Below, in pieces: positions 1 through 64,000 of a stretch of 64,000 nucleotides of DNA. Position 1 is the stretch's first letter. Each line of letters opens with the position of its first letter. A model generated the notes under the pieces. That model did not search any database and was not told where the DNA came from. It worked only from the letters and a program-made list of their open reading frames with translations. Made by a program: the position numbers and the translations under genes. Origin of the DNA: Allacma fusca (taxonomy: Eukaryota; Arthropoda; Collembola; Symphypleona; Sminthuridae); the NCBI GenBank assembly GCA_947179485.1, contig OX359246.1, forward strand, positions 1,364,001-1,428,000. The letters are read 5' to 3'.

Positions 1-1265
1 GTAATGTATTCAAAATATTGGTTTTTCGATTTTGTCCTGAAAATAACGTAAATAATAAGTTTAAAATTCTAATTCATTGGTAAAAAGTGCCTATCTTCCT
101 TATATTTTCATTGTCGGCAAAATGGATAAAATTTTGCAAACAATATTTTGTTATAAAATACATTTTTGTCGGTTTTTGACAACAATGCGTCGTTATAATC
201 AGTTCAATGGCTCAGAAAATGACTATTATTGATCAAAAATGTTTTCTCAGTCTCAGATTAACAAAGACTAGTCACAAGTAGTTGCATAGCCTCAGACCAG
301 TAATAATCAACACTAGGGCTTGAGAACAGCATTAATCAAATATAAAACCCAGGTATGGAGCCCTGGTTTACAAAGGACCGAGTCTCCCTGACATCCTAAA
401 ATGAAATTCTTTTCTGGAGTTGATTATGAGAAGTTTTAAGGTAAGCAGGAGGACCTTTTACTTTTAAAAATTAAAACGGATTTTTGCGCTGGGTCATAAA
501 CCATGTACCTAAGCTCGCATAAAATGTCATCCTATCAAATGGAGAATGGGGCGACGGCTACTTGCTAGATTACTGTAAGTGAAGTTGACGTTATGAAGTT
601 GGGCTTGCTACAGAACAATATATGTACATATAGATTTTCGCATAACGATTAAGGTAAGATAAGGTCATGAGGGCTAACATGTGTACTCCACCTCCCCTCT
701 TTCGTTCACATCCTCTTCATAGGTCCTCTCTCTCATGTTCATGAGGGCGCCTAAAATTAACGTGTACTCGCCATCGTCCTAGCAGTTTGTGAGAGCGAGG
801 GCGAAATAGAGAGTGAGGCGTCTCTGATTCCCCCGTACAAATGCCCACATATGTATGGACGGCCCATTCGCTCAAATCAGAAGAGACGATATTATTCCTA
901 ATTAAAATCTAACTTGACTTTCTCTGCGAAATACGAGATTATTTGTGTGACAATATTATTCACATCAGTGCATTAGTATCCTGCGGATCCGCTTGCCACA
1001 TTCTTATCACAAATTGAGCATAAAAAAATAAGGGGACTTCGTGTACTTCTTTGAAAGTAAGCTGAAATAAAGTGCGCCTCAAAATAAGGACGTTGTTAAT
1101 GATTACGGAAACATAGGTGATCGTTGGGATTATATACAACAGACCGGAACAGGAAAAAACGGTGACTAATTTTATATAGGCAGTCTTTTGTATTTTGAAT
1201 ACTCTGACTCTTTACTCCCTAACAAATCTTATTAACTTCATTTAAGTACGAGAAAAGCTTCGCAC
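1..1265. other. Upstream intergenic region, no gene seen
   Basis: No convincing ORF, RNA gene or transposon end was seen. Bases about 885-1030 match, in inverted orientation, a segment near 30775-30880; both contain the phrase ATGTGGCAAGCGGAT. That points to an old dispersed repeat or inverted duplication. From about 1200 the sequence begins to match the leaders of the other receptor copies. Confidence 0.5.
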
Positions 1266-1435
1266 TAAACATATTCATTTTGGCGCTTTTTAGATTCTCA
1301 ACACAGGAAGACAAGAGCAAGGAAACATTTTCATGGTGGAAGTAATTATTTGTGCTGAAGAAAATTGTGCCTAAAAACATTGACGTCCATTTTGAGCATA
1401 ATTACGGAGAGATTAGCAATCTTTCGAACTACGGT
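1266..1435 (+). promoter_or_regulatory. Conserved leader of receptor gene A
   Basis: This block is shared by all five receptor copies (about 11885-12026 plus 19379 on for B, 24550-24720 for C, 38335-38488 for D, 43740-43898 for E). It contains the phrase TCTCAACACAGGAAGACAAG and ends in GAGATTAGCAATCTTTC just before the ATG. It is probably promoter plus 5' UTR. In gene A the receptor reading frame is open back to 1352 but without an in-frame ATG, so 1436 is taken as the start. Confidence 0.5.
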
Positions 1436-2302
1436 ATGACGGTACCGGACATTAATGAAACGATCGTCTGGATTTTAAGGGCTGCGATTTGTATAACCGG
1501 ACTGATCGGCAATGTTGGGGTTGTGGTTCATTTACTCCAGAAAGTAAGAAAATGGACTGGTATCAACTCCTTCTTTGCAAATATGGCGGGAGCAAACATA
1601 CTCTGTTCATTGACAATTCCAATTTACTTGGCCTTTCAGTCCCCGTTTCAAAGTTCGACATTCGAATGGATAAAAAATAAGGAATTTTGCTATATCGGCA
1701 TCTATGCTGGATCAATTTTCTGGGAAGTCCAAGCTTGGACGCTTTTGTTCCTGACCATCGAGCGGTGTTTATCACTGCGACGTCCAGCGACATCTATGAA
1801 GACTTGCACCAGTTGTTTGGTTATTCTATTAATTTGGATTTTGGCTTCCATTATTTGTCTGCCGGAATTGATTTTGACGGTCTATTACGAGGATGAGAAA
1901 TTTTGCTTTACAGTCTGGACCCATTTCAAATTTTTAGTAACAATCCGCGGGTCGTTTCAACTGGTGAAGCTACTCGTGGTGGGAATGCTTTGTGGCTGGA
2001 TTTTCTTCACTAGGAATTGTCAGGAGGAAGGACCTGAAATGTCGTTGCAATCCACATGGGAGGCCAAGACAGGTCGAAAACTTACGGAGCTGACTTATTG
2101 CATTGGTCCAATGTTTGCACTGTGCTGTATTCCATTTAGAATACTGTTCATTTTGTTTTCCCTAAATCATGATATTTTTATTCATCATGATAATTTGTAC
2201 TTAGCATTTCATTATACCGGTGCTTGGCGAACGTGTACGATTCTAGTTTTGCCGGTACTCTACCTCTGCAAACAACCATTTCAAAAGGAACTCACACTAT
2301 GA
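1436..2302 (+). CDS. Rhodopsin-like 7TM receptor, copy A (intact)
   Basis: Single-exon gene of 288 aa, chosen from ATG 1436 because all intact paralogues align there (Met-Thr-x-Pro). Seven hydrophobic segments are visible. TM1 (about 9-33) has the GN pair at 25-26. TM2 carries Asn54 where class A receptors usually have Asp2.50. TM3 starts at Cys85 and ends in Glu-Arg-Cys (109-111) instead of DRY. TM4 has Trp134, and extracellular loop 2 has Cys157, the likely disulphide partner of Cys85. TM6 has CCIP (230-233) in place of CWxP. TM7 has LPVLY (272-276) in place of NPxxY. The fold is class A GPCR; the altered sodium-site and NPxxY residues suggest unusual coupling. The ligand is unknown. Four paralogues lie at 19.4, 24.7, 38.5 and 43.9 kb, all on the plus strand. 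Confidence 0.85.
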   Translation: MTVPDINETIVWILRAAICITGLIGNVGVVVHLLQKVRKWTGINSFFANMAGANILCSLTIPIYLAFQSPFQSSTFEWIKNKEFCYIGIYAGSIFWEVQAWTLLFLTIERCLSLRRPATSMKTCTSCLVILLIWILASIICLPELILTVYYEDEKFCFTVWTHFKFLVTIRGSFQLVKLLVVGMLCGWIFFTRNCQEEGPEMSLQSTWEAKTGRKLTELTYCIGPMFALCCIPFRILFILFSLNHDIFIHHDNLYLAFHYTGAWRTCTILVLPVLYLCKQPFQKELTL

Positions 2303-2940
2303 ATCAGCTGTGTTCGTTGATGGTGTCAGGCGTCACGTTATTATGGTTATCAAGGAGAACTCCACCGACCCGTCTAGACTGAAGGAGTAATCACATGAAA
2401 ATTGTAATCCACTTTTGGAAACCACGAGTGAAAAGTCCCAAATGTGAATGCATTGTTCTCTGCTTGTTCGTTGATATGTTATAGCTGCAAAAATAATCGC
2501 AGCCACTTGGTTAAAAGTAAACCCACCCGGTATGGTTTTGTGCCTGAAAAACGTATTGCTGCCCAGGCGTAATTTTTTGAGACTGTCACCAAGAACAAAT
2601 TAGTTTCCGGTACGGGAAAAAATTATATCTGGAAATGCTCTATAGTTATTCTTTCATGCCGTAAGGTTAGTAATTGCAGGTCTGGTATGTTCGTTTTTAA
2701 AATACTATTGAATGCGTGACGAAAACTTTTAAGAGAAATTATTCAGATTTATTTGCATCACACATCACATTTAGACAATTATAGCAACTATATAATAATG
2801 ATTCATCGGGGGGTCAATGTTTATTTAACAATAACATTCTAAGATCTGAATATTTAAAATAAAGAAAAACAATTAATTAAATTCTAGTGATTTGATTTAA
2901 TTATTAAACGAAATACCAAAGGCAGTCCAGTAATAGCCGT
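2303..2940. other. 3' flank of receptor A and left edge of transposon
   Basis: Bases 2303-2520 match the 3' flanks of the other receptor copies (phrases CCACGAGTGAAAA and TGTGAATGCATTGTTCTCTGC) and are probably 3' UTR. From about 2520 to 2940 nothing is recognised. The left end of the downstream transposon should lie here, but I could not find a mirror of its right end. Confidence 0.4.
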
Positions 2941-2961
2941 ATCTATAAAAATAATATAATT

Positions 2962-4923
2962 TTATTGTTTCAAAAATGCGGATAACTCTGACACTCCTGG
3001 GGGAAGGGGTGACTTCTGTACCATGTCATAAATATGGTAATCCAGAAATTGCCAGACTGCCCCACAACTTGCTGGAAATTGAAGATTAAAGACGTAAAAC
3101 GTCTTGAACGCAAGGTCCACGGCAGATAAAAATGTTTCTGCCTTCATTGCTCTTGAATTAAATATGACGAAGTAGCTATCGAGTACAAAATTCTCCAAAT
3201 CTCCTTTGCAAACGATAAGTGTAGTAGTTTCTGGTAGATTCGATGCAATCAAATCAATGTCTTCCAAAACCTAAGAATAATAGCAATTGGCAAAAATAAA
3301 TATTTTCGTATACAGGTAGTTAATATTTTTGGATTACATGTACAAAATATTCATTTTTATTGTATCAAATAATGTCTGTAAATAATTACCGGAATTACAC
3401 GAATAAAAGTTTTAACGCTATCTGCTTGCGTTATCTTCTTGACTTTAGATCGCAATAGAACTGCCAACATAAAAAATGCAATCATGCTTTGACTGGTTTC
3501 TGAAAAAAGCAGAAAGCATAAATCCTTAAATTGGATAATTTCTGTCCTTATGTAAGGTGATTTGTGAACTTACCTGAATATTGTCGAATTCCGAACGGAA
3601 GAAGGTTTTTTTTTTCATTGAGCCGAAATATTCAACAATTTTGGCTGAAACTGTTTCCCATCTGGAAGACAAATCGTCAGCAACCAGTGGATATGATTGA
3701 CTGAAGCCATGCTCAAGCTGTAAAAATTGAAGACAACATTCCGAAAATTAATTGCATGCTAGTTTTAATAATAAAATTCAAACTTTCTGAAATTAACCTG
3801 TTGAATTTACAACTTACGGTTCCGGGAGTGTCAACCAGCCTAGGCCACTCAAGCAAAAATGCACCGTAGTCATTTTTGCTTTTACATTTTAATATCTCCA
3901 TCCGGCGAAGTGTGAACGTCTTAAGCATGTAGTCGCAGACCTTTTGAGGAGGTGCAACATGATTGAGAAGCCAGTTCTTCATATCCATGACATCTGATTT
4001 CATTTCAACTGCAATTTCAAAGTACATAAAGTATTAATGTAATAACATGTAATAACTTTACAGAAAATTATATTCATAAAATTTTATTACCATTCTCAAA
4101 ATTCTCCTCAACAATTGGATCTGCATTTTGCGTCAGCTTAGCCGAACCATTCGTTTGGCGGATGAAGCTCCAAAAATTTTTAAAGTGGTACTGAATATGT
4201 CCTGTAGGCGAGATCGATCTTTTCTTTCCAGTGACCTTATCCAAAATGGTCGTCGAAGGTGAGTAGAAAGATTCCTAGAATAACCATGTTTTCTTAACAC
4301 GTATACATACCATAATGGAATACGAATGGAGAGTAATTAATTGGAATTGATTTTATGACACCTTGAGATCTTTGTATTGTGTCCCGGTGAATGTCGGATA
4401 CAATTGAGAAACAATACACGTTGCCAATTGATCCCGCTGGTCTGTTGAGGGCCTTTGGAAATATTAATTGAAATAATGATTAGTATGAGTATAAATATGT
4501 ACACGGCTTATGCATTCAGATTTTTGCTGAATTGTGTACTTACATTACAGAATGACTTTTCCTCACCAACTCCTGACACAAGATTTTTATAAGGTGTCTG
4601 CGTAATTTTGGTTGAAGTGGCTTCAATGAATCGGATGTCTTAATAATGTCCGAGCCAAATGTAACTCCCATATCCTTGTCATGGCGGAGCAAAATTAATT
4701 CACGTTCTAAATACAAAGAGCGGAGGTGTGACTTGAAATTATTAAGGACAAAATATACTTCTGATATCAAAACTCATACAATTAATTCATCATCGTCATC
4801 AAAGAATCTCTTTCTCTTTCGATTGCGTTTCACAACTTGCTCAACATTTGAAACGGAATTTGTGCTGGTTGCGGAATCCTCTACCGGTTTCACATTCGGA
4901 ATAAATACCGACAAAGCGTTGCC
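2962..4923 (-). pseudogene. Second gene of the transposon, multi-exon, probably decayed
   Basis: Exons inferred from splice sites and reading frames (minus strand, 5' to 3'): 4923-4780, 4706-4544, 4452-4362, 4274-4091, 4008-3818, 3717-3574, 3499-3390, 3270-2962, with a possible small upstream exon at 5070-5035. The product starts with a basic cluster followed by an acidic run (KRNRKRKRFFDDDDE), suggesting a nuclear protein. It continues through a block ending RRHLIKILCQELV, a block with WPRLVDTPGT and a C-terminal block with YFVIFNSRAM. I recognise this layout from uncharacterised proteins that travel with the transposase-like gene upstream, and I know no enzymatic function. Most junctions keep frame. 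The junctions 4780/4706 and 3574/3499 do not, so the gene is probably broken or carries indels. Confidence 0.55.
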
Positions 4924-5098
4924 CTATTCAAACAAAGCAAACGGTTATTGTTCAGTTTCACTATTACATATAAACACATAATTATACACTACATTGTAAC
5001 TACAAAATACTCGTGACAGAAAGACTTGGGCATTCTCGTTCGTATCCAGCATGCTACAGATCTAAAGTAATAAACAAAAATGTAATTCATTCATTAGC

Positions 5099-7866
5099 TT
5101 ATATTTCATACGGCAGCTGTATCCACTGATCAGTTGTCTTAAAGTTTTTGAAAACATTTAGTCGCTGGAACATTAAAGCGTTGGTTAATATCTCAATTGT
5201 GGGTTCTAAAACTGACAAAATTTTATAAGCTCTCATGTGAGAATCATAATTCACTGCGACACGGGATATTACAATGTAATTTACATTATTGCACTTAAAC
5301 AGTAACTTTATCACTGCAAATCCTGGCACACCTTCCACATTATCAAGCACTATATGTGTTTTGGTACAAAGTCTCCAGGAATTCAGAATCACTTCATCAA
5401 TCAGCGTTATAGACACATTTGGTTTATCGAAATAATTGCTGAACAGGTCTGAATAACTACTTTCGTCTGCACTTGCCAATGTAGAACCAAGCTCACAAAA
5501 TTCCGTAGAACTAAAAGGTTCTCGAAGCAAAAATTTGTAACACGTATAAAGTTGATTTCTGCGACTAACAGTTTTGCAAATATTTCTGAAATTTCCGCAA
5601 ATGTTTGCAACCCCTTTGAAGAACTTGTGTCTTGCTTCATTGCGCATTGTCCAATAGCGAAGAAGTGGGCCAATCTTTCTAATTAGGTCTGGATAATGCG
5701 TGGCGAAGTGATGTTTTGGTCTTAAATTACATTTGGACAGCTTCATGTACAAGTAATGGTGGTCATCTAATAAATCCCGAAGGGTATTGATCATTGCATC
5801 GGTTACAACGGGAGCCATTATAATTTTTAATATATCTTGTAGAAGTAACATTAAATTGTAGTAGGGGTCTGCAGACTCAAAAAGGTCTCCAAACAAAAAT
5901 GGAAACGCAAATAAAAGGGTAATAATCTGTCCTGCTGTCTGTCCTATTTTCGTATCATTGGTAGTTAACTTGTGCATGTTTAGTGGGCTAGGTTTTGAGT
6001 TTTGGTAATTTCCATAGTTAAAACTTGCAATTCTGTAGTTCAGATTTTCAATGGATGTTTCACGTGAATGTAAAATATGTACAAGTGCCAATTTAATGTC
6101 AAGTGGAACGATTCCTTCGTAGAAATCATGCATAACACAGGAACTGTAATTATCTGTTACATGGAAAAACTTCAGGTCATTGAATGAAGAGTCACATTTA
6201 ATTCCCGTTTCCGATGGTGCATTTTTTCCAAGGTCTCTGGAGTAATTATCTTTTGTGCGAGTGTATTTCTGCCCATTTCTTCCAGATACTTGACACTGCA
6301 GTTTTGGCATCTTGCAAAATCGGCAATAATAATTTGCTGAAAATGACTGTGTAAATCCAAAAAGCATGTGCATTCCCAAGTTCCACCAATTACTTGTCCT
6401 AGTCTAACATTCACTTTTCCTTTATATGTATGACTGTGAACTACTACTCCAATATTTTCCATCTCACGTAAATCATTAATAAGAGGAGTCATGATTTTTG
6501 CAAGTGAATATTTTGGAATATCTTTGGATTTGAATGACATACAATGAAATATATTTTCAAGCTTAGAATTGTACAATTGATCAATATTCAAAAGGGTAAA
6601 ATAGCAATTGCCAAGTTTGTGCAGTCCTGCCCGAGATGATAAAACATTGGTAATTTCAACTTCATCGAAAAACAGGAGCAGATAAACAATCGGGTGTTGT
6701 ACATCAAAAGTATTTGTTTTGTTTTTTTCTTGAAAATGTGATGCCCTCATTGGGTTGGAGTGTATAAAATACGGCTCAGGATAATTAGCTTGAGCTGACA
6801 TTTCAATAACACTTTCGAGCACTCCGGGTAACTCTAGAACTCTTTTCAACGTTTGTGATATTGGAACAAACTGGTAGGTGTCATGAACAAGTTTTGTTTT
6901 GATAACACCTTTTCGCAGTGTTGTTTTGTGCCTTGAACCAAGTGAAATTTCTTCAGGCTCGACAAAAAGTCCGCAGAATTTTAGGTACTTCTCCAAAGCG
7001 TACTGTGACTTTATGCTCCTAAATGCATTTTTCAATTTTGCAACTACTGAATCGGCATTGTTTACCCCGTTAGTTTTGGAGAATTCCGTTTCGCAAATGC
7101 TGACTGTTTTTTCTAGCAAATTTTGCACACTGTTGCATATTTCTGTACAGACGTTCATAGGAATCTTTCCTGTAGATACTAGCTTTACTATGCAACAAAC
7201 GACACTCTTTTCGAAATCTCGCATTGCGTCTTCGGAATCTACCTCACAATTAACTCCATCACTTTCATAGGTTCTTGTTTGCTCAGGCCCGATATGTTCA
7301 TAATCCTCATTGACGGTTGCTTTTTGTGTGCTAACTGCTATAACTGTTTCCATTGGTACAAAATGCATACCAAAATGTCTTTGAAAAGAATTAAACCAAA
7401 TAAACTCCGATTCACACACTGGGCATTTGAAGTTCTTACAGCGGCTATTAAATTGATGTGCCTTTTGTAAATGACTCCAAACGACATTCCATTTTAGTGA
7501 GAGAGATAATTTACAAATTAAACATTTTACCTGATTGGCGTTAATTGCTGATTTAAATGCATTTATTATTGCAATCCGATGACCAGTAACTGGAACAACG
7601 GATCGTAGCTCCTCTTTCATATCCTCGTCTTTTAGCGTCATCGTCATTATTTGATCGTCCATGCATTCCGCTGTGGGTACAAAAATTGGAATTTAAAATC
7701 GAAAGAATTTTATCTAAAAATTAATTTTGGGCGTAAAGCATGTATGACAATAAATTTATAAAGTATTAATCTTACGGCGCTTGAATTACTTACCTCGAAA
7801 TTTTTCCATGTAGTTTACTGGAAGCTGAAGCTGGTGGAATACCTTTTCAAGAATTGTGAATTCCAT
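5099..7866 (-). pseudogene. SAM/C2H2 zinc-finger transposase-like gene with a frameshift
   Basis: Exon 1 is 7866-7794 (ATG at 7866, donor GTAAGT). Exon 2 runs from 7670 to the stop at 5099, with acceptor CCCACAG and consistent phase. The spliced N terminus looks like a SAM domain (about residues 1-65). Two C2H2-type fingers follow (CLIC...HLQKAH and CPVC...HFGMH). The C-terminal half contains LRPKHHFATHYPDL, GPLLRYW and RNEARHKFFK, a signature of a large animal transposase-like family. The frame breaks once near 6381-6386: upstream reads ...GQVIGGTW, downstream resumes at ...GMHMLFGF. This is consistent with loss of a single base in a GxNLG motif. Apart from that both halves are open, so the copy is young or the break is a sequencing error. 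Together the two frames make roughly 870 aa. Confidence 0.65.
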
Positions 7867-8256
7867 TTTATTCACAGCGCTTTAATTTTAAAATAAACTC
7901 AAATTTGTAATAAATATTCACATTTAAAAATCATGCAAACAACAATATTTGTTGAGACTAACCATGCAGTAGTGAAATGAGCGGTTTCCAAAATGGCTCC
8001 GTGCTTTTATGAATGTGTAGGCATAAAAACTGTCTGTAGAACGTACATATTGTAGTCCCGGTGTGGATTAATTTATTGCTACACGCGGAATGATTTGTCT
8101 TTATGCTATTCGGGAATAAATAATTCAGAATTGAAATAAAACTGCAGTGTGGGATGATTTTAAGCCCGCATTTTTTCTTTGACAGCCCGAATTTATTCGT
8201 GGATGTAACTAAACGAGAACTAGTCCACATCTAGGATAAACGTTTTGTTTACAGTG

Positions 8257-8434
8257 TAAAATACGGGCGGGTGAAAATTTTGACACGATGGTTCAGCAAA
8301 TCTTGAGATCCATTCGTCCTTGCGGAATTAAAGTTGGTCAGCTCCATATGTTTGAAAGGGCATCAACACCGAATTTTGTCAATTTCGTAAAAAGAAGTTT
8401 ACAAGGGATGTTGGTAGCTTTTGGTAATATTTGA
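8257..8434 (+). pseudogene. Orphan terminal exon of a 7TM chemoreceptor
   Basis: Bases 8259-8434 read through a stop codon at 8432 and encode the C-terminal block seen at 50424-50605 and 57355-57533. It contains LRSIRPCGIK, FERASTPNFVNF and a final short hydrophobic stretch. The transposon ends immediately upstream at 8256, and no upstream exons are found on the left, so this is the stump of a gene cut by the insertion. The 3' flank to about 8965 also matches 50606-51265, showing that a whole gene copy was once duplicated. Confidence 0.7.
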
Positions 8435-9300
8435 TTTTAAATGCTCAATTGGAATGGAAAGGCTTGAAAAAATACAACGGAAACGTTAGAAGTCAATGGA
8501 GTAGCTGTTAACCGTAACGTACATACATACTAGCGGATATCTGTGTAATAAAAAACCTGGTCTTTTGAAAATAATGTTGCAGAATCCGAACAAACAATGG
8601 TACGAAATCTCTGCATATTGTTTCTTAGCATTTTTCTCCCCTAACCCAAATATATGGTTTTGAAGTCAAATTTTTATCAAGATTTAGCAAAAATTGCTTA
8701 ACATTGCTCTAGGGCAAGTCACAATCCTCTGCAATATAGAGCCAGTTTAATTAATAATATGTTGCAAACAGTTTAGCCCATGTAGAGAAAGTGCTCTTGT
8801 ACCTGTGTACCCAGTATTTTAAAACTAGTACAAACTCTGTGTTTCACTGGGGCAAATGTACTTGAGGATATTGAGAGTGCACAGACTTGAAACCTATCCT
8901 AACTAGATCCCGTAGCAAGTCCTGTCGAGAAGGCTTATTGTACTCCTTATTGTGCGTGCTGGTTAAAGTAGGGCTAAAAGGATGATTTAAAAATGACATT
9001 ATAGAGATGTAATGATAAATATTCTCTATAGAAATACAAAAATACAAGTGAAAACGAATTCTATGGAAATGGAGTCCCTTTGCTAAAGTGATACTGAAAA
9101 AAATTAAAGTTAAAAATGGCGTGGTGAGGAGTGTTCCCATGAAGTAGAATATGGCTTCACGCTACCTTATTTTCAGGACAAGTTGGACGAATCCCAAAAA
9201 TATTTACGATTACAAATATATCTACAATCTAGTGCATCTCGGTAAAAATTTGCGGGTAAGCCCGTGAAAAGCCAGTGAAAAAATTCAAGAAAATCCCTAG
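8435..9300. repeat. 3' flank of chemoreceptor copy, shared with 50.6-51.3 kb
   Basis: Alignable with 50606-51265 (shared phrases GCTGTTAACCGTAACGTA, CAAGTCACAATCCTCTG and GTCGAGAAGGCTTA). It is non-coding flank of the duplicated chemoreceptor. Nothing else was recognised up to 9300. Confidence 0.5.
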
Positions 9301-9304
9301 ACGT

Positions 9305-12026
9305 GCTTACTAAAGCCGAAATTAAATCGTTAATTAACATTCAAAGTTAATGAATTACATGAAGTAGCAGGATTATTACCAGTATTAATTATGTGAATTG
9401 CAATGAGTGCAGAAACGTTTTGCAGGCAATCAGGCCAATCAGGGACATCAACTCTGGCCAAACGTATTTACAAGAATTGTACAGTGCTCTCACTCATAAA
9501 GCTAAACTCATATATAATATCTACACCCATTGCTTATAATCTTTTATATGCAGTCATATAGTCACATGGATTTCACGTTTAAATGTAAACACTTTTTGGC
9601 ACACAATTCAATGTATTCCTTTTGTGAGACAGCAGTCATATCAAGGCAGTGTTGCACAGATCTTCATCGGAAATATTATTTGATTAGCAAATAGAGATCG
9701 ATACTTTTTTTCCAGTGTCACATGACACCCCCATGTTTTAAGGAATAGCTCTCATAAGTAATTAGACAAAATGATTTTTCCCTGGTCGGAAACGACACAA
9801 ATTTTGACATTCTTTTATCACGTAGAAGACATGTGTTAATTTGGGAATTCACTACAAAGCGAACTTTTTAAGTTTCGTATAATAAAGTACTATGTTCATT
9901 ATATATATAATTATGCCTATAGGAATTATTAATTTATAAATATCATACTAAGCGCTGTAAGTCAAAATCTAAAATGAATTACACATTTTGTATTTTTTTA
10001 ATATAGAAGGAGTCGAATGCATAGGCCTTGCAGCTTTAGATCATTGACAGTCAGAATAAAAATTACGTTAAGGGGTTCATTTTTATGAATCATTGTAGGT
10101 CCTGCCGCAACTATAGCAAAGATTGATGTATAGAAAAATCTATTTCCATGAGGGGCCGCGGTGAGTTGAATTCCTAAGGCGCTATTTAAGTGATCACCCT
10201 ATCACACAGCAGGGACGGGAATTCGAATTCAAATCGGAATTAGAATCGGAATTATATTCAAAAATTCGGGTATCCGAATCGATATTGGAATCGGAAAAAA
10301 ATTCATTAAGGTATTTGTATCCAAAATCGGATTCGAATAAAAACAAGAGTATTAGAATCGGTATTCGAATATTTTTTTATGAATTCCGATTCCCATAAAG
10401 TGTCAATTTCATTGGGGTTTATACTGCCACGTGCGAAGAAATGTTCATAGGAAGCATTTTTTAAAAGCCGCACACATAATATTATAAAATCCAAAAACAA
10501 AGTAACGAACGTTTGGCAAAGGAAAAGTATATATTTAGCTTAGAAACGCTTAATGCGTTATGTATCGCTTATATTTTTGCGATTAAATTGTTCCGTTGAA
10601 TAAATTCCCATTTTTTATAAGAATATCCGAAACGTATTTGAATCGGAATCCAAATTCCGGAAGTATTCAAATATATTAGAATCCGTATCGGAATTCAAAT
10701 TTTTAAGTATTAAAATAAGTAATTAAAATTGAAATCGAAATTAGAAAGTATTCGAATCCGAATTTAAATCCGTATGTTTCCGATATCCCGTCCCTGTCAC
10801 ACAGTTTCAGCACTGAAAGTTTATTACTGACTTACATAAAATTTATTAAATAAATTCAAAATTACCATCAAGGATGAAAGAGTTGCTTTATAACATTTAT
10901 TTCGAACTGCCGTAGTACGACGTAGAACGTGCCAATCAAATTTTGTCTCTTTTGGGTCGCACTGCTCTCGAACACAGGAACCCGTTCAAGAATTCGTCTC
11001 AATTTCCTGATTTCCTGCCATCTGTCTGCCGAGAGGATAAAAGTTTTTACTAAATAATTAAATTAGCCTGTGGATCTACCACCAAGATAATTTTGATAGA
11101 TACCTTGATGATTTTATCTTCCCAAGCATACAGGAACATATGTCCTGTGCCTACTCCTATTTGTATGGCCTCCGATGAAAGATATATTTTTCAACACGAT
11201 GTGAACATTTGTTTAGAAGAAATATATTGCTTATTATGTTTTCTTTTAATTGAAGCTTTATTGCAGTTTTGTTAGCAAAGAGTCAGGAAAAGGCTAACTC
11301 GTGAAAAGGAGGGTCCACAGTTGTACACCCCTGAACTTTTTTGGGGGAGTGGTAAACAAAGTCCCCCCTATTTCCGAGTACCTGCTTTTCAAAGCATCAA
11401 ATATAAGTTGTGTGCGATCCCATCATTCCAACATGTTCACATTAAGAAGCCAAAGATGTAATCATACTTCACGAAGTAACAACTAACATGTATTAATTAA
11501 AGAACTTTATGTAAAAAACAGCACTGCATATTAAATATTCATCAATTCATCGTTATCCATTTTCAGATGCCAAGTTTAAAGTTCAGTCCAAAACGTGCAC
11601 ATACATACCAATTTCCTCTAAACGAAGATACTGATTCAATACATTTGCTGGCAGTCTATATACATATAATTACATACTTATCTTAGGCCCATAGGAAGTT
11701 CACGGCCGTTTTCATACATGTGTCCAAACTTCTTAAGACGTTATTGAGATAAAATCTCAGCATTGTAACTTGTTATTTTCGTTCCAATTTATCCCATTTT
11801 TGTGTTATACTTCCAATAATATTGACCATCTCTGGACCAAGTTCAACAAAAGCTTCGTACTTAACATAATCACTTCAGTACTTTTTAGTTTCTCAACACA
11901 GAAAGACAAGAGCAAGCAAGCATTTTCATGCAAATTTGCTGGAAGTATTTATTTGTGCTGAAACAAATTGTGCCTAAAAACAATGACTGCAAATTTGAGC
12001 ATAAGTACGGAGAGATTAGCAACCTT
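9305..12026 (+). repeat. Upstream half of duplicated receptor unit B
   Basis: Non-coding. Bases 9308-9480 match 36391-36560 (unit D). Bases 10100-10205 and 10797-11000 match 23330-23640 (unit C) and 42460-42720 (unit E). Bases 11270-11480 match 23940-24140 and 43060-43270 (phrase GGCTAACTCGTGAAAAG). Bases 11640-12026 match the promoter-proximal part of all copies. A MITE interrupts it at 10210-10796. The unit continues at 19379 on the other side of the LTR element. Confidence 0.7.
10210..10796. mobile_element. hAT-like MITE, GAATCGGAATT motif cassette
   Basis: Inverted ends CAGGGACGGGA / TCCCGTCCCTG are flanked by a perfect 8-bp duplication TCACACAG (10202-10209 and 10797-10804), the target size of hAT transposons. 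Nearly all of both arms is made of reiterated, diverged GAATCGGAATT or GAATTCGAAT words in both orientations. There is no transposase ORF. It is absent from the matching place in units C and E, so it inserted after the unit duplicated. Confidence 0.9.
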
Positions 12027-12581
12027 TGTAACCTAGTACTATGCAAGATGTATATTTTATAATACTTTCGCTCACCTAATACTCGGTTACCGGAAGATGA
12101 TCACTTCAAAGGTCAGGCCAACAGGGATGCTCACTATTGCCAATTGTATTAAATAGCCGGGATGATCGCCAAAAATAAAGATTGTACGGATACAACTTCA
12201 CAGTTCCAAACTCAAGATGATTCTGATTTATTGCTTCTGGAGTTTCTCTTTTTATACTAATTTTTATCATTGGTTTTAAATATATTTAAATAATTATAAT
12301 TATAGTGGGTTTTTTAACAAAGGAAATATTTCCAGTAAAACAAGGGGTCGGTCATCGACTCATTGTTTTACATTAAAAGTTTTATTAAAATTAATCATTT
12401 GAGGTAGTGATCCTATTGTTTACAATAGGAGTGTCTTCATTTGGGTTTTCTCCTTCTCCAGTACAGTTATCTAAGTGGGGCACAGAAGGGGGTAATTAAG
12501 GGCCTTTGTGCTGGAATGTGTTTAGAGCCTTGATTTGGTTGGCATACGTTAAAGCATGCAGATGACCGACGCTTGGTTACA
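12027..12581 (-). repeat. 3' LTR of the Ty3/gypsy element
   Basis: 555 bp with TG...CA ends and 6-bp terminal inverted repeat TGTAAC/GTTACA. I see no difference from the 5' LTR. A polyadenylation signal AATAAA lies on the minus strand at 12232-12227. The last 38 codons of pol, including the stop at 12467, are inside this LTR. Confidence 0.95.
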
Positions 12582-15500
12582 ACATCCCCCGGTGGAAAAA
12601 GGACGCTTGTAACAACTTGTCGGTGGTATGGTCTTGTCTGTCTGTAAGATACGCCCCGATTAGGGCGTAAGTTGCGCTTATTTGGCGTAACCATGTCGGT
12701 TATCTGTTCAGTCGGTGGCCGATTTAGTTGAGGTGGACGAGATGATATCAGCTTAAGATTACATATATGTTGACGTCCATGATGTTGTTCGTCAGGGTGG
12801 CTAACCAATTCGTAAATATTACGACTTAATTCTTTTATAACACGATACGGTGTGGACCACAACGGGGCTAATTTACTCATGAATTTCTGGTCTGCAGATG
12901 AAATATGATGTAATCGAACCAAAACTAAGTCACCAGGTTGAAGTTTAATTTCTCTATGTTGTGAATTAAAATAAGTAGCTTGCTTTCGTTGGGCACCTTC
13001 TATTGATTGTTTGGCCCGATCCATGACTTGTTGCTGAATCAGAGCTTGCTGTCGTATATATACTTCTGGTCGGATGTCTTCTGGTGTGTCAGACATCGAA
13101 ATCACTTTGTCTAATGGTATGAGGAGCTTGCGACCAAGAAATAGTTCAGCAGGAGATACGCCTGTTGTGTCATTTGGTGTCGAACGTATGGCGAAACATA
13201 GGTCGTCGATGAAATCATCCCATCTAGAGTGGGTTGACTCGATGAAAGATCGTATCATTGTTTCTAGAACTTGGTTGTATCTTTCGGTCATATTTCCAGA
13301 AGGGAAATACGGAGGTGTGAGCATATGATGAATCTTCCATTTAGAGCAGTATTCTTCAAAAATCTTAGATGTGAAACATGATCCGTTGTCCGTTAAAATT
13401 GTAGATGGCCAATTAAATCGAGTAAACGTTTTATGTAGATGGTTAAGAATTTCCTTAGTGGTTCCTCGTCGCATTGGAAACGCTTCAATCCATTTGGAAA
13501 ATTTGTCGACTAAGACAAGTATAACTGTATTGCCTTTAGAGGATTTGACTAATGGTCCGATAAGATCTAAAGTTATAGTATGCCATGTCGGTTTAAGTTG
13601 GGCTGGTTCCATTTGGCCTGGTGGTCGTCGTCTTATAGGTTTCTGTTGTTGACAAATTTCACACGATCGGACATATGTTGAAACATCAGAGTGATAACCG
13701 GGCCACCAGAAACGATCACTAATTGTACGGAATAATTTGTCCTGCCCTAGATGACCAGCGTGAGGTTGATCATGGAGTTCGTGGAGAGCAAACGGGCGTA
13801 AACACAAGGGTAAATAAATTCGCCAAGTGCTAATGTCGGATTCATGAGATGTATCACGATAAATGATACCCTGCATCACTTTATATGGTTGATTTAATGC
13901 GTTTGATTTTCGAAAAATGGTTTGAATTTCTCCATCCTTTTGTTGTTCAGCGCGAATACGGTCCAGAGTAAGGTTGTCTACATTAGTGGAGTTTGTATAT
14001 GGTAGAAATGAATCCAAGTCATCAATATCATCGCCAAGTATATCTGCGCAAGGGCTGCGGCTAAGGGTATCAGGGACTATGTTTTCTTTTCCAGAAATAT
14101 GTTGAATTTGAAAATGATATTCTTGAAGGCGGAGTGCCCATCTGGCTAGTTTCTTGTTGTGATCAGTAAGTTTGTACATCCAAGTGAGGGCTTTGTTATC
14201 TGTCAAAAGTATAAATTCGCGGCCGTCAAGATATTCCCGGAATTTGTGTGTAGCAAATAAAAGAGCAAGAAGTTCTCGTTGCATGGCATCAAGATTTCTT
14301 TGGCTAGGATTAAAAGTCACACTGGCAAATGCAATAACATGGCGTTTATTATTATATTCTTGATATAATATTGCACCAGCTCCAATGAGAGAGGCATCAG
14401 TAGCAAGGATGAAAGGTTTACTGAAGTCGGGGTAGCTAAGTAATTTTCCACTAAGAAGAGTTTGCTTTAATTCTTCGAAGGCGGATTGTTCTTTGTTCGT
14501 CCATTTCCATGTGGTTGATTTTCTAGTTAAGTTGATGAGAGGATCGGCGATCGTGCTAAAATTTGGTATGAATTCTCGTAGCCAGCTGCACAATCCAACA
14601 AATCTACGGATAGCGTTGATATCTTTTGGTACTGGAAAATCGTGGATTGCTTTCAATTTGTCAGGGTTCATTTGTACGCCTTCCGAGTTTAAACGATAGC
14701 CAAGATAAATTAGTTCTTGCTTTCCAAACTCACATTTGTCTCGAGAGCATGTTAGTTTGGCTCTGCGTAGACGTTGACAAACTTGTCTTATGTGTGATAT
14801 GTGTTCAGCAAGTGTGTCAGAATAGATAATAATATCATCTTGGTAAGCGTCACAAAATTTCTCCAATATACCATTTAAGACTTTAACAATCAGTTTTTGA
14901 CAAACTGCTGCTCCATTCTTGACACCAAAAGGAGTTACATTGAATACATAGAATTTATTTCCTACTTGAAAACCTGTGTATTTTTTACTGTCAGGATGTA
15001 GTGGTACTTGATGGTAAAACTTCTTCAAATCAATTTTAGAGATATACTTTTTGGGTCCTATACGATTAATTATTTGACGGATTGTTGGCATATAAAATGA
15101 CACGGTACGAGTTTTGGAATTTAAGTATCGGAAATCGAGTACTGGTCGGAACGTCTGATTACTGCCTGGCTTGGGAACCAGGAAGCATGGACTAGCCCAG
15201 TCACTATCAGCTTCTTCAATGAGACCATCAGCTAAATATTTTGCAATCTCATCTTCTAGGATCTTTTGTTTAAAGGGTGTGGTACGATACGGTTTTTGTT
15301 TTCGGGGTATTTCGTCAGTTAATTCGATTTTATATTCCATTAAGTCAGTTCGCCCGATTCGTTCGGTAAAGACATCTGGAAATTCTTGAAGTACTGATTC
15401 AATTTGATCTAATCCGACTGGGTCAATAGAATCAAAAGCATTGACATGAGGACTTATTAATTTTTGGGGAGGGTCTGAAAAATATTGGAGCCATCCTTTG

Positions 15501-16090
15501 ATCTTTTTAAAGAAATCATCTCCAAGAAGCATGTCATTAGACAGATGCTCGAAAACAAAAAATGTTTGGGGAACTATGTGTGAAGGTGATAGTCTTAAGT
15601 CTAATGTAACTATAGCATATGGACGAAAACGTGCTCCAGATGCTGTAATAAAATCTGGACCAGTGTAACTTCTAAGAGGAAGGTCGCCTCCTAATTTATT
15701 AACTAAGTGTTTAGTAATTTCAGAAAATTTTGAACCTGAGTCTAATAATCCATGAACAGGTTCAGAGCCAATATTCAATAATAAATGAGGTAGTCCTCGG
15801 AACTTAGTAACGGGAAAGTATCTGTTATGTACCTTTGAAAAGAATTTTACATATTCATGTAGTCGTAATCCATTGGAGGGTAATCCTGATCCTCTTCGTA
15901 ATATTCCTCGTTCTGGAAGTCGTCCATCATTTGTTGAGGATACTCCTGGTGGCGATCGGATTCGGTCGATGGAGCGATATGATGCGACTGTCGATATTGA
16001 TGGGCTGGAGGACCAGCCCGCTGTCCGTTTCCCGAATACTGATGTCGATACATAGGTTGACGTTGTTGATACTGCTGTCGTGGCTGCCAC
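12467..16090 (-). CDS. pol: Pol polyprotein: protease, reverse transcriptase, RNase H, integrase
   Basis: Open frame of 1207 codons. It lies in the -1 frame relative to gag and is probably made as a Gag-Pol fusion from the slippery site at 16033-16027, so its first 20 or so codons may not be used. Visible in order: retropepsin active site LLDSGS; RT with DFRYLNSKT, KIDLKKFYHQV and catalytic YQDD (Gln where most gypsy elements have Val or Leu); RNase H with TDAS, RELLAL and LLTDNKAL; integrase zinc finger HX..H...CEIC; DDE core at TLDLIGP, ILTDNGS and TERYNQ; and a GPY/F-like tail (LAPLWSTPYRVIKEL). No chromodomain and no env-like ORF are seen downstream. The stop is inside the 3' LTR. Confidence 0.95.
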   Translation of the reverse strand: MAATTAVSTTSTYVSTSVFGKRTAGWSSSPSISTVASYRSIDRIRSPPGVSSTNDGRLPERGILRRGSGLPSNGLRLHEYVKFFSKVHNRYFPVTKFRGLPHLLLNIGSEPVHGLLDSGSKFSEITKHLVNKLGGDLPLRSYTGPDFITASGARFRPYAIVTLDLRLSPSHIVPQTFFVFEHLSNDMLLGDDFFKKIKGWLQYFSDPPQKLISPHVNAFDSIDPVGLDQIESVLQEFPDVFTERIGRTDLMEYKIELTDEIPRKQKPYRTTPFKQKILEDEIAKYLADGLIEEADSDWASPCFLVPKPGSNQTFRPVLDFRYLNSKTRTVSFYMPTIRQIINRIGPKKYISKIDLKKFYHQVPLHPDSKKYTGFQVGNKFYVFNVTPFGVKNGAAVCQKLIVKVLNGILEKFCDAYQDDIIIYSDTLAEHISHIRQVCQRLRRAKLTCSRDKCEFGKQELIYLGYRLNSEGVQMNPDKLKAIHDFPVPKDINAIRRFVGLCSWLREFIPNFSTIADPLINLTRKSTTWKWTNKEQSAFEELKQTLLSGKLLSYPDFSKPFILATDASLIGAGAILYQEYNNKRHVIAFASVTFNPSQRNLDAMQRELLALLFATHKFREYLDGREFILLTDNKALTWMYKLTDHNKKLARWALRLQEYHFQIQHISGKENIVPDTLSRSPCADILGDDIDDLDSFLPYTNSTNVDNLTLDRIRAEQQKDGEIQTIFRKSNALNQPYKVMQGIIYRDTSHESDISTWRIYLPLCLRPFALHELHDQPHAGHLGQDKLFRTISDRFWWPGYHSDVSTYVRSCEICQQQKPIRRRPPGQMEPAQLKPTWHTITLDLIGPLVKSSKGNTVILVLVDKFSKWIEAFPMRRGTTKEILNHLHKTFTRFNWPSTILTDNGSCFTSKIFEEYCSKWKIHHMLTPPYFPSGNMTERYNQVLETMIRSFIESTHSRWDDFIDDLCFAIRSTPNDTTGVSPAELFLGRKLLIPLDKVISMSDTPEDIRPEVYIRQQALIQQQVMDRAKQSIEGAQRKQATYFNSQHREIKLQPGDLVLVRLHHISSADQKFMSKLAPLWSTPYRVIKELSRNIYELVSHPDEQHHGRQHICNLKLISSRPPQLNRPPTEQITDMVTPNKRNLRPNRGVSYRQTRPYHRQVVTSVLFPPGDVVTKRRSSACFNVCQPNQGSKHIPAQRPLITPFCAPLR
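12582..12600 (-). other. Polypurine tract of the LTR element
   Basis: On the element strand the bases directly before the 3' LTR read CACCGGGGGATGT, a short purine-rich run in the position where plus-strand DNA synthesis is primed. It overlaps pol codons for PPGD. Confidence 0.6.
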
Positions 16091-17139
16091 TGCTGTGAAT
16101 GTCGTGGATATCCGTAATTTGGAGGCGGACGTACGTATCCATGATTGTACATTGGAGGATAATATTGGTACTGGTTTGGAGGTCGGTACCCATTATTGGT
16201 AGGTTGAACATTCTGTACCTTAGTTCTCGGTTCTCCGGCTTGACGTTTAGGACATTCCTTGGCAAAGTGATTTGGTTCACGGCAGTGATGACAAAAATAC
16301 GTCCCTTTCGGTCGTTTTTGCGTTCCTGGAGATTCAACTTTCTGAATTGTGGGCTCGGTGTCGCTGTCATCAGACTGGATCTCGGTGTTACATATAGCAG
16401 TTGATGTTGCTGCTTTAATATAAGGATGAGACATTGGAAGGTCTTTGCGTATGCGGCGTTCAATTTCAATTAACGCCTTCATGTTTAAACCTACATCTTG
16501 AGTTGCTCGTAGATGAATGCGAATTGCAGGATCAGAATTCTCAATTACACGTAGGACACGTGTTGCTTCATCTTTCTTCGATCTAAATCCGTTGAACATT
16601 TCGTAAACCTGCCAAGCATATTCTGCGAAATCTTCTTGAGGCTTTTGTTTTCGTTCAACAATTTTGATCAATCGTTCATCGTCAGTGATGGCTCCACCAA
16701 AATTGTCGATGAATTCAGTCTTGAATACAGTCCAAGTTTGAAAGGTCTTCTTGTGATTTGCTTCAAACCACGATTGAGCGGGTCCTTTAAGAGTGAATGT
16801 AACATTATTTAACCATGTGGCTTCTTTGATGTTGATATTCTTGAAATATTGGGTCAACTTTTGCAAGAATAATTGAGGATCTTCATCATGTTTGCCAGAA
16901 AATTGTGGTGGTTGAGGTTTCAACCAGTGGCTCAAATTTGCAGATCCAGGGTTGACTTTAAGTAGCTGAGTTTCAACCACAGCTAAACTCTGGGTTAGAG
17001 TGTCAATTTCAGCTTTTTGACACGTGATTAAATCTTCTTTATCCGTAATTTCCTTCTTAAGTGTTGTTTCCAAATCAGCTAATTTGTTTTGAAAAGCCTT
17101 TTCGATTTTGTCCAAATCGGCCTTTGTGATGGTCGTCAT
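15847..17139 (-). CDS. gag: Gag polyprotein with CCHC zinc knuckle
   Basis: 430 aa from ATG 17139. Residues 5-60 form a predicted coiled coil rich in Lys, Glu and Asp. A Ty3-type capsid region follows (LSHWLKPQPPQF, GPAQSWF, FKTEFIDNFGG, FAEYAWQVYEMF). One zinc knuckle CHHCREPNHFAKEC has the standard CX2CX4HX4C spacing. The C terminus is rich in Gln, Tyr, Pro and Arg. The last 244 nt overlap pol in a different frame, with a -1 frameshift signal at 16033-16002. It forms the particle and packages RNA. Confidence 0.93.
   Translation of the reverse strand: MTTITKADLDKIEKAFQNKLADLETTLKKEITDKEDLITCQKAEIDTLTQSLAVVETQLLKVNPGSANLSHWLKPQPPQFSGKHDEDPQLFLQKLTQYFKNINIKEATWLNNVTFTLKGPAQSWFEANHKKTFQTWTVFKTEFIDNFGGAITDDERLIKIVERKQKPQEDFAEYAWQVYEMFNGFRSKKDEATRVLRVIENSDPAIRIHLRATQDVGLNMKALIEIERRIRKDLPMSHPYIKAATSTAICNTEIQSDDSDTEPTIQKVESPGTQKRPKGTYFCHHCREPNHFAKECPKRQAGEPRTKVQNVQPTNNGYRPPNQYQYYPPMYNHGYVRPPPNYGYPRHSQQWQPRQQYQQRQPMYRHQYSGNGQRAGPPAHQYRQSHHIAPSTESDRHQEYPQQMMDDFQNEEYYEEDQDYPPMDYDYMNM
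16002..16033 (-). promoter_or_regulatory. Programmed -1 ribosomal frameshift signal (gag to pol)
   Basis: On the element strand the heptamer GGGAAAC (16033-16027) lies in gag frame as G GGA AAC, the canonical X XXY YYZ form. After a 7-nt spacer comes a perfect 7-bp stem GGGCTGG / CCAGCCC with loop TCCT (16019-16002). A -1 slip there enters the pol frame and reads GKRTAGW, exactly as found in the pol ORF. Heptamer, spacer and stem all match known signals. Confidence 0.85.
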
Positions 17140-17902
17140 TGTAGGGCAGTTGGATGTCTCAAAAATCGATGGAGAGCGCGTGCAGGATCAGCACGGAGAT
17201 GATCAAAACCTAATTTTGATTTTCATTAATAATATTATATTTAACTAATTTGGGAACTTAAGTTGTGGACTAGGCCTGCTTCTTGAGGCATGACTAGATA
17301 TTTGTGGTCATTTTGGGGGTATACCCTACTATAGAATCTTAACTTAATCGTATGAAAGCACCTTGTAATATTTGGATGGCCCCTGCCATAAGAGCCTATG
17401 TTAAAATTTTATTTTTCGAAATTTTGAAAATTTTTATGGCCTGGGACACTATGTATATGTCTTATACATGGGCTATGACCTGCTTGCTCCGTAAGGCCCA
17501 AGCACTTTTTATGACCTTTGGCACTGGTCCCATGTTTCTACGATGCCCGGTTCTCGATTCGGGGCCATTTTGTCACGGGTGGGTAAAATTCCGATTTTCG
17601 GATTATAGCTTTTTAATGTCATATATGGACACCTATGACTTGTGGTACCTTTTATTTAATGTAGCTAACAATGCAACCATTGTTATGGACCTATTACTGC
17701 TTAAACATGGGCATCTATCTTATAAAAAAAATAATTAATAATAATTTATATGAGGTGAGTAATACTTCTAATTTAGGTTCTGACTGGAAATAATTAATTA
17801 ATCTAATTGACCAAACTAATATAATTGTACCAGGATTTTTGTTGACATTTATTACACATTAACATCAATCATTTACTAACAAAAAATCAACCATTTTGAT
17901 TA
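17140..17902. other. Spacer between extra ORF and gag in the LTR element
   Basis: About 760 bp without a sense-strand ORF. It probably serves as the gag leader (packaging or splice signals). An antisense open frame of 128 codons occupies 17352-17738 on the plus strand. It has some hydrophobic stretches but no recognisable domain, and I do not call it a gene. Confidence 0.5.
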
Positions 17903-18655
17903 TTATGGGAAATATGGTGGGGGTGGAGGTGGGAAATTCATTTGATGATTTGGTGGAGAAATCGGTGTTGGAGGAAGAGATCGAAGTCGAATAAATTCAT
18001 TGAGGAATATGGCTACAAATTGATGCCATTGCAGATCCATCGCATGATTCATTGTTGGTAACAGGGAAAAATACCAGGTCTCTGCAAATTGATGGAGATA
18101 GGGGTGCGTGGAAATGGTCCAAAGATGATTGGGGATATTTCTCCAACGAAAATGATCCACCAATCTGGCTATAAACTCCTCTGCTCGGTGCAGACATAAA
18201 TCGCAGCTCCCGCAGAATGGTGCTGGATCTTGATGATGAGGTGGTTGAACCTCCTCCGATTCTTCAAACCAAGGACTGGGAGATCTATCCGTTATAAAGG
18301 ATCGATCTGGTTCGGAGTAATGCCAGGATCGGATCGAGAAGGTACTCAATGTTTCCGATGTGGGCGATGGAGGACGTCCTTCGTGGGACAACTGTATTAT
18401 CCCTGGTGGATCAGAAGTACTACGGTTGTAGTGGATCCCTCGAGAAAATCCCAGTTCGTCAATCAGTGGGGGTTCAGGGGAGTAAGTGGGTGGTGGGGTT
18501 CCTGGTCGTGGTGGGGTTGATTGTAGAAAGTAGTATTGGTCGGGGTTGTCAGGAAGTGGTTGATTAATGTTACCATTCTGGACCCTTTCGAAAACTATTT
18601 CTACCGATGATGACCTTACTAACCGATGCTGGATGCTTCTATTAAGTGGGGGCAT
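17903..18655 (-). CDS. Extra proline-rich ORF upstream of gag, PPxY motifs
   Basis: 250 aa, ATG at 18655, between the primer site and gag, where most Ty3/gypsy elements have no gene. Low-complexity proline-rich ends surround a middle with CGSCDLC and an aromatic-rich block (LVDHFRWRNIP, QFAETWYFSLLP, WHQFVAIFLNEF). Two PPxY motifs are present: PPTY near residue 55 and PPPY at the extreme C terminus. PPxY motifs recruit Nedd4-type ubiquitin ligases and act as late domains in retroviral Gag proteins, so a role in particle release or Gag assembly is possible. This is inference. The frame is long and undamaged, which argues for function. No homologue is recognised. Confidence 0.65.
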   Translation of the reverse strand: MPPLNRSIQHRLVRSSSVEIVFERVQNGNINQPLPDNPDQYYFLQSTPPRPGTPPPTYSPEPPLIDELGFSRGIHYNRSTSDPPGIIQLSHEGRPPSPTSETLSTFSIRSWHYSEPDRSFITDRSPSPWFEESEEVQPPHHQDPAPFCGSCDLCLHRAEEFIARLVDHFRWRNIPNHLWTISTHPYLHQFAETWYFSLLPTMNHAMDLQWHQFVAIFLNEFIRLRSLPPTPISPPNHQMNFPPPPPPYFP

Positions 18656-18807
18656 GGTTAGTAACTGTAATCAACAAAACACAACACAATATTATCATGA
18701 AATGTTCGCATGAAAATTGAGTGCGTTTGTTGTCTACTTTTAAATAATTACTTTGAAAGAGCGTCAAAGTTTCAAAATTTTGAAAAAAATTAAAGGGGAG
18801 GGTAAAA

Positions 18808-18821
18808 CTAGTTGGGCGCCA
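18808..18821 (-). other. Primer binding site of the LTR element
   Basis: Two bases inside the 5' LTR the element strand reads TGGCGCCCAACTAG. The TGGCGCCC start is typical of tRNA primer sites in LTR elements. I do not assign the tRNA. A similar site next to a similar LTR end is found near 31542-31558. Confidence 0.8.
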
Positions 18822-18823
18822 TT

Positions 18824-19378
18824 TGTAACCTAGTACTATGCAAGATGTATATTTTATAATACTTTCGCTCACCTAATACTCGGTTACCGGAAGATGATCA
18901 CTTCAAAGGTCAGGCCAACAGGGATGCTCACTATTGCCAATTGTATTAAATAGCCGGGATGATCGCCAAAAATAAAGATTGTACGGATACAACTTCACAG
19001 TTCCAAACTCAAGATGATTCTGATTTATTGCTTCTGGAGTTTCTCTTTTTATACTAATTTTTATCATTGGTTTTAAATATATTTAAATAATTATAATTAT
19101 AGTGGGTTTTTTAACAAAGGAAATATTTCCAGTAAAACAAGGGGTCGGTCATCGACTCATTGTTTTACATTAAAAGTTTTATTAAAATTAATCATTTGAG
19201 GTAGTGATCCTATTGTTTACAATAGGAGTGTCTTCATTTGGGTTTTCTCCTTCTCCAGTACAGTTATCTAAGTGGGGCACAGAAGGGGGTAATTAAGGGC
19301 CTTTGTGCTGGAATGTGTTTAGAGCCTTGATTTGGTTGGCATACGTTAAAGCATGCAGATGACCGACGCTTGGTTACA
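18824..19378 (-). repeat. 5' LTR of the Ty3/gypsy element
   Basis: 555 bp, read as identical to the 3' LTR over its whole length. It should hold the element promoter, firing to the left. Its right end also contains, on the plus strand, an ATG at 19353 that is in frame with receptor B downstream. Confidence 0.95.
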
Positions 19379-20285
19379 CCTTTCGGATTACAGTAAGACG
19401 GGACCAGTAATGCATGAAACGATCTTCTGGATTTTAAATGCTACGATTTTTATAACCGGGCTGATCGGCAACGTTGTGGTTTTGGGTTATTTGCACAAGA
19501 AAGTAACAAAATGGACTGGTGTCAATTTCTTCCTTGCAAATCTTGCGGGAGCAAACACACTCTACTCATTGACAATTCCAATTTACTTGGCCTTTCAGTT
19601 CCCGGATCAAAGTTCAACATTCGAGTGGATAAAAAATAAGGGATTTTGTCATTTCTTAATTTATGCTGATACAATTTTCGGGGACGTCACAGTTCTGACG
19701 CTTTTGTGCCTGGCCATCGAACGATGTTTATCACTGCGGCGTCCAGCGACATCTATCAAGACTAGCACCAGTTGTTTGGTTATTCTATTAATTTGGATTT
19801 TGACGCTCATTGTTTGTGTGCCGGACCTTATTTTTACGGAATATGAGGATAACGGGGACGAGAACGACCCAAACAAAATTTGCTATACATTTTGGTCTCA
19901 TTGGGAATTTATACCAGTAGTTCACCAGTCGTTTCAAGTACTAGCGCTACTCGTGGTCGGAATGCTTTGCTACTGGTTTTTTTTCGCTTTGAATTGCCAG
20001 GAAGAGCGACCTGAAATATCGTTGCAATCCACACGGGAGTCCAAAACAGGTCGAAAACTTACGCAGCTGACTTGCTGCGTTGGCCCAATATTTGCAATGT
20101 GCAATAGTCCGTTCAAAATTCTGTTGATTTTGTTTTCACTAAATTATGACCTTTTTTTCGATTATAAAGACTTGTCCTTGACCTTCGTTTCCGCCGCGAC
20201 TTGGTTAAATTGTTCAATTCTAGTTTTACCATTACTTTACCTCTGCAAACAACCTTATCAAAGGGAACTCAACCGACCGGTCTAA
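19353..20285 (+). CDS. Rhodopsin-like 7TM receptor, copy B, with LTR-derived 5' end
   Basis: 310 aa if translated from the LTR ATG at 19353, or 291 aa from ATG 19410. The usual start shared by paralogues (Met-Thr-Gly-Pro) is here Lys-Thr-Gly-Pro (ATG to AAG at 19394-19396), so the native start is lost. The LTR supplies an in-frame replacement that adds about nine residues (MQMTDAWLH). The body is intact: TM1 with GLIGN, NLAGAN in TM2, ERC after TM3, a Cys in loop 2, CNSP in TM6 and LPLLY in TM7. The C-terminal tail CKQPYQRELNRPV is complete. The 5' leader is now 7.3 kb away, so expression would depend on the LTR. It may be silent or re-regulated. Confidence 0.75.
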   Translation: MQMTDAWLHLSDYSKTGPVMHETIFWILNATIFITGLIGNVVVLGYLHKKVTKWTGVNFFLANLAGANTLYSLTIPIYLAFQFPDQSSTFEWIKNKGFCHFLIYADTIFGDVTVLTLLCLAIERCLSLRRPATSIKTSTSCLVILLIWILTLIVCVPDLIFTEYEDNGDENDPNKICYTFWSHWEFIPVVHQSFQVLALLVVGMLCYWFFFALNCQEERPEISLQSTRESKTGRKLTQLTCCVGPIFAMCNSPFKILLILFSLNYDLFFDYKDLSLTFVSAATWLNCSILVLPLLYLCKQPYQRELNRPV

Positions 20286-21160
20286 GCTGAAGGAGCAATT
20301 AGTTCAATATTGTAATCCTCTTTTGGAAGCCACGAGTGAAAATTCCAAAATGTGAATGCATAGTTCTCTGCTTGTTCGTTAATATGTTATAACTGCAAAA
20401 ATAATCACAGCCACTTCAATTTATTTTCATTGAGGTGGGGTATTATAATTTATCGTTCTCAAGACAGTAAATGTCTGTATAATATGTACATGTATATATC
20501 TAAATACTATAATTTGAAGATGAGGATGAGAGAGGGGCATTTTTAAATCTTCGCTCTCTCCTACGCGCGCTTTATAGGTTTGCGAGTACACGCTACCATA
20601 AAGGCTAAAGGGCTTAATGGTATACCAAAGCAAGGGTGGTGATATTGTCATGGGCTACATTTATAACAACTTAAAAAGCGACTGCTCATTTACATTATAG
20701 AGAAGACAGTTTCCTATTAGAGTATGGTTTGCAAAGTTTGCAAAGACAGTTAATAAATAAAAGGGACATTTTTTAAATGACAACTTATACTGCTAAACAA
20801 GGTGAAGAAATGGGAAAGGTGAAGGTATATACACAAGTAATTAAGTTTTTAATTCTTAAGTTCTGTAATTTGTGTGATTTTTAACTATTATTTAAAAAAA
20901 TGGAGTAAAAAAGGTCTTACTAAGGCTATTGGTTTTCTTCATGCTAGAATTTAACGATGAGAAGGCATATTTAAATCTTCACTCTCTATCTCCTAAACGC
21001 GGTTTATTGGTTCGCGAGTAAAATTAGCAAATTGTGTGTTTAGAAGTTATGTAATGCTAGATTATAATCATACAAAAATGTATTTCAGAAGCAAATGTCA
21101 TTATTTAAAAACTTATTCGATTTGAACGTTTTGTTATTTCTACAATACATATAATTTTAA
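20286..21160. other. 3' flank of receptor B and repeats
   Basis: Bases 20286-20480 match the 3' UTR of copies A and D. Three diverged copies of an 80-100-bp phrase (AAATCTTCGCTCTC followed by CGCG and a TTGCGA/TTCGCGAGTA stretch) lie near 20540, 20965 and 21280. They form a local repeat of unknown type. No gene was seen. Confidence 0.45.
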
Positions 21161-21167
21161 TTCTGGT

Positions 21168-21243
21168 GGATCAAGCCACCAGACGCGTCAGTGTTGCTAT
21201 TGGGAAATGGGGGTTAACCACTGACGCAGGCGTGGCTTGATCC
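21168..21243. repeat. Short hairpin MITE 1
   Basis: Imperfect palindrome. Arms 21168-21193 and 21219-21243 pair over about 23 bp (GGATCAAGCCAC / GTGGCTTGATCC plus GCGTCAGTG / CACTGACGC), with a 25-base loop. Its core CCACGCCTGCGTCAGTGG is nearly the same as in the hairpin at 21551-21638, so both are members of one tiny foldback family. Confidence 0.7.
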
Positions 21244-21550
21244 GCTATTTGATAACATATTTTTACAATGATGAAAATTAAATCTTCGCTCTCCCTCTTA
21301 AAGGCTCAAAGCTCCTACTGATTTGCGATTGAGATTACCAATTACCTTAAAGGCCAACTAACTGGCTTATTTGCGGTATACTATAATGTGAATGTATTTA
21401 CAATTTGCGTTTATGTATTTTCCTGTGAATTTAAGGGAGTTTTGTAACGTGTAACGTTACATTTTTATAAAAAATAAAATATATTCAAAATCATGAGGAA
21501 ATACCTAACGAGAGTTCAATTTAAAAAAAATTAAGCAAGAATTTTATTAT

Positions 21551-21638
21551 TACTAGCGGTAAAGCCACTAGCCTGTGTCGTCTTTTTTAAGAAACACACT
21601 GCAATCCACCGACGCAGGCGGTGGCTATACCGCTAGTA
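21551..21638. repeat. Short hairpin MITE 2
   Basis: Arms 21551-21580 and 21610-21638 form an inverted repeat of about 29 bp with few mismatches (TACTAGCGGTAAAGCCAC against TACTAGCGGTATAGCCAC). The core is related to MITE 1, 380 bp away. Confidence 0.75.
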
Positions 21639-21839
21639 TCCTTATAAATTAATGGAGTAGGCGTGGAGTTTGTGGCTATAAAAATTTCGCGCGCTACTGT
21701 TAAAATAATCGCGCAAGATTTAGATCCCCACGACTGGGCTTTATTCCTAAGACATTTAGCCTCTACACCCACATTCACACTACCATCTCTCCAAGTATGT
21801 AATTGTCCCTGTGAAGCATAGGGCTGTTACTAGTATATG

Positions 21840-24800
21840 CATTATTGACGGGACCTACGCCTACTCGTCTTCGATTTGAAATTCCCACATTTTCTTTAAT
21901 TATGGTGAAAGCGTCATAATATGAACGGAAACACTATACTTGACAATACTTGTTTGAAATTTTGCATTAATTTGTTTCCAAGCAAAGTTATCCACAAAGT
22001 TTCCCGCGTGATTTGATCGAGGCATTAAAAAACAGCTTTTTCTGCACTACTGCTCCAAGTACTTCTGAAGTAAATTCAGACATTATAAAGTCATAAAAAG
22101 TTGTCATTAAATCTTGCTAACTGAAATTCATGTAACAATTTCTTTAATGAATCACAACGGACTTACAAAGTACCAACAAAATGGAATATTGGTAATAATA
22201 ATATGATATCGGCAAATCTTAAATCACCAAAGCGAATTCCGTGAGTTAATACCATGTAATTTATAACAACTAATTTTTGAATACATCTTACTGAAATCAA
22301 TGATAATTGCTTGAATTATTTCTGTTCAATAATGACACTAGACTAGACATTAATTTGGGAAACGGGTTTTTTTTTATCGGTCACTGCGCGCCCGTGTTCC
22401 ATCAATTCTATTGATAAATGTTAAAGGCATTGCATAGGAAATTATCACAAAATTATAAAAACTATGGAACTCGTGTGCGCCGGCCCCGAAAACTAATTAG
22501 AATCGAATTCCGTTGTATGCACGAATTATGCCAAGTGTTTATTCTACTTAATTAATAACAATATTTTCTAAAACTACATGGGTTTGATTTTGTCTTGAAA
22601 AATTCTGTTATGTACGCTGAAGGATCTAATGTGGAACAGGAACTCCGGGACGACGATAAAGGGGGGACATCAATTTAAAATTAGTTTTAGTTACTTTTCC
22701 AGTGGCTACATACACATGTATGTAAGTACATATAGGGTTACATATTTTCCGCTTTCTAGTTCATATATGCATGCAAAGTGAAAATCTTCCAATTACAAAA
22801 CAATTTTAGTTTGAAAGAGCAAACTTTTACAGCACACACCAACTAAATCGCATATATTAGAAAAATAGTCTTGCAAACACTAAATATACTGGTAAAATTT
22901 TATGTATTTCAAATAGAGACGTTAAAGAATCATTGCACTGATTTAACTAGTTCTGGGAATGGTTCGGTTTGTTCTTTGATTTTTGGTCTAGTACTGTCGA
23001 AGAGTGGAATCATTCCACAAGATCTGATCCACAATTTTGGTCCAAGAAACATTCTCCGGTAGACTTACTGGTTTACAAGTGCATGGCTTGTTCCATCGGT
23101 TCGTCCGGAACAATTGGGCCAAATAATATCGGCGCGCCAAAACCTGTGGTGTTTTTAATTTGGTCAAACCAAATTGTCCATTATGCTCCTTATACAAGAA
23201 TACAGGAACACGCTTCAAAACAAAAGTTTCAAATTGTTTAAAATTTGACCTAACATTTTTGACCTAAACATTGTCAGCATTATTGCGAGCTATCTGGAAA
23301 GCGGATGTTAAAAGTTGTAGCAAAGGTATTGCAAAAGCGAGATCAACATTAGCAAAGATTGATGGGTAGAAAAATAACTTCTTTCCTTGAGGGTCCGCGG
23401 GGCGTTGAATTTTAAATTATATTTAAATTATCACGCTAACATGAAGTTTCAACAATGGAAGTTAATTGCAATACTGACTGACATAAAATCACTTCAGAAA
23501 GTACAAAATCATTAGCTAGGGTGATAAACGTGGCTTTAAAAATGTATTTCTGACTGTCGTAGCATGACATACAACTTGTAAATCAAATTTTGTCCTATTT
23601 GGGAAATTTTTGATCGCACTGCTCGACCTTGCTTTTGGGTTTTGAACAAAGGGACCCTTTCAAGAAATATCCTCAATTTTGTGATTTTGTGCTCTTCTGT
23701 CTGCCGAGCGGATATAATTAACAGTCTTTACTAAATAATTGATTTGGACTACGGTTCTGCAACACTAAAATAATTTTCATAGATACCTAGATGATTTTAT
23801 CTCCACAAGTATGCATCTCCTGTCTACTCCTATTTGTATGACCTCCGATGAGAGATATATTTTTCAACATGATGTGAACATTTGCTTAGAAAAAATATAT
23901 TGCTTATTTTTTTTTTAAATTGAAGCTTTATTGTAGTTTTGTCAGCAAAGAGTCAGGAAAAGGCTAACTCGTGAAAAGGAGGGTCCACAGTTGTACACCC
24001 CTGACCTTTTTTGGGGGAGTCGTAAACAAAGTCCCCCCTTATTTCCGAGTACCTGCTTTTCACAGCATCAATTATAAGTTGTGTGCGATCCCATCATTCC
24101 AAGATGTTTACATTAAGGAGCCAAAGATGCAATCATACTTAATTAAGTATCAACTAACATGTATTAATTAAAGAACTTTATGTAAAAAATAGTACGGTAT
24201 ATTAAATAGTCATCATTATCCATTATCACGTGTTACAAGTTTAAAGTTCAATTCACATCATGTAATTACATACATACCAATTTCCTCTAAACGAAGATGC
24301 TGATTCATCACATTTGCTGGCAGTCTATATACATATAATTACATATACTTATCTTTAGCCTATAGGAAGTTCACGGCCGTTTTGATACATGTGTGCAAAC
24401 TTCTTAAGACGTTATTGAGATAAAAACTTAGTATTGTAACTTGTAATTTTCGTTCCAATTCATCCCATTTTTGTAAAATACTTCCAATAATCTTGACCCT
24501 CTCTGGACCAAGTTCGACAAAAGGAGTTCGTACTAAACACATTCACTTCGGTACTTTTTAGTTTCTCAACACAGGACGACAAGAGCAAGCAAGCATTTTC
24601 ATGCAAATTTGCTGGAAGTAATTATTTGTGCTGAAAAATATTGTGCCTAAAAACATTTTCTTACTATAGTTCCATTTCGAGTATAGTTACGGAGAGATTA
24701 GCAGTCTTTCGGATTACAGTATGACGGGAACGGTTACGGATGACATTATTGTGTCTAGTAGCTGGACAGCCTTCTGCATTTTAAATGCTTTAATATTTAT

Positions 24801-26330
24801 ACCCGGACTGATCGGAAATGTTGGGGTTGTGGTTCATTTGCTCCAGAAAGTAACAAAATGGACTGGTGTCAATTTCTTCCTTGCAAATCTTGCGGGAGTA
24901 AATATACTGTACTCTTTAACAATTCCAATCTTCACGTCCTCTTGGTTCCTGGTTCATAATTCGACATTTGAATGGATACAAAATAAGGGATTTTGCTATT
25001 TCTTCGTCTATGCTGCTACAATTTCTGGTGACGTCACAGCTCTGACGCTTTTGTGCCTAACCATCGAGCGGTGTTTATCACTGCGTCGTCCAGAGACATC
25101 TATCAAGACTAGCACCAGTTGTTTGGTTATTCTACTAATTTGGATTTTGGCTTTCATTGTTTGTCTGCCGGAATTTATTTTTACGGACTATGCGCATTAC
25201 GGGGATGAGAATGAACCAACTAAAATTTGCTGTATAGCTTCGCCGACGTTTCATTGGAAAATTATTGTAGTGATTCACAAGTCGTTTCAATTGGTAGCGC
25301 TACTCGTGGTTGAGATTCTTTGCTATTGGATTTACTTCGCTTTGAATTGGAAGGAGGAAGGACCTGAAATATCGTTGGAATCCACACGGGAGGTCAAAAC
25401 AGATCGAAAACTAACGAAGCTGACTTATCGCGTTGGCCCCATATTTGTACTGTCTTGCAGTCCGTTAAAAATACTCTGGATTTTGGTTTTACTAAACGAT
25501 GACGTTTTTTTAGATTATAATGATTTGACCTTGACCTTCCTTTCCACCAGTGCTTGGGATTATTGTTCGATTCTAGCTTTGCCATTACTTTACTTCTGAA
25601 AACATCATTATCAACGGGAACTCAACCGACCAGTCTAAAATGAAGAAATAATTAAATCAAAATTACAATCCGCTTTTGGAGGCGCCATGAGTAAAAAATC
25701 GGGATTGTGAATATCCTGTTCTCTGCTTGTTCGTTAATATGTTATATCTGGAAAGATAATCATAGCTTATTTTCAATGAAGTGGGATGTTGTAGTTTATC
25801 ATTCTCAAGAAAATAAATAAATATTATTTGTATATATAATATTGGAATAACTATAATTTTATTATTGCAATAATTATTAAATCAAAAAATTATTATTAAC
25901 TGTAGTAATTTTCAGGAATAATGCTAAATATTATTATAAAGAAAATGATTAGCACCATGCTTGATTACTGTAATACTACCATCTATTCTGGTGGATGAAT
26001 AAATTAAGGGATGTGCCACAAATACTTATTCCAGCGCCGAAGTAAAGTTTAAATAAATTGTGTAATCACAATAGATTATTACAAAACACTACTGTTATAA
26101 TGTATCTATGCGCGTTTATATGCTACCCTTATAAATATATTTGGGACTAGTTGTGCTGCGGCACGGTCCCAAAGAATGGAGCGTGATAGGGCCTTCTGTT
26201 TACCTCGAAGACGCTGCACGTGTATTGCGTTACAGAAGCCTCCTCTCCTCGTCTACTTTAGCAAGCAAGCAATGCTTGCATGCTTGCTGTATGTACACAC
26301 ATGCAATCTACCCGTCACTTACGTCTTGAA
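21840..26330 (+). repeat. Duplicated receptor unit C
   Basis: About 4.5 kb that aligns along nearly its whole length with 41000-46330 (unit E, which has an extra 976-bp MITE). Upstream markers: TCACTGCGCGCCCGTGTTCCA at 22380 and 41459, and AAACCTGTGG near 23139 and 42200. Downstream marker: GGGATGTGCCACAAATACTTATTCC at 26009 and 46192. The receptor gene is at 24721-25599. No other coding region is convincing. Confidence 0.8.
24721..25599 (+). CDS. Rhodopsin-like 7TM receptor, copy C, truncated tail
   Basis: 292 aa from ATG 24721 in the conserved context ATTACAGTATGACGGGA. Seven TM segments are complete: GLIGN in TM1, NLAGVN in TM2, Cys before TM3, ERC after it, Trp in TM4, Cys-Cys in loop 2, CSP in TM6, LPLLY in TM7. 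A nonsense change of Cys (TGC to TGA at 25597-25599) directly after LLYF removes the last dozen or so residues (KQPYQRELNRPV-type tail) present in the other copies. The lost sequence continues in frame to 25637. The gene may still fold, but lacks the region where helix 8 normally sits. AATAAA follows at 25812-25817. Confidence 0.8.
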   Translation: MTGTVTDDIIVSSSWTAFCILNALIFIPGLIGNVGVVVHLLQKVTKWTGVNFFLANLAGVNILYSLTIPIFTSSWFLVHNSTFEWIQNKGFCYFFVYAATISGDVTALTLLCLTIERCLSLRRPETSIKTSTSCLVILLIWILAFIVCLPEFIFTDYAHYGDENEPTKICCIASPTFHWKIIVVIHKSFQLVALLVVEILCYWIYFALNWKEEGPEISLESTREVKTDRKLTKLTYRVGPIFVLSCSPLKILWILVLLNDDVFLDYNDLTLTFLSTSAWDYCSILALPLLYF

Positions 26331-27060
26331 TGAACCCTTACGTATGTATGTATACAAAATGTCCGTGTCGGTTTTTTCCTGTTTTCACGGTGAGCACAAC
26401 GTAATATGCGATTTTTTACAATTTTGATTCGTCGTTCATATGAAGCTTTACATTTTAAAGTAAAAAAATTATGCAGATTACGTTGTGCTCACAGGGGAAA
26501 AAAATCCGTAAGGAGCAAAAAAATTAATGTAATTTTTTAAAAAAAATCCGTTATAATTATCCCACGTTGTCCGAAAAAATCATTAAGGAACCTTAGGTTG
26601 CTATAACAATTAAACCACATGCCAAATAAAAACACTTGAGTTATTGAGGCTGGTAAAAATTATTGAAATTTTCGGGCTTTTTCGGGTTTCTGCCTTCGCA
26701 GTACGATTTTCCAACCGCATTTCATCCCGAAAATTGCTATGAAGTACTTGCACATTAAGTGGTATACATAAAAATAATTAACGACTTGGTGACTTTTTCG
26801 TTGTCCGTTTTCAAAAAAACAGGCTTTGATGCTATTTTCCACCGTCTCGCAAGTTGGCACTCTTCAGTACTTTCTGCCGTGTAGAATTAAATGCAGAGCA
26901 TCAGCAAGAAGACTTGTTGATGCTAGATGAAGAAATGTCTTCCAGTGAAAGTCCAAATCCTCTCTCCATTTCTCTTTCTGTTGCTCGACCTCATGCAGGA
27001 GGTCAGCGATATCCACCTCCTCTCACTTTCCAGTGCTTTAGAGAAGCACTCCTTCGCCTA
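25600..27060. other. Intergenic: unit C 3' flank, foldback and unassigned DNA
   Basis: Bases to about 26330 match the 3' flank of unit E. An inverted repeat lies at 26390-26492 (listed separately). Bases 26500-27060 show no gene I can support, although 26854-27060 is open on the plus strand with no recognised domain. Confidence 0.4.
26390..26492. repeat. Foldback element
   Basis: The 18-20-bp inverted repeat GTGAGCACAACGTAATATGC / GCAGATTACGTTGTGCTCAC (one mismatch) is separated by about 63 AT-rich bases. It could be a small MITE or a hairpin relic. Confidence 0.6.
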
Positions 27061-27065
27061 ACATC

Positions 27066-27150
27066 AGGGTGGCTTGATTTAATTCACGTTAATTTAAATC
27101 ACTTGATTTTTTTCAAATAAATCATTGATTTAAATCAAAATTGACTCTTC
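27066..27150 (+). mobile_element. Possible hAT end with TTGATTTAAATCA repeats
   Basis: Starts CAGGGTGGCTTGATTTAATT and then repeats TTGATTTAAATCA-like words. CAGGG plus motif reiteration is the pattern of the complete hAT MITEs in this window. No partner end was found, so it is a truncated piece or a coincidence. Confidence 0.35.
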
Positions 27151-27989
27151 AACTTTTGCGGTTAGGTAAAATTTGATTTTACGTCTCCAAACGTTGTAAA
27201 ACGTGCATTTTTTTGTTTTTACAAATTTTGGGTATAAAACCATTTTGGATTTTGATAATTTGGGCACTTTGACATATTGATTATCTGTCAAGCTGTCAAA
27301 GTGCCATACAATTTGGATATGAGTGAGTTTTGAAGTATTGTATAATACTAGAGCTTCTGCCGGGGACAATTGTTATGCCCCACAGAAGATTTCGCCTCGT
27401 TTCAGAATCCAGGGACAAAAATGAGTATCCAAATCCCGTCCTGAAATAACACGGTGACAATATTTACATCCCGAAATTATCTCGTCCCTAACAGAAACTC
27501 AGTAACTACAAAAACATCCCAATATCCAATCTTTCTAAAAGAGTACCGTTTAAAGTGGCACGATTTGACTGTGAATTTTGCATTTTTTAAATGTTACTCT
27601 TGTACGGAGAGATATTCACACTTGTTTGAACGGTTTATTCCCAATTTGCAAATAATTTTTCTGTCCCAACATACTCTACCATCCCATCCCGAAACACTGT
27701 ATATGCACACACTGCACATTTTATATAATTACATATAAATAATTACATTTAATTATGTATGCATAAATCAATAAAAATCCAAATGAGACAGTTGGTATCT
27801 GTCCTACACAGCGTTTGGCTTCAAAGACAACTTAATTCCAAATTGTTACAATATAAAAAATACTGTTGATCTTTGGAATTGGCCTTTAACTAGCTTTTTA
27901 TTTCATATTAGGTTGCTGACTCGCCTTTGTAATTTTCTCTCAATACATTAGACCCTTTACACATGACTTCAACCTTTCTTGCGTCTGGT

Positions 27990-28985
27990 GTATAGGCCAG
28001 TCTCGTTCATTGTCGGAATTACCCAGGAGGCAAATCGCTCCACCAACGATGAACTGCGCCCACCCATTCAAAAAAGGGGTTTAAGTCTATCAATTCTTCC
28101 GTGTCCGGGCCTGGCGAGTTTTCCCGTGTTGAGCAAATTAAGCCGTAGGCTCCACCAGTGGTGGTGACGTTCCTTCAAGTTTCAGCCTTGCAACCATACT
28201 TTCCCGGAGCCCCAAAAATCTGATCAGCGAAACGCCGGACGGCATCGTTTATGGATAAACCTCGGGAGGTATCTAATCTCCTTTGAGGACTTTGTTTTCG
28301 TTCTTGATTAATAAAAACATTCTTATATGTGCTTTTGCAGTATTTCGTCTTGCGACGAGCCAAGAATTTCGTCTTCTGACGTCGCAGTACGAAACGCGAA
28401 AGCCTTGCGCTCTACAATTGTTTCAAAGTAAACAAGAACTGGAACCCAATTTAAAAAACCACGAACGATTGGAAAAAATCGTCCGACCAGACAAACACCG
28501 CAAGGTGCACCGTCCGGCCGAACTCGAGGTCATCCTCCGAGCGTTACCGCGTATGTTGGCAACAGACTTGTCCTCCACTTGATACTCGTTAAAGGATTTG
28601 AAGTGTACTCATTCCGATTATGGAGAATTGGCTGAGTTTCTTTATTTTCGCCACTATCTCTTCTTGCTGGACAGTGTGCCACAAGGGAACCTAAATTTAT
28701 TCGTAGCTCCCTTTTCTTCCCCCAAATCCATCCTATGCAATAAATCGCGTCTTTGACTTCCTCCAATTGATCAAGTTTGGGCGTCTCTCGAGCAGGCTTG
28801 CCCGCCCATAAATCCTTGTTAAATGATTTAAAGTGTACTCATTCCAATTTTGGAGACTTGGATGACTTTTGTATTCTTATTGTTTTGCCACTACCTCGCC
28901 GTTCTGGTAGTGGGTTATTCGCGCATCCCCTTCATTGGATGCGTTTTCTTTTTCTAGCGCTATCTCTCGGAATTCAATGATGGTA
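27990..28985 (-). pseudogene. 18S rRNA pseudogene, antisense, internally duplicated
   Basis: Recognisable as degenerate small-subunit rRNA read on the minus strand. Antisense landmarks are CAAATCGCTCCACCAAC (28031), TCCGTGTCCGGGCCTGG (28098), GTTTCAGCCTTGCAACCATA (28180) and GTTCTTGATTAATAAAAACA (28300). The universally conserved segments TTACCGCG and CTCGTTAAAGGATTTGAAG follow near 28545-28605. The segment with GATTTAAAGTGTACTCATTCC occurs twice (about 28560-28760 and 28785-28980), so part was duplicated after insertion. Many indels rule out a functional rRNA gene. It may be a retroposed or translocated rDNA piece. Confidence 0.85.
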
Positions 28986-29620
28986 GGACATCCAGACGGG
29001 TAGAGCTTTTCGTTATAACGTTTTCAATGTTCATTTAGAAGGATTTTCACTTATTACAGAACAGAGCGTTTTACTTATAGAGTTAAACTTATTTGTTCGT
29101 ATTAATTGAATTGGAACACAAATAACACCCTTCTCTGGTAATGTTGGGGGTGGAAATAAAGCGTGACTTCCTGTCCTTGAAAGATGTTTTAGAACGTCAT
29201 GTATACCGCGAAAGAATGACTATTTGTTTAAATCAAATTTATTCTGAATTCCAGTAAGCTTCACGTGTATTCTTGAGCTTCTGCGTCTAAAAAAGGAAAT
29301 CACACTGTACTTATTAACTAAGTGCTGGAGTTTCACCTTATTATATTAGCACATGTGTTTCTCACTTGAGTATACCACTATTAAATCAGTGCAGACAGCA
29401 CGCACCTTCAGACTTCCTAATTTTTCAGTAACAACTTAAAACAACAACAGCATAATCGGTTCTTTTCACGTATCCAGAATATTCGAAAGAATAAAAAAAT
29501 TATCCTTAGAGTGACAGTCCTTAGCCGGAAACAATACAGAGGTAGATTCTGTTACATGGCTTTTTCGAAGCGTCTGCATCTCGAAGTGCGCTCGTTAAAA
29601 ACTCTCAGGAAGTGCCTAAA

Positions 29621-30306
29621 ATGAAGAAACTAAGCTCATTGCGGAATTTCAATTTGCCTAGTAAACACATTTAGAGGTGTCTTTTGGCGGAATTTCTTGG
29701 GACAACCGTCATAATTTTCCTATGCTGTGGTTCCGACTTGTACACTAAAGAAGCCGAGCCTCCGCTTGTTGTTGTAGCTTTTTCCTGGGGGCTCGCAGAG
29801 GCAATGACTGTCATATGCATCTAGCTGTGACCTTAGCAATGCTGGTAACTGGGAAAATTGAGCTGACCAAGATCACGCTTTACATAATCATTCAATGTGT
29901 CTCCTCCATTGTGGCTATTACAGCACTAAACACGTTCAAGTCGGAACATTCGAAAGAGAGTTATGGGGCGATAAGAGTTGCGGTCAATCTTACCAAACTT
30001 TAAGGCGTCGGCATTGTATTTGTATCGATATTTGTTCTCGTACTGACGGTCTTTTCCGTTTAGGATGAAAACAGGAATGATATCAAAGGGTCACCGTCGA
30101 TGGCAATAGGCTTATGTATTGCGATGCTCATCTTTGTAGGTGCTGACACGACTAGGACCTGTTTGAACTCTGTAAGGGCATTGTGACCTGCTGTTTCCAT
30201 TGGTGGGAATGCTAACCAATGGGTCTACTGGTAAGCTCCAATTGGAGGAGCCCTGGCAGCGGCAATTGTTTATGCGCGCGTTTTTCGGATCTTTTGGCAA
30301 GTTTAA
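29621..30306 (+). pseudogene. Aquaporin pseudogene, intronless
   Basis: Homology to MIP-family water channels is clear in shifting frames. It starts at ATG 29621, has an in-frame stop after 17 codons (29672-29674), then LLAEFLGTTVIIFLCCGSD. The first NPA loop is decayed to HLAVTLAMLVTGKI, followed by QCVSSIVAITAL and a block ending VLVLTVFSV*DENRND. The second loop is decayed from NPAR to NSVR, followed by NQWVYW*APIGGALAAAIVY. Both NPA motifs are lost, with several stops and at least one frameshift (about 29813), so it is dead. The absence of introns over the whole length suggests a processed copy. No parent gene is in the window. Confidence 0.85.
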
Positions 30307-30309
30307 ATG

Positions 30310-31520
30310 GGAGCTGTAGACCCTAATCAATAATATTAGTAGACCATCAAACCATGTACACCTGTAATAGTAGCATAGCTGTACGTAATTAAAAAACTAA
30401 AGTATAGCAAATCAAAAATGTTACCATTCAGTCTTACATGAAGTCTCGTGCTTGCATTAACTTACATCTAATAACGAAACACTGATGTAATGATCCATAC
30501 AAGTAACTTGCCTCCGAAAGCTTTGTTTTCAGAATAGTTAGTTCAATGAGAGCAAGTGCTATTGTATCCAAGTTATATGAAGGATTATGTACCAGAAATC
30601 GTTTTCGAACACGTAAATCTAAAACATCTAATTCAGTATGTCAATATTTTGAATAAGAAAAAAAGATGTCTGCTGTACTCCCAACGATCACCAATTTTTC
30701 AGTAATCACTGTCAACTTCCAGGTTTTCAGTCACACTTTATTTCAGCGGAAATAATTATTGCTTTGAATATACAAGATGTTCCCTTATATTTGTGCTAAA
30801 TTGGCGATGAGAATGTGGCAAGCGGATTCCCGGGATACTAATGCGCTGATGCGAATAATTTTTTCCTACAAATTATCTTGTATTTGACATTTGACCCATA
30901 AATATCAAGTTAAGATTTCAGTTAGAAATAATATGTATGAGAAATTTCTGTCGCATTTAACAACAAGACAGAAGATAAACTTGACCAAAATTAGTGTCTA
31001 GGGAGTTATCTCAGTAAAGGTTTGTGTCAAAATAAGTTTGTGCATAAGTGTGAAAACGGATGTGACCTTCTTTAGATTAAAGAAAAGTGTGTTCTAAATT
31101 TACATTTCGGACAAATATGTAACCGAATCTGCTTCTCGGTTTGAAGGAAATGGGTTTGTTTGAACATATTACTGATTAAATTTTAAACCTGCGGTATATG
31201 TTAATAGATAATTAAAGGATAAATATTTGATATATGAGGTTTTTGTGTAATGAGTTCGTTCTTTTTCTTTGGATCCTGAATTTAAATATTTATGGGTGCT
31301 GAGATCTCATACAGATTTGAATCACCAGCTGCCGGCAGACGGACTGCAATGAAGTTTACACTGTTTCCCAACAGTACAATATGATTTGAATTATTTGTGG
31401 AATACTTTATTCGAACCGTTGTGATGACTACGAAACATATTCTAAATTTAATCGATATACATAACTCCACAAATATTGACAGCAAAATTTTGACAAATTA
31501 AGTGACATTGTTTTTCCAGC
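30310..31520. other. Intergenic, no gene seen
   Basis: Contains the segment 30775-30880 that matches 885-1030 in inverted orientation. Nothing else was recognised. Confidence 0.4.
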
Positions 31521-31640
31521 TGTAATCGGGGAAAACGTTGACACGTTGGGCGCCAAATGTAACCGGGGAAAATTAGACACAAACACACTGAAAAATCACG
31601 AAAAATTTACTTCCGTGTGACTCTAACCTCAGTTACTCGT
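31521..31640 (-). mobile_element. LTR-retrotransposon remnant (LTR edge plus primer site)
   Basis: Read on the minus strand, an LTR end GGTTACA is followed after TT by TGGCGCCCAACGTG, the same arrangement as in the intact element at 18824. TGTAACCGGGGAAAA at 31558 and TGTAATCGGGGAAAA at 31521 are near-duplicates. No LTR pair or ORF was found, so this is a fragment of an older element. Confidence 0.5.
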
Positions 31641-31859
31641 ATGTCAAATACTTGGTGAAGTATGAAGGAATAATAATGTTCCGAAATTTTCCAAATTTCA
31701 ATACAAATAAAATGAAATATTTTAAAATCATAGCGACTGAACGAGTTTTGGAAAACACGATTTTAAAGCCACCAAGTATATACTTTGAAACGATAGTACT
31801 AGCTTTGGTTTTGCTAGGCTCGTCTCCGTCAATATTAGCCTGTTGGAAATGTATTTAAT

Positions 31860-32660
31860 TTAATGTATAAACTTGAGCACCTCGGATTGTGACGTTTAGT
31901 TATCATCACTCTGATTAACTCTCTCCTCTCACTTCTAATGATAAACTTATCATTGCAATAATAATGTGAGTCAGAGTAGATTCTTTCATTTTATATTTGA
32001 GTGCTACGCAAATTCCATAGCAAATGTGACTTTACATGTAGGAGCTAATTGTAAGTATTTTCAAGAGATTTAAGGATATTTTTCAACTACAAAAATGTCT
32101 TTGAATATTATAGTCTCATTAAATGTGGTAAGTTTACCTTTATACCTGTGAAGCCGGAAATGTTTCCAATAAATAGCTAAAATTATATAATCTTTATCTA
32201 ATATATTTAGGAGCCTGTGCGTACTGACATAATTTTGGATTTCATAACAATTTAAATAAATAATGATGGGAGAGCTGAGGTACACTATAATCTTTTGGAC
32301 AAGTTTACCCCAAATGGTTAATTTGGGACGCTAGGAAATCTTTTCAAACGAAATAGGGTTCTTCATTATTTGTCATTTCTTTACAAAATTTTCATTGGCT
32401 TGGGATGACTGTCAGTGATTTTGAAAGGAATTAGAAGCATTTTACTACTTACAAATTATCCACTAATTTTTTAGATCTAGGAGGTGGCAATGTCAGGGCT
32501 TGAAGGGCCTTCAGCTACAACCGATTTCGGTTCTTTGAGCCAATTGATGTCAAATTTTTGACATTCATCCCGTTGTTTCTGGCCTTGTCAATCGGATTGC
32601 TTCTCGTTCTCACATGTATCAAGCAAAGGTGTTATAAATTGGTTTTTATGTAGAATGTTT
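31860..32660 (+). pseudogene. Partial, inverted copy of the four-TM gene at 51589-53942
   Basis: Upstream sequence, exon 1 (32095-32127, MSLNIIVSLNV, donor GTAAGT) and exon 2 (32480-32650) are all recognisable. The second codon of exon 2 is TAG instead of TTG, and there is a six-base loss at the position of the GYAF motif. Exons 3 and 4 are absent. The flank from about 31860 also matches 54150-53943 in reverse, so a block of about 0.8 kb was copied in opposite orientation 21 kb away. Confidence 0.8.
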
Positions 32661-33104
32661 TGGTCTGATTTTTGAACTAAATTTTGTTTTTTAATTAAAA
32701 GCAAAATTTTAAAAAAGAAAACTGCAGGTTCCCTTTAAAAATATTTGTGGAACGTTACATAAAAATGACTCGTAAACAATGCCCACAAATGTTAGCCATC
32801 CGTTAATAATTTCATTTTGTTTTTCCCCGCAGCGTTCACTCACACTCAGTTCATTGTTATGGTTATATTCAGATCTTTTAATCATATCTAGACATTCTTG
32901 TGCAAATAATTTAAATAACGACGAAGTTTACAATAATTGACTATATTTATAATAACAACGCCTGGAAGTATGCTCAAGATTTATTTCAAATCTGTGACAT
33001 ACAGATATTTTGCCTTCCATTGCATGGCTTGTACATAAGTCGGCATTCCACACGATTATTTGTTAAAGCGAAGCGCTTTTGTAAATTTGCTCGTTTTTGC
33101 ATTT

Positions 33105-33760
33105 TGTCCTTCTAAAGGCTCCCGCACGGAACGAGATACATCGACCGGACCAGCGGCAAACAACCTGTTGGGTCCTGGAATCGGGAATAACGCCTTTATT
33201 TTTTCAATTTTCGAAATTTCTTGAAATTTCATGAAATTTCGAAAATTCCCCGAATTTACATAAAAATCTGATTTAACCGCACAAACGAATTCGGTGATCA
33301 CTAAAGTCGTTGAAAATACCTTTCAAACCCGAAATTTTATGACATTTCGAAAATATTCAGAATTTATGTAAAAATCTGATTTAGCCGCACAAACGGATTT
33401 CTTGATCACTAAAATCGTGGAGAATACCTTCCCCGCCACAAAATTCGAATTTGGATGAAATTTCGAAACAAATCATGAAATTTTGAAAAAAATCTTGAAA
33501 TTTCGGGGAAAAAACTTTGAATTGACGGGAAAACCTGATTTAACCAAGAGAACATACTCGTTGATCAGTTTTATTTTTTATTTGATCGTTGATAAGGCCG
33601 TAAAAATAGCTTATCCGCCTCGAAATTTCATCAAATTTTGCAAAAACTCCCAAACTATGTAGAAATCAGATGTAACCACAGAAATGAATTAATTGATTCA
33701 CAAGGACGTGGAAAATACGCTCCACGCCACGACATTAGTGTATTGGAAACTTAATGAACA
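33105..33760. repeat. Retroelement leader with tandem monomers, copy 1
   Basis: Begins with a block (TGTCCTTCTAAAGGCTCCCGC ... CCTGTTGGGTCCTGG) also found at 34693-34760. Diverged tandem units of about 105-155 bp follow, each with GAAATTTCGAAAA, AAAATCTGATTTAACC and TTGATCACTAAAGTCGTGGAAAATACC-like phrases. No ORF. It is probably a truncated copy of the element to its right. Confidence 0.65.
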
Positions 33761-34057
33761 AATTACACGGTCGGTGCATTGAAATTTCAAACTTTAAAGT
33801 TAAAATTTCTTTTTCACCACGAAAATCATTTCGATGATGATAAGGTATAAAATACCTTCATTAAATAACAAGACTCATGATGAGAGATGGGGATATATTT
33901 CCCACTCAGAAATTGCACGTTCGATGACATTTCCAAAAAACGCAAAATACTTTAATTCAACACTGCAACCAGATGTACAAACAGCAAAATATAGAAGAAA
34001 AAATGATCAAAATTCTTTCGGGATACAATCAATGTAATCAGACCTGCAAATCACGTA

Positions 34058-34720
34058 TTAGACGATTATTCGTAAAGGCTTGTGGTAACTAAATGGTGCG
34101 TCAATAAAACCTGCCGTGCAAGTTTCAACATTTGTAAAACAGTTGTCAATCATAGTGTTACCGGTAGTTGAGATTGCTTTGTCGGGTAAACTTGATTTCA
34201 AACCTATCCTAGCCATCAAATTGCAGCATGTTTGACTCTGATTTGAAAAAAAATTAATGTTGAAGTCTCCAACAACCACCAATTTATCTTGAATAAACTT
34301 TTGAAGAATATTTTCTAGAAACGTTAGAAATCGAGCCGTAGCAAATTGCGGGGACTTATACAGAAGAGCAACTACTACGCCTTTAATTTTTAATACCACT
34401 ACTTCTGCATGGTTTCCACGTGGTGCTGATGTTTCCCAAACTCCAAGGATATCCACTTCGATATGTGTCCTAGCAAAGACAAGAAATCCGTATGATTGTC
34501 TTCTTGAAATGCTGCAATCAAGTCTGTATGCACAAGAAAAGCCAGGGATGGCCACATCATCTGAGGCTTTTAGTTTTGGCTCCACAAAGAAAATCGCATC
34601 ATTCAGTGTGTAATACTTGTTAGATTTGATAAAAACTTCATGAGGTGTGTAGGATTGAACGTTGTGGTAGAGGAAACGGATTTTTGATTTTGTCCTTCTA
34701 AAGGCTCCCACACGGGACAA
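34058..34720 (-). pseudogene. Endonuclease/exonuclease/phosphatase domain of a retroelement or Helitron
   Basis: 220-codon open frame. It starts FLYHNVQSYTPHE, has VEPKLK, a mid-domain GFLVFART, LYKSP and the catalytic-type motif VVVGDFNINF, then DKAISTTGNTMIDNCFTN. These are features of the EEP nuclease found in LINE ORF2 and in Helitron2-type proteins. It breaks off at SYHKPLRIIV where the SDH motif would be expected, and no reverse transcriptase or helicase follows. It is therefore a truncated fragment. Confidence 0.7.
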
Positions 34721-35170
34721 GATACAACCCCCGGACCAGGGGCAAACGACCTGTTGGGTCCTGGACTTGGGAATAACGCCTTTACTTTTTCAATTTTCAA
34801 AATTTCATGAAATTTCATAAAATTTCATAAAATTTCGAAAATTCTCCGAATTCACTTAAAAATCTAATTTAACCGTACAAACGAATTCGTTGATCACTAA
34901 AGTTGTGGAAAATACCTTTCCCGTCCAAATTTCCTGAAATTTCGAAAATATTCAAAATTTACGTAAAATTCTGATTTAACGGCTCGAAAGAATTCCTTGA
35001 TCAATAAAATCGTCGAAAATAACTTCCTCGCCACAATATTCAAAATTTTATGAAATTTCGAAAAAACTTCGAATTGACGTGAAAACCTGGGTTAACCACA
35101 GGAACTAGATTTTAACTCGTTGATCACTAAGGTCGTAAAAAATACATTCCCTGCCTTGAAATCCGGCTTC
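34690..35170. repeat. Retroelement leader with tandem monomers, copy 2
   Basis: Same leader block and tandem units as 33105-33760, here directly upstream (on the minus strand) of the endonuclease ORF. Unit landmarks GTTGATCACTAAAGT, CTTGATCAATAAAAT and GTTGATCACTAAGGT fall near 34892, 34998 and 35118, giving a period of about 105-120 bp. The position suggests a monomer-type promoter leader. Confidence 0.65.
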
Positions 35171-35748
35171 GCTTTTGTTGCAATCGATGAATCGATTGCA
35201 GTTTTGGATTTTTTAAAATTATGAAATATTTCCCAATAATCGCCAATTGTTTAGCGTGGCAATGCTAGCTTTATGCGATTAATACAATGGTAAGAGAAAT
35301 AGTGAGTAGCAAAGCATGCTACTCCAACTCTTTTTTATGCTTCGATTTATACCACTCCAACTCACGAAGTTTTTGGCGCCTTCACTCATACTCTTTACCT
35401 TGCTACTCCCCTTCGAGTGTAAGTAGGAGTGTGTTGAGTGCACTCGTCACTCGCAAGTAGCCCCCATGTATGATTCAAATGATTCACGTGCAACGAATTT
35501 GTTTGCATATCCCGATTAAAATTCTTATAGTAACGTATCACATTAAAAAATTCGTACGTGTTTCTGAGAGACCTTTTTGATTGTTTTTATGAATCCGACT
35601 TATCAATTATTTTGTAAATAATAATTTTTATACATCCAATAATTCAATTATTATAATTTGTTATTCCAGCATTTACTAACGGTTCAATTTAAAGGTCATA
35701 ATGTGACAATTAATTAGCAGGATATGCAACTCGAAATAGTTAATGTTA

Positions 35749-35910
35749 CAGTCAACTCTCGCTTATAAGGGATGCTCATGGGACCGGCAAAATTTGTCTC
35801 TTATGAGCATAGTGTTATAAATTGTGTAAATGGGAATCGGGACTGTAAATCCCAATCCTTTATATCAAAAAATTACTTACAAGGGTATCCCTTATAGCGT
35901 GACTTCACGG
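35749..35910. mobile_element. Pogo/Tigger-like MITE
   Basis: 162 bp between TA dinucleotides (35747-35748 and 35911-35912). Inverted ends CAGTCAACTCTCGCTTATAA and CCGTGAAGTCACGCTATAAG pair over about 25 bp with five mismatches. The end sequence and TA target are typical of pogo/Tigger-type Tc1-mariner elements. It has no coding capacity. Confidence 0.75.
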
Positions 35911-36009
35911 TATTGACAACTTCAGTGATAGTAAAATTGTTTGACTTATATTCTTCCGCTGTTTTATGAAGTCATTATAAAATACTTAAATAAAATGTTA
36001 ATGTTACCA

Positions 36010-36172
36010 CCTTTTTACTGTTTGAATGATTTGAATCATCATTCGATTCAATTCAGCACCCTGAAAGGAATCAAATTGAGTCCTGTGAATCGTGAATTGA
36101 ATCGAATCATTGAATTTCATTCAATTCATAAGTTGACTTTTTGAATTGAATTGAAAGATTGGGACCACTACA
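36010..36172. repeat. GAATTGAATC motif cluster with hAT-like edge
   Basis: Dense reiteration of TTGAATCGAATC/GAATTGAATT words, ending AAAGATTGGGACCACTA. The edge and composition resemble the complete hAT MITEs, but no paired end or target duplication was found. Confidence 0.35.
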
Positions 36173-36384
36173 TTGAACGAATTTCAAACGTTTGTAATTT
36201 TACCTATAAAACAAAGCACGACTTGGTGTATAGAACTTGTAGGAATTATTGTTTAATGCATACCTGCCTTTGTTATTTAGTAATAGTTTCACTTTGCTAT
36301 CCATTTTGTCTAGACGATGAATCCTGCTAATAATTCACATATTGTTTATAAGAATCTAGAAGTTAACATTGCAATAAATTCCAG

Positions 36385-37243
36385 AAGTGCTTACCAAAGC
36401 GGAAATTAAATCCTTAATGAACATTCAAAGTTAATGAATTACATGAAGTATATAGCAGGATTATCGCCGGTAATAATCGCCAGGTTCCCGTAAATTATGT
36501 GAAGTGCAATGAGTGCAGAAAATTCTGGGCAGGCAATCAGGCCAAGGAGGGACATCAACGCTGACCAGACATATTTACAAGAATTTTTCAATGGAAGTAA
36601 CCCCACCCCAGCCATTACCAATTTCATTTTAAAAAAGGCAAAAAACACAGGATTGCGACAGAGACAAATTGAATGAGCGAATTTTTCTAGGTCTAGCTAT
36701 TAACTTTTTAATTAACTGTAATTAATATTACGGGCGGGCATAACATCTTTTAAATAAGTTCAAAATAATCGTCAAGGGTGAAAGATTCGCTTTAAAAAAT
36801 TTATTTCGGAATGCCGTAGTATGACGTAGAACGTGTCAATCAAATCGGTTTCGACAGCAAAAGGTCAGGAGAAGGCTATTTTCTTTCTTGAAAAGTAGGG
36901 ACGAAAGTTGTGCTCCCTGTCCCTGACAGACCTTTTTAGAGGGACAATTTCCCCCTGGTCCCCCCTTATTTCAGAATGCCTGCTTTGGAAAGCATCAATT
37001 AAAACGTATGTTACCTCAACATTCCTATGTATTTACATTAAGGAGCCAAAGATGCAACCATACTTAACCAAGTAACAACTAAATTATGTATTAAATAAAT
37101 AGCACTATATGACAAAACAGCATGGCATATCCAAAACCCATCGTCATCCATTATCACATACCAAAAGTTTAAAGTTCAGTTCACATCATGTAATTACATA
37201 CAAACCAATTTCCTCTAATCGAAGATGCAGATTCAACACATTT
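36385..37243 (+). repeat. Upstream half of duplicated receptor unit D
   Basis: Matches unit B (9308-9480) and, from about 36760, units B, C and E. A minus-strand frame at 36658-36439 is open for about 70 codons and hydrophobic (CRNPVFFAFFKMKL...), while the copy at 9480-9350 is broken. It could be an old exon, but is not supported as a gene. The unit is interrupted by a LINE at 37244. Confidence 0.55.
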
Positions 37244-38045
37244 TCTCAAGTTACAATCGACTTCAGCCATGACAGAAGATTCTCTAATATTGACTTGCAA
37301 ATTAATGGGACTGTAATACCCAAATCAAATGAAACAAGACTTCTGGGTGTACAAGTTAATAACAAAGCCAAATGGAACAATCATATTGAAAATGCAATAC
37401 TGAAAGCAAATAGAAGAATATACATGCTGAGGAAATTGAAGCAGTTCAACTTCACAAATCGGGAATTGGTTATAGTGTATAAGGCCTATATACGTGTCCT
37501 GTTAGAATACGCTTGTCCAGTGTGGTGCACTAGTTTAAACAAAGCTGACAAGCATAGATTAATCAAGTTTGAAAAAAGGTGCCTATCAATATTAATGGGG
37601 AAATATGTAAATAGGTTCAATTATATGAAAATACTTAATGAATTAAAATTACAGCCAATATTAAGTCGTCTTTCTGATCAGTGTGTTAAATTCGGTAAGT
37701 CAATATTCCGGTCCCCCAGGTTTCGTAGATTACTACAATTAAAATTTTCAACTTATAGTAAAACTAGAAGTGGTAACCGTATTTATGAAATACTATGTAA
37801 ACGAGATAGGTATTATAATTCTACTATTCCGTTTCTTATTAGGCAACTAAACGGACTAGAAGATACTGAATATAACAAGCTTAACCTAAGTTATGAGATT
37901 AGATCGTTAATGTCATCTTTCTATAAATAATTGTATAAATATGTCGGCTACCTTCAACACTAATCACTTCACAGGTTATTTTCCAGGTGAATATAGTGCT
38001 AGTGTTGTGTATGCATTACTGACAATAAATCAAATCAAATCAAAT

Positions 38046-38086
<41 letters not shown>
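37244..38086 (+). mobile_element. 5'-truncated LINE with poly-A tail
   Basis: Encodes the C-terminal end of a LINE reverse transcriptase, stop at 37930. Landmarks are ETRLLGVQVNNKAKWNNHI, ANRRIYMLRKL, YKAYIRVLLEYACPVW and FEKRCLSILMG, the thumb and downstream region of CR1/Jockey-like RTs. A short 3' UTR ends in (AATCA)n and a long A run (38048-38086). It is flanked by ACATTT (37238-37243 and 38087-38092). The host sequence on either side is the conserved upstream region of receptor D, so the insertion is private to this copy. Confidence 0.85.
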
Positions 38087-38088
<2 letters not shown>

Positions 38089-38488
38089 ATTTGTGGCAGT
38101 CTATGTAATAATTATTGCATACTTATCTTTAACCTACAGGAAGTTCACGGCCGTCTTCATACATGTGTCCAAAACTCTTAAGACATTATTGAGATAAAAA
38201 CTCGTATAGTACTGTAACTTGTAATTTCGTTCCAATTTATCCCATTTTTGTATCATATGTACTTCCAATAATCTTGGCCATCCCTGGATCAAGTACGAGA
38301 AACGCTTCATACTAAACATACTCACTTCGAGGCTTTTTAGTTTCTCAGCACAGGAAGACAAGAGCAAGAACACATTTTCACGCAAATTTGCTGGTAGTAA
38401 TTATTTGTGCTGAAAAACATTGTGCCTAAAAACATTACCAATTTGAGCATAAGTATACGAAGAGATTAGCAATCTTTCGAACTACGGT

Positions 38489-40753
38489 ATGACGGGACCG
38501 GCCATTAATGAAACGATCTTCTGGATTTTAAATGCTACGATTTTTGTAACCGGACTGATCGCAAATGTTGGAGTTGTGGTTCATTTGGTTCAAAAAGTGC
38601 CAAAATGGACTGCGGTCAATTTTTTTCTTGCAAATCCTGCGGCATTAAACATCCCAGTAAACCACGTACGTTGTGGAACCATTGTACTCATGCACAATTC
38701 TAACGTTACCATGATTGGCGTAACGTTAATCTTAGCGTTTTTCAAACGCTCAAATGTCCGCATGCGTAGCGCTGGTCAAGCACTAATGGTTATGATTATT
38801 GCAACGTCAGATTCTAACGTTCAGCTAACTAATGAAACGTGAATCATATAATGGTTACATAACACTCGACTAAAATATTACTATACTTAAACTTTCCAGC
38901 TTATACTACTGTTAGTTAAAATAACTTCAACACGTGACCATAAATTATGTTAATGCACGTCTTTATTATTACAATTATTAATTTGAAAACCATGTTTAAA
39001 AAGACATACATAACCAGTTCAAAATGACCAGCACAAAATTTTGTAAGCAAATCTTCATCGTCGTCAAGGCCAGAAAGAATTCCTTCTGGTATTCTCGAAC
39101 TGATTTTGCCTGAATTGTAGTAGAGACAGCCGAGGAATGAGATATGAAAACTTAAAATAAAACACAAAAATTACATCATTAAAATCTCATTTTATTTTGA
39201 TTTGTCTTTCCAACGTTCATAAAACCTGAACATAAAATACGCATTACAGCCAATTTTGGTATGCTAACTTACAATAGTAACTAATACTTACTTTTTGATC
39301 AACGGGAATCCCAGTACCACTTAAATGTCAGCAACAGACATTCAGCCATAAGTACCTCTGCTAATCCTCCCGGTTCCCTGAAAGTATGCAAAAACAAAAT
39401 AAATAATGTTCACATTGCAAGGTAACTGTTAATACATAATTAAATAAAAAGCAAAATCTAAAATTGTAAGCATGCTAATTTTAAGTGTAAGTACAATTAT
39501 GCAATATTATTTCGGACTACTTACATTTTAATGAAGATTGCATGTGATTCCTAGGTGAGACCACTTCAAATAACCCCCCAGCTCTTGTATGGAAAAACGA
39601 AGTATTAGATTCCGAAATAGCTTCAGTTTAACAAATTTGCTTCTAAAAAATAAACTGTTAATATTTATTAAAATAATAATTGTAAGTACATCACATACAC
39701 AGTGTGCTGTAAATGAATGCAACGGACAATCTGGATTTCCCTCTTTTCATTTGATACATCCTCGCGCAGGTCCGTTCGCTCTAGCGATAAAATAGCGTTA
39801 TGCAAGCGTTTGAGTGAGAACGGTTGTGCACCACTTTTTCATAGCGTTTCACTAATGCTATTTGTAAATGATTTTATAACCGTTTCTTAAAAGCGCGGCG
39901 CAAATGCTAGCAAATCATTTGCACCATAACGTTATTGGTCAAGCACTCATACAACACTAGCTTTTGATGTAAAAGACGGAACGTCACGTTTTAACGTTAG
40001 GACAACCTACGATGGTTTACTGGGTATACTCTGCTCTTTAACATTTGAAATTTAAAGGCCTTTCTGTTCCCGGTTGAAAGTTGGATATTCGATTGGATAA
40101 GAATTAAGGGATTTTGCTATTACCTTGTCTATGCTGGTTCAATTTTGAGGGACATCCCAGCTCTGACGCTTTTGTGCCTGACCATCGAACGGTGTTTATT
40201 ACTGCGACGTCCAGCGACATCTATGAAGACCAGTACAAGTTGTTTGATTATTCTATTAATTTGGATTTTGGCTCTCATTGTTGGTCTGCCGGACCTTATT
40301 TTTACGGAATATGAGGATTACGGGGATGAGGGTGACCAAACCCGAGTTTGCTATACATTTTGGTCTCGTTGGGAATTTGTACAAGGAATCCATTGGTTGT
40401 GTCAACTGGTAGTGCTACTCGTGTTGGGAATGCTTTGCGGCTGGTTTTTCTTCACTTTGAATTGTCAGGAGGAAAGACCTGAAATTTTGTTGCAAACCAC
40501 ATGGGAGGCGAAAACAGGTCAAAAACTTACGGAGCTGACTTATGGCGCTGGCCTGATGTTTGCACTTTGCTGTATTCCGTTAAAAATACTGTCGATTTTG
40601 TCTTTACTTATTGATGACCTTTTTTTCCATGATGATGATTTGTTGTTGGCCTTTAATTCCACCATTACTTGTGATTATTGTTCGATTCTAGTTTTACCAT
40701 TACTTTACATCTGCAAACAACCTTATCAAAGGGAACTCAACCGACCGGTCTAA
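38489..40753 (+). pseudogene. Rhodopsin-like 7TM receptor, copy D, disrupted
   Basis: The 5' part (38489-38652) encodes MTGPAINETIFW through TM2 (LANPAALNI). A 1372-bp transposon then interrupts it, and the gene resumes at about 40025. Just after the junction the frame meets a TAA (near 40053) and a one-base shift in TM2. After these it is open to a normal stop at 40753, with ERC after TM3, a loop-2 Cys, CCIP, LPLLY and the full CKQPYQRELNRPV tail. The stop and frameshift are independent of the insertion, so the copy is a pseudogene. AATAAA lies at 40934-40939. Confidence 0.85.
38653..40024. mobile_element. DNA transposon inside receptor D, unclassified
   Basis: 1372 bp with 12-bp inverted ends CCCAGTAAACCA / TGGTTTACTGGG. 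Target duplication is unclear (at most AT). Both arms are rich in AACGTTA and AGCGTT words. Inside, on the minus strand, there are splice-like signals around an open piece EPGGLAEVLMAECLLLTFKW (about 39375-39310), and a second open piece with GILSGLDDDEDLL (about 39090-39020). These may be transposase exon relics. The superfamily is not recognised. Confidence 0.75.
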
Positions 40754-43700
40754 ACTGAAGGAGTAGTTACATCAAAATTGTAATCCGCTTTTGGAAGCCA
40801 CGAGTGAAACGTCTAAATTGTGAATGTGTTATTCTCTGCTTAATCGTTTATATGTTATAACTGGAAAAATAATCACAGCCACTTCAATTTATTTTCATTG
40901 AGATGGGGTACTGTAATTTATCATTTTCAAGAAAATAAATGTCTAAATGTCTAAAAAAAAAAGAAAAAGAAAACAATGTACATATATATGCAACATTGAT
41001 GAGAGCTATGCTTACCCATTTGAAATTCCCGCATTTTCTTTAACTTTATTACCGTGAAAAAGTCATAATATTAATGTCAACACGATACTTGTGATCAACC
41101 ATAACATATCTACATACTTGAGATTACTTTGAAATTTTGCATTGAGTTGTTTCCAAGCAAAGTTATTCGCAAAATTTCCAGCATGATTTGATTCATCAAT
41201 GATTGATGATGATTGATCAATAACAGCTTCTTCTGCACTACTGCTCCAAGTACTTTTAAAATAAATTCAGAAATTATGTCATATAAAAAGTTGTAAATTA
41301 ATTCTTGCTAAAAGTGAATGCCGTGAGTTAATACCCTGTAATTTATAACAACTAATTTTTGAATAGACCTTGCTGAAACAATGATAATTTCTTGAATGAT
41401 TCCTATTAATTAATTAATTTAGGCATTAATTTGGGAATTCACGCTCTTTTTTATCGGTCACTGCGCGCCCGTGTTCCAGCAATTATATTGGTGAATTTTG
41501 AAGGCATTTCATAGGAAATCACCACAAAATTATAAAAACTATGGAACTCGTGGGCGCCAGCTCCGAAAACTAATTAAAATCGAATTCCGTTCAGTATGAA
41601 TTATGCCAAGTGTTTATTCTAGTAAATTAATAATAATATTTTCTAAAACTCCGTGGGTTTGATTTTATCTTAAAAAATTCCGTTATGTACGCTAAAGGAT
41701 CTAATGTGAAACAGGAATTCCGGAACGACGAAAAAAGGGGAGGCATCATTTTAAAATTAGTTTTAGTTCCTTTTCTAGTGGCTACATACACGTATATAAG
41801 TATATATATGTAGGGTTACATATTTTCATTTCTCTAGTTTATATAAGCATTCAAAGATTATTTGGTGTAAAAGAACAAACTTTTGCAACAGACACCAACA
41901 AAATCGCGTATATTAGAAAAATAGTCTTACACGCACAAAATACACTGGTAAAATTGTATGAGCTGCAAACAGAGATGTTAAAGAATCACTGCACTGTTTG
42001 CGAAATAGTTCTGGGAATGGTTCGGTTTGTTCTTTGATTTTTGGTCTAGTACGGTCGAAGCGTAGAACCGTTCCACAAGATATGTTCCACAATTTTGGTA
42101 AAAAGAACATTCTCCGGTAGACTTACTGGTTTACAAGTGCATGGCTTGTTCTGTCGGTTCGTCCGGAAAAATTATTGGACCAAATAATATCGGCGAGCCA
42201 AAACCTGTGGAGTTTATAATTTGGTCAAACCAAATTGTCAGTTATGCTCTTTATACAAGAATGGTACTAACTGTCTCGACAGCTTGAAACAGGTTCATTA
42301 ATCTGGCATGAAGTTGGAACACGCTTCAAAACAAAAGTTTCAAATTGTTTAAAATTTTGATCGGGACCTAAACATTGTCAGCATTATTGTGAGCTATCTG
42401 GAATGGGGAGATTAAAAGTTTTAGCAAATGTAGTGGAAAACAATAGTGCAAAAGCAAGGGCAACAAAAACAAAGATTGATGGATAGAAAAATATCTTCTT
42501 TCCTTGAGAATCCTCGGTGCGTTAAATGTTAATTACTATTTAATTTATCCCGCTAACATTCAGTTTCAACCCTGGAAGTTTATTGCAATACTAACTGACA
42601 TAACATCACTTCAAAAAGTACAAAATCATTATCAAGGGTGATAAACGTGGCTTTAAAAATGTATTTCTGACTGGCGTAGCATGACATCCAACTTGTCACT
42701 CAAATTTTGTCCCTTTTGTGAAATTGTTGAAACTGCTCGACTTCGCTTTTGGCGTTCGAACACAGGGACCTGTAAAAGAGTTCTCCTCAATTTTGTGATT
42801 TTGTGATCTTCTGTCTTCCTAGTGGATGTAATAGTTTTTACTAAATATTTATTTTAGCCTGCGGATCTGCCACCAAGATATTTTTGATAGATACCCAGAT
42901 GATTTTATCTCCACAAGGATGCATGTCCTGCGTCTACTCCTATTTGTATGGCCTCCGATGAGAGAGATATTTTTCAACACGATTTGAACATTTGTTTAGA
43001 ATAAGTGTATTGTTTATTACTATTTTTTTAAATTGAAGCTTTATTGCAGTTTTTTCAGCAAAGAGTTAGGAAAAGGCTAACTCGTGAAAAGTTGGGTCGA
43101 CAGTTGTACACCCCTGAACTTTTTTTAGGGGGATTGGTAAACAATGTCCACCCTAATTTCCGAGTACCTGCTTTTCAAAGCGTCAATTATTAAGTTGTGT
43201 GCGATCCCATCATCCCAATATGTTTACATTAAGGAGCCAAATATGTAATCATACTTCATACGAAGTAACAACTTATGTATTAATTCAAGGCTGCTTTAAT
43301 ACAGTATTAAAGTAGACTTGTATTAATTAAAGAACTTTATGTAAAAAACAACACGGGGTATTAAATATTCATCCTTATCCATTATCACATGCCACAAGTT
43401 TAAAGTTCAGTCCACATCATGTACATACATACCAGTTTCTTCTAATAACGAAGATGCTGATATAACACATTTGCTGGCAGTCTATATACATATAATTACA
43501 TACTTATCTTTAGCCTATAGGAAGTTAACGGCCGTTTTCATACATGCGTCCAAACTTCTTAAGACGTTATTGAGATAAAAACTCAGTATTGTAACTTGTT
43601 AGTTTCGTTCCAACTTATCCCATTTTTGTACACTGTATAAATTATTCTTATTAATTACATTAAATTCCAATAATCTTGATCATCTCTGGGCCAAGTATAC

Positions 43701-43898
43701 GAGAAAAGCTTCGTACTAAATATAATTAATAACTTTGGTACTTTTTAGTTTCTCAACACAGGAAGACAAGAGCTAGCAAGCATTGTAATGCAAAACTGGA
43801 AGTAATTATTATTTGTACTGAAAAATATTGTGCCTAAAAACATTGACTTCCATTTTGAGCATAAGTACGGAGAGATTAGGAATCTTTAGGATTACAGG
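40754..43898 (+). repeat. Receptor D 3' flank and upstream half of unit E
   Basis: Bases 40754-40960 are the receptor 3' UTR. From 41000 the sequence aligns with 21840-24720 (unit C). Blocks present in both include TCACTGCGCGCCCGTGTTCCA, GGCTAACTCGTGAAAAG and the conserved leader. No coding region was recognised. Confidence 0.7.
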
Positions 43899-45800
43899 AT
43901 GACGGGACCGGTTACGGATGACAATATTGTGCCCAATAGCTGGACAGCCGTCTGCATTTTAAATGCTATAATATTTATAACCGGACTGATCGGCAATGTT
44001 GGGGTTGTGGTTCATTTGGTCCAAAAAGTAACAAAATGGACTGGCGTCAATATCTTCCTTGCAAATCTTGCGGGAGTAAACATACTCTACTCTTTCACAT
44101 TTCCAATTTTTGTGGCCTTTGATTCCCCGGTTCAAAGTTCGACATTCGAGTGGATAAAAAATAAGGGATTTTGCCGTTTCCTAATTTATGTTGATACAAT
44201 ATTCGGGGACTTCACAGCTCTGACGCTTTTGTGCCTGATGATCGAACGATATTTATCATTGCGGCGTCCAGTGTCGTTTATGAAGACTCGCACCAGTCAA
44301 TTTGTTATTCTACTAATTTGGATTTTGACTTTTATTGTTTGTGTGCCGGAATTTATTTTTACGGACTATGCGGATTACGGGGATGAGAATGAACCAACTC
44401 GAATTTGCAGTATAGCTTGGCCCACGTTTCATTGGCAAATTATTGCAGTAATTCACAAGTCATTTCAAATGATAGAGCTACTGGGGGTTGGGATTAGAGC
44501 TTCCTTCGGGTTTCCGAAATCCCGAAGTTCCGTGTTCGGAAACGGAACGGAACAATTTCGGAACATTCTTTTTGGTTCCGTCATTGAATCGGGACAAAAC
44601 CGGAACATGAGCACTTGTACCGGTAATATTGGGACCGGGACTGTTCAGAGCATCGGTACGAAAAATGTCTCATATAATTTATGTCATCGGAAAGCGGAAT
44701 CGTTCTGTTCCGTTCCGAACCGATCCCGGTACAATTTCTGAAGTGTCGCGCCATCGTTCAACTAGAATGGAAACACCTTTCTTATCGCACTGGCTTGTAA
44801 GCAGTTTTTTGCCAAAATAACGAAATTGGATGAACACAGATTTAATTTACGCAAGTGCTTATATGTAATGCGAGTATCGTTTTCCATGAAAATCAACAGA
44901 ATAACTAATTTGTTTAATACACATGGACATGGGCGATTTTTCTCGAAATGAAAATTCTGAAATCGAAATTATTACCAGCAATGAAGCAAGCTTGCAGGAA
45001 ATTAACACTGTTAGGCCATTGAAATCCACACGCTACAAATATTTATTGCTAAAAAATAATTAATAATAATTATATAATACTGCACAGTAGTTCTTTTCAT
45101 ATGGCCTAATTATTATTAAATCTTATTTTATATAATTAAATAATAGCATTCCCTAGCATCCAATCTATTAAAAGTATATCCTGTATATTAAGTTGCCAGT
45201 AATTTGTACACGTATTTCACGTATATGTTGTGAACAATTCCGGGATATTTCGGAACGGAACGGGTTCGGAACGGAAAAACTAGCATAATACGGAACGGAA
45301 CACAACCTGTAACGGAAAAAATACTTTACTCCTTTGTTCCGAACGGTGTCAGTTCAAATGTTCCGATGTCCCGACAGCCGGAACGGAACCGGGACCAATA
45401 TTATTTGTAGGTTTCGGAACGGAACGGAATTTCCTACGGAACAAAAATGTTGAACACATTGGAAGCTCTAGTTGGGATTCTTTGCTATTGGATTTACTTC
45501 GCTTTGAATTGGAAGGAGGAAGGACCTGAAATATCGTTGCAAGCCACACGGGAGGTCGAAACAGATCGAAAACTAACGCAGCTGACTTATTGCGTTGGCC
45601 CGATATTTGCACTGTGCTGTATTCCGTTAAAAATACTGTGGATTTTGTTTTTACTAATTGATGACGTTTTTTCACATTATAATGATTCGACCTTGGCCTT
45701 CCTTTCTACCAGTACTTGGGACTATTGTTCGATTCTAGTTTTGCCATTACTTTACTTCTGCAAACATCCTTATCAAAGGGAACTCAACCGACCAGTCTAG
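43899..45800 (+). pseudogene. Rhodopsin-like 7TM receptor, copy E, split by a MITE
   Basis: Coding parts 43899-44494 and 45479-45800. The first gives the N terminus to TM5 (GLIGN, NLAGVN, Cys before TM3, ERY after it, Trp in TM4, loop-2 Cys). The second gives TM5 to the tail (LCYWIYF, CCIP, LPLLY, CKHPYQRELNRPV). The MITE at 44495-45470 plus one copy of its 8-bp target lies between them. Apart from the insertion I see no stop or frameshift, so disruption is recent. ERY instead of ERC sets this copy apart. Confidence 0.85.
44495..45470. mobile_element. hAT-like MITE, CGGAACGGAAC motif cassette, inside receptor E
   Basis: 976 bp, ends TAGAGCTTCC / GGAAGCTCTA, perfect 8-bp target duplication GTTGGGAT (44487-44494 and 45471-45478). 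Both arms (44500-44760 and 45235-45440) consist of reiterated CGGAACGGAAC/GTTCCGTTCCG words. The middle is AT-rich without a transposase ORF. Confidence 0.93.
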
Positions 45801-46737
45801 ACTGAAGAAGTAATTACTGTAATTAAATCAAAATTGCAATCCACTTTTGGAAAAGCGCCATGAGTAAAAAATCGCGATCGTGAATGTCCTGTTCTCTACT
45901 TGTTTGTTAACATGTTATAACTGGAAAGATAATCACAGTTTATTTTCAATGAGGTGGGATGCTGTAGTTTATCATTCTCAAGAAAATAAATAAATATATA
46001 TAATTATATATAATAATAATAATAATATTGGAATAACTATAATTTTGTTATTCCAATTATTAAATCAAACAATTAGTATTAACTTTATTAATTTTTAGGA
46101 ATAATGCTTTATTTTATTATAAAGGAAATGATTAGTACCATACTTGATTACTGTAAATCTACCATCTATTCTGGGGGATGAATAAATTAAGGGATGTGCC
46201 ACAAATACTTATTCCAGCGCCAAAGGAAAGTTTAAATAAATTATGTAATCAAAATAGATATGTATATATTATTACACAACACTACTGTTATAATGTATCT
46301 ATGCGCGTTGTTGATATGCTACCTTTTGTTTCCGAGGTTAGGTGGATTACCTTCATTAAAAGCAATATTTTTTGAAACTTTCTTGAATACTTTTGTAGAA
46401 CGGTCGAATAATCGCGTCACACTGGAACGGCATTTATTCTGATGATATACAATCAAGAATAATTATTGATGAAGAATTAAAACTATAGCACGGATGTGTT
46501 GGCTAGTATTTTATATTGAGAGTTTGCACATCTATAAATTGATTAATAAAATCCATTACAGTTTTGCAAGGTCCGGTAAATAATGACTGTGCCACTTTTT
46601 GAAGACGTCTGCAACATGCGTTTACATGTGATCTTTTTGATTTCGTTAGGTAAAACATCGTTTCAACAGACGTTGTTTTGAACAAGGTTCATCGTTACTT
46701 AAATTGTGTTGAAAACGTCTGCTTTAAAGGCTAGTTA
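45801..46737. other. Unit E 3' flank
   Basis: Matches 25600-26330 (unit C 3' flank), including AATAAATAAATAT polyadenylation-like sequence and the block around 46192. Bases 46400-46737 hold no recognised feature. Confidence 0.5.
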
Positions 46738-46745
46738 CTCTGCCC

Positions 46746-47659
46746 CAAAGATGGGCCCCTTGCCTATATCTAGGCCCTTTTATAGGCAAAAATTCTAGGG
46801 AGGAAGCAAAAAAACAAGAATCTAGGATAGGATATAGGCAAGGTTCAATAGGATTTATATGCAAATAAAATATTATAGGAAGTTTAGGGAATAAATATAG
46901 GCATCTAGGAAACTTAGGCTAGGAGCTTCATAAATAAATATAATATGAAGGGAGCAGGTATGCTACTGATGCCGACATGCCGAGTAGGGGTATGGTTATG
47001 CATTGGTGCACTGAACAATAAAACGTATGGATATAATTTCGAAGAGGAATGTATAAGTTTACATTGGGAAATCCCTACATTTTATACTAAAATAAATAAG
47101 CAATGGTTGTAAAAATGCGGAGAAGTAAAGCATGTTATAGCACGATTGTTAGGACATCTGGACGACAATGGAAAAACACATTTTCAGCGTGGAACAGACC
47201 AACAGATCAACAAACCAACAGACCAACGTAGCAATAAATAAATATAGTATTATTAAGTACAGGATATTTCGACATACACACATGCGGGGTTTTCGGTTTT
47301 CTGTGGGGCTTTAAGGGTGTGCTTATATAGTACCAGTTATATAACAAGTTATATATCATATAAACAGTAGTTTTGAACTTCCTAATAGGGTATAGCTGCA
47401 TGATACTCCCAAAAGGAATATTATAAGAACATTTATAGGGATATATGTAGGTAGGCATCTCCCTGTTTCCTATATTATAGGAAGGAACTTCGTGTTGCCT
47501 TAGCCTTTATAGGATTTAAGGAAGGCGTTTGGTTGAGCATTTCCTTAAAAGGGGGAGATAACTTGGCGAGGATTATAATTATAGGAAATAGGGAGGCGCA
47601 TTATGTTAGTTTAATTATAGGAAGGAAAAAGGCTAGGTGAATTGAAAGGCCCATCTTTG
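46746..47659. mobile_element. hAT-like MITE, TATAGGCAAGG motif cassette
   Basis: 914 bp, ends CAAAGATGGGCC / GGCCCATCTTTG, perfect 8-bp target duplication CTCTGCCC (46738-46745 and 47660-47667). Left arm words: TATAGGCA, AATCTAGGA, GGATATAGG. Right arm words: TTTATAGG, TATAGGAAGG. No transposase. The inverted end resembles that of the element at 52211. Confidence 0.93.
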
Positions 47660-47667
47660 CTCTGCCC

Positions 47668-48223
47668 TGTATAGGTATTGCTTTTCCATATTTAACTCGC
47701 TGCTGCTTGCGAGTAAGGGATAGCCACTAATGATTTTGGATTCTGAAGTCGTTATTCAAACTAACAAATACATTCGGGATTTTATGGGGAAGTACCAGAG
47801 TGATTGGGTTATACAAGCACAGAAAAATGACGTCATGTTATGAAGAGGGGACTGACTGAGTACGTCATGCTAAATTATTCGCGACCAATAACACTGACTG
47901 ACTAAATGTGTGACGTCATTTGTAGCATAACCCTTAAAGAGAGCATTCCTGGTTTAGCTCGACATATAGCTTGACCTGTCTTTACTCTCTACCACTGACA
48001 ATGAGCCACGCTATACTATTTCACTACATATGCACATATAAATTATAAGTCTTATAGGCTCGATTCGATAGTATCAGCCTCTTCTGCACTACTGTTTCAA
48101 GTATTTCTCAAATAAATTCAGAAATTTTATAAATCATAAAAAGTTCCAATTAAATCTTACTTACTGAAATTCGTGTAACAATTTCTGCATTGATACACTT
48201 CGGACTTACAAAGTACATTCAAA
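47668..48223. other. Intergenic with receptor-unit remnant
   Basis: Bases 48075-48223 match 22025-22190 and 41210-41310 (CTTCTGCACTACTG, AAATAAATTCAGAAATT), so a sixth, partial receptor unit may end here. Two palindromic TGACGTCAT-like sites lie at about 47828 and 47921. No gene was seen. Confidence 0.45.
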
Positions 48224-49048
48224 GGGGCCATTCAAGTAATTCATAACGCAAAATTGGTCAAAATTTCACCCCCACCCACATGGTGTAACGCTAGGGTAAC
48301 GCTGACTAAACTACCACCTACCCGACATAACGCGTTACATGTTTTTTTAAATGCTGCCTTAGGAAACACATTAGATTAAATATTTGTATGACTGCTTAAA
48401 GAAAGACTACGATTCATCCGGTAAAACTAGGTTTATTCAATTTGTGGCTTCAGCCTCACATTCAACAAATGGACTTTTTAACCGGTCAGGAATACTTTCA
48501 ATAACTTCAATGTCACTGTCTGCAAACCCGTGTACAACACATTCAATAATGTCCTGCGTTTATACTTTCAATTGCTTGAACAAATGAAGTCAGGCAGAAT
48601 TTACGAAGTAAATTTCCACAGCTTAAATCTACAGCGTGATAATCACTTCCTTGACCACCCTCCGGGATAACCCGAAGTGGTTCAACGTGCTCCACATCCA
48701 ATAAATTGTGCCATTTAAAATTTTCTAATTAATTCAATATATGATGCACAATACTTGAAATCTTTAAGGCGAATTTGGCTTTTCCATGGACAAATGTTTT
48801 TAAGGGTATATGTGCAAAATCGTATATGTATGAAATTTACGTTACGTGTATCTATAATAGGACCACCAACTCGTCGTAAACTTCGAAGCTATAAAGGCGA
48901 GTTATTTAATTTTCAGAGGTAAGAAGGATCATCAAAACTGCGTTACGTACCAAGGTGATTTACCACCCCCCGATGCACGTAACAAAGCATAACGTTAGTT
49001 TGTTAGACCACCCACTACCCCTGCGTTATGAATTACTTGAACGGCCCC
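48224..49048. mobile_element. Decayed DNA transposon with 27-bp inverted ends and transposase relic
   Basis: 825 bp. Ends match over 27 bp with one difference (GGGGCC[A/G]TTCAAGTAATTCA and on to CGCA). The flanking AAA on both sides hints at a short target duplication. On the minus strand 48720-48445 carries a frameshifted coding relic reading LLDVEHVEPLRVIPEGG..., then VVHGFADSDIEVIESIPDRL and a terminal stop, plausibly the C terminus of its transposase. The superfamily is not assigned. Confidence 0.75.
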
Positions 49049-49106
49049 AAAATTGGAAACGTTTGCAAATGAAAAACGTTTTGCGGCGGCTAGGCTTCCC
49101 TAGTTG

Positions 49107-49502
49107 TTAGCGGATTAGGAAATATGGCACAACTGTGCTATCATTACGTTTCCCAAACAAATTGTGTGTAATTTGTTTCGAGATGGAGCCAAACGAATAC
49201 AGTTCATGCCGGCAGGACACTGACAACCAGTAAAATCCGCCAAAATAGCAGACAGTAAAATAGATTTGTTCCAGTAGTTCCAACACTTGGCTCCATTTTG
49301 GATTGCACGCTTTTTGACGGAGGTTTTGAAAAGAAATGTCACTTGAATGCATGTAACTAAGCAGTAAATAAGACTCAGTTGGGAACTCTTTCGACATAAT
49401 TACCCACCTATTATCCTTTTCCAGCACAAAAGGAATTGGATTCAAAACTGAGAATATTTTCAGGGTCTTTTGAATAAATCGCAGGTCATGCTTTATTAGA
49501 GT
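49107..49502 (-). pseudogene. Chemoreceptor exon 1, inverted orphan
   Basis: Minus-strand homologue of exon 1 of the gene at 56151. Shared blocks: KHDLRF, EKDNRW, ACNPKWSQVLELLEQIYFTVCYFGGFY, then SCRHE. The aligned start codon is ACT (49502-49500) instead of ATG. Open otherwise, with a possible donor GTAATG near 49145. Exons 2 and 3 do not follow on this strand, because a transposon ends 58 bp beyond. The nearest exons 2-3 are on the opposite strand at 49.9-50.6 kb. Confidence 0.7.
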
Positions 49503-49899
49503 AGCGACACACTTTTGAAATGATAAAAAAAATTCCAGAAAACTTTACTGGAGAGTTGAAATGGGCTTTGTGTAAGAGCATATCATGAAAATTGATATGG
49601 TTTGGGAACTAGATAATAGTTGGTATTGAAGGAAATAAAACCTTTAGTTCAGCCAAAATTACGCATTACGTGTAGCATTATGTTGGAAATTGGTTTACTC
49701 TAAAATTGTAAATTGGATTAATTATTTATAATATTATATATATTATGTAGGACACATATTTATGTATTTGTGCTTTCGTTATTTTCAAGAAAATAGATGC
49801 TACTTCAGTTTATGCAGAGAAATTTGAGTAGTTTTTATAATAATTATAGTATTATAATTGTTTTTTAATTACAGTAAATTCTAATAAATTAATGAACTT

Positions 49900-50605
49900 C
49901 AGATCCACCCCGAGGTTTTCTGTCTCAATGGAGGACGTACGCAAGGCAAGAGATTCTCCTTGTGAGCAATTTCCCTCCCATTTTCTTTGTCCTTCTGCGT
50001 TGGGATTGTCTACCCAGCTATATTTTTGCTCAATCCCTCAGCAGCTTGTTTTTGGTATTCAATTATCAATCCATCGTCCAATCAACTACATTTGCTTCTT
50101 GTGTTTTTAACAATGGAAGTTTTTATTCTGACTATATTTGCTATAGGGACAACCATTACAATTTATTTAAACTCCAACTGTCAATCCAAAATTTCTATCA
50201 GGTTTTCTCAACCGTTGCCCTGTCATTCAAAATTGTGGCACTTACAATAGTCATTCTTTGCCTTTTTAAGGCAGTCAAAATTTACCAAACGGTCCCAATT
50301 CTGGCTCTGGTTGAGTTGCTACTAGCGCCAGATGTTAATGTGATGTTCCTTACTCTCTACGATCAAGCCTTATTTGTCCCATCGAGGATCAATGGGCTCA
50401 TAAGAGAGTCGTTCTTTTGACGTCGACTAAAATACGGGCGGGGGAAAATTTTGACAGGATGGTCCAGCAAACCTTGAGATCCATTCGTCCTTGCGGAATT
50501 AAACTGGGTCAATTCCATATGTTTGAGAGGGCATCAACACCGAATTTCGTCAATTTCGTAAACAGAAATTTACAAGGGATGTTGGCAGTTTTTCGTAATA
50601 TTTGA
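49900..50605 (+). pseudogene. Chemoreceptor exons 2-3, fused and frameshifted
   Basis: Homologous to 56640-57533. The exon 2 part reads YPAIFLLNPSAACFWYSIINP and FTMEVFILTIFAIGTTITIYLN in one frame. It is joined directly to exon 3 (CQSKISI..., then VALSFKIVALTIVILCLFKAVKIYQTVPILALVELLLAPD in another frame) with loss of the exon 2 end, the intron and the exon 3 start. A TGA follows NGLIRESFF at 50418. The last block (LRSIRPCGIKLGQF...FRNI) is open again to 50605. It is a clear pseudogene. Confidence 0.8.
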
Positions 50606-51288
50606 TTTTAAATGCTCAATTGGAATGAAGTGGCGTGAAAAATACAAGGGAACCGTTAGAACCCACGGGCGTAGCTGTTAACCGTAACGTAAAAACTAGC
50701 GAATATCTTTGTAATAAAGTACCGTTTTTGGCCTGATTTTACTAGGTTTAATCTGTTCATTTAAAGGAGTATGAAACGTATGTTTTTTATTCTGCTAGAG
50801 CACACCCAACTACTTATGCTTAATTATCTGGTCTTCTGAAAATACTGTTACAGGATCCGTCTAATACTTTATATGAAATCTCTGCATACATTGTCCTACA
50901 GTATTTCTCTCCTTCTAACCCAAATAAGGGAAAACGACAAAATTATGTGATTTTTGGAGTAAATTCTTATCAAGATTTTGCAAAATATGTTTCATTGCTC
51001 TAGGTCAAGTCACAATCCTCTGTAATGTGGATCAAGTTTAATTAATAGTGTTTAAACAATTTAGCCCATGTGGAGAAAGTGCACTTGTACCTGTATAATC
51101 AATATTTTAAAATTAATAAAAACCTGCTTCACAGAGACAATTATGGATATTTCAGGATATAGTGATAAAGTACAGACTTGAAACCTATCCTAAATCTACA
51201 GATTCCGTATCAAGCCCCGTCGAGAAGGCTTACTGTATGCTTATATCTTGCGCGCTGGTTAAATGTTAAAGTAGGAGAAATTTTTTCG
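50606..51288. repeat. 3' flank of chemoreceptor copy
   Basis: Aligns with 8435-8965. Non-coding. Confidence 0.5.
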
Positions 51289-51289
51289 A

Positions 51290-51520
51290 ACTTTCTTTGA
51301 CACAATTGTCGTTTCCATTAATCAATTAAAAGACGAGGAGACTAGACAGTTTGTCGAGAAGCATGGAGTCAATGCAGAATGCGCTCTGTTCCGCAGATCA
51401 GGCGACTTCTCCAACACCCTGTTCGGAGTACACGGACTCAAACACAATTCGTTCCGCAGGGGAACCCCGTCAATCAATGCAGTGGAACCTTATTATTTTA
51501 AATTAGTATTCTATGTGTAG
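51290..51520 (+). other. Unassigned open segment
   Basis: An open frame from about 51296 to the TAG near 51520 (IVVSINQLKDEETRQFVEKH, then FRRSGDFSNTLFGVHGLKHN) has codon-like composition and higher GC than its surroundings. It has no start codon or splice context. I do not recognise it; it may be an exon or pseudogene piece. Confidence 0.25.
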
Positions 51521-51588
51521 GAAAACAATTCTTTGACAACTTTACTCTGCAAACGTTACAATGGCATTGTTGTAAAAAACATTAACTT

Positions 51589-53942
51589 TTAATTATATCT
51601 GTGGGGCACTCCGGGGTCGGTCTGATTGGAAGTCCCGTAATTTCCGCTTGGGTAATTATAAAATTGAGGATTTTCTGCCTGCTGTCCTAATGGATTTTGA
51701 GGGGGATTGATCACTTCAAAATATGGAGGGGGATTTTCGTAATACTGGTTGGGCCCCAGAGGTACATTTGAAAATGGTTGCTGATATTGTTGATTAAAAC
51801 CAATTGAGGGCTTTGAAGTGAGTGGTTGATACGCTCCTCCGGCGCCATCTACTACACCGCCAGTTGGATCTGTGACAATTTCCACACGAATGGCGAATGG
51901 TATTTGAGCTTCGATAGGGACTGGGTTCCCACGTTGGACCAGGAACTGGTTTTCTCCTTCAAGGATACGTTTATGAGGCCGCAGGAAGTATAAAATTCCG
52001 TCCAGGATTGTCAAAATCTATGTCGGGGAAAAATCCCCCGGATAAAATTTGTGGGCATTGTTTACGGGACTTATCATTCTTATGTATTATTCAAAAATAT
52101 TGTTTAAAGAGAGCCTGCGATTTTCTTTTTAAATATGGAGGGACTTTTAAACTATATTTGGAAGGAATTATTTTCTGTAATTCTGGTCTCTACCATTCTC
52201 TGGTGGTAACCAAAGCTGGGCAAAAAAATTGCGTATCCTAAATCCTACATACATTTTATAATTTACAAAGAGCATACATTTTGCATACATAAATTTGTCC
52301 AGAAATGCAGTCATACATATATGCATAATTACATATAAATAAATTTATGCATAAATTTATGTATACGTGCCTATAAAAGTGTATATTGAACGTTCTGAAC
52401 CTTTATAAAACTAACGAAGCATGGCTTTGCGCGTGTATATTGTTAATTAGTTAAGTTTAAAATTATTAATTTCTAGTTTGGTAGGTTTCAGTCAAAACGT
52501 ATAGAAATCGTTCGCATTGCAGTAGGAAATAATAAATGCGATTACACCAATAGACACAGACCGTGCCAAGAAAATACAGATGGAGCTCGCTGAACATACA
52601 TGGTGCATACAGCATACATACCTAAATCTATCGGTCTTTTAAACATACATACTCTTACATACAGTATTCATACCATACATATTTCATTCATTTTTTTAGT
52701 GAAAACATGCAGCCTGCATAAATTGCATACAAATATTCGGAAAATGTGCAAACATACATAAAAAACTGCGTATATTTATGCATAAATGTAGGATATGTGC
52801 CCAGCTTTGCCTGTAACCCTAATAATTTAAAATTTTCAATTTTGCTTCCAATAAATGAAACAACCAACATACCCCATAAATTTGAACTTAAAAACACAGA
52901 CGTTTTTTAAACCCAGATAATTTTAGAAGGCTTTTTCAGATAAAATAAAATTATTCAAAATTTTGGAATATAATTAGATATACTCACCCCAGACAGTAAT
53001 TTGGGCACTGATAATTGACAACTTTGTAACGACATGTGCTCATACCCATGACATACTCTGGATTTTGAAATGGATCTCTCACTCACAACCATTAAAAACC
53101 CAATGATGAGCAATATGATGCCTTGTAGAAGTCTCAAAATTCGAACCTGTTAAAATTTAAATACAAATTCAGATTTTAGAAAAATGTAAATTTCACATGA
53201 TACAGCTTTTTCTTTTTATAATTTGTAAACAAAATTTGAATTAGCATATTTGTAATGCTCTAGGAGTTTTTTCTAATTATTCTATGTAAATATCTGATTT
53301 ACTTTTTCGTAATAAAATTTTTCTTTTAATTAAAAACAACAAATTTAGTTAAAAAATCAGACCAAAGCATTGTGCACAAAAACTGTGCATTGAATCACAA
53401 ACCAATTTGTAACTCCTTTCCATGATACATGTGAGAACGAGAAGCCATCCAATTGACAAGGCCAGAAACAACGGGATGAATGTCAAAAATGTGACATCAA
53501 TTGGCTCAAAGAACCGAAAGCGGTTGTAGCTGAAGGCGTAACCTTCAAGCCCCAACATTGCCAGCTCCAAGATCTAAAAAAGGTTACACATTTTAAGTAG
53601 CATAATGCCGCTAATTTCTTTCAAATTTACTTTCAATCATCCCAAGCAACTGCCAATTTTATTTAAAAAATTGCAAATAATAAAGAAGCCTATTTCCTCG
53701 CGTCCAAAATTAAATACTTGAGGCAAACTTGTCCAACAGATTATAAGGTACCTTAGCTTTCCCATCATTATTCATTTAAATTATCATGAAATCAAAAATT
53801 ACAAATATGCCAGTAAGCATAAGCTCCTAAATATCTTAGATAAAGATTATATAATTTGAGGTATTTATCGGGACAACTTCCAGATTTACAGATATAAAGG
53901 TAAACTTACCAGATTTAATGGGACAATAATATTCAAAGACAT
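51589..53942 (-). CDS. Four-TM (MARVEL-like) membrane protein with PPPY tail, four exons
   Basis: Exons, minus strand: 53942-53910, 53573-53403, 53146-52988, 52017-51589, all joined in phase 0 with GT-AG borders, giving 263 aa. TM1 spans exons 1-2 (IIVPLNLILELAMLGLEGY). TM2 is LTFIPLFLALSIGWLLVLTCI. TM3 is LLQGIILLIIGFLMVVS, followed by an extracellular loop with two Cys (RVCHGYEH, LQSCQL). TM4 is LSGILTILDGILYFL. The cytosolic tail of about 120 residues is rich in Pro, Gln, Asn and Tyr and contains PPPYFEV, a PPxY WW-domain ligand. The four-helix topology with short N terminus resembles MARVEL or tetraspan junction-type proteins; this is inference from topology. A MITE sits in intron 3. A broken copy lies at 31860-32660 on the other strand. 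Confidence 0.75.
52211..52809. mobile_element. hAT-like MITE, CATACATA motif cassette, in an intron
   Basis: 599 bp, ends CAAAGCTGGGCA / TGCCCAGCTTTG. Flanks GTGGTAAC and CCTGTAAC share 5 of 8 bases, a decayed target duplication. The interior is mostly ATACATA/TATGTATG words. It lies in intron 3 of the four-TM gene. Confidence 0.8.
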
Positions 53943-56150
53943 TTTTGTGGTTGAAAAATATCCTTGAATCCCTTGACAATATTTAGCTCCAAATGTAAAG
54001 TCACATTTGTTATGGAATTTGTGTAGCATTCAAATATAACAAAAAAATCGACTCTGACTCACATTATTATAGCAATGATAAGTTTATCATCAGAAGTCAG
54101 GTGAAAACTAATCAGTGATGATAACTCAACGTCACAATCTGAGGTGCTCAAGTTTGTAAATAATTGCTGAGTATAACAAGTCAACGTAATCATGTAGATA
54201 ATAACAGCGTTTATGCTGCACAAGCGGGATCCTGTAAATTCGTTTATTTGGCAGTAATTTTCGGAGATGGAAACGTCTCTGATTATGCTTGCCTATTTAT
54301 GGACACCCCACTTGACAATTCTGACCTTATGCGTTTACCTACGCAATGCCTGTATGTTCGTTAGTTATCTGGGAAATTAGGGCTATCAATTACATGTTGT
54401 ATCTTCTTGGTACCCATCACCTGAACTTCGGGTGTTTCAGACTGAAGATTCCCCATTGACTTTTGGGGTGCTATTTTGAACTTAAATGAAGGAAGACTAA
54501 AAATAAATACAAATGCTTTAAAAGAGAATTTCGAGATCATGTTATAAATGCCAAAATTTGTGAATAAGGAGTAAAACGGAATACGCCTGCGCCATACTGA
54601 CAAATAAATCTACCTAATACTATTTGGGCTTTGGGGATAACCAGGCTTGTAATTCATAATCCGTATTTCCGAGTCTAAATTATAGCTTTAATTTCGTAAT
54701 CCATATTGCCGAGTCAAAATTATGACTTTTAATCCCTAATCCGTATTCCCGAAGTAATCCCAGAAGAATCATGCGCAGAAAATCCAGACGCTACTTGTAA
54801 GACAAGAATTTGTAAAAATTAATTATGTGGGTTTTTGATGATTACGACACCAATAATAGTAATTTGTACTCCGGGATTACTAAGAATCTGCCAATTAAGT
54901 AGTCTAACGGAGTATTCCTCCTTAAATAATTTAGTTTAATTAATCTGTAATCACTAATCATTAAGTAGATTTTTTGAAAATCTAATCCGGAATCTAAATC
55001 CCGCCGGACCAAAGCAAAACGTGACCCTTATCCATAATCCTTCAGGGGATATAAAAACAATTGAGTCCGTAATCTGTAATTCCAAATCTAATCTAAGCAA
55101 TCTGCCCAGCACTGATTGGGATATCAAGTATTAGAGTATTGCAAATATTTGTTTTTCACAATTACCTATAATTGAACTGCGGCCACAGAATTAAAGCATG
55201 TTACAGAATGTTGGAATAATGCACAGTACATTATTTCTGATGGCTTCTTTTAAAATTATACAATAACCGCACCTGTCATCAAGAACCAGAAGTTTAAGTC
55301 CGTTAAAAAATAATTCATGAAAATGGGTTCGCATAAGAGCTCAATTTCATTTTTTCTGAACTATCGGGTTTGTCATATCCTTTCCCTCCCCCAGTAGCTC
55401 AACACTGATGCAAACTGTAACAAATTATTATTGAAATTTTTAAAAAATTTTAAAGGAAATTCTTTCCAGATTTTCTAAAGTCTGTTTATCTAATTATTTC
55501 CGACCAAAATGTTTTCTAAATACCTTTCGAAAATTGTTTACTACTTCAACTTTTATGAACCTTCCAGAGTACAATACGATAAAATGAGGTGGTAAAAGGC
55601 ATTGAAATCCCCGATGCTTCTTCAGATAAAATCCCAGATTATTCTCCTTAGGATATTTATTAAAATCTGGTGGTATCACTTATTTCCTACTAATTTGTCT
55701 TACATGGGCGTCAAGGACAGTAAAAAGGTTACGAAACACACTGAAAATGCAAACCGGCGTAATCAGTTGTCAAGCACAGATTTAATAATTTACTATACCT
55801 ATACATACATGTAGGGGCAGCAAACCATTGTGGTCATACTGGATTTTTTATTCTTCAACATTTTTTGTAGCGTTTAATTAGCCCAATTTACTCGTTACGG
55901 TAAATGAACGATTGCAAGATATGTAATTACATGTCATAATTTATCTGCAAAATGGGAAGTTAGATCTATGAACATAAATAATCCCAAAGTCAATCCATCT
56001 GCAAGGCTGTGCAAGCGACCGGAATAAAGTCCCCTCCTGTAACATTTATAACTGGCTGTGACACCAAATTATTTTTCGCTATTGCTGCTATCAGAAAAAC
56101 TCCCAGTAAAGATTCCCCCCATGAAAGGACCCATGTCATAATTTAAGACC
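53943..56150. other. Intergenic between divergent genes; hAT-like motif region
   Basis: Bases 53943-54160 are the upstream region of the four-TM gene (copied at 31860-32094). Bases about 54640-55112 are dense in AATCCGTAATC/TAATCCG words and end CTGCCCAGCACTG, which looks like a hAT terminus; the left terminus is not clear. No coding region is supported between 55115 and 56150. Confidence 0.45.
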
Positions 56151-57533
56151 ATGCTAACTAAGCATGAACTTAGATTTAATCATAAAACATTGGAAATCCT
56201 ATCGGCAATGCGTCTATGCCCTTTTGAATTGGGCAAGGATGGCAGGTGGATGTATCGCCAGGGCTCCACATTGTTTTCTATTTTCTACTCAATTTCATGC
56301 ATTCATGTCATATTTCTGTCAGTTCGACTCATTCAGCAAGCTTATAATCCAAACTGGAGCCAAATTTTTGATATAGTGGAACAAGTCTATCTTACAGTAT
56401 GTTACTTTTTCTCATTTTACTGTACAACAGTGACCTGTCGATTAGAGCCAAATCTTTTCTGTGCAATATTGAACCAAAACTTGAGTGCAATCCCGGAGGG
56501 TACGTCTATACAATTTACACGCATGTTGTTTCTATTAGGATTTCGAAGATCTATCTGTATTATTAAAATGAAGTCTATATTAGTGTATAGTCAAAGTTGT
56601 TCCTAAATTTGAATGCAGCTATTTATTGGATTCATTTAGGTTCATCCAGAAGTTTGTTTTCCCATATGAAGACCTACACTAAGCAAGAGATCATCGTGAT
56701 ATTCTTACCATTTTTCATTTACAGCTGCGTTGAGATTTTTTACCCAACAATATTTTTGCTACATCATTCACCAAATTGTTTCTGGTATTCTATTATTAAT
56801 CCCAAGTGGAAACACTTCTCTGTACTTGTGCTGTTTTCAACGATTGAAGCCTCACTTTTTACAATTTTCACTGTTGGGGCAACCCTTTCCATTTACTTAC
56901 AATTGCTATTTTTCCAAAACATATGCCACACTCTCAAGACCGAAGTGTCTAAATTGAAGTAAGGTTTTTTTTTTAATGGAATCCTATTATTTTCAATTTA
57001 AGCCTAATTTGACAACTAATTTCTGAATTTATTTCTAAAGTAACTCGGGCAGTAGTGCTGCAGAAGCTGATATAACATCTGCAATTAAATCATGCCGGAA
57101 ACTCCAACTGTCAGTTCAAAATTTCAATCAAGTATTCTCAAACATCGCATTGACATTTAAAGTTACGGCACTAACATTAGCCATACTTTGCCTTTATGTG
57201 GCTATCAAATTGTACGAAACGGCCCCGTTTCTAGCTCTGGTGGAGTTATTAATAGCGGCAGACGGTAATATTATGTTTCTGACGCTCTATGATCAAGCCT
57301 TCTTTGTCCCTTCAAGGATTAATGGGCTCAAGAGAGCTGTGTTGTTTGAGTCGGGTAAGGTACAGGCGGGGGAAAATTTCCACAGGATGGTGCATCAAAG
57401 CTTGAGATCAATCCGTCCTTGTGGAATTAAAGCCGGACAGTTCCATGTGTTTGAGAGGGCATCAACACCGAATTTTGTCAATTTTGTAAAACGAAGTTTG
57501 CAAGGCCTGTTGGTAGGTTTTCATAATATTTGA
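56151..57533 (+). CDS. 7TM chemoreceptor-like protein, three exons, intact
   Basis: Exons 56151-56499, 56640-56958 and 57041-57533, with GTACGT and GTAAGG donors, AG acceptors and consistent phases (1 and 2). The product is 386 aa, in the usual range for gustatory/odorant receptor superfamily proteins. Hydrophobic helices: SIFYSISCIHVIFLSV, VYLTVCYFFSFYC, IIVIFLPFFIYSCVEIF, LFTIFTVGATLSIYL, LTLAILCLYVAIKLY and a short C-terminal one after NFVNFV. No GPCR motifs are present, as expected for this superfamily. The C terminus (IRPCGIKAGQFHVFERAS, then FVNFV) is the best-conserved block among the four or five copies in this window. The TYhhhhhQF signature of insect gustatory receptors is not seen, so the subfamily is uncertain. 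This is the only undamaged copy. Confidence 0.75.
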
Positions 57534-57930
57534 TTGTATCTGTTGAATGGAAAAATGATACAAAAAAGCTTAGAAGGATCTTGCACATTTTAAGTAATTA
57601 ACGGGACGACTATTTTTATGATAATGTATAGATACATATGCTAGCAAGTTAGTGTAGTGGTTCTGTTACACACGCAAGTTGTTCTAGAGAATAAATTAGC
57701 CAGAAAATATCGACTGGCGAGTAAAGAGTATCATTTTTATTCTTGCATCTTGACAGTCTGATGTGTGCATATACTGCATATGACACTGATTTTTACCTTG
57801 GTGATAATAGTGATAATGAAAACAGTTTGATAATACTGAGGCACTGCAGTGCTCACCTTCAATGATTTCTTCTTCCACTCCTCTCGTGAACGTTTCCGGA
57901 GACCTGTCATTCAAATACAAAAACGTCAAG
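57534..57930. other. 3' flank of chemoreceptor
   Basis: Non-coding; AATAAA-type sequence (GAATAAATTAG) at about 57691. Nothing else was recognised. Confidence 0.4.
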
Positions 57931-58008
57931 TGGGCTAGTTGGCTAGTGAGACTAAACTTTGCTTCATTTTGTTTCGTGAATTGGATAACAATGGCAGATG
58001 GATATACC

Positions 58009-59618
58009 CAGGGATGTCAATTTCCAATTTTGTGATTACAAATTACAATTAACGATTACTTCAAAAACAAAATGAATTTGTAATTACAATTGATGATTAA
58101 TTGAATTGTAACTACTAATTAGTTATTACGATTAACGATCACTTTAAATATAATTTGCATTGATGATTACAATTAACGATTACTTTAAAAATAATTATTA
58201 TTGAAGATAACAATTAACGATTACTTTAAAAATAATTATTATTGAAGATAACAATTAACGATTACTTTAAAAATAAATGTTACTGATGATTACAATTAAC
58301 AATTACTTTAAAAATAATTGTCATTGATGATTACAATTATCGATTACTCTAAAAATAATTGTCATTGATGATTACAATTAATGATTACTCTGAAAATAAT
58401 TGTCATTGATGATTACAATTAACGATTACTTTAAAAATTATTTTCATTGATGATTTCGATTAACGATTATTTGTAAAAAATATTTAATTTTGTATTATAA
58501 TTAATGGATATCTTTTAAAAAATATTTAATTTTCTATTATAATTAACGGATATCCATTAAAAAATTAGCAAATTTTTGATTACAACTAATAATTGCCTTT
58601 TTATAAAATATATAATTGACAATTACAATTAGTGGCTCTTTTTAAAAAATTGGTACTTGTGACTTTTGTTAAAAGCTGAACAGAGCAAAGCAATCTTTGC
58701 GGGCGGTGAGACGTCACCCGTATTTTTTATATGGTATAGATTACATTTTTGTATTTTTAAAATAAATCTTAGGTTCAATTTGTGAGACTTCGTTGTATTC
58801 CACAAAAAATAATAGCTACGAACTTGTAGTAAGTAGTAACTGAATATGATATAACAAAATAATAATAATTGCTTTATATGGTTACCAGCATCTTTTTATT
58901 GTAAATTATGTATTAAAAAGTTAATAGTGTACAAGTTTTCGGCCACGAGTCCAACGTCGTCAGGCGAGACAAATTATTGAGAAAATTTTGCCCCGTTTCA
59001 AATCCCCTAATATTTATTAGGATTAATGATTACTTTGGGGAAGATGTGATTGATGATTACGATTACAAAATACTTTCTGCTAAAATATAATTTACGATTA
59101 CAATGACAAATTACTTTTCAGTAAAGTTTCAGTTACGATTACGATTAAAAATTACTTTTCAACTAAGTTTCAGTTACGATTACAATTACAAATTACTTTT
59201 CAGTAAAGTTTCAGTTACGATTACAATTAAAAATTACTTTTCAGTAAAGTTTCAGTTACGATTACAATTACAAATTACTTTTCAGTAAAGTTTTAGTTAC
59301 GATTACAATTACAAATTACTTTTCAGTAAAGTTTCAGTTACGATTACAATTACTTTTTGATGAATTTTCATAAACTATTACAATTACAAATTACTTTTTA
59401 CTTAAACTTCCAATTTCAATTTCAATTAACGATTAATGGCTCTTAATTTAATAATTGGCGATTAAAATGGCGATGATTGATTTTCAAAAACGGTTAATTG
59501 ATGATTACAAGTATAATGATTATTTCATAAAATCCAAAGTTTACTAAATTAACGATTGATGATTAATAATTAGTAATCGTTAATCATTAATCGTGATTAT
59601 TAATCGTTGACATCCCTG
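58009..59618. mobile_element. hAT-like MITE, GATTACAATTAACGATTAC motif cassette
   Basis: 1610 bp, ends CAGGGATGTCAA / TTGACATCCCTG. Flanks GATATACC (58001-58008) and GATAAATC (59619-59626) agree at 6 of 8 bases. The left arm holds about ten tandem units of roughly 38-45 bp with ATTACAATTAACGATTACTT. The right arm has five or six units of about 41 bp with CAGTTACGATTACAATTAC. It splits exon 1 of a chemoreceptor pseudogene. Confidence 0.9.
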
Positions 59619-59982
59619 GATAAATCGCAAGGGTTCCATAGGGCTTTTGGTTTTTTACTTATTGCTATGCACTCATATCATATTTGTTTTCATTCGACCA
59701 CTTCAACAAGCGTACAATACAAACTAGAGCCACATTTTTGAAGTAGTGGAACACTATTTTAGTGTTTTTTCTTAGAATTTTATTGTACAACAGATGAACC
59801 TGCCAATGGAGCCTTATTTGTTCAGGGCCATATTGAACCGATCTTCGAGTACAAACCCGGAGGGTATACTTTTGCAATTTAATCGCTCAATTTTGTGTTT
59901 CGAAAATTGATTATTCAAATTAGTTCTAATAGTCAAAGTTACTTTAATTTTTGAGATCAATTATGTAATGAACTTACTTAGT

Positions 59983-60223
59983 TCCAACATGTTTGAACAA
60001 TTAAATTCAAATACAGTTCAAGTCAAGTTATGTGTCCTACTTGAATGTCAATGTATTATCAAGTTCAAGTTCTATGAAATAAACTTGAAAATCGTGTACT
60101 TGAGAAAAGTACAAGTTGCTTGAGAAACTTGATTCATGGTGCAAGTGCAAGTATACTTTGTTTCGAAAATTTTTAAAGGTCAAGTCAAGTCTTCTAAAAT
60201 AACTTGACTTCAGGGCAGCTCTG
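59983..60223. mobile_element. Partial hAT-like element, CAAGTTCAAGT motif
   Basis: Reiterated CAAGTTCAAGTC words end at CAGGGCAGCTCTG (60211-60223), a hAT-type terminus when read outward (CAGAGCTGCCC). The exon 2 homology of the chemoreceptor starts on the next base. The left end is missing. Confidence 0.55.
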
Positions 60224-60424
60224 TTCCAGAGGCATGATTTCCCATTTGAAAACATACTTTGTAGGCAAGAGATGCTTATAAGTGTATCCATTTTTAAAAC
60301 ATGCTGATATACATACATATATCAAAAACATTCACACAAATATGCTGATACTTTACTTCAACTGCTGCTCGAAGTAATTCCATGTTTGCTTTAACATCTC
60401 AATATCCATGATGATTAACTAAGG

Positions 60425-61330
60425 TTCTCAACGGATCGAATATATCCGAACAAATAGGGAACGGATAGGATAAAAATGTTGATTATCTTTATCCGAACAG
60501 TTCGTTTCATCCGGAAAAAATGACGGATAGGATCGGATGCTAATGCTTGTATCATCTGAAGGGATCGGATGACGACCTTTTGTTTTTTCGGATAAAACGT
60601 CAGATATCCTCGGATATCTGCGGATATGGGTAACTGTTAAAAGCATGGCCATCGCGCGCTCTGTGGTTATCAATAAACAGTCAGACTAACGTGACGATTT
60701 CGATACGTTTTTGTGGCTTAGACTCATTGTCAGCTCATACATCTTTTTTGCAACACTAAACTCAAACCTCACGTTAATGAGTTCGCCATAAAACGTTTTC
60801 GATAGAAATTTGGAAATAAATTGATGCGTCTCTTTAACCTATAGAAGAATCATATCAACTTAACGCTCGTTACAAGTTTCAATAAGCTAGTTAGCTATTT
60901 ATTAGTTTAGTTTTAAATAATTAGTTGTAGCACTTGATATGCTCAATGGAAGTTTCTGGTCCAGAAAAAACTATTTTCGAGGAATGTTCTCAATCGAGTT
61001 CAGAAGAATCTCAGCCGAAAAAGTGAAGTATGGAACCATTTTGCGATAGATGAAGATGGCATGCCAGCCAAATTCAATTATTGTAAATCGTAAGATTACT
61101 CATTTATAATTTTTTAGACTTTTTTTACTTATAATTTTGGTTGACATTACATCTCCATTATAAATATATTTTAGAAAAATCTTGTGAATAATATTGCTTT
61201 AGAGCATGTTGTCTCATCTCCTTTCAATGTACAAGTTAATTTTTGTAAAAATACTTTTTTATGAAATCTATAAATTAACCGGTATTACCCGGTTACAGTA
61301 TCCGCCGGATATTTGTGTTAACAGTAAAGC
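60425..61330 (+). mobile_element. hAT relic with BED-finger transposase N terminus
   Basis: The left part (60430-60630) is dense in GGATAGGATCGGAT/ATCCGAAC words, and the right part ends near TATCCGCCGGATATTTG (61300-61316). Between them, ATG 60948 opens a frame MEVSGPEKTIFEECSQSSSEE that hits TGA at about 61024. One base away the frame continues SEVWNHFAIDEDGMPAKFNYCKS, a BED zinc finger whose first Cys is replaced by Phe. It links the motif-cassette pattern to a coding hAT element. Confidence 0.6.
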
Positions 61331-61819
61331 CACATACTATAAGTCTTAAGTGGATTTGCATTTTGTTTGGTTCTAATTGGCCAACACAAACGGCAGTAAT
61401 CGTCATTTAACCATGCTAACCTAGGCCGGGTATTCTGTTACCAGAATGGGCCCTAAAAATTAATTTAAGCTCCTGGTATTATGTGGAACACATTTGCTTC
61501 GTCGGTTTTGCCTTAAACAAGTATTTCAGAAATATAGCCTGAGGGGACACCGTTGTGACGTCACAGGGTCATCCCGGGACGTCGCTTATGGGAATCCTAC
61601 ACGAGGTTACACATGTCTGGTCCTAACACATCACAAATTGGGACACTTCAGGTGAGGAATACGTTTGAGGATGTAAGCGATCAAGTTGTGAGATCAATAC
61701 GTCCATGTGGAATTAAAGTTGGCCAATTCCATGTGTTTGACAGGGCATTAACACCAAATTTTGTAAATTTTGTAAAACGATGTTAGCAAGGAATGTTAGT
61801 AACTTTTCGTAGTCCATGA

Positions 61820-62398
61820 TTGTTTGTAATTATTTATGTTCTGAAATGTTATAAAAACGCTTGAAAATAAATAACATGTACGTAATCCCCAGCATACAAT
61901 ATGTATACGGGTTACTCAAAATTGAATTGAAAACAGTCATTTAATGCTAACGTTTTTATGGGAATTAATAAAACGGAAGATCCAACTCTAACTACAGCGC
62001 AAGCTTTCATTTGGAGTGACTGTTGTAAATTCTGTAAATCGTCGTGCTTAAAACTATTTTTCTAATTTTTTTAATCCAAGTTCGGGTTCAATTGGTTCAA
62101 TTAACCCGAACTTGGAATTAACTTGGATTTCAAGTACTTTGGACCTTACAACTTTGTAGTATGAAGTCAAAACACTCCAACGGGTGGAGCTAAGATTTTC
62201 AATTTCCGTCGTTTTATTAAATTCAGATTTGGGTTCACTCATGGTTTTCCCCTTGTGTTACAGTCTCACCGGACAATTTACTTCATCAGTTTTTCAAAAA
62301 TTAGAAAAATAGTTTTAAGCATGACGATTTACAGAATACACAACAGTCTTTCCAAATGAAAGTGAGCTCCAGCTTCTGTACATATCTCTGCAGGCATG
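61820..62398. other. Intergenic
   Basis: A short palindrome CCAAGTTCGGGTTCAA ... TTAACCCGAACTTGG lies at 62080-62115, built of the same words as the CAAGTTCAAGT cluster. No gene was seen. Confidence 0.4.
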
Positions 62399-62406
62399 GT
62401 TTCTAG

Positions 62407-62801
62407 TACGGATGCCAATGGTCTGGTCCGGACCATTTATAATGGTTCGTTATTGGTCTGGTCCCAGATTTGTGTGGTCTGGTCCGGTCTGATTCAACAC
62501 TTGGACCACACCACATACAATTTGTTCAGCTTCATGACCGGACCAGACCTGATCACAGGACCATGGTCTCAAACGTATGCAAAATAAAAATTTGTTACCG
62601 AAATCCCATGGAACAAATTAAAACCGACATTTCTGGGGATAAAAGAAGGATTTGACGGGATGAACTGAATATTTAATTGCTCGCACTGGTTTTGTGGACC
62701 ATGGTCCGATCGTCCCATGGTCTTTGGTTTGGTTTGGTCCGAACGACTGGGTCAAACCAGTTTCATAAAATCTGGATCAGACCAGACCATGGGCATCACT
62801 A
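62407..62801. mobile_element. hAT-like MITE, GGTCTGGTCC motif cassette
   Basis: 395 bp. Ends TACGGATGCCAATGGTCTGG and TAGTGATGCCCATGGTCTGG (read outward) form an inverted repeat with a few differences. A perfect 8-bp target duplication GTTTCTAG flanks it (62399-62406 and 62802-62809). The interior is GGTCTGGTCCGG words on the left and GGACCAGACC words on the right. Confidence 0.92.
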
Positions 62802-62809
62802 GTTTCTAG

Positions 62810-63089
62810 AATGCGTGTTGCAGAAGTGCGAACAACCGAGGGACAAGAACGCTCAAAGGAAACAAACGTTGGAACTAAGATACTTGAATCGATACTTGAA
62901 AGTGCAAGTTAGTTACTGTTATTATTAGTGCAACTGTTAAAAAAACAGTTTATTTAACAGAAAACGCACTATTTTTAATGATTTGAAAATATTTTAATGT
63001 CAATATTATTATTTACAGTTAAAAGCATTAAAATAAACTTACAAACAACTACACTATACGGTCCACAAACAAATACGGGAAGACAGGTG
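62810..63089. other. Intergenic
   Basis: AT-rich; no feature was recognised beyond a CTTGAATCGATACTTGAAAG phrase near 62885. Confidence 0.35.
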
Positions 63090-63537
63090 CTAAGAACTTG
63101 TCCAGTACTCCAACCATCTAAAAATATATAAAGAATTAAAATCAATTAAAATTTAATTAAATCTAAATTATTAGGTTTTTAAAACGGGAATCAAAGGGAC
63201 GTAACTACTGTTGACTAGGAAATTTATCAGTAATTAAATATTCATTAGCAAAATTATACAGCTTATTAAAATTGCTGAAACTAATTTGAGAACTGTTACC
63301 TAAAATTAACCAGGAAAGAATCATTCCGCTCCACCTTTGAAACCTGCAATCATTGAAATTCAGGTCTGTATTATTATAAAAGTAACGTACAATTATGTCT
63401 AGTATAACTATTTAAATGATTTTGGAGTAAAACAACTATATAAAAATTTATCTAATTGTAAAGTTCAAAAACTTACCATTATATTTTTGTCGCTTCCGTC
63501 TTCAAATGAGTGTGATTGCGAGACATTTCCATGCAAA
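63090..63537 (-). CDS. Possible 3' end of a minus-strand gene (three small exons)
   Basis: Three short segments with matching splice sites and phases: 63537-63477 (LHGNVSQSHSFEDGSDKNIM, donor GTAAGT), 63343-63300 (VSKVERNDSFLVNF) and 63117-63090 (WLEYWTSS, stop TAG). The phases 0 and 2 are compatible across both introns. No homology is recognised and the 5' part is not identified, so this rests on splice signals alone. Confidence 0.3.
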
Positions 63538-63539
63538 CT

Positions 63540-64000
63540 TAAAATTAAAGGGAATTAAAAGTTAGGATGTCAGCCGTTACATGTGATGTTTTTGTATCCC
63601 GCTCATTGTAAGTCAGAACTGACTGCTGTATATAATGCTCATGCGCGAGACAAAAATGCGCGACTGACGTTCCCATGGGAAACGTCGTATGACCCGAATC
63701 GTATGGGTAAATAGCACAAAATCCCATGGACTGAGCCCATCGGTACGTTCTTTTAAGAAATGTACTTGGGTTTCATATGGGCCAATTTTCCCACAGGATC
63801 CCAAGCAAAATAGTTACGCGGGTTGGGCCAGAACCGTCTTCAAGTTCCAATAAAATCCATATCTTTGGTTTACGTGGCTCACTTTATTCAAGAAGCTAAA
63901 TTAAATGCAAGCTTTCGACATCTAACAGACAGTCATACTCAGGCACTAACAAGCATGTTCCAAGTTCGGATCCATCAAATACTTGAACTTGACCCGATTC
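63540..64000. other. Right edge of window, unassigned
   Basis: No supported gene. The last 45 bases (GTTCCAAGTTCGG, ACTTGAACTTGACCCG) resemble the CAAGTTCAAGT motif clusters at 60.0 and 62.1 kb, so another such element may begin here. Confidence 0.35.

Follow-up and report, generated by a model that had tools for sequence, protein, structure and literature searches.

Miniature hAT elements in a springtail genome probably retain the lineage-specific subterminal repeat arrays of autonomous transposons

Transposases of the hAT type need long ends and bind short subterminal repeats. The end requirement described for Ac, Tol2 and Hermes is close to the roughly 200 bp over which the arrays reported here extend (PMC10368747). 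As described in the same source, mutation of the subterminal repeats (STRs) of Tol2 lowers excision, Hermes keeps about 70% of its activity after mutation of the inner sites of its left end, and binding of the BED domain to the right-end repeats of Hermes was not seen (PMC10368747). A report on maize states that 314 of 331 Ds1 elements are without three or more hexamers and that some of these Ds1 are mobile; the Ds-l elements with hexamers that it describes as tested were immobile (PMC3260210). Subterminal repeats are, by these published results, not always needed (PMC10368747, PMC3260210). The binding sites of hAT elements are described as varying from transposon to transposon (PMC3143072), and the work on long hAT ends and STRs, as represented in these sources, covers a small number of elements, drawn from various species.

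We analysed a window of 64,000 nucleotides from the genome of the springtail Allacma fusca. A preliminary description of this DNA had named at least six complete elements of hAT type with inverted ends and mostly 8-bp target duplications, and our results partly bear this out (Table 1). In all six (E1-E6), 11-13 of 14 tip bases pair; the flanking duplications are exact in E1, E2, E3 and E6 and imperfect in E4 and E5. The ends are constant in the genome at large, with 434 copies of the E2 left end (0 in a reversed control), 240 of the E5 left end and 241 of the E4 right end (control 0 for each). Target sites of hAT elements follow the pattern nTnnnnAn. At 30 of 30 fetched E2 loci, the window copy counted, the 8-bp duplications are perfect and mutually different; position 2 is T in 23 of them and position 7 is A in 16. 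The E2 insertion interrupts an exon of a gene that is 7TM-like, and the reading frame is intact once the insert and one duplication are removed. Of the stop-to-stop frames of at least 90 aa listed for the window, one of 99 aa falls within E3 (47207-47506, minus strand), and E1, E2, E4, E5 and E6 contain none. We take the six named elements for transposons of the hAT type, probably non-autonomous ones.

Table 1. Elements of the window, with positions counted from its first letter
Element	Description	Positions	Strand	Word	Ends	Target duplication
E1	non-autonomous hAT element	10210-10796	+	GAATCGGAATT	CAGGGACGGG	8/8, TCACACAG
E2	non-autonomous hAT element	44495-45470	+	CGGAAC	TAGAGCTTCC	8/8, GTTGGGAT
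E3	non-autonomous hAT element	46746-47659	+	TATAGGC/TAGGAAGG	CAAAGATGGGCC	8/8, CTCTGCCC
E4	non-autonomous hAT element	52211-52809	-	CATACATA	CAAAGCTGGGCA	5/8
E5	non-autonomous hAT element	58009-59618	+	GATTACAATTA	CAGGGATGTCAA	6/8
E6	hAT-type element	62407-62801	+	GGTCTGGTCC	TACGGATGCC/TAGTGATGCC	8/8 flanks, GTTTCTAG
E7	fragment	59993-60223	-	ACTTGA/CAAGTC	tip CAGAGCTGCCCTG at right, left end missing	
E8	left part of autonomous hAT family	60420-61279	+	GGATAGGATCGGAT	tip TAAGGTTCTCAACGGAT	

The boundaries were not equally easy to recover. A blind scan of the window for CA- or TA-starting 11-bp ends with 8-bp duplications gave 6 matches, against 0, 0, 0, 0, 1, 0, 0, 0, 1 and 0 in ten shuffled windows; these were E1, E2, E3 and three pairs that we took for chance, and the scan did not recover E4, E5 or E6. 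E6 was recovered solely by a relaxed scan whose matches are largely chance (21, with 3-12 in ten shuffles). Reading E1 and E3 as one-armed fragments was overturned by the right ends and duplications found for both, and E3 starts at 46745-46746 in 37 of its 39 other scored copies. The 39 other scored copies of E7 start at 59986-60018 and stop at 60207-60239. E6 is nested in a larger amplified repeat (62120-62910): sequence beyond it is common on both sides in 27 of 30 loci, the window included, and on at least one side in 29. The exceptions are L067, which shares E6 alone, bordered on both sides by CTTCCTAT; L059, which shares only the left flank; and L052, which shares little, on the right side only. 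E5 was taken as 58010-59620 in the word-density, partner and orientation analyses, and the E2 boundaries were one base off in partner scoring and in a survey of 40 copies.

Each element is marked by a short word of its own, of which the arms were thought to consist almost wholly. Compared with the remaining window, the enrichment of these words is about 8-fold or higher (CGGAAC occurs 20 times in E2 with 0.21 expected, CATACAT 9 times in E4 with 0.20 expected), as counted for words picked post hoc and, in E1 and E3, on the left arm only. However, the arrays take up only about 200 bp per end, and the centres of E1-E4 hold little of them. When the window was cut into 255 tiles of 250 bp and scanned blind to the words, 26 tiles were flagged, 17 at the places previously named and 9 elsewhere; the scan touched every named place, partial members included, except one at 60.4 kb. 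That exception, E8, is not a MITE: it represents the left portion of an autonomous family, of which complete copies exist at other loci. The stretch 60417-61279 is matched by four further loci with 82-83% identity; two of them have a transposase C-terminus and identical 8-bp flanks (ATTGTACT and ATTTGGAT), and these two autonomous copies carry the word at both ends. A stretch near 61010-61090 looks BED-like by eye, and a Pfam search of the window copy gave no BED domain.

Arrays of the same extent occur beside transposase genes. From 860 hAT candidates in the genome, 150 were scored and 68 loci, chosen by protein match and blind to the word, were cut at their 3' ends. A plain 7-mer count on 550-bp flanks separated these poorly from tiles taken at random across the genome (at least 5 copies in 23 of 68 and 22 of 120; at least 7 copies in 11 of 68 and 12 of 120), presumably because the genome is strewn with such arrays, and we therefore adopted a mismatch-tolerant score compared with shuffles of the same sequence. 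By this score 36 of the 68 flanks are more self-similar in their words than any of 100 shuffles, and 32 fail. Among the 36, L096 and L099 are plain tandem repeats and L083 holds a nested insertion. For 23 autonomous arms, a set that favours clear cases in that the tips were visible by eye, density could be followed from the tip (L003 was dropped, its tip lying outside the stretch, and near-identical loci, among them L004, L006, L082, L084, L088, L094 and L111, were left out). Word coverage in these arms is 0.54-0.67 over the first 200 bp and 0.15-0.21 beyond 250 bp (shuffled, 0.07-0.11), and the commonest 6-mer has 3-14 exact copies within the first 300 bp. Among autonomous elements, left arms were observed in the E8 family only. 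Array length differs among copies in some families: L130 has a duplicated stretch of array, and in many E4 copies the left arm is interrupted by extra sequence.

Some of the miniatures can be paired with such a transposase. The clearest case is E4, whose left arm is 85% identical to the autonomous 3' arm of L089 along 200 bp that start at the tip (E 1.6e-62; word-sharing z 7.8); on the presumed transposase-sense strand its word reads TATGTATG. A pattern search for the left end of L089 found none nearby among the 100 matches listed, all exact. The right arm of E1 has a weaker match in the 3' arm of L108, with 65% identity along the first 171 bp (E 4e-6), a word-sharing z of 12.0 and a runner-up at 3.3. 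E8 scores highest with L092 (z 17.8), followed by L111, L094, L079, L093, L112 and L098. The assignments of E3 and E7 are tentative and lean partly on words or tips judged by eye: E3 scores best with L123 (z 6.3), which carries a different tip, and then with L002, L071, L072 and L084 (z 3.7-3.1), and the best partners of E7, L125 and L103, are weak (z 3.7 and 3.0, the former below the best score of E2). Among the 68 cut flanks there is no convincing autonomous partner for E2 (best L098 and L083, z 4.9 each), E5 (best L105, z 3.6) or E6. For E5, an unsystematic look by eye at the 100 of 240 end matches listed found no end less than 5 kb away from any of the 150 transposase matches. L083 had the best word score for E6 (z 15.9) and was dropped by eye for an apparent extra GGTCTGGTCC insertion just 3' of its stop codon; L084, with a near-identical transposase, has a different 3' arm. 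Where the words can be traced, through L089, L108 and the autonomous copies of E8, each belongs to a different transposase lineage, as the preliminary description proposed. Since the word of some miniatures recurs in a full-length, enzyme-encoding relative, we think that the family-specific word is most likely a tag by which each enzyme recognises its own DNA.

The same comparison bears on the earlier proposal that the arrays are runaway expansions of binding sites. On a fuller version of this idea, MITEs are parasites that gained many more sites than the autonomous partners have and so win the competition for transposase. E5 would fit, with tandem arrays of a 41-bp unit (10.6 copies on the left and 7.3 on the right by TRF) and arms of about 600 bp, and the variable array length of L130 and the split left arms of E4 are also as expected. 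However, the ten arms of the other five elements have a coverage of 0.43-0.51 in the first 200 bp, no denser than the 23 autonomous arms, and fade at an equal distance; the arms of E4 and E1 are, moreover, colinear with autonomous arms. Because arrays of about 200 bp are found in autonomous and miniature elements alike, runaway expansion is unsupported as a general account and we consider it unlikely. E5 alone perhaps fits array expansion.

Word sharing follows the relatedness of the enzymes. Among 50 non-redundant transposases, word sharing between 3' flanks correlates with identity of the transposase C-terminus (Mantel r 0.298, 0 of 5000 permutations). The correlation could also arise from shared descent of the arms, with no selection. 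When flank pairs that align over at least 60 bp are removed, z exceeds 3 in 26% of 46 pairs at 60-70% transposase identity, 10% of 96 at 50-60%, 12% of 16 at 70-85% and 0-2% below 50%, and these non-aligning pairs speak in part against shared descent. They also count against the view that the arrays are ordinary satellites or microsatellites, expanded by slippage within elements otherwise unrelated and without a part in recognition. Slippage would produce the direct orientation of the words, and likewise the tandem structure of E5, L007, L096 and L099, but the words fade on average 200-250 bp from the tip, mostly form no tandem of fixed period as judged by eye, and track transposase relatedness even where arms do not align; we regard this explanation as quite improbable. 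Nor do the arrays behave as unrelated satellites that merely abut the ends: the whole of E2, arrays included, is spanned at 40 of 40 scored places, and the array of E4 shows homology with an autonomous end that starts right at the tip.

The orientation of the words was expected to be inverted between the two arms. Instead, direct sharing exceeds inverted in five of seven arm comparisons (E1, E3, E4, E5 and E8), and the two are roughly balanced in E2 and E6; inverted sharing is also above shuffles in most elements. In 21 of 23 autonomous arms the G-rich strand is the transposase-sense strand (mean GC skew 0.25). A strand bias of this kind, together with a mostly direct orientation, is what would be set by transcription and not by the ends, if the arrays served the RNA or transcription of the element, as a 3' UTR or promoter, and not transposase binding. 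Yet the arrays are retained in MITEs, which probably lack a transposase gene, and the E8 family carries them in its left arm as well. Whole flanks, too, have a weaker G skew (58 of 68 positive, mean 0.08), so the skew need not be a property of the arrays. We give a transcriptional role little chance of being the explanation.

We conclude that the MITEs are probably the two cis-acting ends of autonomous hATs, with inherited arrays of putative transposase-recognition sites. Each end would consist of a short terminal inverted repeat followed by about 200 bp rich in a lineage-specific word. The word may be the binding site of the N-terminal, BED-type DNA-binding domain of the transposase, and several sites per end could aid capture of the ends by a multimeric enzyme. 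Selection for self-recognition would make word and transposase diverge in concert, and internal deletion would leave MITEs with the recognition part alone. More tentatively, and with some doubt, we speculate that this one genome may hold many parallel, mutually exclusive transposase-DNA codes, each hAT lineage with its own word (among those read by eye are GAAGGAAGG, GAGTAAGTA and GAGTACGAG) over about 200 bp per end, the G-rich strand being transposase-sense, with stepwise co-divergence such as GGATAGGATCGGAT to GGATCGGATCGG to CGGTTCGGAT.

If this is true, the codes would amount to a natural evolution experiment in which transposase and site change together and families turn orthogonal, and the mostly direct arrays would give the element a polarity not described in the published account of Hermes. 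The words of many lineages are legible in raw sequence and the MITEs would be natural minimal substrates, and co-divergence of transposase and site is thus directly testable. Array words would also help to match MITE families to transposases, and springtail lineages could yield orthogonal hAT tools for the laboratory.

The preliminary description had not recognised these elements as a general class already described. Subterminal repeats of hATs are in fact published, as are non-autonomous elements reduced to little more than these (PMC10368747, PMC3143072, PMC3260210), and the best reading is that the springtail arrays are this known feature in a dense and diverse form. Maize Ac/Ds, a close parallel, is described with 11-bp ends, 8-bp target duplications, about 200 bp per end for full activity and multiple copies of one hexamer, AAACGG, bound by the transposase; Ds2 retains about 200 bp at either end, with filler besides, and what Ds1 has in common with Ac is limited to the ends and a few hexamers (PMC3260210). 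Whereas that system is described as one family with one word, the springtail genome has, by eye, more than ten, in arrays that make up about half or more of the arm. The housefly element Hermes has, like the springtail elements, repeats concentrated near the tips; it needs about 220 bp per end in cells, and several BED domains of its octameric transposase are described as bound to the left end (PMC10368747). Its site is 4 bp (AAGT/C), whereas springtail words are 6-14 bp as judged by eye, and its repeats are antisense in the left end, the first excepted, and sense in the right, whereas springtail words are more often direct (PMC10368747). Herves of Anopheles has a private subterminal word, CGATTCAT, at both ends, bound by Herves transposase; the account of it describes neither a parallel set of lineages nor MITEs (PMC3143072), both of which the springtail appears to offer within one genome.

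Many hAT elements of Allacma fusca share an anatomy in which a short word, different from lineage to lineage, recurs along the arms (about the first 200 bp of each end). Some arms in the window are homologous to arms beside transposase genes, and arms and transposases co-vary. The words listed in the preliminary description are indeed enriched, about 8-fold or more above their level in the remaining window sequence. A word-blind score, based on 8-mers shared with one mismatch or none and set against dinucleotide shuffles, cannot separate word arrays from other repeats; it flagged 26 of 255 window tiles, 17 of them at places already named in that description. It also flagged 18 of 120 tiles beside insertions of the non-autonomous element E2 elsewhere in the genome, so sequence made of repeated words is common outside the window.

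Elements and side features in the window (flanks compared at base level)
Feature	Position	Observation
E1	10210-10796	8-bp flanks identical
E2	44495-45470	8-bp flanks identical
E3	46746-47659	8-bp flanks identical
E4	52211-52809	flanks agree at 5/8 positions
E5	58009-59618	flanks agree at 6/8 positions
E6	62407-62801	8-bp flanks identical
E7 (fragment)	59993-60223	
E8 (left part of an autonomous family)	60420-61279	
Repeat beside E8	61282-61620	separate; >30 scored copies, about 85-94% identical, inverted pairs among them
7TM-like frames	1346-2302, 19350-20285, 24670-25599, 38453-38842, 40049-40753, 43890-45800	alike by eye, clustered; one broken by E2
Long frames, minus strand	12467-17187	resemble LTR-retrotransposon gag and pol by eye
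Two similar frames	49896-50420, 57039-57533	end LYDQA(L/F)FVPSRINGL; membrane receptors possible

The genome searched comprises 392,743,791 bp in 91 contigs, with the window at C8:1364001-1428000. A blind scan of the window for 11-bp ends that pair up and are flanked by 8-bp duplications recovered E1, E2, E3 and three other pairs, which we take for chance (ten shuffles gave 0-1); E4, E5 and E6 were absent from this strict list. E2 is the clearest family: its left end occurs 434 times across the genome and never in the reversed control, and all 40 places scored, out of 578 candidates, span the element, missing at most the first two bases. Perfect, mutually different 8-bp duplications flank all 30 loci fetched, window copy included; position 2 is T in 23 of these duplications, and position 7 is A in 16. 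In the window E2 breaks an exon of a 7TM-like gene, and removal of the insert and one duplication yields an unbroken frame resembling the paralogue at 19350-20285. For E6, sequence beyond the element is common to the loci on both sides in 27 of 30 (window included) and on at least one side in 29, and thus E6 is carried by a larger repeat, 62120-62910. One locus, L067, with CTTCCTAT on each side of E6, looks like an independent insertion. A second stretch, from about 63957, some 1 kb beyond this repeat, is also common to most of the 30 loci.

We drew 68 hAT transposase loci from 150 listed PF05699 matches (860 candidates): the best eight, and 60 chosen from the match table before their DNA was seen, with apparent duplicates skipped and some long open frames favoured in the last batch. 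Each stretch comprised the C-terminal end of the transposase and the following 550-1500 bp. Words were repeated beyond all 100 shuffles in the 3' flanks of 36 loci, and inspection by eye shows many of these arrays stopping at tips of hAT type (CATCACTG or CATCTCTG, for example). The other 32 flanks fell below the shuffle test; four of them (L002, L069, L072, L089) have an array visible by eye yet missed by the score, and in others inspection showed none. The flanks of L096 and L099 contain plain tandem repeats instead of scattered words. L083 has, by eye, a GGTCTGGTCC-type insertion directly 3' of its stop codon; at that place L084, a near-identical transposase, carries another arm. A palindrome, CAAGCATGCTTG, recurs across hAT loci of one transposase group (four copies in L001, one in L095), by eye outside coding stretches and perhaps intronic near 3' splice sites; it was not found in the window.

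Among 50 non-redundant transposases, C-terminal domain identity correlates with word sharing between 3' flanks (Mantel r 0.298, reached by 0 of 5000 permutations). When all 68 loci were compared pairwise, minus flank pairs aligning over at least 60 bp, z exceeded 3 in 0-2% of pairs below 50% identity, 10% of 96 at 50-60%, 26% of 46 at 60-70%, 12% of 16 at 70-85%, and neither of the two pairs with higher identity. Within the E8 clade the word appears by eye to change in steps, from GGATAGGATCGGAT (L079, L092-L094, L111) to GGATCGGATCGG (L098) and CGGTTCGGAT (L101, L113). Shared descent adds to the correlation, and selection may contribute.

Several window elements could be paired with particular transposases by word. 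E1 has one outstanding partner, L108 (z 12.0; next 3.3), and E4 has L089 (7.8) followed by its relative L121 (5.8). Aligned from the tip inwards, E4 matches L089 strongly (85% over 200 bp, E 1.6e-62) and E1 matches L108 more weakly (65% over 171 bp, E 4e-6); direct alignment gave no further match for the arms of the five remaining elements. The best-scoring candidates for E3 are L123 (z 6.3), L002 (3.7), L071 (3.6), L072 (3.4) and L084 (3.1), and its tip, CAAAGATGGGC, is that of L072 and L084 and differs from that of L123. Those of E7, L125 (3.7) and L103 (3.0), are tentative, with z no better than that of partners rejected because word and tip disagree by eye (L098 and L083 for E2, 4.9 each; L105 for E5, 3.6). 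L083 was also rejected for E6 (15.9), as a nested insertion. The seven highest partners of E8 (17.8 to 10.9) all come from one transposase clade. Four other loci match E8 at 82-83%. Two of them precede the transposase loci L079 and L092 by about 1.8 kb in the same orientation, and in each case the 8 bp beyond one tip recur beyond the other (ATTGTACT and ATTTGGAT). These left ends, transposases and flanks together indicate autonomous elements about 3.3 kb long that carry the word at each end, as judged from their outer parts. At a third locus, upstream of L094 (L130; tip outside the fetched piece), a stretch of the array is duplicated, so array length varies among copies.

The arms of MITEs had been proposed to be runaway expansions of transposase binding sites, and their density argues against this. 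In the 23 autonomous 3' arms whose tip could be seen (about eight clades, not independent), the share of bases lying in repeated words in successive 50-bp bins is 0.54, 0.60, 0.67, 0.64, then 0.33 and 0.21, with 0.15 at 300-400 bp and 0.19 at 400-500 bp (letter-shuffled, 0.07-0.11). Ten MITE arms (five elements, without E5) give 0.49, 0.51, 0.51, 0.43, then 0.24, 0.12, 0.12 and 0.05 in matching bins, and are thus neither denser nor further-reaching. Only E5, with 41-bp tandem copies and arms of about 600 bp, appears expanded.

The suggestion that the word is inverted between arms does not describe the main pattern. Direct sharing prevails over inverted in E1 (232/151), E3 (137/40), E4 (229/106), E5 (2228/709) and E8 (304/139, left arm against the L079 right arm), and the two are nearly equal in E2 (194/215) and E6 (38/45); inverted sharing nevertheless exceeds all 200 shuffles in E1, E2, E4, E5 and E8. 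Within single arms, direct pairs outnumber inverted ones in 21 of 23 autonomous arms. The transposase-sense strand is G-rich in 21 of 23 arms (mean GC skew 0.25), and the inner flank has a skew of 0.11 (positive in 15 of 18); since whole flanks are also mildly G-rich (58 of 68, mean 0.08), part of the arm skew is not particular to the arrays.

We postulate, as the most likely mechanism, a private word, an N-terminal finger and internal deletion. A hAT transposase would read its word through its N-terminal DNA-binding finger, and multiple copies per end would boost capture by the multimeric protein. Word and finger would drift together as lineages part, and internal deletion would leave two arms, sufficient for a MITE. 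Published results speak against this: Hermes with mutated inner left-end sites retains about 70% activity, and binding of its right-end repeats was not observed (PMC10368747); in maize, most Ds1 elements carry at most two hexamers, some of these being mobile all the same (PMC3260210).

Subterminal repeats bound by hAT transposases and varying by element are already published: they occur in most hAT transposons according to the Hermes paper (PMC10368747), and maize Ds elements are hAT derivatives that retain such ends (PMC3260210). Excerpts of the literature matches listed, with subscription journals mostly outside their scope, included no survey of word arrays over many hAT lineages in one genome. 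The springtail arrays are best read as a variation on these known repeats, not a wholly new class. Their arrangement is unlike that described for Hermes, in which all left-end repeats but the first are antisense and those of the right end are sense, and their reach of about 200 bp is near the end length reported there as needed by Ac, Tol2 and Hermes (PMC10368747, PMC3260210).
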